Source: Marinomonas sp. MED121 (GTDB lineage Bacteria > Pseudomonadota > Gammaproteobacteria > Pseudomonadales > Marinomonadaceae). Taken from it: 64,000 bases of DNA. This document shows positions 1 to 64,000 of this stretch, piece by piece. Both the position numbers and the translations under genes were made by a program. Each line of letters starts with the position of its first letter. The stretch's first letter is position 1. The notes beneath the pieces are model-generated. The model was given only the letters and a program-made list of their open reading frames with translations, made no database searches and was not told the DNA's origin. The stretch spans positions 437,822 to 501,821 of the forward strand of contig NZ_CH672429.1 in NCBI RefSeq assembly GCF_000153025.1, read 5' to 3'.

Positions 1-673
1 TGTTGGATTTTATTTATACTGGGGAAAAGGCGTAAAAGAGAACAAAGAAAGAGCGCTTTATTGGTTTAGGCTAGCAGCAGCTCAAAATAACCGCCAAGCC
101 GAGCTATATCTAGGTAAGTACTATTATTATGGTGATGTGCATGCTAAAGACTATTCACAAGCTTTTTATTGGTTCCAAAAAGCCGCGAATAAAGGTAGCA
201 GAGAAGCACAATATAGACTTGGCGAAAGCTATCAATATAGTGAAGGAATAAAGCGTGACGATTTAAAATCTGCATTTTGGTATAAGAAAGCAGCAAAACA
301 AGGCCATTTAAAATCAGGTTTTATCACAGCCAAAAATTACCACTATGGCAATGGAACAGAAAAAGATTTAGCTCAAGCCTTTTATTGGTACAAGAAAGTC
401 GCAGAACAAGATTATGAAGATGCCTATTTATACCTAGCCGAAGCCTATCGATTAGCACAAGGCACAGATAAAAACTTTGCTCTTGCTCTTAAGTGGTATT
501 TAAAGGCCGCAAACGGGACTGATGGTTTTGCGGAATACCAGTTAGGTAAACTTTATTACCTTGGTCAGGGAACGACACAGAACTCTGACAAAGCAATTAT
601 GTGGTTAAACCAAGCCAAAGAAAATGGTAATAGGGATGCACGCAAACTACTAATTGAAATAGAGAGTCTATAA
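1..673 (+). CDS. Sel1-repeat (TPR-like) protein, 5' end outside window
   Basis: The frame is open from base 2, so the gene starts upstream of the window; a GTG at 137 is only an internal codon. The visible 223 residues are tandem Sel1-like repeats of about 36 residues, following the pattern A-x-x-W-Y/F-x-K-A-A-x-x-G with an L-G-x-x-Y-x-x-G turn (for example around 'ALYWFRLAAAQ', 'AFYWFQKAAN' and 'AFWYKKAAKQG'). Such solenoids are protein-interaction scaffolds. No signal peptide can be judged because the start is missing. A strong hairpin terminator follows the stop. The partner and cellular role are unknown. Confidence 0.9.
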   Translation, partial: VGFYLYWGKGVKENKERALYWFRLAAAQNNRQAELYLGKYYYYGDVHAKDYSQAFYWFQKAANKGSREAQYRLGESYQYSEGIKRDDLKSAFWYKKAAKQGHLKSGFITAKNYHYGNGTEKDLAQAFYWYKKVAEQDYEDAYLYLAEAYRLAQGTDKNFALALKWYLKAANGTDGFAEYQLGKLYYLGQGTTQNSDKAIMWLNQAKENGNRDARKLLIEIESL

Positions 674-684
674 GCACTAAAACG

Positions 685-717
685 AGGCCTGCAACTTAAT
701 GTTAGCAGGCCTTTTTA
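685..717 (+). terminator. Rho-independent terminator after the Sel1 gene
   Basis: Perfect 8-bp stem AGGCCTGC (685-692) / GCAGGCCT (705-712) with a 12-nt loop and a T-run. It lies between two convergent genes. On the minus strand only a short T-tract (GTTTTAG) follows, so it terminates mainly the plus-strand gene. Confidence 0.85.
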
Positions 718-718
718 T

Positions 719-1618
719 CTAACTTTTTTGCTTGCTCCAATAACTCGCTAATAGCGAGCCCGATACATTATGCCAAATGCTGAATATGCTGCCCGGCAAT
801 GCAGCAACAGGTGTAAAGAATTTAATCGCTAAAGCGGCAGCTAACCCTGAGTTCTGTAACCCGACTTCAAACGCAATCGTTCGACAAACTCTTTCATCAA
901 ACCCTAATAAGCGGGTTACGCTATACCCTAAGATTAAACCTATGCTGTTATGAATCATCACAGCTAAAACAATCAAGTAACCTATTTCAGCCAGTTTCCC
1001 AGCGCTTAATGCAACCACTATGGCGATAATAAAGACGATGGTAAACATAGAAACATAAGGTAATAAGAACTGAATTTTTTCCACTTTTTTGGCAAAGAAA
1101 GTATTCAATAATACGCCGACTGTGACGGGTAAAAGTACAATTTTGACTAAGCTTTCAAGCATTGCTTGAACCGGAATATCGACTCCCTTTCCGACCATAA
1201 GCGCAACCAAAAGTGGGGTTAATACCACACCGATTAAAGTTGAGATACTTGTCATTGAAATAGATAAAGCAGTATCCCCTTTTGCTAGATAGCACATAAC
1301 ATTTGACGCTGTACCACCAGCCACACTGCCCACTAGAAGCATGCCTATCGTTAATTCATTCTCAAACCCAAAGGCCTTACTAACAAGCAAGGCAGCTATT
1401 GGCATGACCATAAACTGTAAGAGTACGCCGACTATCACAGCCCGTTTGCTCGACAGGACTTGCTTAAAATCCTTTGCTGTTAATGTCAGGCCCATTGAAA
1501 GCATAATAACGATTAGCAAAGGAATGATGTAGCTTTTAAAATCTACAAAAAAGCTCGGCTGAAAGTAAGCATAAGCACTTAGCAATAAGGCCCATATAGG
1601 AAAAAGTAAAATTAGCAT
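719..1618 (-). CDS. Bile acid:sodium symporter (BASS/SBF) family transporter
   Basis: Integral membrane protein of 299 residues with about nine to ten hydrophobic segments along its whole length, the size of the bacterial BASS/SBF family. Typical features are the N-terminal 'MLSMGLTLTAKDF' stretch, the 'GGTASNVMCYLAKGD' segment and the late 'EVGLQNSGLAAALAIKFF' segment, which corresponds to the conserved E-x-G-x-Q-N-x-x-L-A motif. Members carry out sodium-coupled uptake of organic anions (bile acids in animals, keto acids or pantoate-like compounds elsewhere). The substrate cannot be told from sequence. It is a single gene, convergent with the Sel1 gene. Confidence 0.88.
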   Translation of the reverse strand: MLILLFPIWALLLSAYAYFQPSFFVDFKSYIIPLLIVIMLSMGLTLTAKDFKQVLSSKRAVIVGVLLQFMVMPIAALLVSKAFGFENELTIGMLLVGSVAGGTASNVMCYLAKGDTALSISMTSISTLIGVVLTPLLVALMVGKGVDIPVQAMLESLVKIVLLPVTVGVLLNTFFAKKVEKIQFLLPYVSMFTIVFIIAIVVALSAGKLAEIGYLIVLAVMIHNSIGLILGYSVTRLLGFDERVCRTIAFEVGLQNSGLAAALAIKFFTPVAALPGSIFSIWHNVSGSLLASYWSKQKS

Positions 1619-1786
1619 GAAGAGTCCAAATACAGATTAATAAACTTGATGAGGCAAGAATACTCTTTAAAAGTAGAGTTTGTATGAAGTTTAATAAGAA
1701 GAATAAAAATTCTTGAATGGCAAATGGATTAGTTCAATCACTATTTGCCATTCAAGTGAATAATCGTGCAATGTTATAAAGCATTA

Positions 1787-1960
1787 TTATTCAAAAATAC
1801 AAAGGCGTTTTGCAACTTTTACCTTGGTACTTTTACGAGATTTTTTAGTTTGCTTCTCTTTCTCTAAGGGTTTGGTTTCATCCTTACCTTCGAGCTTTTC
1901 AAGGCTCTGATTTACTACTAGGTCCTTATCTAGAGCTAAACTCAATTTTTCCGATTGCAT
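1787..1960 (-). CDS. Small basic hypothetical protein (57 aa)
   Basis: Unrecognised lysine-rich protein of 57 residues with a charged centre ('KQTKKSRKSTKVKVAKR') and no membrane segment or signal peptide. I chose the ATG at 1960 because an AAGGTGG Shine-Dalgarno sequence lies 5-6 nt upstream of it; the longer reading to 1990 has no ribosome binding site. Existence as a real gene rests on that site and on the absence of any overlapping gene. Confidence 0.42.
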   Translation of the reverse strand: MQSEKLSLALDKDLVVNQSLEKLEGKDETKPLEKEKQTKKSRKSTKVKVAKRLCIFE

Positions 1961-2279
1961 ACATTCCACCTTTAAATCCGTTAAAGTCATCGGTTATTGT
2001 TCGACTCAATTATTGAGAGATTTAATGACATTTAGATTAAATATCACCCTATAAATGTCATCGACCAAAAGTGCCATTTATTGAGCTTAATATTGCAAAT
2101 TTAAGGTTTTTATATCGGATTTATATCAATTTTATGACAGTTAAAGCCATGTAGCATCCTTGCTTTGGCGGCTTTTAGGCCCACTTGAAAGGGGATCAAG
2201 TTAATCGAGTTTATAGAAGCAAGATATAATGAGATATTACGTTAAATTACGTCTTTTCTAACTTATTCGTTAACGGGAA
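1961..2279. other. AT-rich intergenic region with a 10-bp inverted repeat
   Basis: No gene seen. It holds a perfect inverted repeat, ATGACATTTA (2025-2034) and TAAATGTCAT (2052-2061), spaced by 17 nt. It lies upstream of the small minus-strand gene and could be an operator or RNA hairpin. Nothing else is recognisable. Confidence 0.4.
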
Positions 2280-2738
2280 TTAAGAACGAGAAAAATACAG
2301 AATGTTATCTTTTGCATGACTAAAATCTAACCCTGCATATTCAGCGACACGTACTGAAGCTAGATTAGTTTCTTTCACCTCAGCCCAAACCGCATCCTGT
2401 ATATTTTTCGCAAAAAGACGCACCATTTCCTTAGCCAGCCCCTGACCTCTAAAGTCTGGTGCCAAAGTCCAAGAAAGCTGCCAGGCCTGTTTTTCATTAT
2501 CATAGTCTGCGCGCAATGAGCCAATATCATCTCCTTGATAAACGGCAATAAGCAGTTTGCGGTTTACGTTTTTTAGAGATTTCTCTAACCAAGCTTGATG
2601 CTCTGTCATATCAACCACATTTTGATTATGACTTGATAGCCTTGTGAGCTCATCATTACGCCAAGCTAAAAGCTTTTTTGCATCTTGAATACAGACTTGT
2701 CTTAGCTGAATTGCTTTAGTCATTTTAAGCAGACCCAT
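2280..2738 (-). CDS. GNAT-family N-acetyltransferase
   Basis: About 152 residues with the GNAT fold pattern. The acetyl-CoA binding loop is seen as 'DFRGQGLAKEMV' (R-G-Q-G-L-A), preceded by the beta-4 'WQLSWTLAPDF' and followed by 'NLASVRVAEYAGL', which matches the N-x-x-S-x-x-x-x-E/Y-x-G-F/L end of the domain. The acceptor is unknown. The frame is open to a GTG at 2771, but the ATG at 2738 has an AGGT site 7 nt upstream and better fits the domain start; the ATG at 2723 ('MTKAIQLRQ') is also possible. It follows the HD-domain gene on the same strand and may be co-transcribed with it. Confidence 0.8.
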   Translation of the reverse strand: MGLLKMTKAIQLRQVCIQDAKKLLAWRNDELTRLSSHNQNVVDMTEHQAWLEKSLKNVNRKLLIAVYQGDDIGSLRADYDNEKQAWQLSWTLAPDFRGQGLAKEMVRLFAKNIQDAVWAEVKETNLASVRVAEYAGLDFSHAKDNILYFSRS

Positions 2739-2807
2739 ATTTAGACCTATAATGAAACAGGTCATTAGCACGAAGTTTAAACTGAATTAAATGCTTAGCA
2801 CTCTCAG

Positions 2808-3389
2808 TTAGCTTAGCAGGCCAACTTCAACCGCTTTATCAAGCTCAATCTCTACTGCTTCCCATAATGTATGGCTGGCACCTTGAATACGCTCTTTATT
2901 TAATGAGAATACTTTTTCTTTAGGGATATTATGCAGCTTCCAGCTATGCCCTTCTCCATGAATATTATGTAAAAGCGGAGGCACCCTATCAATGGCTTTA
3001 GCAAACTTAGCATCATTCGTTACGCCCGTTTCAAACTCTAACCATAAGCTATTGAATTCAACTTGCATCTCTTCAGGCAAAAGCGCAAAAAGTTTCTGTA
3101 TGCCTTGACTCTCTTGCTGCTTTAACTCAGTTGTTTCTGAGGCGTAAATAATGGTATCTCCAGCCTCTATTTCACCTAAATCATGGATGAGAAGCATCTT
3201 AATTACCCGATTAATATCTATCTCGTCATCAGCATGATCTTTCAGTAAAAGCGCCATAAGACTCACATGCCAGCTATGCTCGGCGGAGTTTTCATAACGA
3301 GTGTGTCCAACAGGTTTTGTTTTACGTAAGACTGATTTGAGTTTTTCTACTTCAACCATGAAGTTTAGTATCTGCTTTATATCTGACAT
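2808..3389 (-). CDS. HD-domain phosphohydrolase (HDDC2/YfbR-like 5'-deoxynucleotidase)
   Basis: 193 residues, the usual size for the COG1896 family. Metal-binding HD residues are visible: H38/H41 in 'AEHSWH' (36-41), the H69-D70 pair in 'LIHDLGE', and a conserved D later ('AKAIDR'). Family members hydrolyse deoxynucleoside 5'-monophosphates, so a role in nucleotide-pool control is likely but not shown. The start is clear: AAAGGATTAGCT precedes the ATG. No signal peptide; cytosolic. Confidence 0.87.
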   Translation of the reverse strand: MSDIKQILNFMVEVEKLKSVLRKTKPVGHTRYENSAEHSWHVSLMALLLKDHADDEIDINRVIKMLLIHDLGEIEAGDTIIYASETTELKQQESQGIQKLFALLPEEMQVEFNSLWLEFETGVTNDAKFAKAIDRVPPLLHNIHGEGHSWKLHNIPKEKVFSLNKERIQGASHTLWEAVEIELDKAVEVGLLS

Positions 3390-3519
3390 AGCTAATCCTT
3401 TATCTCATTATTATCAGGCAGTTAGGATACGTAAATTTGAATTCACTGTATTTAAGAAACTGTATCTAATAAGCAAATTATTTTCACCAATTCATCATTT
3501 AATTTCTGCCCTAATACGC

Positions 3520-3550
3520 AAAAACAAAAAAACCGCACTATGATGTGCGG
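3520..3550 (-). terminator. Rho-independent terminator of the usp end of the TAXI operon
   Basis: Read on the minus strand: stem CCGCAC / GTGCGG (3550-3533) followed by a long T-rich run (3532-3520). It lies 48 nt past the stop of the universal stress protein gene and closes the minus-strand operon. Confidence 0.85.
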
Positions 3551-3597
3551 CCTAAATTGTCTAACACTTATTATTAACGCTTAGATTATTTTAAACC

Positions 3598-4029
3598 CTA
3601 ACCCTTCACGACCATGACAGGAATGTCCGAGTGGCTTAATACTTTATTCGCGATTGAGCCAATCATCATATAACCCACCTTAGACTGTTTATGGCTCGCC
3701 ATGACAATCACTTGTGCTTGGCTCTCTTTGGCCACACTCAAAATCGACTCTACTGGCTTACCTTCAACCACTTTAATCGTGCAGTCTTTTGCATCAATAG
3801 GAAGCTCATCATTCACAAACTCAACCAGTTTCTGATGTACTTGCTTTACTGCTTTATCAAAGGTTCCCGGCTGAAAGAAAGAGCCAACTAAAGGCATTTG
3901 ATAACCCGCTAATGCGGTCAAAAGAATTAAGTTGCCACCAGGTGATAGAAGATGCAAAGCATGCTCTATCACCTTATCTGTATAGCCTTTTTCTGCCAGG
4001 TCAACTGGCACTAGCACAGTGTTATACAT
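3598..4029 (-). CDS. Universal stress protein (UspA family) of a TRAP operon
   Basis: 143 residues, a single UspA domain: 'MYNTVLVPVDLAEKG' at the start and 'MMIGSIANKVLSHSDIPVMVVKG' at the end. The ATP-binding G-x-x-G-x9-G-S signature is only partly kept: the final G-S is present, but the region before it reads 'ASHKQSKVGYMMIGS', so two usual glycines are changed and ATP binding is uncertain. It lies 8 nt downstream of the TRAP permease. UspA proteins are often found in TRAP operons, where they may modulate transport. Confidence 0.9.
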   Translation of the reverse strand: MYNTVLVPVDLAEKGYTDKVIEHALHLLSPGGNLILLTALAGYQMPLVGSFFQPGTFDKAVKQVHQKLVEFVNDELPIDAKDCTIKVVEGKPVESILSVAKESQAQVIVMASHKQSKVGYMMIGSIANKVLSHSDIPVMVVKG

Positions 4030-4037
4030 AATGCCTC

Positions 4038-6638
4038 CTAAGCAGTTTGACCAGATACGGGAGCATCAAGCCTTAATTGTTGTAACTTACGAATCAAGAG
4101 TAAGATCAACAATGCTGGAATAAACACCAGTTCTTTAGGTGGTCTATCAGAGTCTTTTTCTATGCCCATAATTTGCCAACCGAAATCAATATTGGCTTTC
4201 TCTGCAGCACTACCAAAGTCTACATAGTCCACTGTCCAAATCTCACCGTCTTGAGTCAGGTTCAAACCAAAAGATTGAAGCCTTGCCATGCCATCCCCAT
4301 CGGTTTGAGTAAGCTGCAATGAGACGGTTTTGCTGACCTCATCCCCTTCAATGGTGACACCTTCTACTTGAAGTTGAATAAAATCACCTTGGTTAAGGGC
4401 TTCTACTTCTTGAATTAATGCACTTGGTGCAACATGTGTTTTTGGCTCATAAACCATATCCCACCAGAAACCTGGACGGAATAAACTAAAGGCAATTAAA
4501 ACAAGTACTAGCGATTCCCATAGTCGGCTTTTAACCAACCAATAACCTTGGGTTCCTGCCGAGAAGACAAGTATGGCAACTATCGCACTGGCAACGGTTA
4601 ATATGAGATCGAGAATGGAATCGATACCTATCAATAAAAGCTGAGTGTTATAAATGAACATGAAGGGTAAGATTGCCGTTCGTATGTCATATATAAACCC
4701 CTGTATACCCGTTTTTATGGGATCATCACCACTGATCGCGGCAGCGGCAAACGCAGCCAGACCAACCGGTGGCGTATCATCAGCCAAAATACCAAAGTAG
4801 AAAACAAAGAGATGGACCGCAATTAAAGGCACAACTAGGCCATTCTCAGCGCCTAAAGACACTATGACAGGTGCCATCAAGGTAGAGACAACAATATAGT
4901 TGGCGGTTGTCGGTAAACCCATGCCTAACACAATACAAATAATCGCGGTAAAAATAAGAATCAGAATAAGATTGCCACCGGAAATAAACTCAACAAATTC
5001 AGTCATCATCTGACCTAAACCTGTTAATGTTACTGTTCCGACAATAATCCCAGCCGCCGCTGTCGCAATACCAATACCGACCATATTTCTCGCACTGGTG
5101 ATCATGCCATCAATAAATTCATTCCAGCATACTTTAAACTGCCCAGCCCAATTGGTTTCGTTTCGAAACCAAGCTTTTATTGGTCTGTGAGTCAGCACCA
5201 CAGCAATTAAAAACACCACCGCATAAAATGCAGATTGTTGCGGCGAATATTGTTTAACGGCTAATGCCCACAAAAGAACAACAATTGGTAGAGAGAAATA
5301 AAGGCCCGAATAAACCGTTGGTTTAGGTTCAGGTAAGTGATCTAACTCGATACTGGTTTCGTCTTCTGCCAAATCAGGATAAGCCGCTGAGAGTTTTACC
5401 AAAGCAAAATAAGCAGCCACGATAGCTAGCAACATAACCAAATAAGCCGCATCACCCAGCGTCATTTCCAGCAGGGTTGAGCCGTAATAAACGACAAGCC
5501 CTAACACCAACAAGATTACGGATGTGCTCATCCAAGACAACATTCGCATTGCAAGTGTGGGTTTATTGAGCTTCTCAATCCCCTTCATATTTAGCTTTAA
5601 GGCTTCAAGGTGAACAATATAGACCAAGGCAATATAAGAAATAATAGAAGGTAAAATTGCATGCTTAATAACTTCTATATAGGGAATCCCGACGTATTCG
5701 ACCATTAAAAAGGCTGCTGCACCCATGATAGGCGGTGTTAGCTGACCATTCGTTGAAGCCGCAACTTCTATTGCACCCGCTTTGGTACCAGGAAAACCAA
5801 CACGCTTCATCAAAGGAATGGTAAAGGTACCTGTGGTAACCACATTCGCAATAGAAGAACCGGAAATAATGCCACTCAAACCAGATGCCACAACCGCCGC
5901 TTTAGCGGGTCCGCCACGCATATGCCCTAACAAAGAGAAAGAGACTTTTATCAGGTAATTACCTGCCCCGGCTTTATCAAGCAATGATCCCAATAAGACA
6001 AACAAAAATACAAAGGTAGTGGAAACACCAATTGCAACTCCAAAAACCCCTTCCGTTGTTAGCCATTGATGAGATGCAACTTTCTTCAGGCTTGCCCCTT
6101 TGTGGGCAATCACATCTGGCATATATTGACCCGCAAAAGTAAAGGTCAAAAACACCACTGCTACGATTACTAATGGCGGCCCTAGCGTTCGTCGTGTGGC
6201 TTCAAGTAACGCGAGCATACCCACAACAGCCACAATAATATCAGTAACAGTTGGCGCTCCCATACGAGAGGCAAGATCATTGCGAAAAACTAATAAATAT
6301 AAACACGCACTTGAGGCAGCTAGCGCCAGTAAAATATCAAGTAAAGATGCCGAGGACTTACTGGAACTTTTTGTTGCAGGAAATAAAAAGAAAGCGAGAA
6401 AAATCGCAAAAGACAAATGGATATACTTAGCTTGGTCTTCATTAAAGGTAGCAAAATTGAAGATAAAAGGAAGCGGAGAAGCATACCATATTTGAAAGCT
6501 TGCCCAGGCAATCAAGGTACCGACAACAAGCTTAGCCATATTTCCGTTAAATTGGCGACTACCCGTTTCTGAGCTTAAAAACTCATCAGCCGCATTGCCT
6601 TGCTCATTATTTGAGTCAGATAAATGTTTGGGGTTCAT
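4038..6638 (-). CDS. TRAP transporter fused permease (4TM-12TM), TAXI type, with DUF3394-like C-terminus
   Basis: 866 residues, a fusion of the small (DctQ-like) and large (DctM-like) TRAP membrane subunits. Hydrophobic helices begin near residue 33. The DctM core is seen in 'GGPAKAAVVASGLSGIISGSSIANVV', 'TKAGAIEVAASTNGQLTPPIMGAAAF' and 'GLPTTANYIVVSTLMAPV'. The last about 150 residues are a soluble tail ('NLTQDGEIWTVDYVDFGSAAEKA', PDZ-like) followed by one more helix, which resembles the DUF3394 extension of such permeases. With the adjacent solute-binding protein it forms a sodium-coupled TAXI importer in the inner membrane. The substrate is suggested only by the operon. Confidence 0.93.
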   Translation of the reverse strand: MNPKHLSDSNNEQGNAADEFLSSETGSRQFNGNMAKLVVGTLIAWASFQIWYASPLPFIFNFATFNEDQAKYIHLSFAIFLAFFLFPATKSSSKSSASLLDILLALAASSACLYLLVFRNDLASRMGAPTVTDIIVAVVGMLALLEATRRTLGPPLVIVAVVFLTFTFAGQYMPDVIAHKGASLKKVASHQWLTTEGVFGVAIGVSTTFVFLFVLLGSLLDKAGAGNYLIKVSFSLLGHMRGGPAKAAVVASGLSGIISGSSIANVVTTGTFTIPLMKRVGFPGTKAGAIEVAASTNGQLTPPIMGAAAFLMVEYVGIPYIEVIKHAILPSIISYIALVYIVHLEALKLNMKGIEKLNKPTLAMRMLSWMSTSVILLVLGLVVYYGSTLLEMTLGDAAYLVMLLAIVAAYFALVKLSAAYPDLAEDETSIELDHLPEPKPTVYSGLYFSLPIVVLLWALAVKQYSPQQSAFYAVVFLIAVVLTHRPIKAWFRNETNWAGQFKVCWNEFIDGMITSARNMVGIGIATAAAGIIVGTVTLTGLGQMMTEFVEFISGGNLILILIFTAIICIVLGMGLPTTANYIVVSTLMAPVIVSLGAENGLVVPLIAVHLFVFYFGILADDTPPVGLAAFAAAAISGDDPIKTGIQGFIYDIRTAILPFMFIYNTQLLLIGIDSILDLILTVASAIVAILVFSAGTQGYWLVKSRLWESLVLVLIAFSLFRPGFWWDMVYEPKTHVAPSALIQEVEALNQGDFIQLQVEGVTIEGDEVSKTVSLQLTQTDGDGMARLQSFGLNLTQDGEIWTVDYVDFGSAAEKANIDFGWQIMGIEKDSDRPPKELVFIPALLILLLIRKLQQLRLDAPVSGQTA

Positions 6639-6662
6639 AGATTAATTCCTATGCCGAAAACG

Positions 6663-6688
6663 AAAAAATACAGGGGCCTAAGCCCCTG
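6663..6688 (-). terminator. Intra-operon hairpin between TAXI SBP and permease genes
   Basis: Perfect 7-bp GC-rich stem CAGGGGC / GCCCCTG (6671-6688) with a 4-nt loop, followed on the minus strand by TATTTTTT. It sits just past the binding-protein stop and before the permease start. It probably acts as an attenuating terminator, so the periplasmic subunit is made in excess of the permease. Confidence 0.75.
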
Positions 6689-6718
6689 TTGAAGTGACAA
6701 TTAAATCAACTTGTCGAC

Positions 6719-7690
6719 TTACATCAAACCCGCTTCTTTATAGTATTTAACCGCACCTGGGTGTAGTGGTGCTGACAAACCATCTTTGATCATTTCTTCT
6801 TTTTTCAGATTTGCAAACGCTGGATGAAGTTTTTTGAAGGTTTCAAAGTTTTCGAACACAGCTTTAACAACGTTATAAACTAGGTTATCAGCAACTTTTG
6901 CTGAAGTAACAAAAGTAGCACCAACACCAAAGGTGCCTATGTCGTTTGCATTACCTGAGTACATGCCACCTGGAATCGTTGCTGTACGGTAAAAAGAATT
7001 ATCGGCGACCAATTGATTAATCTTAGTGCCTGACACCTCAACGATCACACTATCACAAGAGGTTGTTGCTTCTTTAATCGAACCACTTGGGTGACCTACC
7101 ACATAAACCATGGCATCAATTTTGTTATCACATAAAGCTTTAGACTGCTCTGCTGCTTTTAACTCGGAAGCTAAAGCAAAGTCATCCATATCCCAGCCGT
7201 ATTTATTCATTACAACTTCCATGGTACCGCGTTGACCAGAACCCGCATTACCCACATTGACACGCTTACCTTTTAAGTCTTCAAAGGTCTTAATGCCGGA
7301 GTCAGCACGTGCAACCAAGGTGAAAGGTTCTGGGTGAACAGAGAAAACCGCTCTTAAATCTTCAAATTTGCCATTTTTGCTAAATTTACTGGTGCCATTG
7401 TAAGCATGATATTGCCAATCAGATTGAGCCACACCCATATCCAATTCGCCTTCACGAATAGTGTTAATGTTATATACAGAACCACCCGTACTCTCAACAC
7501 TACAACGTATGCCATGCTCTTTACGTGCTTTATTCACCAAACGGCAAATTGAACCACCCGTTGGATAATAAACACCTGTTACACCACCTGTACCTATGGT
7601 GATAAATTCCTGCGCTTGAGCAGTAACAGACGCTCCACCAAAACATGCTGCAATACCTGCACCGATAAGTGTGGATTTAATGTATTTCAT
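6719..7690 (-). CDS. TAXI-family TRAP transporter solute-binding protein
   Basis: 323 residues with a clear signal peptide (about residues 1-26, ending 'TAQAQE'). The mature protein starts with '[25 protein letters not shown]', diagnostic of the TAXI (TRAP-associated extracytoplasmic immunogenic) family. Other family segments are '[19 protein letters not shown]' and '[17 protein letters not shown]'. It captures the substrate in the periplasm and delivers it to the fused permease encoded downstream. The hairpin after the stop suggests higher expression of this gene than of the permease. About 100 nt separate it from the BKACE gene upstream. Confidence 0.95.
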
Positions 7691-7794
7691 TGACGACCCC
7701 TTAGCTTTTATTAATTGCTTTTATTTGATAAGTGATAGTTTTTCCTTGTCTTTTTAACCAACAAGGGCAAAACACCGATTTCAATTTAGGTGTA

Positions 7795-8631
7795 CTAAAA
7801 CTGATTCCTTAAGGTATCAGTTTTCATTGCGACGCATTTAATCTGTGTCAAACGCGCTACCATTTCTTCAACTTGAGCCGCATTATTTTTTGCTAACTCC
7901 CCTGTTTGAGAAAATAGATTATTTTCAAACCCTATCCGAATATCTCCGCCTAATTTTGCTGCGGCCTCTAAACAGTCTTGTTCCTTTTTGCCAAAAGCGC
8001 AAACTGCCCAGCGAATTTTATCTAATTGTTCTATCAGATGAATAAAAGGTTCTAAATCGGATGGTTCTGATTCTTGTTGTTTGTGATAGCGGCCCAAAAC
8101 CAGTAATAAATGATGTTTTGATTTAGGCAAAAGATTTCGCTTTCTAAGATCTAAATAATAGGCAAGTTGTTCTGCACTATAAACGATGTACTGGGCAACA
8201 ATTCCCTCTTGGGCAACCCAATAAAAAAACTCACTGGCGGTCTTTTCATGAGAACTATCAGGAATCAACTCAGATAAAGCGAAAGACGCCGCTTCTGGTT
8301 TGATTGTACGAATCAATGCCATTTGTTGCTCAGGTTGATAAATACCAACCGCTTCCGTGGTTAACTGGATCATCACTTGATCACCCAGTTTTTCTTTAAC
8401 CGCCTTAATAACGGCTAGGTTATCCTCTATTTCAAGGGAATGGCGGCCCGTTTTTGTACGAGCATGAAGGTGGACCATACTGGCGCCAGCTGCCACACAT
8501 TGAGCAACATCATCAGCAAGTTCATCGGGCGTAATTGGAAGAGAAGGATGATCTAGTTTACTTTTACGAGCACCATTGGGCGCCACGATCACAATACAGT
8601 TATCTTGATTAAGCTTGTTTTGCACCTGCAT
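7795..8631 (-). CDS. BKACE-family beta-keto acid cleavage enzyme (DUF849/Kce-like)
   Basis: 278 residues, the usual length. Family members cleave a beta-keto acid with acetyl-CoA, giving acetoacetate and a CoA ester. The Zn ligands H54 and H56 appear in 'MVHLHARTKTG', after the N-terminal 'APNGARKSKLDHPSLPITPDELA'. The C-terminal segment reads 'RIGFENNLFSQTGELAKNNA'; the usual E-D pair there is E-N. The family is known for the lysine-fermentation enzyme Kce, but each member has its own keto acid, so the substrate here is open. The start overlaps the aminotransferase stop (TAATG), which indicates translational coupling and a shared pathway. Confidence 0.92.
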   Translation of the reverse strand: MQVQNKLNQDNCIVIVAPNGARKSKLDHPSLPITPDELADDVAQCVAAGASMVHLHARTKTGRHSLEIEDNLAVIKAVKEKLGDQVMIQLTTEAVGIYQPEQQMALIRTIKPEAASFALSELIPDSSHEKTASEFFYWVAQEGIVAQYIVYSAEQLAYYLDLRKRNLLPKSKHHLLLVLGRYHKQQESEPSDLEPFIHLIEQLDKIRWAVCAFGKKEQDCLEAAAKLGGDIRIGFENNLFSQTGELAKNNAAQVEEMVARLTQIKCVAMKTDTLRNQF

Positions 8632-9974
8632 TACACTACTTCCTTATAATGTTTTTGAGTCACAGCATCGATACTAAAATACAGCTTGTCGGTTAACTCA
8701 TCAAGTTGCTCATCAGCAATAATAAAAGGCGGCGCTAATAAAACATGATGCCCCTCTTTACCATCAATGGTGCCAGGCATGGGGTAACACATAAGACCAA
8801 GCTCCATTGCTTGGGCTTTAATTTTGGCATGCAATTTAGTATGACTTGCAAAAGGGATTTTCTTTTCTTTGTCTGCCATGATTTCAATCGCACGAAACAG
8901 ACCACGGCCTCTCACATCTGCGACAAAAGGATGATTATCAAAACGACTTTCAAGCTTGGTCTGTAATAAGTTGCCCGCCGCTTTCACCCGAGGAAGTAAA
9001 TTATCCTGCTCAATCGTATTCAATACTGCCAATGAGCCCGCGACAGCCGTTGCATGGCCCATATAGGTATGGCCATGCTGAAAAAATCCAGAACCATTGG
9101 CAATCGTATTATGTATTTCTGAAGATGCGATCATAGCGCCAATTGGCTGATAACCCGCCCCTAGACCTTTCGCTATGGTCACCATGTCAGCTTCAATATC
9201 TTCTTGCTCATGGGCGAATAAGGTACCTGTACGACCCATACCACACATGACCTCATCAAGAATAAGAAGTACGCCATATTTATCGCATATTTCACGAATA
9301 CGCTTGAAGTAACCTTCTTCGGCTACGACAGCCCCCGCGGTTGCACCCACAACAGGTTCCGCAATAAAGGCAATTACCGTTTCTGGACCAACCTCTAACA
9401 AGCGCTCTTCAAGTTCGTTTGCCATGCGTTGCCCATATTCGAAGGCGGTTTCAGTCGCACTTTGACCATGGTATGCAAAACAAGCAGAAATATGCCCAAC
9501 AGGCATAAGTAAAGGAGAAAAAGGCTCACGTCGTAAGGCGTTCCCCCCAACAGAAAGCGCGCCTAAGGTATTACCGTGATAACTTTGTTTTCGCGAAATA
9601 AAGCGAGATCTTTGCTTCTCACCTTTTTCAACAAAATATTGACGAGCTAATTTTAGGGCTGACTCAACGGCTTCTGAGCCACCAGAGACAAAGTACACAT
9701 GCTCAAGGGAGCCAGGGGCTGCTGCAACTAATTTATCGGCTAAGTTTTGTGCAGCTTCAGTGGTAAAAAAACCAGTATGGGCATAGGCCAATTGATCAAT
9801 TTGTTCATGTAAAGCCGCTTTTATTGCAGGGTGGCTATGGCCTAAACAAGATACAGCAGCACCGCCACTCGCATCTAAATAGGACTTACCCATTTGATCA
9901 AAAATATAAACACCTTCACCGCGAGCGGCGACAGGTAAATTGGCATGGCAGTGGCGTTGAAAAATATGGTTCAT
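8631..9974 (-). CDS. Class III (omega-type) PLP aminotransferase
   Basis: 447 residues with fold-type I class III signatures: 'GGSEAVESALKLARQYF' (PLP phosphate site), 'SRKQSYHGNTLGALSVGGN', 'AFIAEPVVGATAGAVVAEEGYF', the D of 'LLILDEVMCGMGRTG' and the PLP lysine in 'ITIAKGLGAGYQPIGAM'. Such enzymes move an amino group from an amine or beta/omega-amino acid to pyruvate or 2-oxoglutarate. Its stop overlaps the BKACE start. My inference is that it makes the beta-keto acid cleaved by that enzyme. It is the first gene of the minus-strand operon and divergent from a LysR regulator. Confidence 0.93.
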   Translation of the reverse strand: MNHIFQRHCHANLPVAARGEGVYIFDQMGKSYLDASGGAAVSCLGHSHPAIKAALHEQIDQLAYAHTGFFTTEAAQNLADKLVAAAPGSLEHVYFVSGGSEAVESALKLARQYFVEKGEKQRSRFISRKQSYHGNTLGALSVGGNALRREPFSPLLMPVGHISACFAYHGQSATETAFEYGQRMANELEERLLEVGPETVIAFIAEPVVGATAGAVVAEEGYFKRIREICDKYGVLLILDEVMCGMGRTGTLFAHEQEDIEADMVTIAKGLGAGYQPIGAMIASSEIHNTIANGSGFFQHGHTYMGHATAVAGSLAVLNTIEQDNLLPRVKAAGNLLQTKLESRFDNHPFVADVRGRGLFRAIEIMADKEKKIPFASHTKLHAKIKAQAMELGLMCYPMPGTIDGKEGHHVLLAPPFIIADEQLDELTDKLYFSIDAVTQKHYKEVV

Positions 9975-9989
9975 TACAGTTTTAGGTTC

Positions 9990-10024
9990 ACATCATTATC
10001 AAGAAGAAACTAAATTTATGATGT
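9990..10024. promoter_or_regulatory. Candidate LysR operator between the divergent genes
   Basis: Inverted repeat ACATCAT (9990-9996) and ATGATGT (10018-10024), spaced by 21 nt, in the 113-bp space between the aminotransferase start and the LysR start. LysR proteins usually bind such dyads in the divergent region. The match is by eye only. Confidence 0.4.
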
Positions 10025-10087
10025 CTTTACCCTCACCCACAAACGATATATTCTCAGACCCTATGAGAAAAAGTAATGAGGTCAGCT

Positions 10088-10987
10088 GTGCCCAATAAAC
10101 TCCCCCCTCTAAATGCATTAAAAGCGTTTGAAGTGGCCGCACGCAAATTAAGCTTTTCAAAAGCGGCGGTTGAGCTTTGTGTTACCCAAGGAGCAATTAG
10201 CAAACAAATAAAATCCTTAGAGGAGCACCTTCAGTTAGCCTTATTTGATCGCACAACGACAGGCCTTGCTTTAACCAAAGCAGGCAAACAATATCTACCG
10301 ACCATCATGGCAGCGTTAGAGCAAATTCAGAGTTCTACTGCAAACTTGCAACAATTAGAAATGAATAATCATAGTTTAACGTTAAATATCACCCCGTCAT
10401 TAAGTCACCTTTGGCTTATTCCACGCTTAGAACGTCTTACAGATGCTTTACCAAACTTAAGATTGACTATGGTATCAGGTGATGGTGCGTTTCAATTTCA
10501 TCAAGCCAGTGCAGATATTGCGATTCGTTGCTTACCGCTTTCTTTAAGCCATGAAAACTCAACACTGTTAGCAGAAGAAGTGCTAATCCCTGTGATTCAC
10601 CCCGATCTTCTGGCTCAGGCTCCAATATCTCAAGCTGAGGATATTCTTAACCATCCTCTTCTCATGCACACTACAAGGCCACAACTCTGGTCACAATTTC
10701 TAAGCAGCACGTTAGCCGAAAAAAAACAGGCGCAAATACCAAACTACCATCATGGTTTCGAACATTTCTTTATGTCTTTAGAGGCGGCGAAACAAAAACA
10801 AGGGATAGCCCTTGTACCAGACTTCTTAGCGTCTGAATTTATCAAGCGTGGGGAGTTAGTTAATGTCTTGAATATGCGCTATCAAAGTAGCTTTGGTTTC
10901 TACTTTTTAGCCCCTAGTTACCGCCAACAAAACGAACAAGTACAACACTTCTATCAATGGTTACTCACTGAAATTAAACCTCTTTAG
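10088..10987 (+). CDS. LysR-family regulator (GcvA-like)
   Basis: 299 residues from the GTG at 10088, chosen because GAGG lies 6 nt upstream and because the product then begins 'MPNKLPPLNALKAFEVAAR', the typical GcvA-like start. An ATG at 10076 would add four residues but has a poor ribosome binding site. HTH at about residues 18-62 ('SFSKAAVELCVTQGAISKQIKSLEEHLQ'), followed by the substrate-binding domain ('LTLNITPSLSHLWLIPRLERL'). It is divergent from the aminotransferase-BKACE-TAXI operon, so it probably controls that operon in response to the imported compound or its product. Confidence 0.92.
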   Translation: MPNKLPPLNALKAFEVAARKLSFSKAAVELCVTQGAISKQIKSLEEHLQLALFDRTTTGLALTKAGKQYLPTIMAALEQIQSSTANLQQLEMNNHSLTLNITPSLSHLWLIPRLERLTDALPNLRLTMVSGDGAFQFHQASADIAIRCLPLSLSHENSTLLAEEVLIPVIHPDLLAQAPISQAEDILNHPLLMHTTRPQLWSQFLSSTLAEKKQAQIPNYHHGFEHFFMSLEAAKQKQGIALVPDFLASEFIKRGELVNVLNMRYQSSFGFYFLAPSYRQQNEQVQHFYQWLLTEIKPL

Positions 10988-10989
10988 GG

Positions 10990-11880
10990 TCACAAGCCGC
11001 TATTGAGGTAGGCACCTAACATTTTAAAGTACTCATTAAAGGCAAGATTAATATTTTGCCTTTGCTCACCTTTAGGATAGAGGCCTAATTCTGCTTCTTT
11101 GGAATATAGACTGCCTTTTACCAAAAATGAGTTGGCCAGACTTGCATCTGTGATTCCCGCATCTTCAACATACGCTTCGAAAGCGCGTGCACATAGCTCT
11201 TCTGGCAAGCTGTAATAAAGTTGATTAAGTTTTTTATCAATAAGGTTGGCGTTTTGAACAAGCTGGCTTGCTGCTTGGCCACTCTCATCGAGTAAAATGG
11301 CTTTAAAACAATTTGATAACAAATCATTAAGCGGATGTTGACGTATTGCCGCATCTAGAAGCCAAGCCTTAGATGCAAACAGACAGCCACTTTGATAATT
11401 TAAAGATGAATCAAATTTGGGAAGAGATAAAAACGCCTGTGAACCTAAGTAATGATCCAAGGCATGAAACCATTCATGGGCGATACTGCCTGGACCTGCG
11501 TTTTTGGCTAAAGCAAAACATCGCTCCCTTGGCGAATAATGTGCGGCAACACCCGGTCGGCCTCCCTTACCATACTGTAAAGACAAACTCCCTCTAAGCG
11601 AAATCAGACTTTCAGGCGCCTGCAATATTCGCATGAGCGTGTTGAGAGCAGCATAAAAAGAGTAGGCCGCTTTTTTTTGCTCCGCTTGAGTTACCCAGTT
11701 GCCTATTTGAATTGAGCGAAAGTTAAATTGCTTTCGTATCACGACAAAATTAATCTCCGGCTCATCAGAGACAGACTGAGAAGGCGACTTCGCGAAACGG
11801 TAAAAGAGATCAGCTGGCTTTCTAGACAATGTTATTAGACTCAAAGTTAGTGAACTTGCCTGACTATTTAGCCGCTTCAA
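10990..11880 (-). CDS. CLCA_X-family-like protein with HEXXH metallopeptidase motif
   Basis: 296 residues. The central segment '[43 protein letters not shown]' carries H135-E136-x-x-H139 plus D142, a zincin-type motif. The block from 'QIGNWVT' to the HEXXH resembles the large-polyvalent-protein (LPD) metallopeptidase-like domains of phage proteins and the chromosomal 'CLCA_X family' proteins. No signal peptide, so it is probably cytosolic. The first 17 nt overlap the end of msrB, so the two genes are likely co-transcribed. The peptide substrate, if any, is unknown. Confidence 0.7.
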
Positions 11881-12241
11881 GAGTGACTAATTTCATTGAA
11901 ATTGAATTCACACAGTGTCTTAAGTTTTTCGCTGTTAAGCCTTCTCCTTCAAAGACATGACCGAGATGTCCATCGCAACTAGCGCATACAATTTCTATGC
12001 GTCTGCCATCAGCATCAGGTAGCTGTTTAATTGCACCTTCAATCTCATCATCAAAACTTGGCCAGCCACAATGGGATAAAAACTTGTGCTCAGAATAAAA
12101 CAGAGGCGCATCGCACTGGCGGCAAAGATAAACACCTTCTGCTGTGGTATCTGTGTACTCTCCAGTAAAAGGACGCTCTGTACCTTTATGAATAATTACC
12201 TGCTGCTCAGCTGCATTTAAAGGGTTTAGGGGCTTAGTCAT
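11864..12241 (-). CDS. msrB: Methionine-R-sulfoxide reductase MsrB
   Basis: 125 residues, a single MsrB domain. Two structural zinc CxxC pairs ('CRQCDAP' and '[12 protein letters not shown]') and the catalytic cysteine in 'RHCVNSISM' are all present. 'GWPSFDDEI' is also diagnostic. It reduces methionine-R-sulfoxide in proteins using thioredoxin, repairing oxidative damage in the cytosol. The start at 12241 ('MTKPLNPL') is the only reasonable one. It overlaps the downstream HEXXH gene. Confidence 0.96.
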
Positions 12242-12547
12242 CTTTCTTTCTCACTTAAATAATTATTTACCTAACGTTTATTGGATTAAGTAAATTTGGT
12301 TTAGTTCTCCATTATATTACAAAAGGTGTCATTAATACTTGTGATAGGATACATTCTCATTTAAATGGATTTTACCTTTAAGGTCTTAGGTTTTGGCTAT
12401 ATTGATAGTGAATTTAAATATAACAAAAACAAAACAATAATATCAAAAATATAACCAATACCTATATAGATAATCATCACAATCCATAGGTTTTTATCTT
12501 TCTCACACCTTATAGTCTTGTTATTAGATCATTATATGGAGCCAATT
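12242..12547. other. Very AT-rich divergent promoter region (msrB / fpr)
   Basis: No gene or repeat seen. The 306 bp are A/T-rich, with A-tracts around 12420-12460, and must carry both the msrB and the fpr promoters. I could not pick a convincing -35/-10 pair or operator. Confidence 0.5.
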
Positions 12548-13324
12548 ATGGCAAGTTTAAGCACAGCACAAGTCACCCAAGTCCATCATTGGAACGATGG
12601 CTTATTCAGCTTCAAAACCACACGGGACCCGGGTTTTAGATTTAAGAATGGTCAGTTTGTGATGATAGGGCTTGAAGTTAACGCAAAACCTTTATTAAGA
12701 GCCTATAGCATCGCCAGCCCAAACTATGCCGATGAACTTGAATTCTTTAGCATTAAAGTCGCAGATGGCGCTCTTACCTCTCTACTACAAAACATCCAAG
12801 TAGGCGAAAATATCATTTTAGGAGGCAAGGCAACAGGCAGCCTGATTGTTGACGACCTTCTTCCTGGGAAAAACCTTTTTCTACTTGCCACAGGGACTGG
12901 TTTAGCGGCATTTATGAGTGTCATACAAGACCCAGATGTTTATGAGCGCTTTGAAAGGGTTATTTTAGTTCATGGCACAAGACATATTGCTGATTTAGCT
13001 TATCAAGACTTTATTGAAACTGAACTGCCTAATCATGAATACCTAGGTGAAGAGATTAAAGATAAGCTGAGCTACTACCCAACTGTTACGAGAGAGAATT
13101 ACAAGCATCAAGGCAGAGTGACCGAACTCATTCGAAATGACAAGCTTTGCCATGATTTAGACCTCCCCCCCATGAACCCTGCAACAGACAGAGTTATGAT
13201 ATGTGGTAACCAGGCGATGCTCGCAGAATGTCGTGAGTTACTTGATGAGAGAGGTTTTAATATTTCACCTCGTATTGGTGAAGCGGGTGATTATGTTATT
13301 GAAAGAGCCTTCGTTGAGAAATAG
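12548..13324 (+). CDS. fpr: Ferredoxin/flavodoxin-NADP+ reductase
   Basis: 258 residues from the ATG at 12548, which has GGAG 6 nt upstream; this gives the standard bacterial Fpr length, whereas the reading from 12518 does not. FAD site 'RAYSIASPNY' (R-x-Y-S), NADP site 'LLATGTGLAAFMSVI' and 'MICGNQAML', and a C-terminal 'VIERAFVEK' tail are all seen. It passes electrons between NADPH and ferredoxin or flavodoxin. A long-chain flavodoxin is encoded at 35.4 kb and is a possible partner. Single gene with its own terminator. Confidence 0.95.
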   Translation: MASLSTAQVTQVHHWNDGLFSFKTTRDPGFRFKNGQFVMIGLEVNAKPLLRAYSIASPNYADELEFFSIKVADGALTSLLQNIQVGENIILGGKATGSLIVDDLLPGKNLFLLATGTGLAAFMSVIQDPDVYERFERVILVHGTRHIADLAYQDFIETELPNHEYLGEEIKDKLSYYPTVTRENYKHQGRVTELIRNDKLCHDLDLPPMNPATDRVMICGNQAMLAECRELLDERGFNISPRIGEAGDYVIERAFVEK

Positions 13325-13756
13325 CCTTTGTTTAAAATGGTCTTTGTGTGAGTTATAAAGCTAGTGAATTAGAACTTATGCTTTAGACCATTCCCCTTTA
13401 ATTCATTACCTTCAAAACTATGTCCTTAAAAAGCAATCAAGCGACTAAATACTAGGAAATAACTCGTTAGCGTTATTTCCTCTTCCTTTTAGCCTGTTTT
13501 GCTTCAAACAATTTATTCGTTTAAATGCGCCATTCACGACAAGATAAAAGAAGATAAAAGCTTTCTCAGCCTTGTTACAAAGCAGCAACAAAAAGCAAAA
13601 AAAGGTTTCTGGTCAGACTGCGTCCTCATACCTTATTCTGCCCATCAAAACCTAGTTCAACTAGATGATTTAGATCAACTATTTAAGCTGGAAACTCTCA
13701 TTTTTATCACCTGACTGTAAAGGATTTGCAGTGCGTTAAAATAAAGGGAAGTCACT
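13325..13756. other. Intergenic region between fpr and the DUF3592 gene
   Basis: Holds the fpr terminator at 13454-13490. A 71-codon TTG-started open frame (13499-13714) lies here but has no ribosome binding site and no recognisable motif, so I do not call it. AGGGAAG at 13744-13750 is the ribosome binding site of the next gene. Confidence 0.5.
13454..13490 (+). terminator. Rho-independent terminator of fpr
   Basis: Perfect 10-bp stem AGGAAATAAC (13454-13463) / GTTATTTCCT (13472-13481) with an 8-nt loop, followed by CTTCCTTTT. It is 130 nt past the fpr stop. Confidence 0.7.
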
Positions 13757-14482
13757 ATGCACACATTAGAACGTATCAAATATATTTTACTCACTCTTGG
13801 CCTTTTTTTACTCTTTATTGCCAGTATCTTTTATTATCAAAGCCAACACCCCTTCCAAGACAGCTTAGAAACAACAGGCACTGTGATGAAAATCATTAAT
13901 TTTGATGATTCTGGTTTTAATCAAACGGGAAAAACAAGCTTATTCGTTAACTTTAAAACGCTCACTAATCAGCTTATTGAGTTTCGACTCCAAATTCATC
14001 AAGACTCAAACTATTATCAGGTTGGCGAAAAAATCGCCTTAATTTACAGCACTTCAATGCCAAGTAAAGCGATTATAAAACCGACCCCCAGTCTTGCGTC
14101 TAAAGTCAGCATTTGGGCGAATTTAGGCTGCTTACTTATTTTGGCCTTTATTGCTATTCACCTTAAAGACTTTAAACAGCAACATAAAATACGCTACCTA
14201 CGTCACAATGGTGTTGAGATAAAAACAGTGGTGAGAAATGTTGAGCTTGACCCTGAATTAGAAGCAAAGGGCCTAAAACCTTACCGTATCTGTACTGAGT
14301 GGCTGGCACCCGATCACAGTGCTTTACATATTTTTAAAAGCGACTATTTATTATTTGACCCAAGCGACATGCTAGAAGATATCCAAGTCACTGTTTTAAT
14401 AAAAGAAGATAACCCCAGCGAATATTATTTTGATACCTCTTTTTTAGCCATCAAACCTAAATCCCCTAGCTTTAAATGGTAA
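13757..14482 (+). CDS. DUF3592-domain membrane protein
   Basis: 241 residues. Hydrophobic helix at about residues 9-28 and a second at about 115-135 ('VSIWANLGCLLILAFIAIHL'). The region between them ('TTGTVMKIINFDDSGFNQTGKTSLFVNFKTL' to 'VGEKIALIYSTSMPSKAIIKP') matches the DUF3592 pattern of G-x-V and V-G-D/E-x-V-x-V-x-Y. A second, weaker repeat may follow helix 2. Start ATG with AGGGAAG upstream. DUF3592 proteins have no established function; this one is an inner-membrane protein by its helices. It stands alone between fpr and a glycosyltransferase. Confidence 0.75.
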   Translation: MHTLERIKYILLTLGLFLLFIASIFYYQSQHPFQDSLETTGTVMKIINFDDSGFNQTGKTSLFVNFKTLTNQLIEFRLQIHQDSNYYQVGEKIALIYSTSMPSKAIIKPTPSLASKVSIWANLGCLLILAFIAIHLKDFKQQHKIRYLRHNGVEIKTVVRNVELDPELEAKGLKPYRICTEWLAPDHSALHIFKSDYLLFDPSDMLEDIQVTVLIKEDNPSEYYFDTSFLAIKPKSPSFKW

Positions 14483-14659
14483 CTTCGTTTCCTAAACTCT
14501 TCTTTGCTGATTATTTTTGACTTTAAATAGCGGTAGTAGAAGAGCAACACTTAGCAAAGCAAGCTTACTGAGATAAAACACTTTTCACTATATTGTCTCG
14601 GTTCAAAGATTTACCATAGCCGTTAATCCCCTTTCATTGATTTTATTTAAGAGATTAAC

Positions 14660-15901
14660 GTGCACATTTTAATCATAGGCTATGTCTGGCCTGAGCCGAA
14701 CTCATCCGCAGCTGGGTCACGTATGATGCAGCTAATAAACAGTCTGCAGGCCGAACATTTCACTATCAGCTTTGCTACCCCAGCCCAGAAAACCGAACAT
14801 ATGGTTAACCTAGATGCATTAGGTATAAAGACAACACAAATTACGCTTAATCATTCAAGCTTTGATGATTATGTCATTGAGCTTAATCCAGATGTTGTCA
14901 TCTTCGATCGATTTATGATGGAAGAGCAGTTTGCTTGGCGCATTGAAAAGCATTGTCCCGATGCATTAAGAGTCCTTAATACTGAAGATTTACATAGCTT
15001 ACGTCATGCTAGGCACAAAGCGGTGAAGTCAAATAAAGACTTTGAGCTCAAAAATATGCACACCGACTTAGGGTTAAGGGAAATTGCGGCTATATTACGT
15101 AGCGATTTAACACTCATGATTTCTGCCTATGAATACACCTTGCTACAAGATAAATTTAATATCCCACAATACCAGCTAATGCATCTTCCTTTTATGCTGC
15201 CGTCAATTACTCAGTCTGACTTAAACACACTGCCTAGTTTCGAACAAAGACAGCATTTTATCAGTATCGGCAACTTTCGCCATGAACCAAACTGGGATGC
15301 AGTCTTACAACTCAAAACTGAAATCTGGCCAAAAATCAGACAAGCATTGCCCCAAGCTCAAATGCACATTTATGGCGCTTATCCACCACCTAAAGCAACC
15401 CAATTGCATAATGAAAAACAAGGCTTTCTGATTAAGGGCTGGGCAAGGGATGCGAACCAAGTCATGCAGCAATCACGAATCTGCTTAGCACCTATTCGCT
15501 TCGGGGCAGGCATTAAAGGAAAGTTGGTTGAAGCAATGCTAAATGGTACAGGAAGTATAACAACACCTGTCGGCGCAGAATCAATGCATGGTGAGCTAGC
15601 TTGGAATGGTGAAATTTGTGATTCTAACGATGACTTTGTTAACGCCGCTATCTCCTTATATCAAGATAAGTCTGCCTGGCAGTTAAGTCAGCAAAAAGGT
15701 TTAGCAATACTCACAACCTATTACCACAAAGATGAATGGCACAAAAAGTTTATTGCTCGCCTAAACGATGCAAAAGCCGCTCAAAGTGAAAATCGTCAAC
15801 AGAATTTCATGGGATTAATGGTAAGACACCATAGTTTGAAGAGCACTCAATACATGTCACAGTGGATTGAGGCTAAAAACAAACCGAATAAATGTGACTA
15901 A
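14660..15901 (+). CDS. Glycosyltransferase (GT-B, family 4-like)
   Basis: 413 residues starting at GTG with AAGAGAT just upstream. N-terminal Rossmann start 'MHILIIGYVWPEPNSSAAGSRM', then the C-terminal donor domain: 'HFISIGNFRHEPNWDAVLQL', 'GFLIKGWARDANQVMQQSRICLAPIRFGAGIKGKLVEAMLNGTGSITTPVGAESM'. The last block matches the GT4/GT-B E-x7-E-like region that binds a nucleotide sugar. Acceptor and sugar are unknown, and no other surface-polysaccharide genes are nearby. The stretch between residues 90 and 180 lacks the usual GT4 acceptor motifs. Confidence 0.8.
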   Translation: MHILIIGYVWPEPNSSAAGSRMMQLINSLQAEHFTISFATPAQKTEHMVNLDALGIKTTQITLNHSSFDDYVIELNPDVVIFDRFMMEEQFAWRIEKHCPDALRVLNTEDLHSLRHARHKAVKSNKDFELKNMHTDLGLREIAAILRSDLTLMISAYEYTLLQDKFNIPQYQLMHLPFMLPSITQSDLNTLPSFEQRQHFISIGNFRHEPNWDAVLQLKTEIWPKIRQALPQAQMHIYGAYPPPKATQLHNEKQGFLIKGWARDANQVMQQSRICLAPIRFGAGIKGKLVEAMLNGTGSITTPVGAESMHGELAWNGEICDSNDDFVNAAISLYQDKSAWQLSQQKGLAILTTYYHKDEWHKKFIARLNDAKAAQSENRQQNFMGLMVRHHSLKSTQYMSQWIEAKNKPNKCD

Positions 15902-15946
15902 ATTGTCTTTTTTTCAACCAATACAAACTAACAAGAATTTATCAAA

Positions 15947-15966
15947 AGCCCCTATTCATAGGGGCT
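15947..15966. terminator. Hairpin after the glycosyltransferase gene
   Basis: Perfect 8-bp stem AGCCCCTA / TAGGGGCT with a 4-nt loop, 46 nt past the stop. No good T-run on the plus strand; a short TTTTG on the minus strand. A terminator or RNA-stabilising hairpin. Confidence 0.45.
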
Positions 15967-16034
15967 AAAGCCAAAACTTTAAGTGATTTATTTAATTTTG
16001 ACTTATTAATACAAAATTAACTGCTTAAATCCCC

Positions 16035-16064
16035 TTCAAATAGGCTCCTGTTATCCTGTATACT
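16035..16064 (+). promoter_or_regulatory. Predicted sigma-70 promoter of the EF-G gene
   Basis: TTCAAA (16035-16040), an 18-nt spacer and TATACT (16059-16064), followed by a GC-rich start GCGCG, leaving a leader of about 40 nt before the ATG at 16110. Identified by eye. Confidence 0.45.
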
Positions 16065-16109
16065 TGCGCGAAAATTTTTCGTCCAAACCTTATATATTAG
16101 AGTAATGTA

Positions 16110-18194
16110 ATGGCTGACTTATCGCACTACAGAAACATTGGTATTTTTGCTCACGTTGACGCGGGTAAAACAACTACAACAGAACGTATTCTTAAACTTA
16201 CCGGTATGATCCACAAAATCGGTGAAGTACATGAAGGCGAATCTACAACTGACTTCATGACTCAAGAAGCTGAACGTGGTATTACCATCCAGTCTGCAGC
16301 AGTAAGCTGTTTCTGGAAAAACCACCGTTTCAACGTTATCGACACACCTGGACACGTTGACTTCACAGTAGAAGTATATCGTTCTCTTAAAGTGCTTGAT
16401 GGCGGCATCGGTGTATTCTGTGGTTCTGGTGGTGTTGAGCCTCAGTCTGAAACTAACTGGCGCTATGCTAACGATTCAGAAGTTGCTCGTATCATCTTCG
16501 TAAACAAACTTGACCGTTTGGGTGCTGACTTCTACCGCGTTACTGACCAAGTACGTAACGTACTAGGTGCAACACCACTAATCATGGTATTGCCTATCGG
16601 TACTGAAGATCAGTTCACTGGTGTTGTTGACCTTCTAACTCGTAAAGCTTACGTTTGGGACGAAACTGGACAACCAGAAAACTACTCAATCGAAGATGTT
16701 CCAGCTGACATGGTTGATGATGTTGAAGCTTACCGTGAACAGTTGATCGAAACTGCGGTAGAGCAAGACGACGACCTAATGATGGCATACATGGAGGGTG
16801 AAGAGCCTTCAATGGAAGACATCAAACGTTGTATCCGTACTGGTACACGTGACCTTGCTTTCTTCCCTACATACTGTGGTTCTGCGTTCAAGAACAAAGG
16901 TATGCAGATTCTTCTTGATGCGGTTGTTGATTACCTACCAAGCCCAACTGAAGTTGAGCCTCAAGACCTTACTGACGAAGAAGGTAATGCAAACGGCGAG
17001 AAAGCAATTGTATCTGCTGACGAACCTTTCCGTGCATTGGCATTCAAAATCATGGATGACCGTTTCGGCGCCCTAACCTTCGTACGTGTATACTCTGGTG
17101 TACTTAATAAAGGTGATACAGTTCTTAACTCTTTCACTGGTAAAACTGAACGTATCGGCCGTATGGTTGAGATGCAAGCTGATGATCGTAACGAGATCAG
17201 CACAGCGCAAGCGGGTGACATCATCGCTATCGTTGGTATGAAAAACGTTCAAACAGGTCACACTCTTTGTGATCCTAAGCACGAATGTACACTTGAAGCC
17301 ATGGTATTCCCTGAGCCAGTAATCTCTATCTCTGTTACACCTAAAGATAAAGGTGGTAACGAGAAGATGGGTATTGCGATTGGTAAAATGGTTGCAGAAG
17401 ATCCAACATTCCGCGTTGAAACTGACCAAGAAACTGGTGAGACAATCCTACGTGGTATGGGTGAGCTTCACCTAGATATCAAAGTTGATATCCTAATGCG
17501 TACCTATGGTGTAGACCTAGTTGTTGGTCAACCTCAGGTTGCTTACCGTGAAACTATCACTCAATCAATTGAAGATAGCTACACTCACAAGAAACAGTCT
17601 GGTGGTTCTGGTCAGTTCGGTAAGATCGACTATCGCATCAAGCCTGGTGAAGTGGGTACTGGTTTCACATTCAGCTCTTCTGTTGTTGGTGGTAACGTAC
17701 CAAAAGAATTCTTCCCAGCTGTAGAGAAAGGCTTTAAGTCTATGATGGGCGAAGGTACCTTAGCGGGCTTCCCTGTTCTTGACGTTGAAGTTGAACTGTT
17801 CGACGGTGGTTTCCACGCAGTTGACTCCTCTGCTGTAGCTTTCGAAATCGCTGCTAAAGGCGCTTTCCGTCAGTCTATGCCTAAAGCGGGCCCTCAATTG
17901 ATCGAGCCTATCATGGCTGTTGACGTGTTTACGCCTGATGATCACGTTGGTGATGTAATCGGTGACCTTAACCGTCGTCGCGGTATGATCAAAGACCAAA
18001 ACGCTGGTGTATCTGGTGTTCGTATTAAAGCTGACGTACCTCTATCAGAAATGTTTGGTTACATCAGTACACTACGTACTATGACATCTGGCCGTGGTCA
18101 GTTCTCTATGCTGTTCTCTCACTACTCTCCTTGCCCGAACTCTGTTGCAGAAGCAGTAATCGAAGCACAACGTGAGAAAAAAGCTAACGGTTAA
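16110..18194 (+). CDS. fusA: Elongation factor G (free-standing paralogue)
   Basis: 694 residues, complete. G1 '[15 protein letters not shown]', G2 '[15 protein letters not shown]', G3 'DTPGHVDFT' and G4 'NKLD' are intact, followed by the EF-G domains II-V ('[17 protein letters not shown]', '[15 protein letters not shown]'). It promotes GTP-dependent ribosome translocation or recycling. It lies alone, not in a str operon with rpsL, rpsG and tuf, so a second EF-G elsewhere is likely. The divergence ('[20 protein letters not shown]', NKLD instead of NKMD) suits the secondary EF-G class. Codon use is strongly biased to GGT/CGT/AAC/GAC, unlike its neighbours, which indicates high expression. Confidence 0.95.
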
Positions 18195-18215
18195 TACCTA
18201 AGCTTTGAGAAACAC

Positions 18216-18249
18216 AAAAACCCGATAATTTAGTTATCGGGTTTTTTTT
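18216..18249 (+). terminator. EF-G terminator, copy 1
   Basis: Stem CCCGATAA (18221-18228) / TTATCGGG (18234-18241), loop of 5, then eight T. It is 22 nt after the EF-G stop. Confidence 0.92.
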
Positions 18250-18369
18250 GCCTAAAATTTATGATGTTTATAATGAATTGAAAAGTTACTGCTTCGCACT
18301 CTTAAGTAGTTAGCGAAGCACAAGGTGAGAAAAAAGCTAACGGTTAATACCTAAGCTTTGAGAAACACA

Positions 18370-18402
18370 AAAACCCGATGATATATTCATCGGTTTTTTT
18401 TT
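18370..18402 (+). terminator. EF-G terminator, copy 2 (compensatory stem change)
   Basis: Stem CCGATGA (18375-18381) / TCATCGG (18387-18393) followed by nine T. Compared with copy 1, an A-T pair has become G-C on both arms, so pairing is kept. Confidence 0.85.
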
Positions 18403-18524
18403 GCCTAAAATTTATGATGTTTATAATGAATTGAAAAGTTACTACTTCGCACTCTTAAGTAGTTAGCGAAGCACAAGGTGAGAAAAAAGCTAACGGTTAA
18501 TACCTAAGCTTTGAGAAACACAAA

Positions 18525-18553
18525 AACCCGATAATTTAGTTATCGATTTTTTT
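18525..18553 (+). terminator. EF-G terminator, copy 3 (weakened)
   Basis: Stem CGATAA (18529-18534) / TTATCG (18540-18545) followed by seven T. The outer two G-C pairs of copy 1 are lost on the right arm. Confidence 0.7.
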
Positions 18554-18642
18554 GCCTAAAATTTAGAACCAACTAGAAACTAGAAAGTTACTGCTTCGCA
18601 CTTCCAAGTAGTTAGCGAAGCACAGACATGAAACTGAGGCAC

Positions 18643-18674
18643 AAAAAAAGCCAAGATAATCTATCTCAGCTTTT
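18643..18674 (-). terminator. Terminator of the DUF1289 / GGDEF-EAL unit
   Basis: On the minus strand: AAGCTGAGATA, a 3-nt loop, TATCTTGGCTT and a seven-T run. The stem is 11 bp with two wobble pairs. It faces the EF-G terminators. Confidence 0.75.
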
Positions 18675-18710
18675 CACATCAATTAACCCTAAGAATAAAC
18701 TAACAGCTTG

Positions 18711-18920
18711 CTAACGCATCATACGCCCGCTAGCCTGCTCGCGCTCAGCAACTTTTTGCATCGTCTCTTTTTTCGCCTGATGATCCATTCGACTCCAGCC
18801 TGTGATTTCTTTCACACTGCGATGACAACCTATGCAAATATCTTGCTCATCCAAGCAACATAAAGACATACAGGGCGATTTAATTTCAGGCTCAATATTA
18901 ATACCCTTCAGATCAGACAA
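18711..18920 (-). CDS. DUF1289-family small Cys-rich protein
   Basis: 69 residues with the DUF1289 pattern 'SPCMSLCCLDEQDICIGCHRSVKEITGW': cysteines at C-x3-C-C and C-x2-C suggest a bound metal. It starts at a TTG (18918-18920) with GAGG about 8 nt upstream; no in-frame ATG exists before the motif. The function of the family is not known. It follows the GGDEF/EAL gene by 54 nt on the same strand and shares its terminator. Confidence 0.85.
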   Translation of the reverse strand: MSDLKGINIEPEIKSPCMSLCCLDEQDICIGCHRSVKEITGWSRMDHQAKKETMQKVAEREQASGRMMR

Positions 18921-18974
18921 ACCTTATTCCTCACAAATAAAGAGATAATAACAAGTTATCAATCATGTCGTCAG

Positions 18975-20993
18975 CTAAATAGTTAAACCCTGTTGCTCTA
19001 CTTCTGTTGGCCGACCAAAATAATAACCTTGTGCCAAGCCACAACCTAAACGCCCTAATACTTGACGCTGGCACTCCCGCTCAACCCCTTCAGCAATCAC
19101 TCTAATTGAGAAGGCTTCTGCAATGGCTAAAATGGCACTTACCAGAGCCAAGTCCGATTCGTCATTAGCAATGTCAGCCACAAATCGTCTGTCTATTTTT
19201 AAAATATCCACAGGAATACTTTTTAAATAAGCTAAAGACGAGAAACCTGTACCAAAGTCATCCAAGGCCAAACGATAACCTGCCTCCCTTACCTTTTCTA
19301 ACCAGAGCCTTGTATTGACCGAATCCTTAAGTAACACTCCTTCTGTAATTTCTAAAATAATATTGCCCGGCGCCAGTTGATAATAGGCTAATTGAGAAGT
19401 CATCCAGTCAACACTTAATAAACTTGGAATTTGATAACAGGATAAATTAATCGAAACATAGATGTCTTTAGCATGCTGATTTTGAAGATCCAAAAACCCT
19501 TCTAATACCTTGGTATAAACCACTTCAAACAACGCCTGAATTAACCCTAATTCCTCTGCACAGGCAACAAACACATCCGGCGACACAACCTGACCTGATG
19601 ACGTCGTCCATCTCGCTAACGCCTCATAACCAAGCACGGCTTTAGTCGCAATATCAACAATAGGCTGAAAGGCAACCCGAATATCTCGATTTGCAATCGA
19701 CTTTCTCAGTTCCAATTCCAAGTTTCTAGCAGCTTGTACATCGTCAGACATCTGGCCTGTATGAAACACAAATCGACCTTTACCTTGTTCTTTTGCCTTA
19801 TACATTGCCAAGTCAGAAAGTCGCAATATCTCCTCGACACTCTCTACATTACGAGATAAAGCTATCCCTATACTCGCACCTGTGTGGACCAAATTGGCAC
19901 CTATTACAAAAGGCACCTTAAGTGCATCCACAATAGCTTGAGCAACCTCTTCCAACTCTGAGATCTGTTTAAAACAAGGCACCATGACAACGAATTCATC
20001 TCCACCTAACCTGGCTAGAGTATTTTTGGCACCTATCACCTTGCTTATAACCTGACTGACCTCTTTTAATAAACTATCGCCCACACTGTGGCCTAAGGTG
20101 TCATTAATTCGCTTAAAGTTATCTAGGTCTAAATACATGAGGGCACACTGGCTTTTCTCTTTGCAACTTTTAACCAGTTGATTCGCCATTAACTCATGAA
20201 AATAAGCGCGATTCGGCAACCCGGTTAAATGATCAAAATTTGCTCTGAACTCAATCGCTTCAAGACGCGCTTTTTGATGAGTGATATCACTGAAAATAGC
20301 CAAGAACTCATCCACTTCTCCGGCGTCATTTTTAAGTGCTGTAATCGTTTGCCATTGCACATAGAGACTACCATTTTTACGTTTATTCCAAACCTCTCCT
20401 TGCCATTGCCCTAGCTCATAAAGATCTTTATAAACCTTAGTATAAAACGCTTTATCATGATGCCCAGAGCTTAACATTGAAGGATTTCTTCCTAACATTT
20501 CAGCAGCACTATAACCGGTAATATCACTGAAGGCAGGATTAACAGCCTTTATTTTTGAATCAACTCCCGCTAGCAAAACACCTTCTTTAATAGAATCAAA
20601 CACAGCTTTATATTGCGCATTTTTAACACACTCAATTTGACTCTCACTGACATCCTCAACCAACCCAAGTATGGCGTTTTGCTCACCCTCTAAACCATAA
20701 GGGCTCAAACTCATATGCAAAAATAAAGTGTCAGCATATTGCCATCCCCCCCCTGTAGAGAACCCTGTAGAGAAGTCAGTCAGTTTTTTGAACTCTCTCT
20801 TACAAAAAAGGCGAAAAGCATCAAAACAAGAGACCTCATTCTGGCTTTTAACAGCTTGTTTTAGATCAGTCTGCTCAAACAGAGCCTTCAAACGACGATT
20901 CACCCCTAAAAGAGTGCCATCAGCACGCATCATATAGGCCATACAAGGCAAACCTTCTAAAAAAACACTCAGCTGCTCTTCATTGATTAACAA
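18975..20993 (-). CDS. PAS-GGDEF-EAL cyclic-di-GMP protein
   Basis: 672 residues, no signal peptide or clear membrane helix. N-terminal PAS-like region (about 1-115), a second PAS plus PAC (about 125-245, 'AVFDSIKEGVLLAGVDSKIKAVNPAF'), a GGDEF domain with intact 'ARLGGDEFVV', and an EAL domain with 'YEALARW', 'DDFGTGFSSLAYL' and 'AEGVE'. Both catalytic signatures are intact, so the protein may be a diguanylate cyclase, a phosphodiesterase or both. The start is a TTG with GAGG 9 nt upstream; other starts would cut into the first PAS. It is in one unit with the DUF1289 gene. Confidence 0.93.
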   Translation of the reverse strand: MLINEEQLSVFLEGLPCMAYMMRADGTLLGVNRRLKALFEQTDLKQAVKSQNEVSCFDAFRLFCKREFKKLTDFSTGFSTGGGWQYADTLFLHMSLSPYGLEGEQNAILGLVEDVSESQIECVKNAQYKAVFDSIKEGVLLAGVDSKIKAVNPAFSDITGYSAAEMLGRNPSMLSSGHHDKAFYTKVYKDLYELGQWQGEVWNKRKNGSLYVQWQTITALKNDAGEVDEFLAIFSDITHQKARLEAIEFRANFDHLTGLPNRAYFHELMANQLVKSCKEKSQCALMYLDLDNFKRINDTLGHSVGDSLLKEVSQVISKVIGAKNTLARLGGDEFVVMVPCFKQISELEEVAQAIVDALKVPFVIGANLVHTGASIGIALSRNVESVEEILRLSDLAMYKAKEQGKGRFVFHTGQMSDDVQAARNLELELRKSIANRDIRVAFQPIVDIATKAVLGYEALARWTTSSGQVVSPDVFVACAEELGLIQALFEVVYTKVLEGFLDLQNQHAKDIYVSINLSCYQIPSLLSVDWMTSQLAYYQLAPGNIILEITEGVLLKDSVNTRLWLEKVREAGYRLALDDFGTGFSSLAYLKSIPVDILKIDRRFVADIANDESDLALVSAILAIAEAFSIRVIAEGVERECQRQVLGRLGCGLAQGYYFGRPTEVEQQGLTI

Positions 20994-21224
20994 TACAAGT
21001 TACCTCGTTTCTACATCCTTGTGATTTGCATTGGAACTCGACCATGAGAACCAAACATCCCTAAAAACTTACTAAAATAATGACACTAGTAGACTCTTGG
21101 CTAAAGCCTGTTTGATGGGTTTCATGATGTAGAGCAAAGTAACTTTAGACTTAATAAGCAGCGCGACAATGAACGAGAAGGAAACGAAGAAGAGAAAGCC
21201 CAAGTAGCTGATGGCTAATCAATT

Positions 21225-21253
21225 AAAAAAGCCACCATAAATTGGTGGCTTTT
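21225..21253 (-). terminator. Terminator of the LysN-like aminotransferase gene
   Basis: On the minus strand: AAAAGCCACC, a 7-nt loop, GGTGGCTTTTTT. It lies 18 nt past the stop. Confidence 0.88.
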
Positions 21254-21270
21254 AAGAAGGAGAAGGCGAC

Positions 21271-22437
21271 TTAAAGCTGTGCTTTAATAACATCAGCCAA
21301 TAAAGATATAGATTGGTCTAACTTGGATTCAGGTACACGCGCAAAACTCAAACGAATATTACGATCAAAGTTTTCACTGTTATTTGGGTAAAAAGGCGTG
21401 CCAGGTAAAATCAGCACCTTTTTCTCAAGCGCATCCGCCAAGACCTTTTTCGAAGACACACCCTCTGGCAAGGTTAGCCAAACAAACATGCCACCAGCGG
21501 GCTTTTCAAACTGAACAAGGTCACCTAAATACTTATCCAAAGCCAACATCATAGTATCGCGCTTTGCTTTATAGACTCGCTGAAGTTTTTCTAAATGAGC
21601 CGGAAACTCACCTGTTGCCAAGTAGCTTGCAATGAGATTTTGTCCTAATCGATTTGTATGTAAATCGGTCGCCTGCTTCAGTTTTACCAAATAAGGGGCA
21701 ATCTCTTCACAAGACACAAGATAACCTGTTCTTAGTCCAGGCCATAGGACTTTAGAGTAACTCCCCATGTAAATCCAAGGCGCACTTTTAAGAAGACTTG
21801 AAATAGGCGTTCTATCCACTTCTTCAAAACACAAATCTCGGTATGGGTCATCTTCAATCAGCAAAATCCCTTTTTCATCTAACAAAGCAGCAATTTCTTG
21901 ACGTCGCTTTAAGCTGTAGCAATGTCCCGCTGGATTTTGAAAATTTGGAATTAAATAAACCGCTTTGGGTTGATGCGCTTCGATAAGCGATCGCATCATA
22001 GCAACTGACATTCCTTCATCATCAGAAATAACATCCTGAATGATCGCCCCTTGCAGTTTAAACACTTGAATTGCAGCGAGGTAAGTTGGCTGTTCAGTTA
22101 AAATCATGGAATCACTGTCTAAAATCAGACGGCTCACTATATCCAAGCCTTGTTGCGAACCATTAGTGATTAATGTTTGCTCCACAGACGCTTGAATACC
22201 ACGCTCAGCCACAGTTGCAACAACCTGCTCACGCAACGCCTTCTCACCTTCACTAGGACCATATTGACGACTATCTGCCACACTCTCTAAAGCAGGAAAA
22301 TCAGGCATATAAGCCTCATCAGGTAGACCACCAGCAAAAGATAAAATATCGGGCTGCTGACTATAGTGAAGAAGCTCACGTACAAGCGAGCTTTCCATCT
22401 GTTGAGATTGAGCGGTTAACAACTGAGACAACTTCAT
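21271..22437 (-). CDS. PLP-dependent aminotransferase, class I (LysN/ARO8-like)
   Basis: 388 residues, fold-type I. 'LSFAGGLPDEAYMPDFPAL' at the start, 'QYGPSEGEKALREQV', 'LIPNFQNPAGHCYSLKRR', and the PLP lysine in 'YMGSYSKVLWPGLRTGYL' are typical of the 2-aminoadipate / multi-substrate (LysN) group, which are related to MocR regulators. There is no N-terminal HTH, so it is an enzyme. The amino donor is not certain. Monocistronic, divergent from the D-lactate dehydrogenase gene. Confidence 0.88.
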   Translation of the reverse strand: MKLSQLLTAQSQQMESSLVRELLHYSQQPDILSFAGGLPDEAYMPDFPALESVADSRQYGPSEGEKALREQVVATVAERGIQASVEQTLITNGSQQGLDIVSRLILDSDSMILTEQPTYLAAIQVFKLQGAIIQDVISDDEGMSVAMMRSLIEAHQPKAVYLIPNFQNPAGHCYSLKRRQEIAALLDEKGILLIEDDPYRDLCFEEVDRTPISSLLKSAPWIYMGSYSKVLWPGLRTGYLVSCEEIAPYLVKLKQATDLHTNRLGQNLIASYLATGEFPAHLEKLQRVYKAKRDTMMLALDKYLGDLVQFEKPAGGMFVWLTLPEGVSSKKVLADALEKKVLILPGTPFYPNNSENFDRNIRLSFARVPESKLDQSISLLADVIKAQL

Positions 22438-22658
22438 TCAAATTTCCTGACACATTTCTAATTTAGGGTAAATATTATCAAGCCTTTGTGATTTTCAAAC
22501 AGACAGGCAAGATAATTACCAAGCATACAGATTAAAAAAAAGCATTTTATACAGGATAAAAACACACAGAGGAAGCTTTTCCAGCATTGCCATAAGGCCA
22601 CTTTTTAAGTCATCGTAGAAGTTATCTAGTGAGTGTTTTAAAAATATCTCACCAAATA

Positions 22659-22673
22659 ATTGGTATTACCAAT
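22659..22673. promoter_or_regulatory. PdhR/LldR-type operator, upstream copy
   Basis: Perfect palindrome ATTGGTATTACCAAT. It matches the GntR-family PdhR/LldR consensus TTGGTnnnACCAA and lies about 120 bp upstream of the D-lactate dehydrogenase start. Confidence 0.72.
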
Positions 22674-22753
22674 AAGGTCATATATTTCATTAGTTATTTA
22701 CCTTTGACAAACATTTTTTATGGGGTTAGCTTGAAATTCAACTAAATAATAAT

Positions 22754-22768
22754 ATTGGTCTTACCAAA
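22754..22768. promoter_or_regulatory. PdhR/LldR-type operator, downstream copy
   Basis: TTGGTCTTACCAA (22755-22767), just before the ribosome binding site. Its centre is 95 bp from the centre of the upstream copy, about nine helical turns. This fits a DNA-loop repression model like that of E. coli lldPRD. Confidence 0.7.
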
Positions 22769-22778
22769 GAGAGTAAAA

Positions 22779-25610
22779 ATGCAGTATCAGGAATTCTTGT
22801 CAAATATAAAAACACTCTGTGTAGCAAACAATATTATTGAAGACCCGCTACGCACACTCGCTTACGGTACAGATGCCAGTTTTTATCGACTTATTCCTAA
22901 GGCTGTCATTAAGGTTGAATCAATCAAAGAAGTCATTCATATAATAAAAGCGGCCAATAAGTACTCAGTGCCTATTACCTTTCGAGCGGCAGGCACAAGC
23001 TTATCAGGGCAAGCCATTACCGAATTTGTTCTTATCTCTCTTGGTAATAAATGGCAAAACTATAAAATCCTTGAAGAAGGTAAGATCATACAACTTGAAC
23101 CCGGCATTATCGGTGCACAGGCGAATAAGTACCTCGCACCTTATGGCCGTAAGATAGGCCCTGACCCAGCATCAATTAATTCTGCAAAAATTGGTGGGAT
23201 AGCAGCTAACAATGCTTCTGGTATGTGTTGTGGAACAGCGCACAATACCTACCATACGTTAGAATCTATTCATTGCATTTTGGCAGATGGCAGTCAATTA
23301 AACACTGCCGACCCAGAGTCTGTCACCCAATTCAAACAAAACCATAGCAGCATGCTAGAAGCCTTATCATTTTTAGCTCAAGAGGTTAAAAATGATCCTC
23401 AGTTGAGACAAAAAATAGAACACAAATATCGCCTTAAAAACACAACTGGCTATGCCCTAAACGCGCTGACAGACTTTACTGACCCTATCGATATTCTTGC
23501 CCATTTATTAATAGGCTCTGAAGGCACTCTCGGTTTTATTGCCAATGTTGCTTATCGCACCATGGTTGAAGAAAAGCACAAGGCCTCTGCTTTAATCTTT
23601 TTTAATGATATTCAAGCCGCCTGTGACGCAGTAAGTCGCTTAAAGCACACTCCTGTGGCTGCCGTTGAACTCATGGATTGGCCTGCCTTAAACTCTGTTC
23701 GTCATCATGATGCTATTAGCCAAACAATGCCTCAATTACAACAAGGCTCATGTGTATTATTGGTTGAGACCAGAGCTCAATGTCTCCACCAATTAGAAGA
23801 ACAAGTCGACAAGATCAATCAAGTGTTAAACCAATCAGGTGAGCCTGCTTGTCTTGATTACCAATTTAGCCAAGATGCGCATTTATGCGCCCAATACTGG
23901 GCAATTCGTAAAGGCGTTTTTCCAGCAGTCGGTGCAATAAGAAGCACAGGATCAACCGTCTTAATTGAAGATGTCGCCTATCCAGTGGCAGAACTAGCTA
24001 ATGCCGTGAATGATTTACACAGTTTATTTGAAAAATGGCATTACCATGATGCCGTCATTTTTGGCCACGCGTTAGAAGGAAACTTGCACTTTGTCTTTCC
24101 GCAGTCATTTGATACTCCAGCGGATATAGAAAGATATGATGGTTTAATGAAAGACGTTGCCAATATGACGGTTGGTAAATACCAAGGTTCACTCAAAGCA
24201 GAGCATGGAACAGGCCGCAATATGGCCCCTTTTGTTGAGCTTGAATGGGGCCAGACTGGCTATGGCGTCATGGAGAAAATCAAGCAAATATTTGACCCCA
24301 CAGGCATACTTAACCCTGGCGTGATTCTAAACGACAATAAAAATATTCATCTAGAAAATATAAAACCATTACCCGCCAGCAACCCATTAATTGATGCCTG
24401 TATTGAATGTGGCTTTTGCGAAAGCAACTGCCCTTCAAAAGACCTCACGCTTTCGCCAAGGCAACGTATTGTCATTAGCCGTGAATTATCACGTTTGGCA
24501 AACGCACCTGAAGAGAAAGAACGGTTAACGGCTTTAGAGAAAGACTACCAATACCAAGCTATTGATACCTGTGCAGGTTGTGGGCTTTGCAGCATGGCAT
24601 GCCCTGTTGGCATTAATACGGGTGATTTAACGAGACATTTACGACAAGAAAACAATAAAGTAAATGAAAACAAAGCAAAGTGGGCTGCCAAGCATTTTGA
24701 TACCAGTACAAAACTGATAAAAATGGCGTTAGACAGTGCCAATATAACTCGCAATATTATTGGCAACAAAACCATGTCTAAACTGGTTTCTCAAGTCAAC
24801 AAAGTAAGCCAAGGCACTGTCGGTGAATGGCGACCTAACACCCCAAAAGCAAATCATTGGCTCAAAGAAACAAGCGCAAATAAGGCTAAGCATTTAAAGA
24901 AAGTTGTGTACTTTCCATCATGCGCCAATAGAACCTTAGGCATAGATCCGGACCAGAAAGACTCACGCAGTCTGACTCAAGTCATCTTCGAGCTGTTAGA
25001 TAAAGCAGGTTTTGATGTCATCCTCCCGAAACAGGTTGCAGACCTTTGTTGCGGTATGCCATTTCAAAGCAAAGGCTTTTTTGATCAAGCAGATGAAAAA
25101 CGCAGCCAGTTAAACCAAGCACTCATCACAGCCTCTGAAAATGGAAAATGGCCTGTATTGTTTGATACCAGTCCCTGCATAAATAGCGCCGACCAAGGTT
25201 TAGACAAAGAGATTGAGGCTTATGATCCGGTTCGGTTTGCCTTAGAACATTTAGTGCCTGCGCTTAATATTCAAAAAAGCACTGAAAGCATTAGCCTTCA
25301 TATTACATGTAGCACGAAGAAAGTAGGATTAGAGCCGAGCATGTTAAACTTAGCAAACTTACTCTGCGACAATATTTATGTACCTGATGATATAGGCTGC
25401 TGTGGTTTCGCAGGTGATAAAGGTTTTTCTCACCCAGAGCTTAATCAAAGTGCTTTAGCAACCCTTAAACAGCAGCTACCAAAAGAGTGTGAACGGGGCA
25501 TTTCCTCAAGTAGAACTTGCGAAATTGGCCTCAGCGAACATGCTGGGGTGCCTTACCAATCTTTGTATTATTTATTGGATGAGGTAAGCCAAGCAAAGAC
25601 GGCTGATTAA
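22779..25610 (+). CDS. D-lactate dehydrogenase-like FAD/Fe-S oxidoreductase
   Basis: 943 residues from the ATG at 22779 (GAGAG upstream); the TTG at 22755 would overlap the operator. An FAD-binding PCMH half ('TFRAAGTSLSGQAITE', 'GIAANNASGMCCGT', 'ALEGNLHFVF') is followed by two 4Fe-4S ferredoxin motifs ('CIECGFCESNCP', 'CAGCGLCSMACP') and CCG domains ('LCCGMPFQSKG', 'GCCGFAGDKG'). This is the architecture of the large Dld-II type enzymes, which pass electrons from D-lactate (or a related 2-hydroxy acid) to the respiratory chain. The lactate-type operators upstream agree with the D-lactate reading. Confidence 0.87.
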   Translation: MQYQEFLSNIKTLCVANNIIEDPLRTLAYGTDASFYRLIPKAVIKVESIKEVIHIIKAANKYSVPITFRAAGTSLSGQAITEFVLISLGNKWQNYKILEEGKIIQLEPGIIGAQANKYLAPYGRKIGPDPASINSAKIGGIAANNASGMCCGTAHNTYHTLESIHCILADGSQLNTADPESVTQFKQNHSSMLEALSFLAQEVKNDPQLRQKIEHKYRLKNTTGYALNALTDFTDPIDILAHLLIGSEGTLGFIANVAYRTMVEEKHKASALIFFNDIQAACDAVSRLKHTPVAAVELMDWPALNSVRHHDAISQTMPQLQQGSCVLLVETRAQCLHQLEEQVDKINQVLNQSGEPACLDYQFSQDAHLCAQYWAIRKGVFPAVGAIRSTGSTVLIEDVAYPVAELANAVNDLHSLFEKWHYHDAVIFGHALEGNLHFVFPQSFDTPADIERYDGLMKDVANMTVGKYQGSLKAEHGTGRNMAPFVELEWGQTGYGVMEKIKQIFDPTGILNPGVILNDNKNIHLENIKPLPASNPLIDACIECGFCESNCPSKDLTLSPRQRIVISRELSRLANAPEEKERLTALEKDYQYQAIDTCAGCGLCSMACPVGINTGDLTRHLRQENNKVNENKAKWAAKHFDTSTKLIKMALDSANITRNIIGNKTMSKLVSQVNKVSQGTVGEWRPNTPKANHWLKETSANKAKHLKKVVYFPSCANRTLGIDPDQKDSRSLTQVIFELLDKAGFDVILPKQVADLCCGMPFQSKGFFDQADEKRSQLNQALITASENGKWPVLFDTSPCINSADQGLDKEIEAYDPVRFALEHLVPALNIQKSTESISLHITCSTKKVGLEPSMLNLANLLCDNIYVPDDIGCCGFAGDKGFSHPELNQSALATLKQQLPKECERGISSSRTCEIGLSEHAGVPYQSLYYLLDEVSQAKTAD

Positions 25611-25627
25611 GGTTTTCTTAATCAGCC
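25601..25627. terminator. Hairpin overlapping the D-lactate dehydrogenase stop
   Basis: Perfect 11-bp stem GGCTGATTAAG (25601-25611) / CTTAATCAGCC (25617-25627) with a 5-nt loop. It contains the TAA stop and has no T-run. It could end or protect the transcript. Confidence 0.5.
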
Positions 25628-25660
25628 AGAATTTAAAATGACATGGAGGTCATTGGTAAT

Positions 25661-26545
25661 TTATTTCAGCATAACCTCTATTTGCTGATCTTTTTGCTGC
25701 CAAAGCTCATTTACCCAAAGTTGGAACGCCTGTCTAAAAGCCTCATCTTCAAGGTAATTACCGACCCGTTTTTCATCTATAGGCAAAACACGGACATGCA
25801 CTTTCACCTCTTTTACCTTGCCACCAAGGTAATCCCAAAAACTAGGGATACCCTCTGGATAAACCAAGGTCACATCCAAGAGGTTATCTAGCTTTTCCCC
25901 CATGACAGATAATGCAAAAGCCAAACCACCCGCTTTTGGGGTGAGAAGGTGATTAAACACCTTTCCTTGTTTTTCATATTTGCTTTGAGTAAAACGTGTG
26001 CCTTCTAAAAAGTTCATCACGGTGACAGGTGAAAACTGATACTTCTCACAGGCTTTACGCGTCACTTCGATATCCTTACCTTTTAATTCAGGTCGCTTGG
26101 CGATTGCCGCTTGGCTGTATCGCTTCATAAAAGGGAAATCCAATGCCCACCAAGTTAAACCAATAAAGGGCACCCAGATAAGCTCTTGTTTCAAAAAGAA
26201 TTTAAGAAAAGGTACTTGACGATTAAAGACACGCTGTAACACCAAGATATCAACCCAAGATTGATGGTTTGCAATTAACATATACCAAGCTTGTGTCGAA
26301 AGACTTGCCTCATCATAGCGCTTAATTTTGCTTTGGCCTAAAACCGCTTGATTGACATTATTTAATGCGATCCAACAGGTTGCCATCCAGTCAATGAGAA
26401 GGTTTAATTTTCCTCTCACCCATTGATTAGGTAGCAAAACTTTTAGCACCCCAAGACCAACCACTGGGGTAAACCAAAACAAGGTATTTATAATTATTAA
26501 TAAAAGCGAGAAAAACGCCTTCACATGAAAAGAAACATTACTCAT
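25661..26545 (-). CDS. yihG: Acyltransferase of the PlsC/YihG family
   Basis: 294 residues from the ATG at 26545; an ATG at 26563 would add six residues but lacks a ribosome binding site. N-terminal hydrophobic region (about residues 8-38). Acyltransferase motifs: 'NHQSWVDIL' (NHxSxxD), 'FLEGTRF' (FxEGTR) and the flanking 'WVPFIGLTWWALDFPFMKRYS' and 'KAGGLAFALSVMG' blocks, close to E. coli YihG. It transfers acyl chains at the inner membrane to lysophospholipid or a similar acceptor. It is not in an operon with plsB or plsX, so it is an accessory acyltransferase. Confidence 0.88.
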   Translation of the reverse strand: MSNVSFHVKAFFSLLLIIINTLFWFTPVVGLGVLKVLLPNQWVRGKLNLLIDWMATCWIALNNVNQAVLGQSKIKRYDEASLSTQAWYMLIANHQSWVDILVLQRVFNRQVPFLKFFLKQELIWVPFIGLTWWALDFPFMKRYSQAAIAKRPELKGKDIEVTRKACEKYQFSPVTVMNFLEGTRFTQSKYEKQGKVFNHLLTPKAGGLAFALSVMGEKLDNLLDVTLVYPEGIPSFWDYLGGKVKEVKVHVRVLPIDEKRVGNYLEDEAFRQAFQLWVNELWQQKDQQIEVMLK

Positions 26546-26685
26546 ATCAACACCAACAAACATAACGAAATTGCATAATACTGTTTTTTTAATTTGAGCT
26601 AAAGTCCCTCTTTCACAACCTATGGCTTTAAGAATGCCTTACTCTAATTACATGGAAAGATGATTGTTGTGGAAAGGCAGGATAT

Positions 26686-27006
26686 TTAGAATTTTACTTT
26701 TGCACCATGCTTCAATTCATTCGAGATACGAATTAGCTCAGGTCTGACATGTTTTTCATAATCATGATGTAAAAGAAAAGGCAGTATAAATGGTAGGGAA
26801 ATCGCAAATGGAATCCAAGCACCAGTAACACCCCCAAGAGGGCCAGTAAGCAAATACCCTAAACTTGCCAGCAAGAGCATCATTTTAAGAATCACAATAG
26901 GTTTTAAGAACACTTTGGATTGAAATAACGCAATACGCCAAGCTCTTCGTCTTGTTTTATCGTCTAATTTTCTAATCGCTTCTTCATGGAATCGGAACGG
27001 AGGCAT
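26686..27006 (-). CDS. Small membrane protein, unknown function
   Basis: 106 residues with a basic N-terminus ('MPPFRFHEEAIRKLDDKTRRRAW') and two hydrophobic helices (about residues 38-57 and 62-82), then a charged tail. I do not recognise the family. The start is the ATG at 27006 with AAGTGAG upstream; a GTG at 27015 would add three residues. It may be in one unit with the acyltransferase 140 nt downstream. Confidence 0.6.
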   Translation of the reverse strand: MPPFRFHEEAIRKLDDKTRRRAWRIALFQSKVFLKPIVILKMMLLLASLGYLLTGPLGGVTGAWIPFAISLPFILPFLLHHDYEKHVRPELIRISNELKHGAKVKF

Positions 27007-27230
27007 ATTTCTCACTTACAATTTACAAGATTTTCAGTCATCTATTTCATGCCACTATGGCAGATTAATGTCGTCGGCCGAGCATTATAAATGGCTTTAT
27101 TTGATTAAAAAACAGCCTGCTCACTTTTTTTCCTCTTTATTTACACAAGACACATCTAGTCAATTAGCCCTATTTAATCGTATGCTTCAAGCTACATTGA
27201 CCCAAATTATTGAATGACAAAAATTAATCT

Positions 27231-28637
27231 ATGAACCTGCTTTCAACCTTAAAACTCAAATATAAACTCTTCATTATCTTTGCTGTGTCCAATATTCTCA
27301 TTATTGGTAGTATGTGGCAGATTTATCAGTGGAGTTTTGACCAGGGATTTTTTAATTATGTCATCCAACAGGACAAGTCTTACTTAGGTCAAATGGCTAA
27401 CCGCTCTGCTAATTTGTACATCTATTATGAAGATTGGGACTTTTTAGTATCAGAAAGTCAGTTGGAAGAAGACTGGAAGAAAGCAAAACTTGCCAGCACG
27501 GCTGATATGGTGCCCTCTCCTTTAACTCCAAACCTTGATCTGATTTACCCTTCTCAGCAATATCGTAAACGCTTCTTGCTCTACAACGCTGACAAAGAGG
27601 CCTTAATTGGGCAAATCCCCTTTAAGTTTGCCTTAACTCAGAAAGTAAAGGTCGCCGGAGAAGTGGTTGGTTATGTTGGTCTTCGCTCCCTAAAAGAAGT
27701 GGTACAGCATCACACCATGGAGTTTGTGAAGAAGCAGGCAGAATCCTTCTTACTGATTTCAGCCTTTATGATAGCTGTGGTTGCACTCTTTACTTGGAGT
27801 CTAGCTAAAGCCATGAGCCGACCTATTTGTCAGATGAGCCAAGCCACAAGACAACTCGCTTCTGGGAGTTATGGCACCAGGTTACCAACAAATAGTCGAG
27901 ATGAACTTGGCATGTTAGCGTTTGACCTTAATCACTTGGCAAGCACATTACAAAACACCACGGAAGCCAGAAAACGTTGGGTGGCGGATACCGCCCATGA
28001 ACTACGCACACCCCTTGCAATCTTAAGGGGCGAAATTGAAGCGATGCAGGACGGGATTATTAAGGTAAGCCCTGATAGCTTAGGCTCATTACTGAATGAA
28101 ACGGTACATCTTGGTCGTCTGATTGAAGACCTTAACCAATTATCCATGCATGATACAGGTAACATGGATTATAAAATGGATGAGCATGACTTGGTGGACA
28201 TTATTGAACAAACCGTTACCAGCATGCAAAGACCCTTTGAAGAAGCGAACCTTAACCTGTCTTTGACCTTTGAAAAGAAAAAGGCCATCCCTATTACGGC
28301 AGATGCAAACAGGTTAAATCAATTGTTTACCAATCTAATGAGTAACACGCTAAAATATACCTCTGCACCGGGTGAATTAAATATTCATGTGCAAAAACAA
28401 AAGCATTGCGTCGTTATTCGCTTTGAAGATTCCGCACCTGGGATCTGCTCAGAGGATATTGAAAAGATCTTTGAACGCTTTTATCGTACTGAATGCTCGC
28501 GTAACCGAAAAACAGGTGGTCGTGGTTTGGGATTAGCAATTTGTCGTAGCATAGTGACAGGTCATAGGGGTACGATAAGTTCTTATTCTTCAAACAAACA
28601 GGGTCTTGGTATTCGTATCGAGTTACCACTCACATAA
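27231..28637 (+). CDS. baeS: Sensor histidine kinase BaeS-like
   Basis: 468 residues. Helix at about 13-32, periplasmic sensor domain to about 170, second helix about 171-190, HAMP, then the HisKA box 'ADTAHELRTPLAILRGEIEAMQDG' and the ATPase domain. 'NRLNQLFTNLMSNTLKYTS', 'FEDSAPGICSEDIEKIFERFYRTE' and 'GLGLAICRSIV' match E. coli BaeS, including its S-A-P form of the G1 box. It senses envelope stress and phosphorylates BaeR. The kinase gene comes before the regulator gene, as in E. coli. Confidence 0.9.
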   Translation: MNLLSTLKLKYKLFIIFAVSNILIIGSMWQIYQWSFDQGFFNYVIQQDKSYLGQMANRSANLYIYYEDWDFLVSESQLEEDWKKAKLASTADMVPSPLTPNLDLIYPSQQYRKRFLLYNADKEALIGQIPFKFALTQKVKVAGEVVGYVGLRSLKEVVQHHTMEFVKKQAESFLLISAFMIAVVALFTWSLAKAMSRPICQMSQATRQLASGSYGTRLPTNSRDELGMLAFDLNHLASTLQNTTEARKRWVADTAHELRTPLAILRGEIEAMQDGIIKVSPDSLGSLLNETVHLGRLIEDLNQLSMHDTGNMDYKMDEHDLVDIIEQTVTSMQRPFEEANLNLSLTFEKKKAIPITADANRLNQLFTNLMSNTLKYTSAPGELNIHVQKQKHCVVIRFEDSAPGICSEDIEKIFERFYRTECSRNRKTGGRGLGLAICRSIVTGHRGTISSYSSNKQGLGIRIELPLT

Positions 28638-28657
28638 TTGGAAAAAGATAACTGGCC

Positions 28658-29335
28658 ATGAGTAAAATTTTAATTGTTGAAGACGAACCAAAATTAGCTG
28701 AATTACTAACCGCTTACTTGGCTCAATCTGGCTATGAGAGCCATCACCTTGACCGTGGTGATATTGTTATTGATTACCTAAAGCAAAATCAGGTTGATTT
28801 GATTCTGTTAGATTTGATGCTTCCAGGCCTTGATGGCATGGAGATTTGTAAGCAAGTTAGACTTTTTAGCAATATTCCTATCATAATGCTAACGGCAAAA
28901 GCGGAAGAAATTGATCGTCTATTAGGGCTTGAAATGGGCGCTGATGATTATGTTTGTAAGCCTTATAGCCCTCGTGAAGTGGTTGCTCGTGTTAAAGCAA
29001 ACCTACGTCGTGTTAGCTTTGACCAAGTTGAAGAACCTAAAACCGAAGGCTTTGAATTGGACGTGGACAGATTGCGTGTTACCTATAAAGGTGAACTGAT
29101 TGATCTCACCACAGTTGAATTCCAACTACTGCAATTGCTTATCAGTGAACCGGGCCGAGTATTTGGCCGTGAGATCATAATGAAGCGCATCTATACCGAT
29201 AGTCGAGTGGTGAGTGACAGAACCATAGACAGCCACATTAAAAAATTACGTAAACGTATTTCTATGGTGGCTCCAGAGTTAAACGTCATTCATTCTGTAT
29301 ACGGCGCGGGTTATCGTTTCGAAAATAATGACTAA
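28658..29335 (+). CDS. baeR: OmpR-family response regulator BaeR-like
   Basis: 225 residues. Receiver with acidic pair 'EDE' near residue 7, phospho-acceptor D in 'LILLDLMLPGLDG' and K of 'CKPYSPREV', then the winged helix ('LTTVEFQLLQLLISEPGRVFGREIIM', 'RTIDSHIKKLRKRI', 'IHSVYGAGYRFE'). 20 nt downstream of baeS, so one operon. The usual partners of Bae systems (an RND efflux pump, spy) are not in this window. The operon is followed by the truncated dispersed repeat and then a terminator. Confidence 0.92.
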   Translation: MSKILIVEDEPKLAELLTAYLAQSGYESHHLDRGDIVIDYLKQNQVDLILLDLMLPGLDGMEICKQVRLFSNIPIIMLTAKAEEIDRLLGLEMGADDYVCKPYSPREVVARVKANLRRVSFDQVEEPKTEGFELDVDRLRVTYKGELIDLTTVEFQLLQLLISEPGRVFGREIIMKRIYTDSRVVSDRTIDSHIKKLRKRISMVAPELNVIHSVYGAGYRFENND

Positions 29336-29340
29336 CTAGC

Positions 29341-29456
29341 GGCCCCTTCTTGAAAGGAGACTAGATTAGGTCAAAGTAATGCCCTGTTTGACACTTTTTC
29401 CCATAATGCTAAAAAAAGTAGACTGAGAAAAGGCCACTGAATTACAGGCTTACTAA
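29341..29456 (-). repeat. Dispersed intergenic repeat, copy C (truncated, inverted)
   Basis: Read on the minus strand, this 116-bp segment aligns almost without gaps to the 5' part of the complete copies at 30475 and 55496. Shared words are TTTTCTCAGTCT, GTCAAACAGGGCATTACTTTG and CCTTTCAAGAAGGG (all with small changes). The 3' two thirds are missing. The cut end abuts the baeR stop by 5 nt. Confidence 0.82.
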
Positions 29457-29463
29457 CAATTCA

Positions 29464-29511
29464 AAATCTGATAAGCCACCAAGCCAAGGCTTATCAGATT
29501 TTTATTCTTTT
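29464..29511 (+). terminator. Rho-independent terminator after baeR
   Basis: Perfect 14-bp stem AAATCTGATAAGCC (29464-29477) / GGCTTATCAGATTT (29488-29501), followed by TTATTCTTTT. It separates baeSR from the AEC gene. Confidence 0.88.
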
Positions 29512-29527
29512 ACCTTAGAGACTCCCC

Positions 29528-30478
29528 ATGGAAAGCTTTCTCTCTGTCTTAAATTTTTCAATTTCCATCACACTCCCCATATTTTTTATTCTTGCGCTTG
29601 GTGTACTGCTAAATAACCAGAAGATGATTAACGACAACTTTATTGAGGTCGCCTCTAAGCTGGTTTTTAACATTACCCTTCCCGCCTTACTATTTATCAG
29701 CATAGTTAAAACCGACTTAACTCAATCAACGGATTTTAGCTTGCCATTATTTGCCTTGAGCTGTGTCTTCATACTTTTTTTAGTATTTGAGTTTTGCAGT
29801 TCAAAAATGGTTAAAAACAAAGCGGATAGAGGCATCATAGTACAAGGGGCATTTCGTTCTAACATGGGCATTATTGGCCTAGCTTATTGTGTTAACGCCT
29901 ATGGTGAAAGTGTCTTTTCGGTTGCTTCCATTTATCTTGGCAGCGTCACAGTGTTGTTTAATATCTTGTCTGTGATCACGTTAAACCGATCGCTCAATAA
30001 ACAAGCAAACATAGCTAATACAATAAAAGGCATCGTTAAAAACCCCCTTATTATCAGCATTGTTTCTGCCATCATCATCTCCAGTTTAGGTATTAGCTTA
30101 CCTGAAAGCCTGTTAAAAACAGGCGGCTATTTTGCCCAAATGACTTTACCCTTAGCCCTTTTATGCGCCGGTGCGACCTTAAGTTTTAGCGCTTTAAAAA
30201 ACGACTTACCCCTTTCTTCTTTTGCCAGTTTAGGCAAACTCTTCATCAAACCAGCAGTGATGACAGTGGCAGGCATATTATGGGGATTTAGGGGCATGGA
30301 GCTAGGTGTCATCTTCTTAATGTCTTCAGCTCCCTCAGCCTCAGCAGGCTACATTATGGTGAGAGCGATGGGAGGCAATGCCAAACTTGCGGCAAATATT
30401 GTTGTGCTAACCACCATAGTATCCTTGTTGACTACCAGCATTGGCATCACAGTGCTGAAGTCTTATGGATTAATCTAA
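29528..30478 (+). CDS. AEC-family transporter (auxin efflux carrier-like permease)
   Basis: 316 residues, about ten hydrophobic helices. The start 'MESFLSVLNFSISITLPIFFILALGVLL', the 'KLVFNITLPALLFISIVKTDL' segment and the late 'IFLMSSAPSASAGYIMVRAMGGN' segment are typical of the AEC/MdcF family, which exports or imports small organic acids. Substrate unknown. The stop codon lies inside the first bases of the repeat copy at 30475, and the inverted partial copy C lies upstream, so the gene is bracketed by two inverted repeat copies. Confidence 0.87.
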   Translation: MESFLSVLNFSISITLPIFFILALGVLLNNQKMINDNFIEVASKLVFNITLPALLFISIVKTDLTQSTDFSLPLFALSCVFILFLVFEFCSSKMVKNKADRGIIVQGAFRSNMGIIGLAYCVNAYGESVFSVASIYLGSVTVLFNILSVITLNRSLNKQANIANTIKGIVKNPLIISIVSAIIISSLGISLPESLLKTGGYFAQMTLPLALLCAGATLSFSALKNDLPLSSFASLGKLFIKPAVMTVAGILWGFRGMELGVIFLMSSAPSASAGYIMVRAMGGNAKLAANIVVLTTIVSLLTTSIGITVLKSYGLI

Positions 30479-30793
30479 GGAGCCTAAGATTAGATCACCT
30501 CGTCTCAATCTGCTCTTTTTAAAATGATGGGAAAAGTATTAAACAAGGCGTCACTTTAGGCTGGAAATAGAAAATCAGTGAAGGCACCTTTTGAGAGGGG
30601 ACAACCCAAGGTATTACTTTTTCTAACGTGTCGAATAGCGATTATTTAAAGACCCGAAGGACGTGGCCTAAAGGCCTATCTTTAGGTTGTGGGTCTTATC
30701 AATAGCATCACAATTAAGTTGCACCCCTCGCCATAAATCTTAATACTTTTATCCACACGCTGAGACAGAAACGCTTATTCGCAGCGTCCCTAA
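30475..30793 (+). repeat. Dispersed intergenic repeat, copy A (complete, about 319 bp)
   Basis: Homologous to the copy at 55496-55766. Conserved words include AAACAAGGCGTCACTTT, AAAGACCCGAAGG, ATCTTTAGGTTG, ATTAAGTTGC, CCCCTCGCCATAAATCT and TTTTATCCACACGCTGAG. TTATCCACA at 30749-30757 is a perfect DnaA box. The outer 22 bp of the two ends are weak inverted repeats (about half the positions match). AAGACCC (30649-30655) pairs with GGGTCTT (30691-30697). No open reading frame. The left end includes the AEC stop codon. Confidence 0.85.
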
Positions 30794-30873
30794 CTAAATA
30801 CTTACCTAGAGAGACGGGAAACAGCTTAGAATAGGGCTTCATCTGTTTTATTCATTTAACAAGGATAAACACC

Positions 30874-32940
30874 TTGAGTTTTAGTTATAAAAAGCACAAA
30901 TTATTTTTTATCAGCAGCAGCCTGCTAGCAGCGAGCTTTTTCTTTGCGGTGGCCCATTTTTTTGCCAGTCAAATTTTAATGCTAAAACTTCATCAGCAAG
31001 GGCAAAACCAACTTCTCACTTATGTTGCTGATTTACGTCGAGAGTTAAATGAATACCGTCACATGCCCTACTCAGTTACAGATAATCCTGCCATTAGAGC
31101 ATTTATTTCTGACCCACAACCCACTCCCTATCTACAGGGTTACTTAAAAGATATAGCCAAAGTATCAGGGACAAACGATTGGTTTATTCTCAACCAAAAT
31201 GGTGAAGTGTTAACCTCTACAAATAAAAGAGGACAAGCAGTACTCACCCCTTTCTTTAGCCAAGAATATTTAGCCGAGCAACTGATTCAGCAACAGGGAG
31301 AAGCAAGTTTATTAACTGGCTATAACAAAGAACATACCCAATCCACCCAACTATTAACCGCTCCCATTTATGATTCAGGAGAGCTTTTTGGGGCTGTTGC
31401 TATCCAGATACAGTTATCTCAACTCATTGAAAGTTGGACCGTTTCGGGAGAAATTATTGCTATTACCGATAAAAAGAAAAACCTATTCTTAGCGAATGAC
31501 GACTTAAATTGGTCAAGGGACAAAAAGAGTCTTCAATCAGCACTTAGATACCCCTTAATTGAAGGGACAAACACCTACCAACTCACCATTGAAAACAAAG
31601 ACTACATGCTTCACAGCGTTATTTTGGATGATTTAGAGTGGCAGCTTATCTACTTATCGCCCATGGAAGGCAGCAAGCAAACCTCCAATTATATCGCCTT
31701 TGTAAGCCTTATGATTGGCTCATTATTGATAGTATTTGCCCTCTATCGTAATGAGAGAGCACTCAAAATCGCCTCCAAAATAGAGAACGAACAATTATTA
31801 GAACAAAATGAACAAAGACAAAAAGCCTTGATTGAAAAAACCCATGTGGGGTTAATTCAATTAGATAAGCTTGGCAGAATTCTCTTTATCAACCCAACAG
31901 GTCAAGCTTACTTTAGACACCAACCCGAATTGATTGGCCAGCATGTTAGCCAATTACTAGCAGCAGATGAAAAAATACCAAATGGCTATCAACAACCAAG
32001 CTTAACAGCAGAAGATTTTAATCATCCTCTTAAATTCAAAGAGCAAGAGGCTTGGCTCAAGCGAGAGAGCCAAGCGATATTCCCCGCTCTCATTTCAATT
32101 TCCCCCATCAACTGGGGGCACTCAAGCGGCTCACTCGTCACCTTAATAGATATTTCAAAACGAAAAAAAGCTGAACAAGATTTAATATTGGTTAACAATA
32201 ACCTTGAAAGCCGTGTTGAGGCCCGCAGTAATGAGCTAAAAGCCGCACAAAAAGAGCTATTAAGAGCAGAGAAACTTGCCACCATAGGTCAAATGTCGAC
32301 TGCGGTAGCCCATGAGCTTAATCAACCGTTAACCGGCCTTAGAACCTTGGTTTACACTGCGGAGCTTTTGCTAAATCGCAATCAAATAAAAGAGACAAAA
32401 TCGACCCTAAATCAAGTAGAAAGCATGATAGGTCGTATGCATAAACTCACCAGCGAACTCAAGGTCATTGCTTACCAAAGGCCGGAGCAATTGACTCAAA
32501 CAAAATTGGATGACTGTATTGATAAAGCCCTAGTCAGCTTAGGGACTAAGGCAAGTGGTTTATCGCTTAATATTGAATTGGCAGAAAACAATGTCCTGGC
32601 AGAAGCAACGCGACTAGAACGGATTTTTGCTAATTTAATCAGCAATTCATTAGATGCATGTGATGAGCACAAAATCGCGCCCGAAATACGGTTTACCAGT
32701 GAACGTATAAATAATAACGTTCAGATCCGTATACATGATAATGGCCCTGGCGTAGAGCCAGAAGCCATTGCTCACTTATTTGAGCCTTTTTATACCAGTA
32801 AAAGTATTGGTAAAGGTTTAGGCCTGGGTTTAGCGATCAGCGCAAACCTAGCAAAAGACATGCAAGGCATATTAACTGTCGAGCAAGGGATACCATCAGG
32901 CCTGATTTTCACTTTAACCTTGGAGCACAGTTCACTTTGA
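30874..32940 (+). CDS. DctB-like sensor histidine kinase
   Basis: 688 residues. Helix about 13-33, a periplasmic double-Cache-like sensor domain (to about 265), second helix about 272-292, a PAS domain ('LIQLDKLGRILFINPTGQAYF'), coiled coil, HisKA box 'STAVAHELNQPLTGLRTLVYTAELLLN' and ATPase boxes 'LISNSLDA', 'DNGPGVEPEAIAHLFEPFYTSK' and 'GLGLGLAIS'. The box around the histidine is that of the DctB group, which senses C4-dicarboxylates. Starts at TTG with AAGGAT upstream. The stop overlaps the start of the regulator gene (TTGA). Confidence 0.9.
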   Translation: MSFSYKKHKLFFISSSLLAASFFFAVAHFFASQILMLKLHQQGQNQLLTYVADLRRELNEYRHMPYSVTDNPAIRAFISDPQPTPYLQGYLKDIAKVSGTNDWFILNQNGEVLTSTNKRGQAVLTPFFSQEYLAEQLIQQQGEASLLTGYNKEHTQSTQLLTAPIYDSGELFGAVAIQIQLSQLIESWTVSGEIIAITDKKKNLFLANDDLNWSRDKKSLQSALRYPLIEGTNTYQLTIENKDYMLHSVILDDLEWQLIYLSPMEGSKQTSNYIAFVSLMIGSLLIVFALYRNERALKIASKIENEQLLEQNEQRQKALIEKTHVGLIQLDKLGRILFINPTGQAYFRHQPELIGQHVSQLLAADEKIPNGYQQPSLTAEDFNHPLKFKEQEAWLKRESQAIFPALISISPINWGHSSGSLVTLIDISKRKKAEQDLILVNNNLESRVEARSNELKAAQKELLRAEKLATIGQMSTAVAHELNQPLTGLRTLVYTAELLLNRNQIKETKSTLNQVESMIGRMHKLTSELKVIAYQRPEQLTQTKLDDCIDKALVSLGTKASGLSLNIELAENNVLAEATRLERIFANLISNSLDACDEHKIAPEIRFTSERINNNVQIRIHDNGPGVEPEAIAHLFEPFYTSKSIGKGLGLGLAISANLAKDMQGILTVEQGIPSGLIFTLTLEHSSL

Positions 32941-34310
32941 ATTCGATAACCCAAAAAGCCACCCTATTATTGGTCGATGATGAGCCCCTCGTAAGGGAAA
33001 CAACGGCTCAATGGTTACGTTTATCTGATTATGAAGTAGAAGAGTTTGATAATGCTCAAACCTTACTCAATCGTTTTGAAGCTAACGATAATGTGATTGT
33101 CATCAGTGATATTCGAATGCAACCACTGGATGGCTTAGGTTTGATGTCTCAACTGCTGCAGCTTGCCCCAAAGCTTCCTGTCATCTTAATTACCGGACAC
33201 GGGGATATTGATATGGCAGTAAAAGCCTTACGAGATGGGGCTTTCGACTTTCTAGAAAAACCTTTTGACCCCAATCGATTACTTGAAACAGTCAATAAAG
33301 CATCCGCTCAACGCCAATTAGACGAACAACATAAACAGCAACAAGATTATCTGGCTAATGTAAAAGGTATTGAAGAATTAATACTGGGTAAAAGCGTTGA
33401 AATTCAAGCCATTAGAGAGCAAATCAAAACCTTTGCCCAAATTGATACGAACGTCATCATTTATGGGGATACGGGTTGTGGTAAAGAACTCGTCGCCCAA
33501 GCATTACACGAACATAGCCATAGACAAAGCGAACCCTTTATTGCAATTAACTGCGCCGCCATTCCAGCTGACTTATTTGAAAGTGAGCTCTTTGGCCATG
33601 AAGCCGGTGCCTTTACTAGCGCGCAAAAACAACGCATAGGTAAATTAGAACTCGCCAGTGGTGGCAGTTTATTTCTTGATGAAATCGAAAGCATGCCTTT
33701 AGCCATGCAAATCAAGCTATTAAGAGTGCTACAAGAAAATACCTTAGAGCGGGTTGGTGGGAATAAATCGATTAAAGTTGACCTAAGAGTACTCGCGGCG
33801 GCTAAAGGCAATTTACAAACCCAGGAAGCCTTTCGTCAAGATCTATTTTTTAGGCTCAATGTTTCCCAAGTACATTTGCCGCCACTCTGTGAACGAGGGG
33901 ATGATATCCCGTTATTGTTCGAACATTTTTGCCAACAAGCCTGTCATGAAAAAGGCGTTACCTTTCGCCAATTAAGCCCAATGGACCATGAAACCCTCAT
34001 GTTATATGGCTGGCCTGGAAATGTGCGTGAGCTTCGTAATGTGGCACTACGCTATGCCCTAGAAGCCAACAGTACAGTAGCCAAAATTTTAAGTGGTTAT
34101 CAAGCCCAGAGCTCTCACGTTAACCTTTCACCTCTTCCATTAAGTGTCAAAGTTCAAGAGTATGAAAGAAGCCTAATTGATCAAACCCTAAAAGATTGTA
34201 AAGGCAATATTCAGCAGGCGTTAGACTCACTCCAGTTACCTAGGCGAACTTTAAATCAGAAGATGCAGCGCTATGGTTTAAACCGAAGTGACTACCTAGA
34301 TGAAGGCTAA
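32937..34310 (+). CDS. DctD-like sigma-54 activator (NtrC family)
   Basis: 457 residues. Receiver (1-120, D in 'VVISDIRMQPLDG'), AAA+ domain with Walker A 'GDTGCGKELVAQALH' and Walker B 'GGSLFLDEIESMPLAMQIKLL', and a C-terminal Fis-like HTH ('GNIQQALDSLQLPRRTLNQKMQRYGL'). The sigma-54 contact loop reads GAFTSA (residues 224-229) instead of GAFTGA. Starts at TTG inside the stop of the DctB-like gene, so the two are translationally coupled. No dicarboxylate TRAP genes follow, so its targets lie elsewhere. Confidence 0.92.
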   Translation: MNSITQKATLLLVDDEPLVRETTAQWLRLSDYEVEEFDNAQTLLNRFEANDNVIVISDIRMQPLDGLGLMSQLLQLAPKLPVILITGHGDIDMAVKALRDGAFDFLEKPFDPNRLLETVNKASAQRQLDEQHKQQQDYLANVKGIEELILGKSVEIQAIREQIKTFAQIDTNVIIYGDTGCGKELVAQALHEHSHRQSEPFIAINCAAIPADLFESELFGHEAGAFTSAQKQRIGKLELASGGSLFLDEIESMPLAMQIKLLRVLQENTLERVGGNKSIKVDLRVLAAAKGNLQTQEAFRQDLFFRLNVSQVHLPPLCERGDDIPLLFEHFCQQACHEKGVTFRQLSPMDHETLMLYGWPGNVRELRNVALRYALEANSTVAKILSGYQAQSSHVNLSPLPLSVKVQEYERSLIDQTLKDCKGNIQQALDSLQLPRRTLNQKMQRYGLNRSDYLDEG

Positions 34311-34319
34311 TTTAACTTA

Positions 34320-34342
34320 AATCAAAGTATTTGATTATTTTT
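34320..34342 (+). terminator. Weak terminator after the DctD-like gene
   Basis: AATCAAA / TTTGATT with a 3-nt loop, followed by ATTTTT. AT-only stem, 9 nt past the stop; low strength. Confidence 0.5.
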
Positions 34343-34354
34343 AATGAGAATGAC

Positions 34355-34383
34355 TTGCATTTGCATTTATTTGATATTATAAA
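34355..34383 (+). promoter_or_regulatory. Predicted promoter of the AraC-flavodoxin unit
   Basis: TTGCAT (34355-34360), a 17-nt spacer and TATAAA (34378-34383). A Fur box overlaps the predicted start point just downstream and a weaker Fur-like site (34345-34359, TGAGAATG..) overlaps the -35. Confidence 0.6.
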
Positions 34384-34398
34384 TAGTAATCATTATCA
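34384..34398. promoter_or_regulatory. Fur box
   Basis: TAGTAATcATTATCA matches the 7-1-7 Fur consensus TGATAATnATTATCA at 12 of 14 positions. It lies directly after the -10, 20 bp before the ATG of the AraC-family gene, so iron-loaded Fur would block transcription. Confidence 0.75.
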
Positions 34399-34418
34399 AA
34401 TACAAAAGGTTTAGGGCA

Positions 34419-35309
34419 ATGCGAATCGGCATTAATGATTTATATAACCAAGAAGGACAAGTGAGTAGCCACTTGTCTCATGCTTTTTCAGGTTATAAAC
34501 AAACACATCAACTAATGTCAGGTTTAAGCATCACTCAACAAGAAATAGGGTGTTCAGAAGACACCTTATTTTTTGAAGAAGCCAAGGCGGGAGTGTACTT
34601 CTCCCTGTTGGGTAATAAATCGGTATTCTCTCCTACCGATTTTGACTCTCTACAAGTCTCATGTTTTGATAATGACGTCGCCGGTGAATTCGAAGTAAAA
34701 GCAGGTGAATTACGTAGTTTAATTCAAATTCATTTTGAACCTGAACTTCTGGCAAATGCATTAAACGAAGTGCCAGAGACTTTAATGGTCTTTTTTAAAA
34801 CCTTAATCCATAAGATTGCCCCTACAAAAAATGTGGTTTGTTTGCCAATTACAGAAAGAAATCTGACAAATGTTGGTTTATTAATGGCAGCAAATGAACA
34901 AAGACAGCTCAGTTTAGTGGGTCAGGTCTATGCTTTTGCATTTTTAGCCCTAGAACAGATGCAAACCTTGTCTCACATGTTGTCCTGCAATGATTGCCAA
35001 AGTAAACTATTCAATGTGCAAAATCTGCTTGAAGCAGATATTGGCATTACGAAAGAACTTACTGAGTTTGCAAACCAAGCAGGTTTAAATGCAGATGCGT
35101 TAGAATTGGGCTTTTATCATCTTGTTGGTCAAACGGTTTCACAATATCAAGACCAATTTAGATTGAAACGTGCCGCGGCTATGTTACGTACAGACCACTA
35201 TTCACGTTCTGAAATTGTCGCTAAAACCGGTTTTTCTGAAGACCAGTTTGAAGCTATGTTTATTAGACAATTTGGCGTACCTACAAATCAGTATGGTCAA
35301 GTACATTAA
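34419..35309 (+). CDS. AraC-family regulator, iron-controlled
   Basis: 296 residues. N-terminal ligand-type domain, then an AraC-like double HTH at about residues 200-293 ('SQYQDQFRLKRAAAMLRTDHYSRSEIVAKTGFSEDQFEAMFIRQFGVPTNQYG'). The HTH is rather divergent. A C190-N-D-C193 pair sits just before the DNA-binding part; a metal or redox role is possible but unproven. The Fur-box promoter upstream and the flavodoxin gene 80 nt downstream indicate a role under iron limitation, like siderophore regulators of the PchR type. No siderophore genes are nearby. Confidence 0.82.
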   Translation: MRIGINDLYNQEGQVSSHLSHAFSGYKQTHQLMSGLSITQQEIGCSEDTLFFEEAKAGVYFSLLGNKSVFSPTDFDSLQVSCFDNDVAGEFEVKAGELRSLIQIHFEPELLANALNEVPETLMVFFKTLIHKIAPTKNVVCLPITERNLTNVGLLMAANEQRQLSLVGQVYAFAFLALEQMQTLSHMLSCNDCQSKLFNVQNLLEADIGITKELTEFANQAGLNADALELGFYHLVGQTVSQYQDQFRLKRAAAMLRTDHYSRSEIVAKTGFSEDQFEAMFIRQFGVPTNQYGQVH

Positions 35310-35389
35310 GTTCTTTGGATCATTTCTAGAACGCGTTTTTAGAACCCTTTTATGGCCCACGATTTGGCCGAATAGTTAGGAGAGTTAAA

Positions 35390-35929
35390 GTGTCACCTGA
35401 TACACCAATTGCCATTGTTTATGGAACCGATACGAATAACACTGAAGAAATTGCTCATAAAATTGCAAAACAATGGACAGAGCTTGGACATACAACCGAA
35501 ATTTTTAATATCAGCGACATTGATGCTGACACATTAGCGCAATATGAATTCTTGATTCTAGGTATTCCTACTTGGGACTTTGGCGGCATTCAGTCAGACT
35601 GGGAAGACATAGGAGACGATCTTGCAGCACTAAACCTAAAAGGCAAATTGATTGCACTTTATGGTTTAGGTGACCAATTTGGTTACGGTGACTACTTTGT
35701 CGACGCTATGGGCTGGATATACGAGCACCTTCAAAACTCAGGTGCAACCTTTATTGGTTCTTGGTCTACTGAAGGATATGACTTCACAGCGTCAAGAGCA
35801 TGTATTGAATCTAAAGATCAATTTATCGGTTTGGCAATCGATGAAGATCAACAATTTGAACTCACTGACGAACGTGTTGAGCAGTGGGTCATCCAACTTT
35901 ACGCTGAAATGATGGCTGAAGCTGAATAG
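35390..35929 (+). CDS. Flavodoxin, long-chain
   Basis: 179 residues from a GTG with AGGAGA 6 nt upstream. FMN phosphate loop 'IVYGTDTNNTEEIAHKIA', W of 'PTWDFGGIQSDW' and the 90s loop 'YGLGDQFGYGDYFVDAMG' are diagnostic, and the length is that of FldA/FldB-type long-chain flavodoxins. It can replace ferredoxin as an electron carrier when iron is scarce. It follows the AraC gene with no promoter visible between, so both probably answer to the Fur box. The NADP reductase at 12.5 kb is a possible electron donor. Confidence 0.93.
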   Translation: MSPDTPIAIVYGTDTNNTEEIAHKIAKQWTELGHTTEIFNISDIDADTLAQYEFLILGIPTWDFGGIQSDWEDIGDDLAALNLKGKLIALYGLGDQFGYGDYFVDAMGWIYEHLQNSGATFIGSWSTEGYDFTASRACIESKDQFIGLAIDEDQQFELTDERVEQWVIQLYAEMMAEAE

Positions 35930-35978
35930 AAGACCTATGACTGGCGCATTGATAATGCACTGAGGCAAAACGACTCAT

Positions 35979-36020
35979 AATTTGGAACTCCACTCATTCG
36001 CTGCCCCGAATGACCAAATT
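35979..36020 (+). other. Two-part hairpin after flavodoxin
   Basis: Inner stem TCATTCG (35994-36000) / CGAATGA (36007-36013) and outer stem AATTTGG (35979-35985) / CCAAATT (36014-36020), with an 8-nt bulge on the left. No T-run; upstream of the real terminator. Possibly an mRNA 3'-end structure or the start of a small RNA. Confidence 0.4.
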
Positions 36021-36072
36021 CGCCTTATATCAATGTTGGTCTTTATTGAGTCCATCATACAAGTGTGAAGCA

Positions 36073-36117
36073 CGCAGGCAACCTAAACTCTCCTGCCAGG
36101 TTGTCTGCGTTTTATTT
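36073..36117 (+). terminator. Rho-independent terminator of the flavodoxin unit
   Basis: 12-bp stem CGCAGGCAACCT (36073-36084) / AGGTTGTCTGCG (36098-36109) with one wobble pair, followed by TTTTATTTC. Confidence 0.85.
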
Positions 36118-36228
36118 CTTTGAACAAGATGTTAATTATGAAAATAGCATGACTTTTCAATAAACAGCTTACTTCTTCCCTTTATTTATCATAACCTTAA
36201 GTGATTAAAACTATTTAATTGCAGATTT

Positions 36229-36543
36229 ATGAACTTTACACTATCCGATCTTATTATTTTCTTTGCCTTAGGGTTTTTCGTTTATCTTTGGTGGCTTGGC
36301 AAAGCCGTAAAAGAAAGAGCCATTCCTCAAGTGAAGCAACACTGTAAGAAGTTCAATGTACAGTTACTTGACGACACCATTTCCCAAGAAAAGACACGCA
36401 TTGTCTGGCACAGGGGACAAATTAAAATAAAGCGTCATTTTACTTTCGAATTTACCTCAACCGGTGAAGCGAGATACCAAGGTAATATTTGCTTTATTAA
36501 TCAGAAGCTTGAAAATATAAACCTAGATCCGCACCATTTTTAA
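36229..36543 (+). CDS. DUF3301-family membrane-anchored protein
   Basis: 104 residues. One N-terminal helix (about residues 6-24) and a small soluble domain ('VKQHCKKFNVQLLDDTISQEK', 'RHFTFEFTSTGEARYQGNICFINQKLENI'). The C-x-x-x-x-V-Q-L-L-D-x-T-V/I and F-E-F-x-x-x-G-x-x-R/Y-x-G patterns are those of DUF3301, a gammaproteobacterial family of unknown function. Single gene. Confidence 0.87.
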   Translation: MNFTLSDLIIFFALGFFVYLWWLGKAVKERAIPQVKQHCKKFNVQLLDDTISQEKTRIVWHRGQIKIKRHFTFEFTSTGEARYQGNICFINQKLENINLDPHHF

Positions 36544-36967
36544 GAAAGTGAAAACCTTTTAGCTGTGTTTAACGGCACCATTAAGCAGCCGCCTCTTTCA
36601 TTTTTCCGCACCTATTTTGCTCAACACTCACTGTTTTTACGTTTGAAAAAACAAATTTGAAATATTTTTTCTTATAATTCAGTAGCTTACAGACCATAAA
36701 ATCACTTCTCTAAACTGGTATAAGAATTGCTATTCCAGTAAGCCTAAGTTGTTTTCGTAAAGCTTCACGCTCTAAAAATCGATACTCTTTAGAAAGAGTG
36801 TTTTTGTAATTTACGCCACCCTCCCTAAAAAGTAGCTGTTTCACAACACTATGATGAAAATGCAGCGACCTAGGCAAAAGTAACCAGGGCAAATCCACTA
36901 AGAAAAAAGCCATCCAGTAAGATATCCACTTGTTATTGTGACTTAGCAAGTTAATAAGGAAGAATAC
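36544..36967. other. Intergenic region, no gene seen
   Basis: 424 bp. A 79-codon minus-strand frame (36710-36949) begins with TTG without a ribosome binding site and shows no family motif, so I do not call it. AAGGAAG just before 36968 is the ribosome binding site of the next gene. Confidence 0.5.
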
Positions 36968-37828
36968 ATGCTCTCGAGCCTGACACTATTTGCTCTATTT
37001 ATTTTTATACTAAGCCTGCTAGCCATTTACCGTTTTTATCATGCTCGTAAACAAGCCAAGGAAAGAAGCCTTAGGGGAATTACAGCCGTAACAAGACTGA
37101 TCGAAATTATTAAACTAACCCAAGAGCACAGGGCCTTATATGTAGAGCACCTCAAGGGACAAGATCTAGCAAAAAATCAACTTGAGGCGATAGAAAAGCA
37201 AATAAATCAGCGTTATCTAGTGTTAATAGGCAAAGGAAAAGATCTTGATAAAACCCTTAAGCGCTTCGCTCAAAAGTCCCAAAGAATTTGGGGGAATATC
37301 TTGCAAAACCCCAGTCGAGATATCAATAAAAGCTTTCACACACATTCAAGTTTGATTCAGCGGTTATTAGACTGCTTGTGGGACATTGCTGATGATTACT
37401 CTTTAACGACTCATACAGACCACAACATACAATCCTTAGCCAACGACTTAGTTAGAACCTTGCCAAAGTTAACAGAAGCCATAGGGCAAGTACGCGCCAT
37501 TGCATTACAGATTACCCATAGTAAATACTGCTCTTCAGATAAAAAGTTATTACTTTTATTTACCTTAAGCAAAATTCAACGTGACTTATCCCAGGTTCAA
37601 CCTAAGTTGCAAAAGCAGCATTATAATAAGCTAACGAGCTTTATTGAGGAGATAACTAAATCGGTGGAAGATCAGGCACTCAGTGACCGTAACCCTGATA
37701 CTTTTTTTAATGAAGCGGGCTCTCATATCGATATCATTTTCAATAACATTCAAACAGGACTGAACGAATTAAAAACTCAGGTAATATTGCAGCCAAAGCA
37801 AAGAAAGAGAGCACAGCCATCAACTTGA
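36968..37828 (+). CDS. Membrane-anchored NIT-like sensor module, unknown function
   Basis: 286 residues. One N-terminal helix (about 3-21), then an all-helical soluble part. The segments 'LIEIIKLTQEHRALYVEHLKG' and 'LPKLTEAIGQVRAIALQI' resemble the four-helix nitrate/nitrite-sensing (NIT) or PilJ-type sensor domains found in front of kinases and GGDEF domains. No output domain follows, so it is a sensor-like part standing alone. The 3' end overlaps the convergent xni gene by 9 nt. Assignment is by pattern only. Confidence 0.6.
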   Translation: MLSSLTLFALFIFILSLLAIYRFYHARKQAKERSLRGITAVTRLIEIIKLTQEHRALYVEHLKGQDLAKNQLEAIEKQINQRYLVLIGKGKDLDKTLKRFAQKSQRIWGNILQNPSRDINKSFHTHSSLIQRLLDCLWDIADDYSLTTHTDHNIQSLANDLVRTLPKLTEAIGQVRAIALQITHSKYCSSDKKLLLLFTLSKIQRDLSQVQPKLQKQHYNKLTSFIEEITKSVEDQALSDRNPDTFFNEAGSHIDIIFNNIQTGLNELKTQVILQPKQRKRAQPST

Positions 37829-38608
37829 TTGTTTCAGGTATTTGAATTGAGATAGCTTAACACCAATTTCAACATCGGTTTTGAGCAAAGCTAGCGAACG
37901 ACTTAATTGGCACTGCTCTAACCCCCCTTCAAGCATTTGCCTCATCTTAGGGTCAAAAGCCTCTAAATTTTGATAAATGGACTCTACCGTATTTGCTTGA
38001 GATAAAACTTTAACCGCCGTTTTAGGCCCTATTCCTTTAATACCAGGAATCTTGTTTGTGATATCACCAACTAGGGCCCAATAGTCACCTAATTGTGTTG
38101 CGGGTACCCCATACTTTTCATTCACCCATTCTTTGTCATACCCTAATTTTGCAAAATAGTCGTATTGCAAAATACATTCGTTATCCAATAACTGAGTAAA
38201 CCCTTTGTCAGTTGAAATGATGTATGACTTTACATCCTTTTGAGCCGCTTTAACCGCAAGAGTGGCAATCAAATCATCAGCTTCCCAACCCGATAAGCGC
38301 AAAGCCGGCACTCGATTGAAACGAAAAAGTTTCGCAAATTCAGGCATAGATTGAAGTAAGGCATCATCCATAGGAATGCGGCCTAATTTATATTCAGGAA
38401 ATACCTTGTGACGCCACGTTTGGCCATTTGAATCAAAAACCACCACAGCAAAATCCGGCTCAAACTGGTGAAGTAAGCGACTTAAAGCATCAAGACTGGT
38501 GCTTTGGGTACGTTCAATGCGCCTGACAGGATCAGACTCCTTTTCTAAAGCCGCATACAAACGCCTAATTAAATTAAGCCCATCAATAATTAAAAAACGT
38601 TTTTGCAC
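37820..38608 (-). CDS. xni: Flap endonuclease Xni (ExoIX, 5'-3' exonuclease family)
   Basis: 262 residues, the size of the free-standing Pol I 5'-nuclease homologue. 'FLIIDGLNLIRRLYAA', acidic cluster 'GWEADDLIATLA', 'ISTDKGFTQLL' and the helix-hairpin-helix 'DITNKIPGIKGIGPKTAVKVL' are present. Like E. coli Xni, it is expected to act on flap DNA structures, though whether its metal sites are all active cannot be told here. Start ATG at 38608. It overlaps the end of the NIT-like gene. Confidence 0.9.
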   Translation of the reverse strand: MQKRFLIIDGLNLIRRLYAALEKESDPVRRIERTQSTSLDALSRLLHQFEPDFAVVVFDSNGQTWRHKVFPEYKLGRIPMDDALLQSMPEFAKLFRFNRVPALRLSGWEADDLIATLAVKAAQKDVKSYIISTDKGFTQLLDNECILQYDYFAKLGYDKEWVNEKYGVPATQLGDYWALVGDITNKIPGIKGIGPKTAVKVLSQANTVESIYQNLEAFDPKMRQMLEGGLEQCQLSRSLALLKTDVEIGVKLSQFKYLKQSS

Positions 38609-38764
38609 ACACAGCCCTTTTCGCTTTATTCATTAAGTTAACTTTTTTAAACCTTAACTTTGTTATTTAAAATTTATAACAAATCATTTTGTAATAGCAC
38701 TAAACTCCCTAGGCATAACCCTTTAAGATGGTGTTATCTCATTTGATCCAGATAAGGAAATACC

Positions 38765-40024
38765 ATGCGATCTTTACGCTTTTCATTACCACTCTTATTG
38801 GTCATCCCCTTTGCGACCGAAGTTGCGGCACAAAATACATTAAAAGCTGTCATTGGATTAAATAGCAGCCAGTTTATCGAAACACTCAACCAAAACCCTG
38901 AGCTTTCTCTGACACCTATAGAAGGCAGTATAATACCACTCATTAACGCCCAGCCGATAGAAATCAGTCGCAAGATTGATACTCAAAAAAACTGGCAAGC
39001 TTATATTAATCAGACAGTTAAAATCATTCATCGTCAAAATCAGCTTAGCTATCAAGGTCGCCTACTTAGTAGTAATTATGAACTCTTTGAGATCCTAGTG
39101 GATGGCCAGCGTATGCAACTTAATATGATGGATTATAATTTGCTAGTGCCTTACAAAGGTGAAAGTTTAAAACCTCGCTTTTCGATTAACGATGCCCTTG
39201 CTTATCAGACCTATGACATACATTGGCAACCTCAACTCAGTATTTTTTTAAGCGATGAACATGCCGTCTTAAAACAAAATGCTCTGATTAAAAACGATGC
39301 CTTTCACGAGATATTATTAGCGCACCCTATTTTACAACTTAAGCAACATCAAGCGCCGCCTTCCCCCATGGAAAAAATGAGCTTAACTCGCTCTGCATCC
39401 ATGCTCAGTGACTCAGCTCCGGTAGAGTACATGAATAACGAGATAACCGTACCAACCGACAAAGATATCCTATTAAAAGCCAGACAAACTCTACTGTTCC
39501 CTTTCAAAGAGCAAAAACTTGAAATTTTAGACTCTCGCTCAAGTGCAGATATTTACCCAAATCCAAGAGCTAGCGCTAAACAGAATATTCAGCTTGAGCA
39601 AGTGTCTGACCTTATCCTAGAACAAGATGCAATGCCGGGCAGTTACCGCACTTACTGGCAACATAAAGACTATTTATTACCTGCTGGCACAACCCAGCTA
39701 AGTCATTTACGTAAGGGCAATAAAGTAAGTTTAAAAATCAATCAAAATCAGGATGTTAAAGCATCATATTCACTGGTTTCAGCAAACTCGTTTAAATTCC
39801 CTTCAACCCAAGTTTGGCAACTCAGCTTACATAACCTGTCAAATAAAAATCAGACGATTGAAGTCTTTCATAACACCAATGGCTTGCTAGAAAGCCTGAT
39901 GCTTAAAGAGACGGATTCACTCGCGAATCTCAGTAAAATATCTGCTAACAAACTCAAGCTTTCTTACCAACTTGTGGCAAATGAAAAAATCGATATCCCT
40001 TATGAAATAAGGCTCACAAACTAA
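38765..40024 (+). CDS. Periplasmic protein with DUF4139-like C-terminal part
   Basis: 419 residues with a signal peptide (residues 1 to about 23, ending 'EVAAQ'). The rest is beta-rich. The block 'YRTYWQHKDYLLPAGTTQLSHL' and the closing 'LSYQLVANEKIDIPYEIRL' resemble DUF4139-type proteins (mucoidy-inhibitor / YxYx-rich families), and the N-terminal 'NLLVPYKGESLKPRF' suggests a second beta domain. No function is known. ATG with AAGGAAA upstream. It is followed after 130 nt by the TolC-family gene. Confidence 0.6.
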   Translation: MRSLRFSLPLLLVIPFATEVAAQNTLKAVIGLNSSQFIETLNQNPELSLTPIEGSIIPLINAQPIEISRKIDTQKNWQAYINQTVKIIHRQNQLSYQGRLLSSNYELFEILVDGQRMQLNMMDYNLLVPYKGESLKPRFSINDALAYQTYDIHWQPQLSIFLSDEHAVLKQNALIKNDAFHEILLAHPILQLKQHQAPPSPMEKMSLTRSASMLSDSAPVEYMNNEITVPTDKDILLKARQTLLFPFKEQKLEILDSRSSADIYPNPRASAKQNIQLEQVSDLILEQDAMPGSYRTYWQHKDYLLPAGTTQLSHLRKGNKVSLKINQNQDVKASYSLVSANSFKFPSTQVWQLSLHNLSNKNQTIEVFHNTNGLLESLMLKETDSLANLSKISANKLKLSYQLVANEKIDIPYEIRLTN

Positions 40025-40154
40025 GCGGCATCAAATTATAGGTAGAAAACATAGTTACATATCTAATTAGGCATATCTGATATTCCCCTCTACCAAGTGA
40101 AAGGGGATAGTAATCTCAGTATGATATCGACAAATTTAAAAGCAGAAGAATTTC

Positions 40155-41468
40155 ATGAAAAAGACAATCATCGCCTCTTTAATTACCTTGGCTACGGCTT
40201 CTAGTATGAGCGCCCATGCTGAAAACTTATTAGATGTTTATAGACTTGCAAAGCAAAATGACCCTGGGCTTCGCTCTGCGGCTGCCACCTATAACTCTCA
40301 AAAAGAAGAAGTTACCATCACCAAGGGCAACCTTTTTCCTGATATCGCCTTTGATGCTGATCTTGGTTATACCGACACTGATGCGGATTATGGTGACTCA
40401 GATAACAATACTAACTCCCTAAAAGTCAGTCTTGATTATCCGATCTACTCTCCTGCCCTTGGCTATGCTGTCGATGCCGTCGAAATCAACTATGAAAGCT
40501 CTGGCGTTGATTATGACAATACAGAAGAAGATTTAAGCTTTGAAAGTATTTCTGCCTACTTTGACCTATTAACCCAGATGTCGAACTTGAATACGGCAAA
40601 ATCGCAAGCGAAAGCAACAGCAAGTCAACTAGACCAGGTGAAAAAGCAATATGAAGTGGGCCAGGTCGCTATTACTGACCTACATACCGCTCAGGCTGAG
40701 TATGACTCCAATATCGTAGATATCATCAGCGCCGAAGCGGATATGATTAATGCACAAGAAACCTTACGCCAGTTAACCGGCAAACTCATTACTGATGTGC
40801 CAGATTTGTCTAAAGATTACCCTATCATTATGCCAATTGGTAAAACCGCCACTAACTATGTGGATCTGGCTAAAAGACAAAACAAAGACATTAAAAGTCT
40901 AATGCTGGCGAACGAATACGCTCAAACTAACATTGAGATTCAAAAATCCAATGGCCGTGTACCAACCGTCACTGTCTCTGGCAGCCTGACTCGCAGCGAC
41001 AGCGACACCTCTCCGACTGCCAGCTCTGATGGCGAAGCTTTAGCCGCTTACATTGGCGTAAACGTGAGCATCCCGCTTTATCAAGGTGGCGCCATTGATG
41101 CTACGGTAAAGCAGTCTGTGTATGATGCGGTTGCTGCTGAAGAGAACTTAGAAGATGGTATCCAAACCACTGAGCTTGCGGTGAGATCCCTTTACCGTGA
41201 TCTTAAAACCTCTGTCGCTCAAATTGCCGCGCAAAAGCAATTGATTATCTCCAACACCAGCTCATTAGAAGCCACGCAAGCAGGCTATGATGTCGGCACA
41301 CGTAACATTGTTGAGTTGTTAGATGCTCAGTCTGACCTCTACGACTCACAAGGCACATTAGAACAACTAAGATACAGCTTTGCCGTGAAGCAAATGTCAT
41401 TATTGGAATACACAGGTGAACTCACAGAAGAAAAAATCAGTGAGCTAAACTCTTGGCTTACTTACTAA
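40155..41468 (+). CDS. tolC: TolC-family outer membrane efflux protein
   Basis: 437 residues with a signal peptide (about 1-22, 'SMSAHAEN'). The OEP pattern is clear: 'LLDVYRLAKQNDPGLRSAAATYNSQKEEV', 'VKKQYEVGQVAITDLHTAQAEYDS', the second repeat 'GYDVGTRNIVELLDAQSDLYDSQGTLEQLRY', and many long coiled helices. It forms the outer-membrane channel for tripartite efflux or type I secretion. No inner-membrane pump genes are adjacent, which is typical of the general-use TolC of gammaproteobacteria. It ends at a strong bidirectional terminator. Confidence 0.92.
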   Translation: MKKTIIASLITLATASSMSAHAENLLDVYRLAKQNDPGLRSAAATYNSQKEEVTITKGNLFPDIAFDADLGYTDTDADYGDSDNNTNSLKVSLDYPIYSPALGYAVDAVEINYESSGVDYDNTEEDLSFESISAYFDLLTQMSNLNTAKSQAKATASQLDQVKKQYEVGQVAITDLHTAQAEYDSNIVDIISAEADMINAQETLRQLTGKLITDVPDLSKDYPIIMPIGKTATNYVDLAKRQNKDIKSLMLANEYAQTNIEIQKSNGRVPTVTVSGSLTRSDSDTSPTASSDGEALAAYIGVNVSIPLYQGGAIDATVKQSVYDAVAAEENLEDGIQTTELAVRSLYRDLKTSVAQIAAQKQLIISNTSSLEATQAGYDVGTRNIVELLDAQSDLYDSQGTLEQLRYSFAVKQMSLLEYTGELTEEKISELNSWLTY

Positions 41469-41495
41469 TCTTTTTCATAAAAAAAGCTTAACATC

Positions 41496-41522
41496 AAAAA
41501 GGGCGCTATTAGCGCCCTTTTT
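41496..41522 (+). terminator. Bidirectional terminator between tolC and the M18 peptidase gene
   Basis: AAAAAGGGCGCT, a 3-nt loop, AGCGCCCTTTTT: a 12-bp stem with T-runs on both strands. Confidence 0.93.
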
Positions 41523-41554
41523 AGTTTTTCTACTACTGAGATTGATACTGAATA

Positions 41555-42853
41555 TTATTCGCTAATCAAGGTTTCAAGCTTCAAAAAACGATTTAGTACT
41601 CGATAAAGACCAATCGCATCTTGGCTACCCGCAAGCTCCCTAATAGAGTGCATACCAAAAGTGGGTAAACCAATATCCAGTGTTGGCACGCCAACCTCAC
41701 CAGAGGTAATAGGCCCTATGGTACTACCACAGGCCATATCACTTCGAACCACGAAGGTTTGGACCTGATAGCCCTCTGCCTCAGCCAACTTCTTATAGAC
41801 AGCTGAGGTTTCACTATTGGTCGCATACCTTTGGTTAGAGTTAACCTTGATAACTGCACCAGAGTTAATTAGCGGAGCATGTAGCTTATCATGCTTAGCG
41901 GCATAGTTAGGATGTAAAGCATGGGCATTATCAGCAGAAATCATCATAGAACGATTCATACTTTGAACATAATGGGCAGGGTCAGGCGAAATACGACGTA
42001 AAACATCTTCCAAGAAAGGGCCATTAGCGCCGCAAGCAGAAAGGCTACCTATCTCTTCATGGTCGGTGCAAATAAGTAAGCTTGGCCTTTCATCGCCCGC
42101 TTCTAAAAGGCTAGATAAGCCAACAAAGCAGCTCAATAAATTATCTAATCGAGCAGAGCAGATAAACTCTTTCTTTAATCCCACTAAAGCAGGCGCTTGG
42201 TGATCATATAGGCTAAGTTCAAAATCCAAGATTGCCTTTACTTCAAGCTCTGGATGTTCTTTTTCTAGTTGGGCCTGTATACAAGCCTCTAACTCAAATT
42301 GATCATCACCCATACCTAAAATAGGTAACAGCTCTTCTTGAGGGTTCACACTAAAACCATCGGTTACACCACGATTTAGGTGAATAGCCAGATTAGGAAT
42401 GGTGGCAATGGGGTCTTTAAAATCAATCAAGCGGCTATGAATATCTCCGTTTGTTTGGCTAAAGCTTACTCGTCCAGCTAGGGATAAATCCCTGTCTAGC
42501 CAAGTGTGGCGTAATACCCCACCATAGACTTCAACACCTAATTGATCATATCCATAACGCTTAACATGTGCATTAGGCTTAAGCTTCAAACATGGGCTAT
42601 CAGTATGCGCCCCAACCATACGCCAACCAGTTTGGTGGACATCTAACCTTGGCGTCGTAAAAGCAATAATTGAAGAAGCATTACGACAAACAAAGTAACG
42701 TCCTCCTGCTTGAAGATTCCAATCTTGATTTTCTTTAAGTTCGGTAAAACCTTTTTCTTCTAGTGCTGTCTTCATACTTGATGTTGCATGAAACGGAGTA
42801 GGCGATGCCTTCAAGAAAGAGAGTAAAGAGGTATTAAAAGATTGATTTTCCAT
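41555..42853 (-). CDS. M18-family aminopeptidase (aspartyl aminopeptidase type)
   Basis: 432 residues, the standard length. Two-zinc site residues appear in 'VGAHTDSPCLKL' (H-x-D), 'CTDHEEIGSLSACGA' (D-H-E-E), 'SARLDN' and the C-terminal 'FGMHSIRE'. M18 enzymes remove N-terminal acidic or neutral residues from peptides in the cytosol; in proteobacteria this gene is often called apeB. Alone on the minus strand, divergent from the prc gene. Confidence 0.94.
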   Translation of the reverse strand: MENQSFNTSLLSFLKASPTPFHATSSMKTALEEKGFTELKENQDWNLQAGGRYFVCRNASSIIAFTTPRLDVHQTGWRMVGAHTDSPCLKLKPNAHVKRYGYDQLGVEVYGGVLRHTWLDRDLSLAGRVSFSQTNGDIHSRLIDFKDPIATIPNLAIHLNRGVTDGFSVNPQEELLPILGMGDDQFELEACIQAQLEKEHPELEVKAILDFELSLYDHQAPALVGLKKEFICSARLDNLLSCFVGLSSLLEAGDERPSLLICTDHEEIGSLSACGANGPFLEDVLRRISPDPAHYVQSMNRSMMISADNAHALHPNYAAKHDKLHAPLINSGAVIKVNSNQRYATNSETSAVYKKLAEAEGYQVQTFVVRSDMACGSTIGPITSGEVGVPTLDIGLPTFGMHSIRELAGSQDAIGLYRVLNRFLKLETLISE

Positions 42854-42972
42854 AACTTCCTTTGTACATATTTAAGTAAATATTTCACAGATTTTTGTAG
42901 ATTAGCTGGTCATACTCGAATGAGTCTAATATGATTTCAACATGCGCCAGACTCAACTTTAAAGAGACAAAT

Positions 42973-45003
42973 ATGCCGAGAAAATATAAACGACTATTGT
43001 TAAGCCTTCTCACCGGATGTGCATTAGCTTCACCTTCACTTCAGGCTTTTAATGAACTTAAGCCACCAGCTGAATATAAAAAAGTGTCCATTCAGTTAGT
43101 CGAAATGTTGGAGGGCATCCACTATAACAAAACTCAAGTGGATGATCGAATTTCCAGTCTCGCCTTTGATGCCTTTATAGATTCATTAGACCCAAGCAAA
43201 AGTTTCTTTCTAGCAGACGATATTAAAGAGTTTGAACAATACCGTTATCGCTTTGACGATGCGATTACATCTGGCGATGTCTCCTTGGCCTATACCATCT
43301 ATAACCTTTACTCTGAGCGTGTGGAAGATAGGCTAAATAAAGTACTTAATGATATGCCTAGCATGATTGAGAGCTTTGACTTTGAAAAAGAAGAAACCTT
43401 CAATGCAGATCCAGACCAAGCAAAATGGGCCCAAACAGAAGCAGAGCTCCGTGACACTTGGCGCAAGCGCATAAAAAACCGCGCCCTGACGTTAAGGCTG
43501 AATAGTCAAGAAGAAGAAAGTATTGAAACCTCACTAAGTCGTCGCTATACCAATCAGCTGCATCAGATTGAACAAACCAATTCAGTCGATGTTTATCAAA
43601 TTTTCGCGAATGCCATTACCGAAGCGTTCGACCCTCACACTAGCTATTTTGCTCCTCGAGCATCAGAAACGTTCAGCATCAATATGAGCCTATCCTTAGA
43701 AGGTATTGGTGCGGTACTCCAGCAAGAAGATGAATATACACAAGTTGTTCGTTTAGTTCCTGCAGGCCCAGCAGATAATCAAGGTGAGCTTAAACCAAAC
43801 GATAAAATCGTTGCTGTTGGCCAAGAAGGCAAAGAAATGATTGATGTGGTGGGCATGCGCCTTGACGATGTAGTCGATATGATTCGTGGTGAAAGAGATA
43901 CCAAGGTGAGATTGGAAATCAAGCCATCGAATAATGACGCTCAAGGCAACAAAATTATCACTATCGTCAGAAAAAAAGTAAAACTTGAAGATCAATCTGC
44001 AAAAAAAGAAGTGGTTGAAGTCGAGCGTAATGGCGAAATTTACAAAGTAGGTGTGATTCAGCTACCTACTTTTTATTCTGACTTTGCCGCCATAAAAGCA
44101 GGCGATAGAAATTATAAAAGCTCAACCAGAGATACTAAAAATTTAATTGAAGAACTACGCCAAGAAGGTATCGACGCCTTGATACTTGACCTTAGAAACA
44201 ATGGTGGTGGATCGCTTCAAGAAGCCAATGCACTTACGGGTCTCTTTATCCCAGCAGGTCCTGTCGTTCAAATTCGCGATTCAGCCGGTCGTGTGAGCAT
44301 TTTAGGAGACCAGGATAGAAGCGTCACCTATAGCGGCCCTATGGCAGTGCTTATCAATAGAATGAGTGCATCTGCCTCTGAGATCGTAGCAGGTGCCATT
44401 CAGGACTATGGTCGCGGTCTTATATTAGGCGGACAATCTTTTGGTAAAGGGACAGTTCAAATCCTACAAGATCTTGATCAAGGTAAGTTAAAAATCACCC
44501 AATCTAAATTCTATCGTGTCTCCGGTGAAAGCACCCAACATAAAGGTGTGATGCCTGATATTAGCTTCCCTTCTATGCTAGATGAAAACAGCGTCGGTGA
44601 AAGCGCATTAGACAACCCACTTGCTTGGGATAAGATTTTAGAAACCCGTTACCCTGTTTACTGGGATATTCCTAATTTCTTACCAGAACTGGATGAACGT
44701 CATCAAAAGCGTATGGATCAAGATCCTAACTTTATCGCATTAAATGAACAGCTTGAGCAGATCAGAGAACAATCAGATCGCTTCAGCGCTATTTCATTGA
44801 ATGAAAATGACCGTATTAAACAAAGGGAAGAAAGCGAAGAAACACAATTAAATCGTGAAAATACTCGACGTGAAGCCCTTGGTTTAGAGCTCATCACTTC
44901 ACTAGATGATATTAATGATGAAGAAGCTGAAGATATTTATTCTCAAGAAGCCTCAGAAATTCTTCTGGACTTTATTGGCATGAATCAACGTCAGCAACAA
45001 TAA
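42973..45003 (+). CDS. prc: Tail-specific protease Prc (S41)
   Basis: 676 residues from the ATG at 42973, which has AGAGA upstream and starts a good signal peptide ('RKYKRLLLSLLTGCALASPSLQAF'); the frame is open to 42931 but that start lacks a site. A PDZ domain follows ('ATSFSINMSLSLEGIGAVL' region, about 220-310), then the S41 core with the catalytic Ser-Lys pair in 'MSASASEIVAGAI' and 'SFGKGTVQ', and a long helical tail (DUF3340-type). It cuts periplasmic proteins from the C-terminus, including cell-wall hydrolases in E. coli. Confidence 0.94.
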   Translation: MPRKYKRLLLSLLTGCALASPSLQAFNELKPPAEYKKVSIQLVEMLEGIHYNKTQVDDRISSLAFDAFIDSLDPSKSFFLADDIKEFEQYRYRFDDAITSGDVSLAYTIYNLYSERVEDRLNKVLNDMPSMIESFDFEKEETFNADPDQAKWAQTEAELRDTWRKRIKNRALTLRLNSQEEESIETSLSRRYTNQLHQIEQTNSVDVYQIFANAITEAFDPHTSYFAPRASETFSINMSLSLEGIGAVLQQEDEYTQVVRLVPAGPADNQGELKPNDKIVAVGQEGKEMIDVVGMRLDDVVDMIRGERDTKVRLEIKPSNNDAQGNKIITIVRKKVKLEDQSAKKEVVEVERNGEIYKVGVIQLPTFYSDFAAIKAGDRNYKSSTRDTKNLIEELRQEGIDALILDLRNNGGGSLQEANALTGLFIPAGPVVQIRDSAGRVSILGDQDRSVTYSGPMAVLINRMSASASEIVAGAIQDYGRGLILGGQSFGKGTVQILQDLDQGKLKITQSKFYRVSGESTQHKGVMPDISFPSMLDENSVGESALDNPLAWDKILETRYPVYWDIPNFLPELDERHQKRMDQDPNFIALNEQLEQIREQSDRFSAISLNENDRIKQREESEETQLNRENTRREALGLELITSLDDINDEEAEDIYSQEASEILLDFIGMNQRQQQ

Positions 45004-45008
45004 ATGAA

Positions 45009-45043
45009 TTTGGGGTATGACATGAGTGTGTCATGCCCCAAAA
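45009..45043. terminator. Hairpin terminator between prc and the DUF2788 gene
   Basis: 14-bp stem (45009-45022 / 45029-45042; TTTGGGG..ATGACA with one wobble pair) and a 6-nt loop, between convergent genes. T-run is short on both strands. Confidence 0.7.
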
Positions 45044-45051
45044 CGTAAGCC

Positions 45052-45261
45052 TTACAGCTTTACTCCTAAAATCAGCTCAACAATAAAGCCTTTCATAACA
45101 AAGCCGAACACACCTAATCCTAACCCGCCTAAAATCACGAAAGTTCCAAGCTTTCCGGCATTGGATTTACGTGCTAAATCGACCATAATAAAGCCCATAA
45201 AAAGCACGATACCAGTTACGCAAACTGTTAACATAATGGATTCTATTTCTTCAATTTCCAT
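45052..45261 (-). CDS. DUF2788-family small membrane protein
   Basis: 69 residues with two hydrophobic helices (about 9-28 and 38-60). 'MLTVCVTGIVLFMGFIMVDLARKSNAGKLGTFVILGGLGLG' follows the DUF2788 pattern, in particular 'DLAKKSNAGKxGTFVL'. Function unknown. No good ribosome binding site is seen at the ATG. It is convergent with prc and divergent from ybfE. Confidence 0.82.
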   Translation of the reverse strand: MEIEEIESIMLTVCVTGIVLFMGFIMVDLARKSNAGKLGTFVILGGLGLGVFGFVMKGFIVELILGVKL

Positions 45262-45293
45262 AACAATCTAACGACCTCAGATAGTTTATTCAA

Positions 45294-45626
45294 ATGGCAA
45301 AATCTTCTTCAGATCGCAATACTATAGATTTATTCTCAAAAACACGAGGCCGACCGAAAACTCGCCCTCTTACACGAAAAGATCAATTAAAAACAAACAA
45401 ACGAAATCAACGACTTAAAGATAAAAAGGAAGGGCTTAAAAGGGTAGAAATTATTCTCGATACTGAGACACTAGAAAAATTAGACCAGCTATGTGAACTT
45501 GATAGCCAAAAACGGGCCGATTGGATTAGTGAACAGATTGCCTTGGCGCATGCAAAACCAAAGACAAAGAAACGCCTTAAAGTAATTGAGGCAAATAATA
45601 ATGAAGAGCCCAGAGTAAAAAATTAA
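45294..45626 (+). CDS. ybfE: YbfE-like (LexA-regulated) small protein
   Basis: 110 residues. 'RNTIDLFSKTRGRPKTRPLTRKDQLKTNKRNQRLKDKKEGLKRVEIILD' matches E. coli YbfE (R-T-T-L-D-L-F, R-R/G-R-P-K-T-x-P-L, K-R-N-Q, G-L-K-R-V-E) through most of its length. It is basic and ribbon-helix-helix-like, so probably DNA-binding. In E. coli the gene is under LexA; I find no CTGT-N8-ACAG site in the space upstream here. Cytosolic, single gene. Confidence 0.85.
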   Translation: MAKSSSDRNTIDLFSKTRGRPKTRPLTRKDQLKTNKRNQRLKDKKEGLKRVEIILDTETLEKLDQLCELDSQKRADWISEQIALAHAKPKTKKRLKVIEANNNEEPRVKN

Positions 45627-45702
45627 GAAGTCATGAGCTAGAGCGAATAAGCCGCAACCAATAAATCACAGCGAATAAGCCCCAGCGAGCAGAGAACGAC
45701 TA

Positions 45703-45732
45703 AATAGACCCACTTAGGAAAGTGGGTCTATT
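45703..45732. terminator. Hairpin between ybfE and the chemoreceptor gene
   Basis: 13-bp perfect stem AATAGACCCACTT / AAGTGGGTCTATT with a 4-nt loop. Weak T-run. Lies between convergent genes, 13 nt before the chemoreceptor stop. Confidence 0.7.
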
Positions 45733-45745
45733 AAAGAGGTCATTA

Positions 45746-46819
45746 TTAAGCCTCTAGTTGAGTCAACAAGCCAATAACACGACGGCTTGTATCTTCCATT
45801 TTAGCCAAGCTTTCGATGCCCTTATCTAGTTCGCCATTTTGCTTAGCGGTAATCGCATCAACCCCATACTGATGAAAATCCGCATGGACTTCACCCAGCT
45901 GCTTAAAAGCATGATTAGAAGCAAACAAAGCGTGTCCTTCCCCTTGATACCATTGACCTAAACGACATTGCGTATGGTCTGTAATCTCATGGGAAGATAA
46001 GCTTGTTTTGTCAACAAAAGCACTGTGGATATTTGATTTCCAAACCAGGTGATCCATTTTTGCGGTTTGCAACATGCAGTGAATACTTTGGGTATTAATG
46101 GTTTTCTGTGTGCCTAAAGCCGTATCAAAGACTGTTTTAACACCTTTAAAGGTTTCATCTGTACTTTCGACGAGTTTATTACAACCTGTCACAACCAAGT
46201 TAATATGGCTGTCTGCAATACCAGTATTACGCTCTATCGATTCGACCAATTGGGCTATTTCAGAACTCGCGTCACCTGCTTTTTGTGCCAAAGAACGAAC
46301 TTCATCTGCCACCACGGCAAAACCACGCCCTTGCTCACCCGCTCGGGCGGCCTCAATCGCAGCATTCAAAGCAAGTAAGTTTGTTTGCTCAGAAATACCA
46401 CTGATAATACCAACAAATTGGGTAATGTTACTGGCCAGTGTTTTTAATTCAGTAACACTTTCATTACTCTCACGAGCACCATCTTGAATACGCTTGATTT
46501 CAGCTTCAAGGGTTTTCATCGCCTCATTGCTTTTTTGCGCCAACTCACTAAAGTCAGCCAGATTATCTTTCTCTTGAGTTAAATCTGACAAACTAACCGC
46601 TAAAGATTCACGCATAGTATCAAAAGGAGACATGGCTTCTAGATACATGGTCTCTAATGGTGAGGCCTTGTCATGGGCTTTAAGGCCTTCTAATTCAGCT
46701 AAAGTTTGCTGATATTTACCTTGTAACTGATCAAGTTCTGTCGACAAACCTGTGCAATCTAGTTGAATAGATTCCAGCTTTGTTTCTAATTCAGCAACTT
46801 GTTTCGCTTTTCCCCACAT
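45746..46819 (-). CDS. Soluble methyl-accepting chemotaxis protein with C-terminal CZB domain
   Basis: 357 residues from the ATG at 46819, which has AGGGGA upstream; the longer frame to 46861 has none. No membrane helix. Coiled coil at about 5-60, MCP signalling domain with the hairpin tip '[40 protein letters not shown]', then a CZB zinc-binding domain ('[13 protein letters not shown]', '[11 protein letters not shown]', 'HADFHQYG'). CZB domains sense zinc or oxidants such as HOCl and are common on cytosolic chemoreceptors. The MCP helical bundle is short, so a cytoplasmic receptor array or diguanylate-type partner is likely. Confidence 0.92.
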
Positions 46820-46892
46820 ATAATCCCCTATCCTCATGTATTTGTTATACTCTGCAACCAAACTAAACTAACACTTTGATATATATAAACCT

Positions 46893-47471
46893 ATGGCAAA
46901 ATTGTATTTTTATTATTCGGCCATGAATGCCGGAAAGTCGACCGTTTTATTGCAGTCTGCACACAATTATAAAGAAAGAGGTATGACACCTTTATTATTT
47001 ACTGCGGCGATTGATAATAGAATGGCCACAGGAAAAATTGCATCACGTATTGGTATTGCAGCAGACGCTCAAGTTTTCCTGCCTGATTCAAATTTATTTT
47101 TAGAAATTAAAGATGCCACTAAGTCATCAAAAATTGATTGTATTCTGATCGATGAAGCTCAATTTTTAACCGAAGAGCAGGTATATGGGCTATCAGAAGT
47201 TGTCGATAAACTTAACATCCCTGTGCTGGCATTTGGCATAAGAACAGATTTTAAAGGGCAGCTCTTTGAAGGCAGTAAAGCATTGCTTGCTTGGTCCGAT
47301 AAACTAATTGAACTAAAAACCGTTTGTCACTGTGGTCAAAAAGCCACCATGGTAATTAGAATAGATGGTGAAGGTAACCCATTACGCGAGGGTGAGCAGG
47401 TCGAAATTGGTGGCAACAGCCGCTATGTATCCGTTTGCCGAAAACACTTTAAAGAGGCTGTTGTAGATTAA
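46893..47471 (+). CDS. tdk: Thymidine kinase
   Basis: 192 residues, type II thymidine kinase. P-loop '[17 protein letters not shown]', '[11 protein letters not shown]' (Walker B), '[18 protein letters not shown]', zinc cysteines 'CHCGQKATM' and C-terminal 'VCRKHF'. It phosphorylates thymidine with ATP for salvage. ATG start, divergent from the chemoreceptor gene. rdgC starts 2 nt after its stop. Confidence 0.96.
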
Positions 47472-47473
47472 TT

Positions 47474-48376
47474 ATGTGGTTTAAAAACGTACAATTTTTT
47501 CAGTTAACAGATACCGATGCCATTGATACTAATGAACTCATCGATAAGTTAGCGGACTTTCCGCTTAAAGAGTGCGGTAGCCAAGAGGAATATTCATTTG
47601 GTTGGATGCCGTTAATTCGAAATAGCGAACAATGGTATCTGGCGAGTAACAAGTGTGTATTAATCCGTGCAGGTAAAGAAGAGAAGGTATTACCCTCTTC
47701 TGTTGTACGTGAAGAATTAGAAATCAAAATATCTGAAATCGAGCTGATAGAAGGCCGCAAAGTTGGTCGCAAAGAAAAAGCAGATATTAAAGATGAGTTA
47801 GTTTTCACGCTTCGCCCTAAAGCCTTTTCAAAACGATCCGACATTTGGGCTTACTTGGATATGGAGGCAAAACTATTAGTGATAAACAGTACTAACGCCT
47901 CTATGACAGAGTTATTGTTTAAGCAATTGCAAACGACCCTAGGCAGTTTCCCGATGGCACCATTAATGCCGCAAGAGTCACCCAGTGGTCTGATGAGTAA
48001 TTGGCTATTAAAGAATGAACTCCCTGCCAGTTTAAACACAGGTGAAGAATGTGAAATACAAGACGGCTCTGAAGAAAAAGCAAGCATTCGATTTAAAGCA
48101 CTAGAGCCACTCTCTGAAGATGTTACCCGTCATATCGAGCAAGGTATGAGAGTGAAAAGCTTGGCCCTTAAATGGACAGAGAAGCTAAACTTTGTACTAC
48201 ATGAAGACTTATCCCTGCGTAAAATCAAATTTGACGACACTATCAAAGAGAAAGCCTTTAATGATTCTCAAGGTGGCGGCCTATCAGATTTAGACGCTAA
48301 TTTTGCCTTAATGTCATTAGAGTTACGTGAGTTCTACGACTCTTATAAATTATGGTTTGATATCCAAGACAAATAA
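47474..48376 (+). CDS. rdgC: Recombination-associated protein RdgC
   Basis: 300 residues. 'MWFKNVQFFQL' at the start, 'GWMPLIRNSEQWYLASNKCVLI' and 'VREELEIKISEIELIEGRKVGRKEK' are diagnostic for RdgC, a ring-shaped non-specific DNA-binding protein that limits RecA loading and supports replication-fork processing. It follows tdk by 2 nt, so they form an operon ended by a terminator at 48387. Confidence 0.95.
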   Translation: MWFKNVQFFQLTDTDAIDTNELIDKLADFPLKECGSQEEYSFGWMPLIRNSEQWYLASNKCVLIRAGKEEKVLPSSVVREELEIKISEIELIEGRKVGRKEKADIKDELVFTLRPKAFSKRSDIWAYLDMEAKLLVINSTNASMTELLFKQLQTTLGSFPMAPLMPQESPSGLMSNWLLKNELPASLNTGEECEIQDGSEEKASIRFKALEPLSEDVTRHIEQGMRVKSLALKWTEKLNFVLHEDLSLRKIKFDDTIKEKAFNDSQGGGLSDLDANFALMSLELREFYDSYKLWFDIQDK

Positions 48377-48386
48377 ATCTGTTTGT

Positions 48387-48430
48387 AAAAGTTGGGTTAT
48401 AACCCCTATAACTCAACTTTTAAGTTATTT
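48387..48430 (+). terminator. Terminator of tdk-rdgC
   Basis: 15-bp stem (48387-48401 / 48407-48421; AAAAGTTG..GTTATA with one mismatch) and a 5-nt loop, then AAGTTATTTTT. Confidence 0.75.
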
Positions 48431-48606
48431 TTCAGATGCTTACTAAATTTACACATAAGCTATCTTTTTCCACAGATTAGGTGGATAAGTTGGGGAGAGA
48501 TTCAGGCAGGCTAGATTTGCTCTAGCATGACACTTGATGCAAGTGTTTTGTTAAACTTTTTTAAATATTTTTTTCACCCCTTTAGCTTATAAATAATTCA
48601 AATCTG

Positions 48607-49830
48607 ATGAACAAAATAGAAACGGAACAAGAGGTTGCACAAAAAGTAACACTGATTGGCAGTGCGTTAGATGCGGTCCTAGGTGTACTGAAAATAATAG
48701 CAGCCAATTTATCAGGCTCTCAAGCCCTTATGGCGGACGGCATCCATAGCCTCTCAGATTTATTCACAGATGTATTAGTACTCATCAGTTTCAAAATTTC
48801 TCGTCAATCTCCCGATAAAAACCATCAATTTGGTCACCTTAGATTTGAATCGCTTGGCAACTTGATTCTTGGATTCATATTACTTCTAGTCGCCATTGGC
48901 ATAGGTTTGGACGCCATTCTTAGAAGCAGTCAGAGCCATCTTACCTGGCTTGGCGTTGGCAGCCTTCTTATCACGATCATTTGCAAAGAAGTTATTTTTT
49001 TCTATACCAAAAAAGCAGGGGATAAAATTAATAGCCAACTATTAATTACCAACGCTTGGCATAGCCGCACCGACTCACTTTCTTCCCTCATTGTGTTAAT
49101 CAGTATGTTGGGAATGTATTTTGGTTACGCTTGGCTAGATAAAGTAGCAGCCATTATTGTCGCCCTTTTAATTGCTAAAATTGCGCTCAGCACCATTTGG
49201 AAAACCCTTGCTGAGCTTATCGATACAGCGCCAAGCAAAGACACCATGAAAAATATTATAAGTTGCGCTAAGAGTATTGAATCACAAGCGATACCAAGCA
49301 AAATCAGAGCAAGAACCATGGCGGGGAAGGTGTATTTAGATATGCGTTTACGTGTAGATAAACGCATTAGTGCAAGCGAAGGGCATTTTTTAGGGGAAAA
49401 GGTCGCAAGTAAAATCAAACAGCACAACCCCATGGTAGAAGATATTCTAATTCATATTGATTTAAACGGTTTTGATCGTGATGAGCCTGAGCTAGAAATC
49501 CCAACCGATAGCAGCGATAAAGTTAAAAGCCATAGTGAAGAAACTAAAGATAAGATTGCAAAATTACCCGATCGTAATCAAATACAAGCGGACTTAGGCT
49601 TTTTATTAAGATCACACAAACATTATCTTGATTTAGCCAATATCAAATTAGATTACCTAGATACGGGCCTTGATATTACCTTGATTGCTTATGCTGCCTC
49701 GCTTAATGAAGGGCAAAACATTCAAAAATGCTGTGCCGCCATTGAGATGGACAGTCAGTCTGTTCGTTATGCAAACTCCATTAAGTTACTTTGGGATATG
49801 CAAGCAGCAATACCCATATCTAAACAATAG
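48607..49830 (+). CDS. Cation diffusion facilitator (CDF) metal exporter
   Basis: 407 residues, about six helices in the first 210. Metal site A residues are 'HSLSDLFTDVLVL' (H-x3-D) and 'HSRTDSLSSLIVL' (H-x3-D). Then a cytosolic ferredoxin-like domain ('MRLRVDKRISASEGHFLGEKV', 'VEDILIHIDL'). It exports Zn2+ or a similar divalent ion by proton antiport. About 100 extra residues at the C-terminus are unlike the usual 300-residue members; a second small domain there repeats a similar pattern. Monocistronic, convergent with rmuC. Confidence 0.9.
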   Translation: MNKIETEQEVAQKVTLIGSALDAVLGVLKIIAANLSGSQALMADGIHSLSDLFTDVLVLISFKISRQSPDKNHQFGHLRFESLGNLILGFILLLVAIGIGLDAILRSSQSHLTWLGVGSLLITIICKEVIFFYTKKAGDKINSQLLITNAWHSRTDSLSSLIVLISMLGMYFGYAWLDKVAAIIVALLIAKIALSTIWKTLAELIDTAPSKDTMKNIISCAKSIESQAIPSKIRARTMAGKVYLDMRLRVDKRISASEGHFLGEKVASKIKQHNPMVEDILIHIDLNGFDRDEPELEIPTDSSDKVKSHSEETKDKIAKLPDRNQIQADLGFLLRSHKHYLDLANIKLDYLDTGLDITLIAYAASLNEGQNIQKCCAAIEMDSQSVRYANSIKLLWDMQAAIPISKQ

Positions 49831-49875
49831 TAGCCAATAGCAGCCAATAGTTTTGTTGGTATTTTTTATTCGCTT

Positions 49876-51237
49876 TTAATCTGGCTTAACCTCATCCAAG
49901 GCTAAGCTAGGTTGAGATGACTCTAAATGTGATGCGGGCAATTGCTTACTGGCTTTAGCCCCCATGACTTTTAGCTGCTCCGCTCGACTGACTAGATTTC
50001 CCCTACCCGTATTTAATTTATTCATCGCTGTATCATAGCCACGCTGAGCCATACCTAAGCGGGATCCCACTTCATCCATATCAGCAACAAAACCGACAAA
50101 CTTGTCATACATGGCGCCAGCTTGCCTGGCAATTTCAACCGCATTTTGGCTTTGCTTTTCATTACGCCAAATATTTTGAATGGTTCTTAAGGTCGCCAAT
50201 AAATTAGAAGGCCCAACGACAATGATGTTTTTATCAAATGCATCGCTAAAGACATTCGCCTCAGCTTGAATAGCCAATAAATACGCAGCTTCAATAGGAA
50301 TAAAGAGAAGCACAAAGTCCAAACTAGTAATACCGGGTAAAGTTTCATAGGCTTTACCGCTTAAATCTTTAATATGACGTTTAATGGCCTCTAAATGTTG
50401 TTTTAATGCTTTTTGCTTTGCTTCCTCTGAATCCGCTTCCACATAAGCGAGATAACTCACCAACACCATTTTTGAGTCTATGATGACCTGCTTACCTTCG
50501 GGTAAATTAACAATCACATCAGGTTGAAAGCGACGACCTGTTTCTGTGGTAGCTGATACCTGTACTTGGTATTCTCGGCCTTTTTCTAAACCAGAACGTT
50601 CTAAAATACGCTCTAAGATCACCTCTCCCCAGCCACCTTGTATTTTATTTTGTCCTTTGAGGGCTTGCGTTAAACCCGCTGCATCATCACTAATCCGCTG
50701 ATTCAGCTGCTGAAGGTTTTGAATCTCTTTGACAAGGGAAAAGCGTTCTTTTGCTTCTGTTTGGTAGCTAAGCTCAACCTTCTCTTGAAAATGCTTAATC
50801 TGATTGCCAAGAGGATTTAATAATGAGCCTAATTGTTTTTCATTTTCAGACACCAGATGCTTTTGCTGCTGTTGCATAATGTCCTGAGCGAGTTGCTTAA
50901 ATTCCACTTGCATTTGCATTTTTTGAGAAGCAAACATGGCTTCTTTTTCTTGCCATACGGTTTGAGCGGCAGCAAATTGTTGCTCTAAAATAATGGCTTC
51001 TTTTTCCATACTATGAATCAGTTCTGATTGATGTCTGAGTTTTTGCTCCAATTCACCCTTAATCAGCTGAATTTGCTTTAAATCTTGTTCACTTTTTTCT
51101 TGCCCATGCTGCCACTTACGACGCATTGAATGTACAATAGCAACAAACAGCACTATGCAAAGAATGACACCAACAGAGAAGCCTGTCAGCGCCACTAAAA
51201 AAGGCCCTAGTTCAGCACTCACTTGACTACTATTCAT
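49876..51237 (-). CDS. rmuC: DNA recombination protein RmuC
   Basis: 453 residues. One N-terminal helix (about 12-34), a long coiled coil (about 45-200), and the RmuC core ('LKGQNKIQGGWGEVILERILERSGL', 'RRFQPDVIVNLPEGKQVIIDSKMVL', 'VLLFIPIEAAYLLA', 'IIVVGPSNLLATLRTI'), a PD-(D/E)XK-like nuclease fold. RmuC limits certain recombination products such as inversions at short inverted repeats. Alone, divergent from yigZ. Confidence 0.95.
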   Translation of the reverse strand: MNSSQVSAELGPFLVALTGFSVGVILCIVLFVAIVHSMRRKWQHGQEKSEQDLKQIQLIKGELEQKLRHQSELIHSMEKEAIILEQQFAAAQTVWQEKEAMFASQKMQMQVEFKQLAQDIMQQQQKHLVSENEKQLGSLLNPLGNQIKHFQEKVELSYQTEAKERFSLVKEIQNLQQLNQRISDDAAGLTQALKGQNKIQGGWGEVILERILERSGLEKGREYQVQVSATTETGRRFQPDVIVNLPEGKQVIIDSKMVLVSYLAYVEADSEEAKQKALKQHLEAIKRHIKDLSGKAYETLPGITSLDFVLLFIPIEAAYLLAIQAEANVFSDAFDKNIIVVGPSNLLATLRTIQNIWRNEKQSQNAVEIARQAGAMYDKFVGFVADMDEVGSRLGMAQRGYDTAMNKLNTGRGNLVSRAEQLKVMGAKASKQLPASHLESSQPSLALDEVKPD

Positions 51238-51292
51238 TTACTTGCCACCTGCTAAAATCATTTATAAATCAATACTTAATATTCAAGTGTAC

Positions 51293-51907
51293 ATGGATTA
51301 TTTCTTAAGCCCAACTGAGTCTCAGCGTTTTGACCTGATTATCAAAAAAAGTCAATTCATCACCCAGGTTTGCCAAACCAAAGGGAGAGCAGAGGCAAAA
51401 GAATTTATACAGCAAGTAAGAGATCAGTTTCCTGATGCAAACCATCATTGCTGGGCTTTTGTAGCAGGGCATCCAAGTAATGTGCATTTGTGGGATCAAA
51501 GTGATGATGGAGAGCCCAAAGGCACGGCAGGAAAGCCTATGTTAAATGTGTTACAGCACTCAGATTTTGGCGAAACCTGTGTTGTCGTTACCCGTTACTT
51601 TGGCGGTATTAAACTCGGTGCAGGCGGATTGGTTCGCGCTTATAGCCAAGCAGTCCAAGAAGCGCTTAGCCAAACACAAAGCAAGCAAGTTTTCCCCAGA
51701 AATAATATACAGCTCAAAATATCCTACGCTTTATTAGGCAAGGTTGAATATTGGTTAGAGCAAAGTGATATCGAAGTGAATAATAAACATTTCGATAGCG
51801 ATATCATTTTTGATCTAGCTGTCATACCTAACTCTTGGATAGAACAAAAAGCGGCCTTGACTAACTTATGTCAGGGCAGCCTTACCCTCAAAAATGTGGA
51901 TGAATAA
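51293..51907 (+). CDS. yigZ: YigZ / IMPACT-family protein
   Basis: 204 residues from the ATG at 51293, the same length as E. coli YigZ; the upstream frame to 51242 would add 17 residues. 'KKSQFITQVCQTKGRAEAKEFIQQV', 'DANHHCWAFVAG', 'DDGEPKGTAGKPMLNVLQHSDFGETCVVVTRYFGGIKLGAGGLVRAYSQ' are the conserved UPF0029 block. A second domain (about 140-204) is the DUF1949 fold. Members may regulate translation. 5 nt before rapA, so probably in its operon. Confidence 0.92.
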   Translation: MDYFLSPTESQRFDLIIKKSQFITQVCQTKGRAEAKEFIQQVRDQFPDANHHCWAFVAGHPSNVHLWDQSDDGEPKGTAGKPMLNVLQHSDFGETCVVVTRYFGGIKLGAGGLVRAYSQAVQEALSQTQSKQVFPRNNIQLKISYALLGKVEYWLEQSDIEVNNKHFDSDIIFDLAVIPNSWIEQKAALTNLCQGSLTLKNVDE

Positions 51908-51912
51908 CGAAT

Positions 51913-54732
51913 ATGTACCAAACTGGACAAAGATGGAGTAGCCGTAACGAACCTGATTTAGGTGTCGGCATGATAGTAGAATTAGAAGCTAAGTCTTTCA
52001 CTGTGCATTTTGCAGAATCAGAAATGGACCGCCATTACTCCGTATCACAAACCAGCTTAGTAAGACGCACTCTGACAGAAGGTGACGAACTTTACTTTCA
52101 AGATCAGGCCTTCGTTATCGAAGAAGTACGTGAAATTGACGGCTTAGTTGAATATTTTATTGGTGATGATTGGATTGAAGAATCCATCATTCAATTTCCT
52201 CGTAACGATAAAAATGAAATTGATGCACTTTTATCTTTGTCGCCTGCAAAACGTATGTGGTTTGATTTGCGCCATCAGACACTTAACCACCAATCTAAAT
52301 TAGCCACCTCTGATGTGAGAGGTTTAATGGGCTTAAAGGCAGAGCTCCTGCCACACCAAATTTATCTTGCCCATGATATTGCTAACCGCCCTAAAGCTCG
52401 CGCACTTTTATGTGATGAAGTGGGTATGGGTAAAACATTAGAAGCGGGACTAATTCTTCACCACAGAATGCTAAATGGTTTATGTAAGCGCGCTCTTATT
52501 CTGACGCCAACTAATTTACAGCACCAATGGCTAGTGGAAATGCTACGCCGTTTTCATCAGCATTTTTCATTAATTAATGAAGCGGCTTATGAAGAGAATT
52601 GGGATGAAGAGGCTAACCTCTTTGAAGAACAACCGCTTGTCATTGCACCAATTGACTGGGTTGCAGGTAACTCAAAAGCCGCTCAACAAATGCTTAGTGC
52701 AGAATGGGATATGGTGATCATAGATGAAGCTCACCACCTAAGCTGGAGCCCTGAAGCACCAAGCAATGGCTATCAAATTGCCGCCGCATTAGCGGCTAAA
52801 TCAGAATCACTACTTTTATTGAGTGCAACACCTGAACAGACGGGGGAAATGGAGCATTTCTCTCGTTTACAACTCATAGATCCAGACAGTTACCACAGCT
52901 TTGATCAATACCAAGAGCAACAATCTGACTTTAAACAAGCAGCATTATTAGCAGAACAACTACTGCCATTAAGCCAAGGTAAAGCGCCTGAAACTGCCCC
53001 AGATTGGGAAAAGTGGTTCGCACCTTATTTAAGCGAAGTGAGTTCAAAAGAATGGTATCAGGTATTAACTCAGCAAGCAGGCGACGCTTTTGCTATGGCA
53101 ATACAAGATGCCATAAGCTGGCTTATTGATAGGCATGGTACGGGGCGCGAAGTTTTCCGTAATACCCGTGCTGCGATTGGTGGTTTTCCAACACGTATCT
53201 TGACCAGCTATCCTCTTGAATCTCACCCTAATCATACGTTTAGCAAAGACTCTGTCTTCCCTCAAAACAGTTTAGAGCAAGCTAAATGGGGCGAAGATCC
53301 GCGCTGGGAATGGTTAAAAGAATTCTTAGAATGCCAAGCAGATAAAGTTCTTATAATTTGTCATAACTCAGATATGGCTCAATGGTTGAGTGAGCAGCTT
53401 ACCTTTGCTGGCTTTCAAAGCGCTGATTTTCATGAACAAATGTCTCTTATCCATAGGGACAGAGCAGCAGCGTATTTTGCTGACCCTGAAGGGGCACAAA
53501 TTTTAGTATGCTCAGAAATCGGCAGTGAAGGCAGAAACTTTCAGTTTAGCCACAACCTAGTCATGTATGATTTACCCGAACACCCTGACTTACTGGAACA
53601 GCGTATTGGCCGTCTAGACCGTTTAGGTCAAACCCAAGATGTAAAAATCCACGTTCCTTTCATTGAAGGCACGGTACAGGCAAGGCTATTCCAATGGTAT
53701 CACCAAGCACTTAACGCGTTTTGCCATACCACACCTTGTGGCGACAAGGTAAATAATACCTTTAAAGAGAGTCTAAACAGCTTCTTACAGGGCAATGATG
53801 ACGACATTACTTTAATTGAGGAAGCAAAAGCCTATCACAAAGCGCTTTTAATACAGCTTGAGCAAGGCCGTAATCGCCTTTTAGAAATGACCTCTTGTCG
53901 TCCAGAAAAAGCAAAAGCTTTAATTGAAGAGATTGAAGAAAATGCATCAGCTGGGCTAAACGAATATATCGAAAAAGTCACCCATGCTTTTAACATTCAT
54001 ACTGATCGCATTGAAAAAGAAGGCGACGACAGTGAATGGTTTATTCGACCTTCCACCGACATGATGTTAGAAGCATTGCCAGGAATTGAAGAAGAAGGTA
54101 AGACCCTAGTGCTTAACCGTCGCAAAGCAAGCCAACGTGAAGATGTTGCTTTTGCTACTTGGGAGCACCCTTTAATCTCCATGTTAATGGATGAAGTTCA
54201 AACCTTTGATTCAAGCCGTTTAACTGCCTCTACTATGCCAATTGCAGCACTTCCTGAAGGCACGGTATTGGTAGAAAGTCTGTTTGTTATTGAAGCCAGT
54301 GCTCATCCAAGGCTTAAATTAAGCCAGTCATTACCTATGACACCTATTTGGCAATTATCTGATGCTAACGGTAAGTTTCTGCATAGTCAGTTCACCCCTG
54401 AAAAGTGGGCAGATCGCTTAGAAAGTGTCCCTAACCGTGTTGCTGAGCAATGGGTGGCTGCCCTTAGAAAAGACCTGATTGAGTTATTACAAAACCACCA
54501 GTTAAATGCCTACGAACAAGCCCGTCCTATTATTGCCCAAGCTAAACAGCAATATCAGAGAAAGTGGCAAGGTGAAATAGACAGACTTATTGAGCTTCAA
54601 AAGCAAAACAGGCTAATAAAGAATGAAGATGTTGAACAACTAGAAAACAACTTACAAGATGGCATTTCTCGAATTGATGATTGCCAGATTAGGTTAGACG
54701 CTATTCGTATCATCTTGACCACCAAACCTTAA
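51913..54732 (+). CDS. rapA: RNA polymerase-associated SWI2/SNF2 ATPase RapA
   Basis: 939 residues. N-terminal Tudor-like part ('GQRWSSRNEPDLGVGMIVE'), Walker A 'DEVGMGKTLEAGLIL', 'VIIDEAHHLSW' (DEAH), 'LLLSATPEQTGEMEHF', then the helicase C part 'LVCSEIGSEGRNFQFSHNLVMYDLPEHPDLLEQRIGRLDRLGQTQDV' and a long C-terminal RapA region. It recycles stalled RNA polymerase. Its Walker-A leucine/methionine differences from E. coli are minor. rluA follows after 3 nt, as in other gammaproteobacteria. Confidence 0.97.
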   Translation: MYQTGQRWSSRNEPDLGVGMIVELEAKSFTVHFAESEMDRHYSVSQTSLVRRTLTEGDELYFQDQAFVIEEVREIDGLVEYFIGDDWIEESIIQFPRNDKNEIDALLSLSPAKRMWFDLRHQTLNHQSKLATSDVRGLMGLKAELLPHQIYLAHDIANRPKARALLCDEVGMGKTLEAGLILHHRMLNGLCKRALILTPTNLQHQWLVEMLRRFHQHFSLINEAAYEENWDEEANLFEEQPLVIAPIDWVAGNSKAAQQMLSAEWDMVIIDEAHHLSWSPEAPSNGYQIAAALAAKSESLLLLSATPEQTGEMEHFSRLQLIDPDSYHSFDQYQEQQSDFKQAALLAEQLLPLSQGKAPETAPDWEKWFAPYLSEVSSKEWYQVLTQQAGDAFAMAIQDAISWLIDRHGTGREVFRNTRAAIGGFPTRILTSYPLESHPNHTFSKDSVFPQNSLEQAKWGEDPRWEWLKEFLECQADKVLIICHNSDMAQWLSEQLTFAGFQSADFHEQMSLIHRDRAAAYFADPEGAQILVCSEIGSEGRNFQFSHNLVMYDLPEHPDLLEQRIGRLDRLGQTQDVKIHVPFIEGTVQARLFQWYHQALNAFCHTTPCGDKVNNTFKESLNSFLQGNDDDITLIEEAKAYHKALLIQLEQGRNRLLEMTSCRPEKAKALIEEIEENASAGLNEYIEKVTHAFNIHTDRIEKEGDDSEWFIRPSTDMMLEALPGIEEEGKTLVLNRRKASQREDVAFATWEHPLISMLMDEVQTFDSSRLTASTMPIAALPEGTVLVESLFVIEASAHPRLKLSQSLPMTPIWQLSDANGKFLHSQFTPEKWADRLESVPNRVAEQWVAALRKDLIELLQNHQLNAYEQARPIIAQAKQQYQRKWQGEIDRLIELQKQNRLIKNEDVEQLENNLQDGISRIDDCQIRLDAIRIILTTKP

Positions 54733-54735
54733 TTT

Positions 54736-55374
54736 ATGCCAACCCCTTTGTCGCTAGAGATCTTGTATGAAGATGAATGGTTCGCGGTTATTAATAAACC
54801 CGCGAACTTTTTATCCGTGCCAGGTCGTGGCCCCGAAAAACAAGACAGTGTTACCCATAGAGCTCAATGCTTATTTGGTGAAGCCCATGCGGTGCATCGT
54901 CTTGATTTCGCCACCTCTGGTTTGATATTAGTCGCTAAAACCCTTGAAAGTCATAAGCGTTTATCTGAACATTTTCGTGAAAGACGAGTGCAGAAAGAGT
55001 ATCGCGCTATTTTAAGAGGCAAGGTGCTTGCTCAAGAAGGCGTGGTTAATAAGCCTTTAATTTGTGACTGGCCTAATCGTCCTAGACAAATCGTCCACAG
55101 AGAGTGGGGAAAAGCGGCAACCACCCATTGGAAAAAATTAAAAACACCACCTGGCAGCATTCATAGCCATGTGGCACTTTTTCCTATTACTGGCCGCTCT
55201 CACCAATTAAGAGTCCATATGCAAAGTATGTCTCACCCCATTTTAGGTGATGAGTTTTATGATGCTTTATCTAGTCCCGCGGATGAGCGCCTGCATTTAC
55301 ATGCCTATCGGCTTGAGTTCAATCATCCATTTACAACAGCTTGGCTAAAATTTATTGCTGTTTGCCCCTTTTAA
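54736..55374 (+). CDS. rluA: Pseudouridine synthase RluA
   Basis: 212 residues. Catalytic aspartate in 'HRLDFATSGLILVAK' (usual HRLDMATSG), also 'GRSHQLRVHMQSMSHPILGDEFY' and 'LHLHAYRLEFNHP'. RluA modifies uridine 746 in 23S rRNA and position 32 in some tRNAs. It lacks an S4 domain, consistent with RluA and not RluC/D. The ATG is 3 nt after rapA. Confidence 0.94.
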   Translation: MPTPLSLEILYEDEWFAVINKPANFLSVPGRGPEKQDSVTHRAQCLFGEAHAVHRLDFATSGLILVAKTLESHKRLSEHFRERRVQKEYRAILRGKVLAQEGVVNKPLICDWPNRPRQIVHREWGKAATTHWKKLKTPPGSIHSHVALFPITGRSHQLRVHMQSMSHPILGDEFYDALSSPADERLHLHAYRLEFNHPFTTAWLKFIAVCPF

Positions 55375-55987
55375 GCAAGAACAAAGCTTATTCTGCTGTT
55401 TAGCTTCCTTAAATACACCTAGCAACTTTTCCTTGAACTTTTAACATGTCGTCACAAATTCAAGTGACCCCCATATCAATGAAGCAAACTAATCACTAGG
55501 GAAACTGCGATTAAGTCACCTCTTCTCAGTCTTATCAGAAAAAGAGTCAAACAAGGCGTCACTTTGAAGTAATGTAGGTACCTTTCAAGAAGGGACAACG
55601 AAGAGTGACATTTTTTCTGAAAGACCCGAAGGGCGTGGTCTAATAGCCCTATCTTTAGGTTGAGGACCTTATCAATAGAATAACTATTAAGTTGCGCCCC
55701 TCGCCATAAATCTAGAGGCTTTTATCCACACGCTGAGGCGGGAGGACTTATTCTCAGCTTCCCTAGCTAATGTAACGAATTGAAAACACATCGAAATAGC
55801 CTTAACAGGCCCCTTCACCTTCTGCATAAAAGCTTATACCTTTAAAGTAAGGATAAAAAATGAGTCCACTATTTTTTGACATACCCATCACAATCAATAA
55901 AAACGACGTTAGCATTTTTAATCTTGTAAGTAGAATGATAACGTTAGCTTAATCAACCAAATAATTTGTCTTTATTAGGGATATAAC
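55375..55987. other. Long intergenic region holding repeat copy B
   Basis: 613 bp with no gene. Copy B of the dispersed repeat fills 55496-55766. The rest is AT-rich and must contain the promoter of the coiled-coil lipoprotein gene; ATTAGGGATATAAC just before its ATG carries the ribosome binding site. Confidence 0.8.
55496..55766 (+). repeat. Dispersed intergenic repeat, copy B (complete, 271 bp)
   Basis: Homologous to copies A and C. The ends are a 22-bp imperfect inverted repeat (55496-55517 and 55745-55766; CTAGGGAA..CTG..GA.TAAGTC, 19 of 22 positions match). Inside: AAACAAGGCGTCACTTT, CCTTTCAAGAAGGGACAAC, AAAGACCCGAAGG, CCCCTCGCCATAAATCT and a perfect DnaA box TTATCCACA at 55722-55730. 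It lacks about 22 nt that copy A has near 30624-30645. No coding potential. Confidence 0.87.
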
Positions 55988-57220
55988 ATGAACAGAATTC
56001 AAAAATGTGCCTTGGTTCTTATCACAGGCACCACCCTTGTTGCTTGCGGTAGTTCAAGTACAAAGCCAGCCGAAGTTGCTGGCAGCATCTCTCCTGTCGA
56101 TGAGAGTGTTCAAGCTGAAACAGTCTATCAGGCAGCAAAAAGTGATTATGAATTGTGGCTTAAAAACCTAAAAGATGTAGAACCTCTGGCCCTCTATTCC
56201 AAAAGTATTTACAAGGATACTTTGAGCGCTTGGGAAGATGCGGTTGATGTTTATGGGGATTTTTCAGAAGACCCTGCAAAAGCAATTAAAGATTTTTCAA
56301 TTTTCTCATCAGGCACCTATGCTGATGAGTTTAATGAAAAGCTGGCTATTGTAAAAACTAAGTATGCCAAGTTATTAGAATTAAAAGAAAAAGCAGATAC
56401 GGTTTTAGCTGACGCCATTGATCAAATGGCCTATCTAGAGAGCATAGAGGCGGATAAGTATTTCAAGCAAAACTACACAAGCGTGAAATCTGACTATGAA
56501 GATTTATTTGAGTATGTCGCGGACAATGACATAGGTGATGCTCAAAACAAGCAGGTAGAATTTTTAAATGATGCAAAAGCCCTAGAAGTTAAAGTCATAC
56601 TCAAAGTCAATATTGAACCCCTTGAGCTTGAAATCGCACAACTTAAAAAAGGCGGCATTGCCACCTTAGCCCCCATTAGTTACAACAAAGCAAAAGCTGA
56701 ATTAGTACTGGCTACCAGTGAAGTAGAAAATAACGCAAGAAACCAAGCCCTGATCAAAACAATGACTGAAAAGGTGAAATTTGAGATAAACCACACCACT
56801 CAAGTCGCCAGTGAAGTGAAGCAACTAAGAGCGACATCTAATCTTAAATTTGAAGCGGTTGCATTAGAAATTGAAAACCGTTTACTCAGTATTTCTAAGG
56901 CGATTAATGATTCAGACTTTAGAGATAAGCCACCTCGTGTTCAAACCGAAATGATTGTTGAATTAATTGAGGCACTAAATAACGCAGACACTGAGTCTCA
57001 ATTGAAAAATGAAATCGCAAAACTTTCAGCCCAGCTTGAAGCCAACAAAACTAAGCTCACTCAAGAGCAATCAGCTTTGGCAGAATCAAATAAACAACAG
57101 ACTGTACTAAGGGAAAGAATTGAATCACTACAACAACAATTGACGTTAAAACAGTCTTTGGTAGATAAATTAACAAAAGATCTCGTCGAGCAAGAAGCGG
57201 AGCCGAATGAGTCTCTTTAA
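55988..57220 (+). CDS. Coiled-coil lipoprotein of unknown function
   Basis: 410 residues. A lipobox 'TLVACGSSS' places the lipidated cysteine near residue 20 after an 18-residue signal. The rest is almost all helical: several helical hairpins, then a heptad-rich coiled coil at about 335-400 ('KNEIAKLSAQLEANKTKLTQEQSALAESNKQ'). No enzymatic motif. The tail is acidic. It is probably anchored to the outer membrane, facing the periplasm. It is monocistronic, with the repeat copy B upstream and a strong terminator downstream. Confidence 0.8.
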   Translation: MNRIQKCALVLITGTTLVACGSSSTKPAEVAGSISPVDESVQAETVYQAAKSDYELWLKNLKDVEPLALYSKSIYKDTLSAWEDAVDVYGDFSEDPAKAIKDFSIFSSGTYADEFNEKLAIVKTKYAKLLELKEKADTVLADAIDQMAYLESIEADKYFKQNYTSVKSDYEDLFEYVADNDIGDAQNKQVEFLNDAKALEVKVILKVNIEPLELEIAQLKKGGIATLAPISYNKAKAELVLATSEVENNARNQALIKTMTEKVKFEINHTTQVASEVKQLRATSNLKFEAVALEIENRLLSISKAINDSDFRDKPPRVQTEMIVELIEALNNADTESQLKNEIAKLSAQLEANKTKLTQEQSALAESNKQQTVLRERIESLQQQLTLKQSLVDKLTKDLVEQEAEPNESL

Positions 57221-57250
57221 TTAATAACCTATTTAGGTAAATGACAACTT

Positions 57251-57292
57251 AAGCTCAGCTTTTGGTCATACATTAGCTGAGCTTTTTATTTG
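57251..57292 (+). terminator. Bidirectional terminator between the lipoprotein and Hpt genes
   Basis: 10-bp stem AAGCTCAGCT (57251-57260) / AGCTGAGCTT (57275-57284) with a 14-nt loop, followed by TTTATTTG. It overlaps the end of the minus-strand gene. Confidence 0.85.
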
Positions 57293-58389
57293 TTTTTAGC
57301 CACTAAGACTTTTCGAATAGCTTGATTAAATGCATCAATCAGGTGAGGAGGGAACTGTTTACCACTTTCAAAGTTAACCGTTTGCACTGCCTTCATTGCA
57401 CTACGTTTATAATCCCCTGCGGATGCCCCCCAAACGGTATCAATAAACTTGACCGCCATTGACAGTACGAAGGCCCCAGCGGGAATGAGAGATCCAACTA
57501 ATTCTTCAGGAAAACCTGTCCCGTCAAAACGCTCTTCATGGGCTTTAACCATTTCAACGGCCTCCTCCCAGCCAGGATGTTTACTCAATAATTTAGCCCC
57601 GACGATAGGATGATTTCTTTCTGCAATTAGCCTTGCCTCTTCATCATCTTGCGCTTTTAAAACGAGCGCCCTTCCCATTCCATGCATATAGGCGGCAGCG
57701 CTGAGTTGCGCTTTATCGACAGGCTTATGTAATCCATGATTAATCAGTAAACATAACTTTAAAATACGTTCCCCCCGTTCAGGAGAATAGCCTAGTAAAC
57801 GATTGAGCTTGGCAGAAAGCGCTCTAAATTGTTCAATATCTTGACTTTGCGCTTCAGAAAATTCAGCCTTAATTAACAGGTCGTCGCTTTCACTTTCCGT
57901 TTCTATTTCATCTGTTTTTGAATGTTCGACAAGGGAAAGGATATCTTCTGCTTTATCGCCCCTTAAGGCATCATCTTCTAACGCATAAAGATCAGTTAAG
58001 TTAACTCTTAACATCTCTAACATTTCATCTTCAGCAATATGTGATGTGAATAATTGCTTTAAAATCTCACCCACTTCTTCCAACACGACATTAGTTAACT
58101 CGCCTAATGATGTCCGATATTCAATATAGCGACCACGCATACCATCAACAATTTCTTCGAGTTTATGTAAAACATCCACCAAGGGATCTAAAAAACAAAC
58201 AGAGCAATTTCCTTTCATACTATGTAAGGAGCGAAAAAGTGTATCAAGCTTCTCAAATTCAAACCCTTCATCTTCAATGCTATTAATAATCTCTTCGATT
58301 TCTAACTGGGCTTCTTGATAACACTCCAAAAGGTCATTTTTAAGCTCTTGCTCTAAAGAGGAGAACTCTTTACAAACAAATTGTCCCAT
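57286..58389 (-). CDS. Hpt plus degenerate HD-GYP protein
   Basis: 367 residues. N-terminal Hpt domain (about 1-135) with the phosphorylatable H56 in 'SLHSMKGN' (H-x-x-K-G). The C-terminal half follows HD-GYP: 'AAAYMHGMGRALV' in place of L-H-D-I-G-K, 'RNHPIVGAKLL', and 'AHEERFDGTGFPEEL' in place of H-H-E-x-x-D-G-x-G-Y-P. So H236-G237 replaces the H-D pair and A283 replaces the first H of HHE. Enzymatic activity against c-di-GMP is therefore doubtful; it may be a phosphorelay-linked sensor. ATG start with GGGAG 6 nt upstream. Confidence 0.87.
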   Translation of the reverse strand: MGQFVCKEFSSLEQELKNDLLECYQEAQLEIEEIINSIEDEGFEFEKLDTLFRSLHSMKGNCSVCFLDPLVDVLHKLEEIVDGMRGRYIEYRTSLGELTNVVLEEVGEILKQLFTSHIAEDEMLEMLRVNLTDLYALEDDALRGDKAEDILSLVEHSKTDEIETESESDDLLIKAEFSEAQSQDIEQFRALSAKLNRLLGYSPERGERILKLCLLINHGLHKPVDKAQLSAAAYMHGMGRALVLKAQDDEEARLIAERNHPIVGAKLLSKHPGWEEAVEMVKAHEERFDGTGFPEELVGSLIPAGAFVLSMAVKFIDTVWGASAGDYKRSAMKAVQTVNFESGKQFPPHLIDAFNQAIRKVLVAKNK

Positions 58390-58711
58390 ACAAGCTCCCT
58401 CATAGAATACAAACCAAGGAGTTATCTCGCATTACTCCTAATATCTTTAATCAAGATTAGAACTTAACAGCCAGCTTTGCCGCTTTTTCCTACGAACTAA
58501 GACATAAACAAACATAAGCTTTCTAACCGTAATATTTTTTTACTTAGCCTAGGCGAATCTTTCTTTTTAAAGGCTAGAGACAAAGTGCTGACTTAATAAA
58601 AATGCACTGATTAGAATTCAAGTCTAGGTTTCTCATGCAAAGCTCCATATAATGTCGTCCAAGTCTAACTGACACCTTTTTAAGATTAATTGCACGGTTC
58701 TTAACAACACA
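58390..58711. other. Divergent region upstream of miaB
   Basis: 322 bp, no gene. Inverted repeat AGGAGT (58417-58422) / ACTCCT (58434-58439) spaced by 11 nt lies next to the Hpt gene start and could be an operator. No clear promoter picked. Confidence 0.4.
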
Positions 58712-60067
58712 ATGGCAAAAAAACTTTTCATCCAGACCCATGGATGCCAAATGAATGAATATGATTCATCTCGCATGGCTGATTTACTTGGCGATAGTCA
58801 CGAAATGGAGCTTACCGATAACGCGGAAGAAGCAGATGTATTGCTTTTAAATACCTGTTCTATCCGAGAGAAAGCACAAGATAAGGTTTATCACCAATTA
58901 GGTCGCTGGAAAAAGCTAAAAGATAAGAACCCAGATTTAAAAATTGGTGTGGGTGGCTGTGTTGCCAGCCAAGAAGGTGACTCTATTCGTAAGAGAGCCA
59001 AACATGTTGATATGATTTTTGGCCCTCAAACATTACATAAGCTTCCTGAAATGGTCGATGCTGCTGCCAATTCAATTCCAATCACGGATGTTACCTTCCC
59101 TGAGATTGAAAAGTTTGACCACTTACCAGCACCGAAAGTAGAAGGCGCAGAAGCGTTCGTCTCTATCATGGAAGGTTGTAGTAAATACTGTACTTTCTGT
59201 GTCGTGCCTTATACTCGTGGAGAAGAAGTCAGCCGACCTTTTACTGATATTCTCGTGGAAGTCATGCAACTTGCAGAACAAGGTGTGCGTGAAATCCATT
59301 TATTAGGTCAAAACGTCAACGCCTATCGAGGCGTTGACAATGAAGGCACAGAATCAGATTTAGCCGATGTGATTAGTGCTATTGCTCAAATTGATGGGGT
59401 TGAACGTATCAGATTCACCACCTCTCATCCGGTTGAGTTCACTGATAGTTTGATTGAAGCCTTCAGAAATATTCCGAAACTGGTTAGCCATCTTCATCTC
59501 CCAGTACAAAGTGGCGCGGATAATATTCTTAAAGCCATGAAACGTGGCCATGATAGACAATCTTATATTGATAAAATCAACCGTATTAAAGAAGCACGTC
59601 CTGGTATTAGCCTTTCTTCAGATTTCATTATCGGATTTCCGGGTGAAACTGACCAAGACTTCATGGATACCATGAACTTGATTCAAGAAATTGGTTTCGA
59701 CCACTCCTTTAGCTTCATTTATAGCCAGCGCCCAGGCACACCGGCCTCTGATTTAGAAGATAATATTTCTGAGGACGTTAAAAAGCAGCGTTTAGCTATT
59801 TTACAACGTCGCATTAAGCAACATGCTTATGACTATAGCCAGGCAATGATAGGGTCAACACAACGCATATTGGTTAGCGGCTACTCTCCAAGAGACCCAG
59901 GTCAAATGCAAGGTAGAACTGAAAATAATCGTATCGTAAACTTCTCTGCGGTTGAGCCTCAATTAGTGGGTAAGTTTGCAGATGTCATTATCACCAATGC
60001 TTATCCAAATTCTTTATTAGGTGAGATGATCAGCTCTGAACTAGAATTAGAGTTTAAACTTAATTAA
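58712..60067 (+). CDS. miaB: tRNA-2-methylthio-N6-dimethylallyladenosine synthase MiaB
   Basis: 451 residues. N-terminal UPF0004 domain with cysteines in '[11 protein letters not shown]', '[11 protein letters not shown]' and 'GGCVAS', radical-SAM motif '[17 protein letters not shown]' (C-x3-C-x2-C), and a C-terminal TRAM domain. It adds the methylthio group at A37 of tRNAs. First gene of the conserved miaB-ybeZ-ybeY-corC-lnt cluster. Confidence 0.97.
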
Positions 60068-60100
60068 ATTCTTTCACTCAATTTTGCTTTAAGGTAACCC

Positions 60101-61156
60101 TTGGAAACACTCACAACCTTACATACTAGACTGCAGCCAGCTCAGGCTGCAGCACTTGCCAATTTATGTGGCCAATTAGACAGTAATCTGAAGCTAATTG
60201 AAGAGAGACTTGATGTTGAGATTCGTTATCGTGGCGAACTTTTCACCATCAGCGGCTCAGATCAAAAAGCCCTATCAAGCTGTAAAACCTTGCTAGAAAA
60301 CTTGTATCGCGAAGCACTGGTCGAGGCTGATTTAAGCCCGCAAATGATACATTTATTTTTACAAGAATCAGCCGTTGAGGCCCTGTCTTCAAAAGAATCA
60401 ACACCTGCCTTTCAAACAATCAAAACACGAAAGCTTCATGTCAAAGCAAAAGGCCGAAATCAACAAGGGTACGTTAAGCAAATCCGCCAAAATGATATCA
60501 ACTTTGGTATTGGACCTGCGGGTACAGGTAAAACCTACCTTGCTGTTGCCTGTGCTGTTGAAGCATTAGAAAGCGATAGAGTTGAGCGCATAATGCTGGT
60601 GCGACCGGCAGTTGAAGCCGGCGAGAAACTCGGTTTCTTGCCAGGTGATCTAACTCAAAAAATAGACCCATATTTACGCCCTCTCTATGACGCCCTATAT
60701 GAGATGTTAGGTTTTGAACTGGTTGATAAACTGATCGAAAAAAATGTCATTGAAATTGCCCCTCTTGCCTTCATGCGTGGTCGTACTCTTAATAATGCCT
60801 TCATTATTCTGGATGAGTCACAAAACACAACGCGTGAACAAATGAAGATGTTCTTGACTCGTATTGGATTTGGTTCGACGGCTGTGATTACCGGTGATAG
60901 AACCCAAATCGACCTACCAAGAGGCACCTCCTCTGGCCTTGCCCATGCCATGCATGTACTTGATGGTGTGAAAGGGATTAGCATGACCCAATTTAGTTCT
61001 ATTGATGTGGTAAGACACCCTCTAGTTCAGCGTATTGTTGAAGCTTACGATGCTTTTGATGAAGAGCAAGAAATTGAAAAAGCAGAAAAAAAAGCCGCAA
61101 ACATCAAAGCGCAACAAGAGAAATTAGAACAACTTAATGCAGGTGATAATTCATAA
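60101..61156 (+). CDS. ybeZ: PhoH-like ATPase YbeZ
   Basis: 351 residues from TTG with AAGG 6 nt upstream. Walker A 'GPAGTGKTYLAVA', 'MLVRPAVEAGEKLGFLPGD', Walker B 'FIILDESQNTT' and 'TQIDLPRGTSSGL' are typical of the PhoH family. Its N-terminal part is KH/R3H-like. In E. coli YbeZ works with YbeY in rRNA handling. ybeY starts immediately after its stop (TAAATG). Confidence 0.95.
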   Translation: METLTTLHTRLQPAQAAALANLCGQLDSNLKLIEERLDVEIRYRGELFTISGSDQKALSSCKTLLENLYREALVEADLSPQMIHLFLQESAVEALSSKESTPAFQTIKTRKLHVKAKGRNQQGYVKQIRQNDINFGIGPAGTGKTYLAVACAVEALESDRVERIMLVRPAVEAGEKLGFLPGDLTQKIDPYLRPLYDALYEMLGFELVDKLIEKNVIEIAPLAFMRGRTLNNAFIILDESQNTTREQMKMFLTRIGFGSTAVITGDRTQIDLPRGTSSGLAHAMHVLDGVKGISMTQFSSIDVVRHPLVQRIVEAYDAFDEEQEIEKAEKKAANIKAQQEKLEQLNAGDNS

Positions 61157-61621
61157 ATGGACAATCTAGATCTTGATTTGCAACTCGCTAGCCAGGACAC
61201 AAAAGGCCTACCGAGTGAAGCAGATTTTATGCAATGGATTCAACCTGCCCTACCTCAAAATGATACCTGTTTTGAATTAACAGTTCGTATTGTTGACGAA
61301 GAAGAAAGCCAAAATTTAAACCATCAATACCGAGGCAAGGACAAATCGACCAATGTTCTCTCCTTTCCTTTTGAGGTACCAGATGGCATAGAATTACCTT
61401 TATTAGGTGACTTGGTTATTTGCCGTCAGGTGGTCGAAAAAGAGGCGGTAGAACAAAATAAAAAACTATTTCATCACTGGGCTCATATGGTTATTCATGG
61501 GACCTTGCATTTGCGTGGATTTGACCATATAAAGGAAGATGATGCGCAAGAAATGGAAAGCTTAGAAATAAGCATACTCGGGCAATTGGATATTCCTAAC
61601 CCCTATCTGATAAATGAGTGA
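61157..61621 (+). CDS. ybeY: Endoribonuclease YbeY
   Basis: 154 residues. Zinc motif '[16 protein letters not shown]' (H-G-x-L-H-L-x-G-x-D-H), plus '[20 protein letters not shown]' and '[16 protein letters not shown]'. It is needed for 16S rRNA 3' maturation and ribosome quality control. Directly after ybeZ; corC follows after 12 nt. Confidence 0.97.
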
Positions 61622-61633
61622 GATCAGACTACT

Positions 61634-62503
61634 ATGAGCGAAGACCGATCGAGTCCCTCAAACGATCAGCAACCAAAATCTTGGTTTGAGCGCCTAAGTC
61701 AGGCTTTTAATGACGAACCTAAGAGTAGAAAAGATATTATCAATCTACTTGAAGCATCAGTTCAATCTGAAGTCATTGATAAGGACGCGTTTACAATTAT
61801 TGAAGGCGCACTTGAAGTATCCGAAGTGCAAGTTCGGGATATCATGATTCCGCCATCTCAAATGGTGGTAGTAAAATCAGATGATGATCCAAAAACCACC
61901 TTAAGAAAAATCATTGATTCCTCTCACTCTCGCTTTCCTGTAGTAGGCGAAGACTCAGATGAAATACTTGGGGTGCTTCTCGCTAAAGACCTACTTCCTC
62001 TTCTTTTTAATGAAGGTGAAATCACAAACGATGATTTTCTAGAAAGACTCAGAGAAGCAAACTTCATCCCAGAAAGTAAACGCCTAAACGTTTTACTCAA
62101 TGAGTTTCGTACTAAGCGTTACCATATGGCCATCGTGCTTGATGAATATGGCAGTGTCTCTGGGCTGGTCACCATTGAAGATGTGTTAGAACAAATCGTT
62201 GGTGAGATTGAAGACGAGACAGATAAGCTTGAAAACGAAGATGTGCAAAAACTAGAGTTACCAGGCACCTATCATGTACCAGCTTTATATGCCGTTGAAG
62301 ACTTTAACCAATACTTTAAAACACAGTTTAGCGAAGAAGAATTCGATACAATCGGTGGCATCATAGTACAACAGTTTGGTCATGTGCCAAGCCGAGGTGA
62401 AGAAATCGCAATTGATGATATTCAATTCACCGTCGTCAAATCCGATGGTCGTCGTGTAAAAACACTCCAAGTCAGACTGCCTGAAGCAGAAGACTTCGCT
62501 TAA
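61634..62503 (+). CDS. corC: CorC: CBS-domain / transporter-associated protein
   Basis: 289 residues. Two CBS domains ('VRDIMIPPSQMVVVKSDDD' and 'RLNVLLNEFRTKRYHMAIVLDEYGSVSGLVTIEDVLEQIVGEIEDE') and a CorC_HlyC domain ('LYAVEDFNQYFKTQF', 'GGIIVQQFGHVPSRGEEIAID'). No membrane part, so it matches E. coli CorC/YbeX, linked to magnesium homeostasis and ribosome health. Part of the miaB-lnt operon. Confidence 0.95.
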   Translation: MSEDRSSPSNDQQPKSWFERLSQAFNDEPKSRKDIINLLEASVQSEVIDKDAFTIIEGALEVSEVQVRDIMIPPSQMVVVKSDDDPKTTLRKIIDSSHSRFPVVGEDSDEILGVLLAKDLLPLLFNEGEITNDDFLERLREANFIPESKRLNVLLNEFRTKRYHMAIVLDEYGSVSGLVTIEDVLEQIVGEIEDETDKLENEDVQKLELPGTYHVPALYAVEDFNQYFKTQFSEEEFDTIGGIIVQQFGHVPSRGEEIAIDDIQFTVVKSDGRRVKTLQVRLPEAEDFA

Positions 62504-62578
62504 ACGATTACCAAACATGGACGTTCAAACCTTATCCACCAAAACCGCTTCTTAGCCTTAAACAGGTATACAAAGTTT

Positions 62579-64000
62579 ATGCACCTTGTTACTGAAAAGT
62601 ATGGCGGCAAGATACGATATCTTGTCGCAACTCTGGCAGGCATGTGCGGTGTACTTGCTTTTGCCCCTTATAATATTTGGCCAGCCTACGCCGTTACTCT
62701 GATTTCAGGCTTGTTATTATTTAGTCGTGCAAAAAACCATAAAACGGCAATAAAGACAGGTTTCTTTTTGGGGCTAGGCTTTTTTGGGGCAGGAATTTCT
62801 TGGATCTATGTCAGTATCGCTACTTACGGCCAAATCGGATTTTTTCTCTCACTCTTAATTACTCTCACATTTGTTTGCCTTTTAGCCAGCTTCTATGGGC
62901 TCGCTTTTAGTTTAACTTGGCAACTTAAGTCATATCTTAAACACTGGCCTATTACACTCCTTTTCAGCGTATCCCTTTTATTCTGTGAGTATCTAAGAAG
63001 TACACTCTTTACTGGCTTTCCCTGGTTGCTACCAGGTTACAGCTTACATAATACTTGGGCTTTTGAACTTTCTTCTTACGGTGGAATTTGGTTACTAAGT
63101 GCTATCGCGATTATGAGTTATACCGTCATCGCTAGCCTTTTTATTGAAGGTATTCGTAAACAGTCCTTTATTCTAGTTATGCTTGTCGTTTTTTGGGGAA
63201 CAGGCTCATATCTGACCCATTTTCCGATCAAATTTACGCAAGAAATGGCCAGTCTAAAAACGACTCTCATACAAGGTAATATTAAACAAGATGAGAAATG
63301 GTTACCTGAAAATGCGGGCCCTACTCTTAATTATTATCAATCAACCAGTTTAGCGCATCTTGATAGTGATCTGATCATCTGGCCAGAAACGGCAATTACC
63401 TATCTACATCATCAAGTAAAGCCTTATTTAGCTGAGTTTGATTCAATCCTGAAACAAAGTAACACCAGCCTCATTACCGGCGTGCCCGTACTCACCCAAG
63501 TTCCAGGCAAACCAATAGAGCAAGGTAACTTTTACAATGGTTTATGGACGCTTGGTGACGGTTTTGGCCTTTACCTAAAACAGAAGCTTGTTCCTTTTGG
63601 CGAGTACATTCCATTTCAAGAATGGATGGGGCCTATTTTTGATATTTTCGGCCAACCTATGACATCTTTTAAAAAAGGTGAAGCAAACCAACCAAGTATG
63701 CAAATTGGCGAATGGGCAATCTCTAGCTTTATTTGTTATGAAATTGTCTATCCTGAACTCGTCAGAAATATGGTAAGAGACAGTGATTTGCTCCTGACAG
63801 TCAGTAACGACGGTTGGTTTGGTGAATCAATTGGCCCATTACAACACCTACAAATTGCGCAATTTAGAGCGAAGGAAGCGGGACGCTACTTAATTAGAGC
63901 AACCAATACAGGGGTAACAGCCGTGATGGATGAGAAGGGTAGGATTATCGATCAGCTCCCTCAGTTCACACAAACAAGCCTAACGACCCAAGTAAAACTA
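62579..64000 (+). CDS. lnt: Apolipoprotein N-acyltransferase Lnt (3' end outside window)
   Basis: 474 codons visible, running off the end in an open frame; the full protein should be about 500-530 residues. N-terminal helices ('LVATLAGMCGVLAFAPYNIWPAYAVTLIS'), then the carbon-nitrogen hydrolase domain with the catalytic triad E270 ('IWPETAI'), K336 ('YLKQKLVPFGEYIPF') and C386 ('FICYEIVYPELV'), close to E267, K335 and C387 of the E. coli enzyme. It adds the third acyl chain to lipoproteins in the inner membrane. The start ATG at 62579 lies 75 nt after corC. Confidence 0.95.
   Translation, partial: MHLVTEKYGGKIRYLVATLAGMCGVLAFAPYNIWPAYAVTLISGLLLFSRAKNHKTAIKTGFFLGLGFFGAGISWIYVSIATYGQIGFFLSLLITLTFVCLLASFYGLAFSLTWQLKSYLKHWPITLLFSVSLLFCEYLRSTLFTGFPWLLPGYSLHNTWAFELSSYGGIWLLSAIAIMSYTVIASLFIEGIRKQSFILVMLVVFWGTGSYLTHFPIKFTQEMASLKTTLIQGNIKQDEKWLPENAGPTLNYYQSTSLAHLDSDLIIWPETAITYLHHQVKPYLAEFDSILKQSNTSLITGVPVLTQVPGKPIEQGNFYNGLWTLGDGFGLYLKQKLVPFGEYIPFQEWMGPIFDIFGQPMTSFKKGEANQPSMQIGEWAISSFICYEIVYPELVRNMVRDSDLLLTVSNDGWFGESIGPLQHLQIAQFRAKEAGRYLIRATNTGVTAVMDEKGRIIDQLPQFTQTSLTTQVKL

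Follow-up and report, generated by a model that had tools for sequence, protein, structure and literature searches.

The window analyzed here is a 64,000-nucleotide genome segment of Marinomonas sp. MED121. It holds two similar stretches, at 30475–30793 and 55496–55766. A reading made from the sequence alone had taken them for copies of a MITE family. The two stretches aligned along their length as copies of one element (blastn identity 84% for a 151-bp stretch of the 3' half, and 88% and 72% for 5' pieces of 26 and 46 bp), and the words said to be common to both were found in both. Each of these intervals comprises the element and a 4-bp duplication on either side. Copy B is a complete element of 263 bp (55500–55762, + strand), with CTAG at 55496–55499 and at 55763–55766. 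Copy A is decayed (30479–30789, + strand, 311 bp) and lies between CTAA at 30475–30478, which contains the stop codon of the ORF 29528–30478, and CTAA at 30790–30793. The copies represent the two main size classes, ~263 bp and ~285–325 bp, copy A belonging to the longer. For the inverted ends of copy B, the earlier count of 19/22 was reproduced when CTAG was included, but without CTAG the count fell to 16/22. The ends of copy A were weaker, as claimed (11/22 and 9/22 with the duplication in and out, respectively). The third, shortened and inverted copy proved real though weak. This copy C is a single truncated module on the − strand, placed at 29314–29435 (blastn 71.6%, E = 1.6e-14; covariance model R1, built from the left 127 nt of 34 sequences, 31.8 bits, E = 4.9e-5).

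The same reading had stated that no open frame exists inside the element. Stop-free stretches of at least 60 codons do occur, scattered over the six frames (24, 20, 15, 15, 8, and 5 across 80 elements), but none is conserved. The longest stop-free stretch had a median of 70 codons, in a frame differing between copies. A protein-coding or decayed gene was ruled out, as no frame was common to the 80 elements. At 263 and 311 bp, the copies are thus short and lack a transposase gene.

Mobility was examined through ends, target duplications, and empty sites. Inverted end pairs sought in the available loci yielded 112 elements from 13 genomes (58 in the own genome), a set that includes short derivatives (63–205 bp) and at least two pairs with a common end (L008, L039). 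An exact 4-bp duplication flanked 69 of these 112 two-ended elements, always of the YTAR type (TTAA 34, CTAG 24, CTAA 6, TTAG 5), and a YTAR word was present on both sides of 85. Words taken 1–7 bases farther out matched in 0 or 1 case, and over 1000 trials with shuffled partners, the matches averaged 27 and never exceeded 40, as compared with the 69 observed. The non-palindromic duplications were direct in 11 cases and inverted in none. The duplications are therefore not part of the inverted ends, in which such words would be inverted.

The earlier proposal hinged on further copies, and these were found in the own genome and in many relatives. The own genome (5.15 Mb, 13 contigs) gave 54 copies with model R1, and blastn gave at least 43 and at least 49 matches with copies B and A as the query, respectively. 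The end motif GGAANCTGCGAATAAGTC, with up to one mismatch, occurred 53 + 55 times in this genome, as against 0 + 0 for the reversed control. Full-length copies within a genome were on average 89–98% alike in 12 of the 13 genomes compared; G004 has two subfamilies, and its full-length copies were 70% alike on average. We also joined the flanks without the element at 56 sites of the own genome and of SBI8L. One of the 56 (L008) gave an empty site by nesting: there, the joined flanks read as a copy of the repeat without interruption (85.6% over 111 bp), and one element had thus jumped into another. At this locus (1437–1770), the element sits in the apical part of the other copy, which is restored by joining the flanks. 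In the orthologous flank pair L067/L119 (87%), the alignment stopped before the element, and no empty site was read from it. Under a simple rule based on ORFs of at least 80 codons, five of 54 rows overlapped one by more than 40 bases, and the other 49 did not. The orientation of the neighboring genes was unbiased in these 54 rows, one locus being counted twice (++ 19, −− 17, +− 9, −+ 9), which ruled out a role tied to gene orientation. Short derivatives of 63–163 bp with the same ends, several of them flanked by target duplications, were seen at L131, L132, L143, L020, L010, L166, and L183. At L130 (G000:C2:51187-51223), a very short palindrome with little beyond the two ends lies between CTAG words. 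With terminal inverted repeats, target-site duplications, many intergenic copies, one nested insertion whose empty site was recovered, and a presence in many genomes, the MITE identity is supported, and the element would be moved in trans by a transposase.

Which transposase could move the element is suggested by the duplications. All 69 exact ones are of the YTAR type, as duplicated by IS5 (PMC10359306). In the own genome, we found one intact IS5-family gene (PF05598 + PF01609; NF033581 355 bits, cut-off 140). Its element ends in GGAACATGCGATCAAGTC and GGAACATGCGAATAAGTC and has CTAA before and ATAA after it. A similar end motif is seen in the MITE and at IS5-family transposase genes of the own genome. 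In other genomes of the genus, the copies end in GGAAGGTGCGAATAAGTC, which we take to resemble an IS5 end, and GGAAGGTGCGAATAAG presumably resembles the end sequence of E. coli IS5. When copy B was compared with the own-genome IS by blastn, the terminal 18–24 bp alone matched, besides short chance-level matches. Type II MITEs are likewise defined by having sequence in common with an IS only at the ends (PMC10969869).

For 12 genomes with copies, PF01609 matches were searched, and 30 loci were examined for matching ends. Nine of the 12 had a PF01609 match, and the profile search gave none in G020, G187, and G025. Both matching ends were found around a PF01609 gene in G010, G009, and G230, and one matching end in G023 and G320; outside these 12, similar ends were seen in G000, the own genome. 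Among the 30 loci, those of G013, G018, G129, and G027 showed no matching ends. Where no mover is visible, either it was lost, or it belongs to another family, or the search missed it. In G013, a loss would not be ancient, because seven copies there are 95–98.5% alike. The target duplications and ends are consistent with transposition of the IS5 group. The module described below was absent from the resident IS5 genes and IS ends examined (best score 22.2 bits, apart from one MITE copy). A module forming part of an autonomous IS was thus ruled out at these ends; the 89-bit match at L214 comes from a MITE copy that adjoins fragments of an IS. In G031, the IS5-family transposase was matched 77 times, often at the end of a contig, and the module twice.

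The interior of the element is organized as two inverted copies of one module, each reading inward from its own end. The module (~127 nt) consists of the TIR, a stem P2 of at least 16 pairs, an internal loop (5' AAGGC / 3' AACRCA), a stem P3 of 8 pairs, and an apical loop like GCAGGAATGTCTAGACCTTTCAA. The left module of copy B, containing all these parts, lies at 55500–55625 (+ strand; R1 131.9 bits, E = 3.8e-27), and the right one lies at 55633–55762 on the opposite strand (R1 30.8 bits, E = 8.4e-5). Between them is a central hairpin, CCC-GAA-GGG (55625–55633), read from the sequence and corresponding to pairs 131–132 with 136–137 of alignment A1. In this copy and in others, its loop is mostly GNA on the + strand and reads UNC(G) on the other. 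For copy A, the model placed the left module at 30493–30631 (+ strand; R1 24.9 bits, E = 0.0017), the element itself starting at 30479. Its right module (30661–30789, − strand) is weak alone (R1 14.8 bits, E = 0.29) and was placed by alignment to copy B.

Alignment A1 comprised 49 full-length copies from 13 genomes. Its fold is a cloverleaf closed by the TIRs, with two long arms and the short central hairpin inside. Out of 88 pairs, 35 changed on both sides, as compared with 7–19 in slid versions, and 94.4% of the cells were paired versus 35–45% when slid. Further pair types did not rise above the shuffles of A1 (114/500 as high); in a further shuffle control, 14/500 were as high. A1 holds only ~3 sequence clades, and therefore the sample was enlarged. 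In A3 (45 left modules), 27 of 30 pairs changed on both sides, and 96.1% of the cells were paired (36–49% when slid). The covariation score was 0.860, compared with 0.113–0.174 for slid versions, and none of 500 shuffles reached it; 8/500 reached 27 two-sided pairs. For the right modules (A4), 23 of the 25 predicted pairs changed on both sides.

Pairs were also counted without an alignment, outward and inward from two loop anchors. The widened anchor rule scores Watson–Crick pairs only, so the choice of anchors raises the Watson–Crick count. With it, all 71 left modules were anchored (Watson–Crick 1432, G–T 134, A–C 12, other 126; in the non-redundant 25: 510, 45, 4, and 41). All 78 right modules were anchored on their own strand (1207, 239, 41, and 385), a set in which some elements are represented twice, their ends differing slightly; in the non-redundant set of 22, cut at 75% identity, the counts were 408, 36, 6, and 78. 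Standard-pair cells were poorer in the right modules (1446/1872) than in the left ones (1566/1704). A first, narrower rule had anchored 65/71 left and 29/78 right modules, with G–T/A–C counts of 126/12 and 72/46. When partners were shifted by 1–3 bases in the full sets, the Watson–Crick counts dropped to 365–596 (left) and 381–779 (right), and G–T and A–C differed by less than a factor of two. In the right half of A1, counting on the + strand gave 26 G–T and 49 A–C; for the TIR stem, it gave 20 and 22. The excess of G–T over A–C means that a single strand is kept, for RNA or DNA alike. The strand kept at each end is the one reading inward from the nearer end.

The two modules of the same element were compared in the 62 of 80 elements anchored on both sides. 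The strands of P2 were 29% identical in the genus and 41% in other genera, and those of P3 34% and 36%. The TIRs, taken as the first 15 bases at each end, were 89% and 96% alike, and the loops 73–80%, a value raised by the anchor rule. The stems are thus nearly unrelated, each is self-complementary, and the loops are the same. Selection on a folded single strand would give such a pattern, whereas a foldback by-product would not.

Covariance models were searched, as the earlier reading had advised, and the module was found in genomes across the genus, the order, and the class (Gammaproteobacteria). At all three levels, strict filters were used and no more than 72, 11, and 9 candidates per genome, respectively, were scored, so copy numbers are lower bounds. 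Model R1 matched 29 of 48 genomes of the genus, with at least 356 matches summed. In the order, it matched 51 of 293 genomes and 28 of 118 genera, 44 of these 51 genomes lying outside the genus. Model R2, built from 45 sequences including other genera, matched 99 of 369 genomes of the class, spread over 82 of 272 genera. These 99 include the own genome; the remaining 98 are assigned no further than to the same class. In 53 loci of other genera, R1 gave 81 matches; 28 lay in the second half of an element and on the opposite strand. Since both strands of the same elements were matched, these carry the same module twice, in inverted order. Both ends were found in 26 of the 53 loci, which come from other genera of the order; 22 of the 26 were 253–266 bp long, and 13 had an exact duplication, CTAG or TTAA. 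The other 27 failed the end rule, 19 of them because the core pattern was unmet. At the class level, 13 of 19 loci showed by eye a right end ~260–290 bp after the left one, and the rest were cut, shortened, or misplaced in the stretch inspected. A pattern scan of named genomes gave matches in Marinomonas sp. SBI8L alone, in six stretches. With narrow queries, plasmids gave no match for copy B, a far copy, or a class-level copy; phages gave none for the class-level copy, and no viral contig matched one core pattern. The IS5-group signature, the two-headed layout with one module per end on opposite strands, and the spread through the class go beyond what had been noted for this locus.

What keeps the fold has several possible answers. 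The probable one, in our judgment, is that a non-autonomous MITE with IS5-type ends carries two inward-reading folded modules kept by compensating changes, is most likely moved in trans by IS5-group DDE transposases, and uses the fold most likely as a cis-acting RNA. The sequence-only reading had suggested a structured RNA core; the structure is borne out by covariation, and that the folded strand is RNA is what we infer. A transcript entering from either side would meet the near module first and in sense, in either orientation of the inserted element. The module would most likely act in cis on the invading transcription or transcript, which it may stop, cut, or mark through a bound protein. 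Through such action, the ends would stay usable and the insertion would do no harm; copies without the fold would spread less, and the fold would be kept. The mostly intergenic position and the lack of orientation bias would fit such a two-way device. If the fold instead worked as single-stranded DNA, the 5' ends would fold during replication or excision and be recognized by the transposase or by a replication protein. This is possible, although we consider it unlikely. The conservation of one strand per end is expected here too, and the central hairpin, mostly C-GNA-G, has a loop of a type that is very stable in DNA. The same loop reads UNCG on the other strand, and the UNC(G) type is a typical and very stable RNA loop. 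Moreover, the ends and duplications point to an IS5-group DDE transposase, and such enzymes are known to act on double-stranded ends. A precedent for either strand type is given by REPINs, which PMC3116915 describes as hairpins in ssDNA or mRNA with compensating changes.

A bolder version, which we regard as doubtful, would make mobility itself depend on the modules. They would be a new, class-wide kind of functional folded nucleic acid, most likely RNA, of a DDE-type system that needs a folded strand at each end and that uses another transposase or a host partner where no IS5 gene is visible. A trans-acting small RNA, released from some copies with the rest passive, would account for the strong conservation of the fold with its fixed loops. 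We think it improbable, since the module is kept at both ends, on opposite strands, and in dozens of copies within one genome, which a single master RNA would not require. That the element is an ordinary passive MITE, whose folds are by-products of inverted duplication and recent amplification from a few masters, seems very improbable. MITE transcripts commonly form stable stem-loops (PMC10969869), and A1 does hold only those few clades. The low identity of the left and right stems (P2 29–41%, P3 34–36%), however, shows that no single sequence folded back to give both arms, and compensating changes of several types were found at nearly every pair in many genera. Least credible of all is titration or recruitment of DnaA. 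Of 103 genus copies, 87 have the nonamer TTATCCACA, which we take to be a DnaA box, at a distance of exactly 41 bases from the right end (55722–55730 in copy B, 30749–30757 in copy A, and at the same place in other genus copies). Within the genus, however, it forms part of the right module, in whose stem and inner loop it falls, and it was not seen in the inspected copies from other genera, which ruled out a DnaA box as the common function.

MITEs are usually seen as passive, their ends alone being thought to matter; here, an interior fold is kept at both ends. A module acting on transcripts would turn the dozens of copies in a genome into ready-made intergenic regulatory parts. A role in transposition would instead add a new requirement to mobile elements of a common kind.

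Compared with known systems, the MITE features and the IS5-type duplication are familiar, and the class-wide, two-headed, covarying module appears to be new. Like IS5-group ISs and type II MITEs, the element has a 4-bp YTAR duplication (PMC10359306), has ends similar to those seen around IS5-family genes in the own genome and in some related ones, and matches the own-genome IS only at its ends, as type II is defined (PMC10969869). In contrast to them, its interior is not passive, as it carries two covarying modules found class-wide, and the IS5 genes examined lack the module. The element differs from REPINs in that its units are ~127 nt long and contain internal loops, and in having TIRs and YTAR duplications; to our knowledge, REPINs have no target duplication. 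The element is therefore not a REPIN: duplications are present, and its units are not REPs by size and sequence. It shares with REPINs two inverted structured units, an extragenic position, many copies, and compensating changes (PMC3116915). Another comparison, by description, concerned the Correia elements (CREE, NEMIS) of Neisseria. These differ in host class and have a TA duplication. They are also short non-coding repeats with inverted ends and a conserved core, and their RNA, reported to be bound or cut by RNase III (PMC2649163), would be a model for action on transcripts. MITEAba12 of Acinetobacter (Pseudomonadales) is likewise a MITE present in many genomes of a family and moved by a resident IS (PMC6382973), but it has 113 bp, 9-bp duplications, and ISAba12 ends. 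The bcr1-type repeats of the Bacillus cereus group are also mobile repeats with a predicted conserved RNA structure, and they differ in phylum and ends.

The earlier remark that no named family was recognized held up against Rfam, in which none of 4227 families matched above the gathering threshold within an element. The module, found in 82 of the 272 genera sampled from one class, thus corresponds to no family of this RNA library. In the literature searched, mostly outside subscription journals, no description was recognized as such an element. At L258 in G029, a Molybdenum cofactor riboswitch (1897–2054) adjoins a copy of the element.
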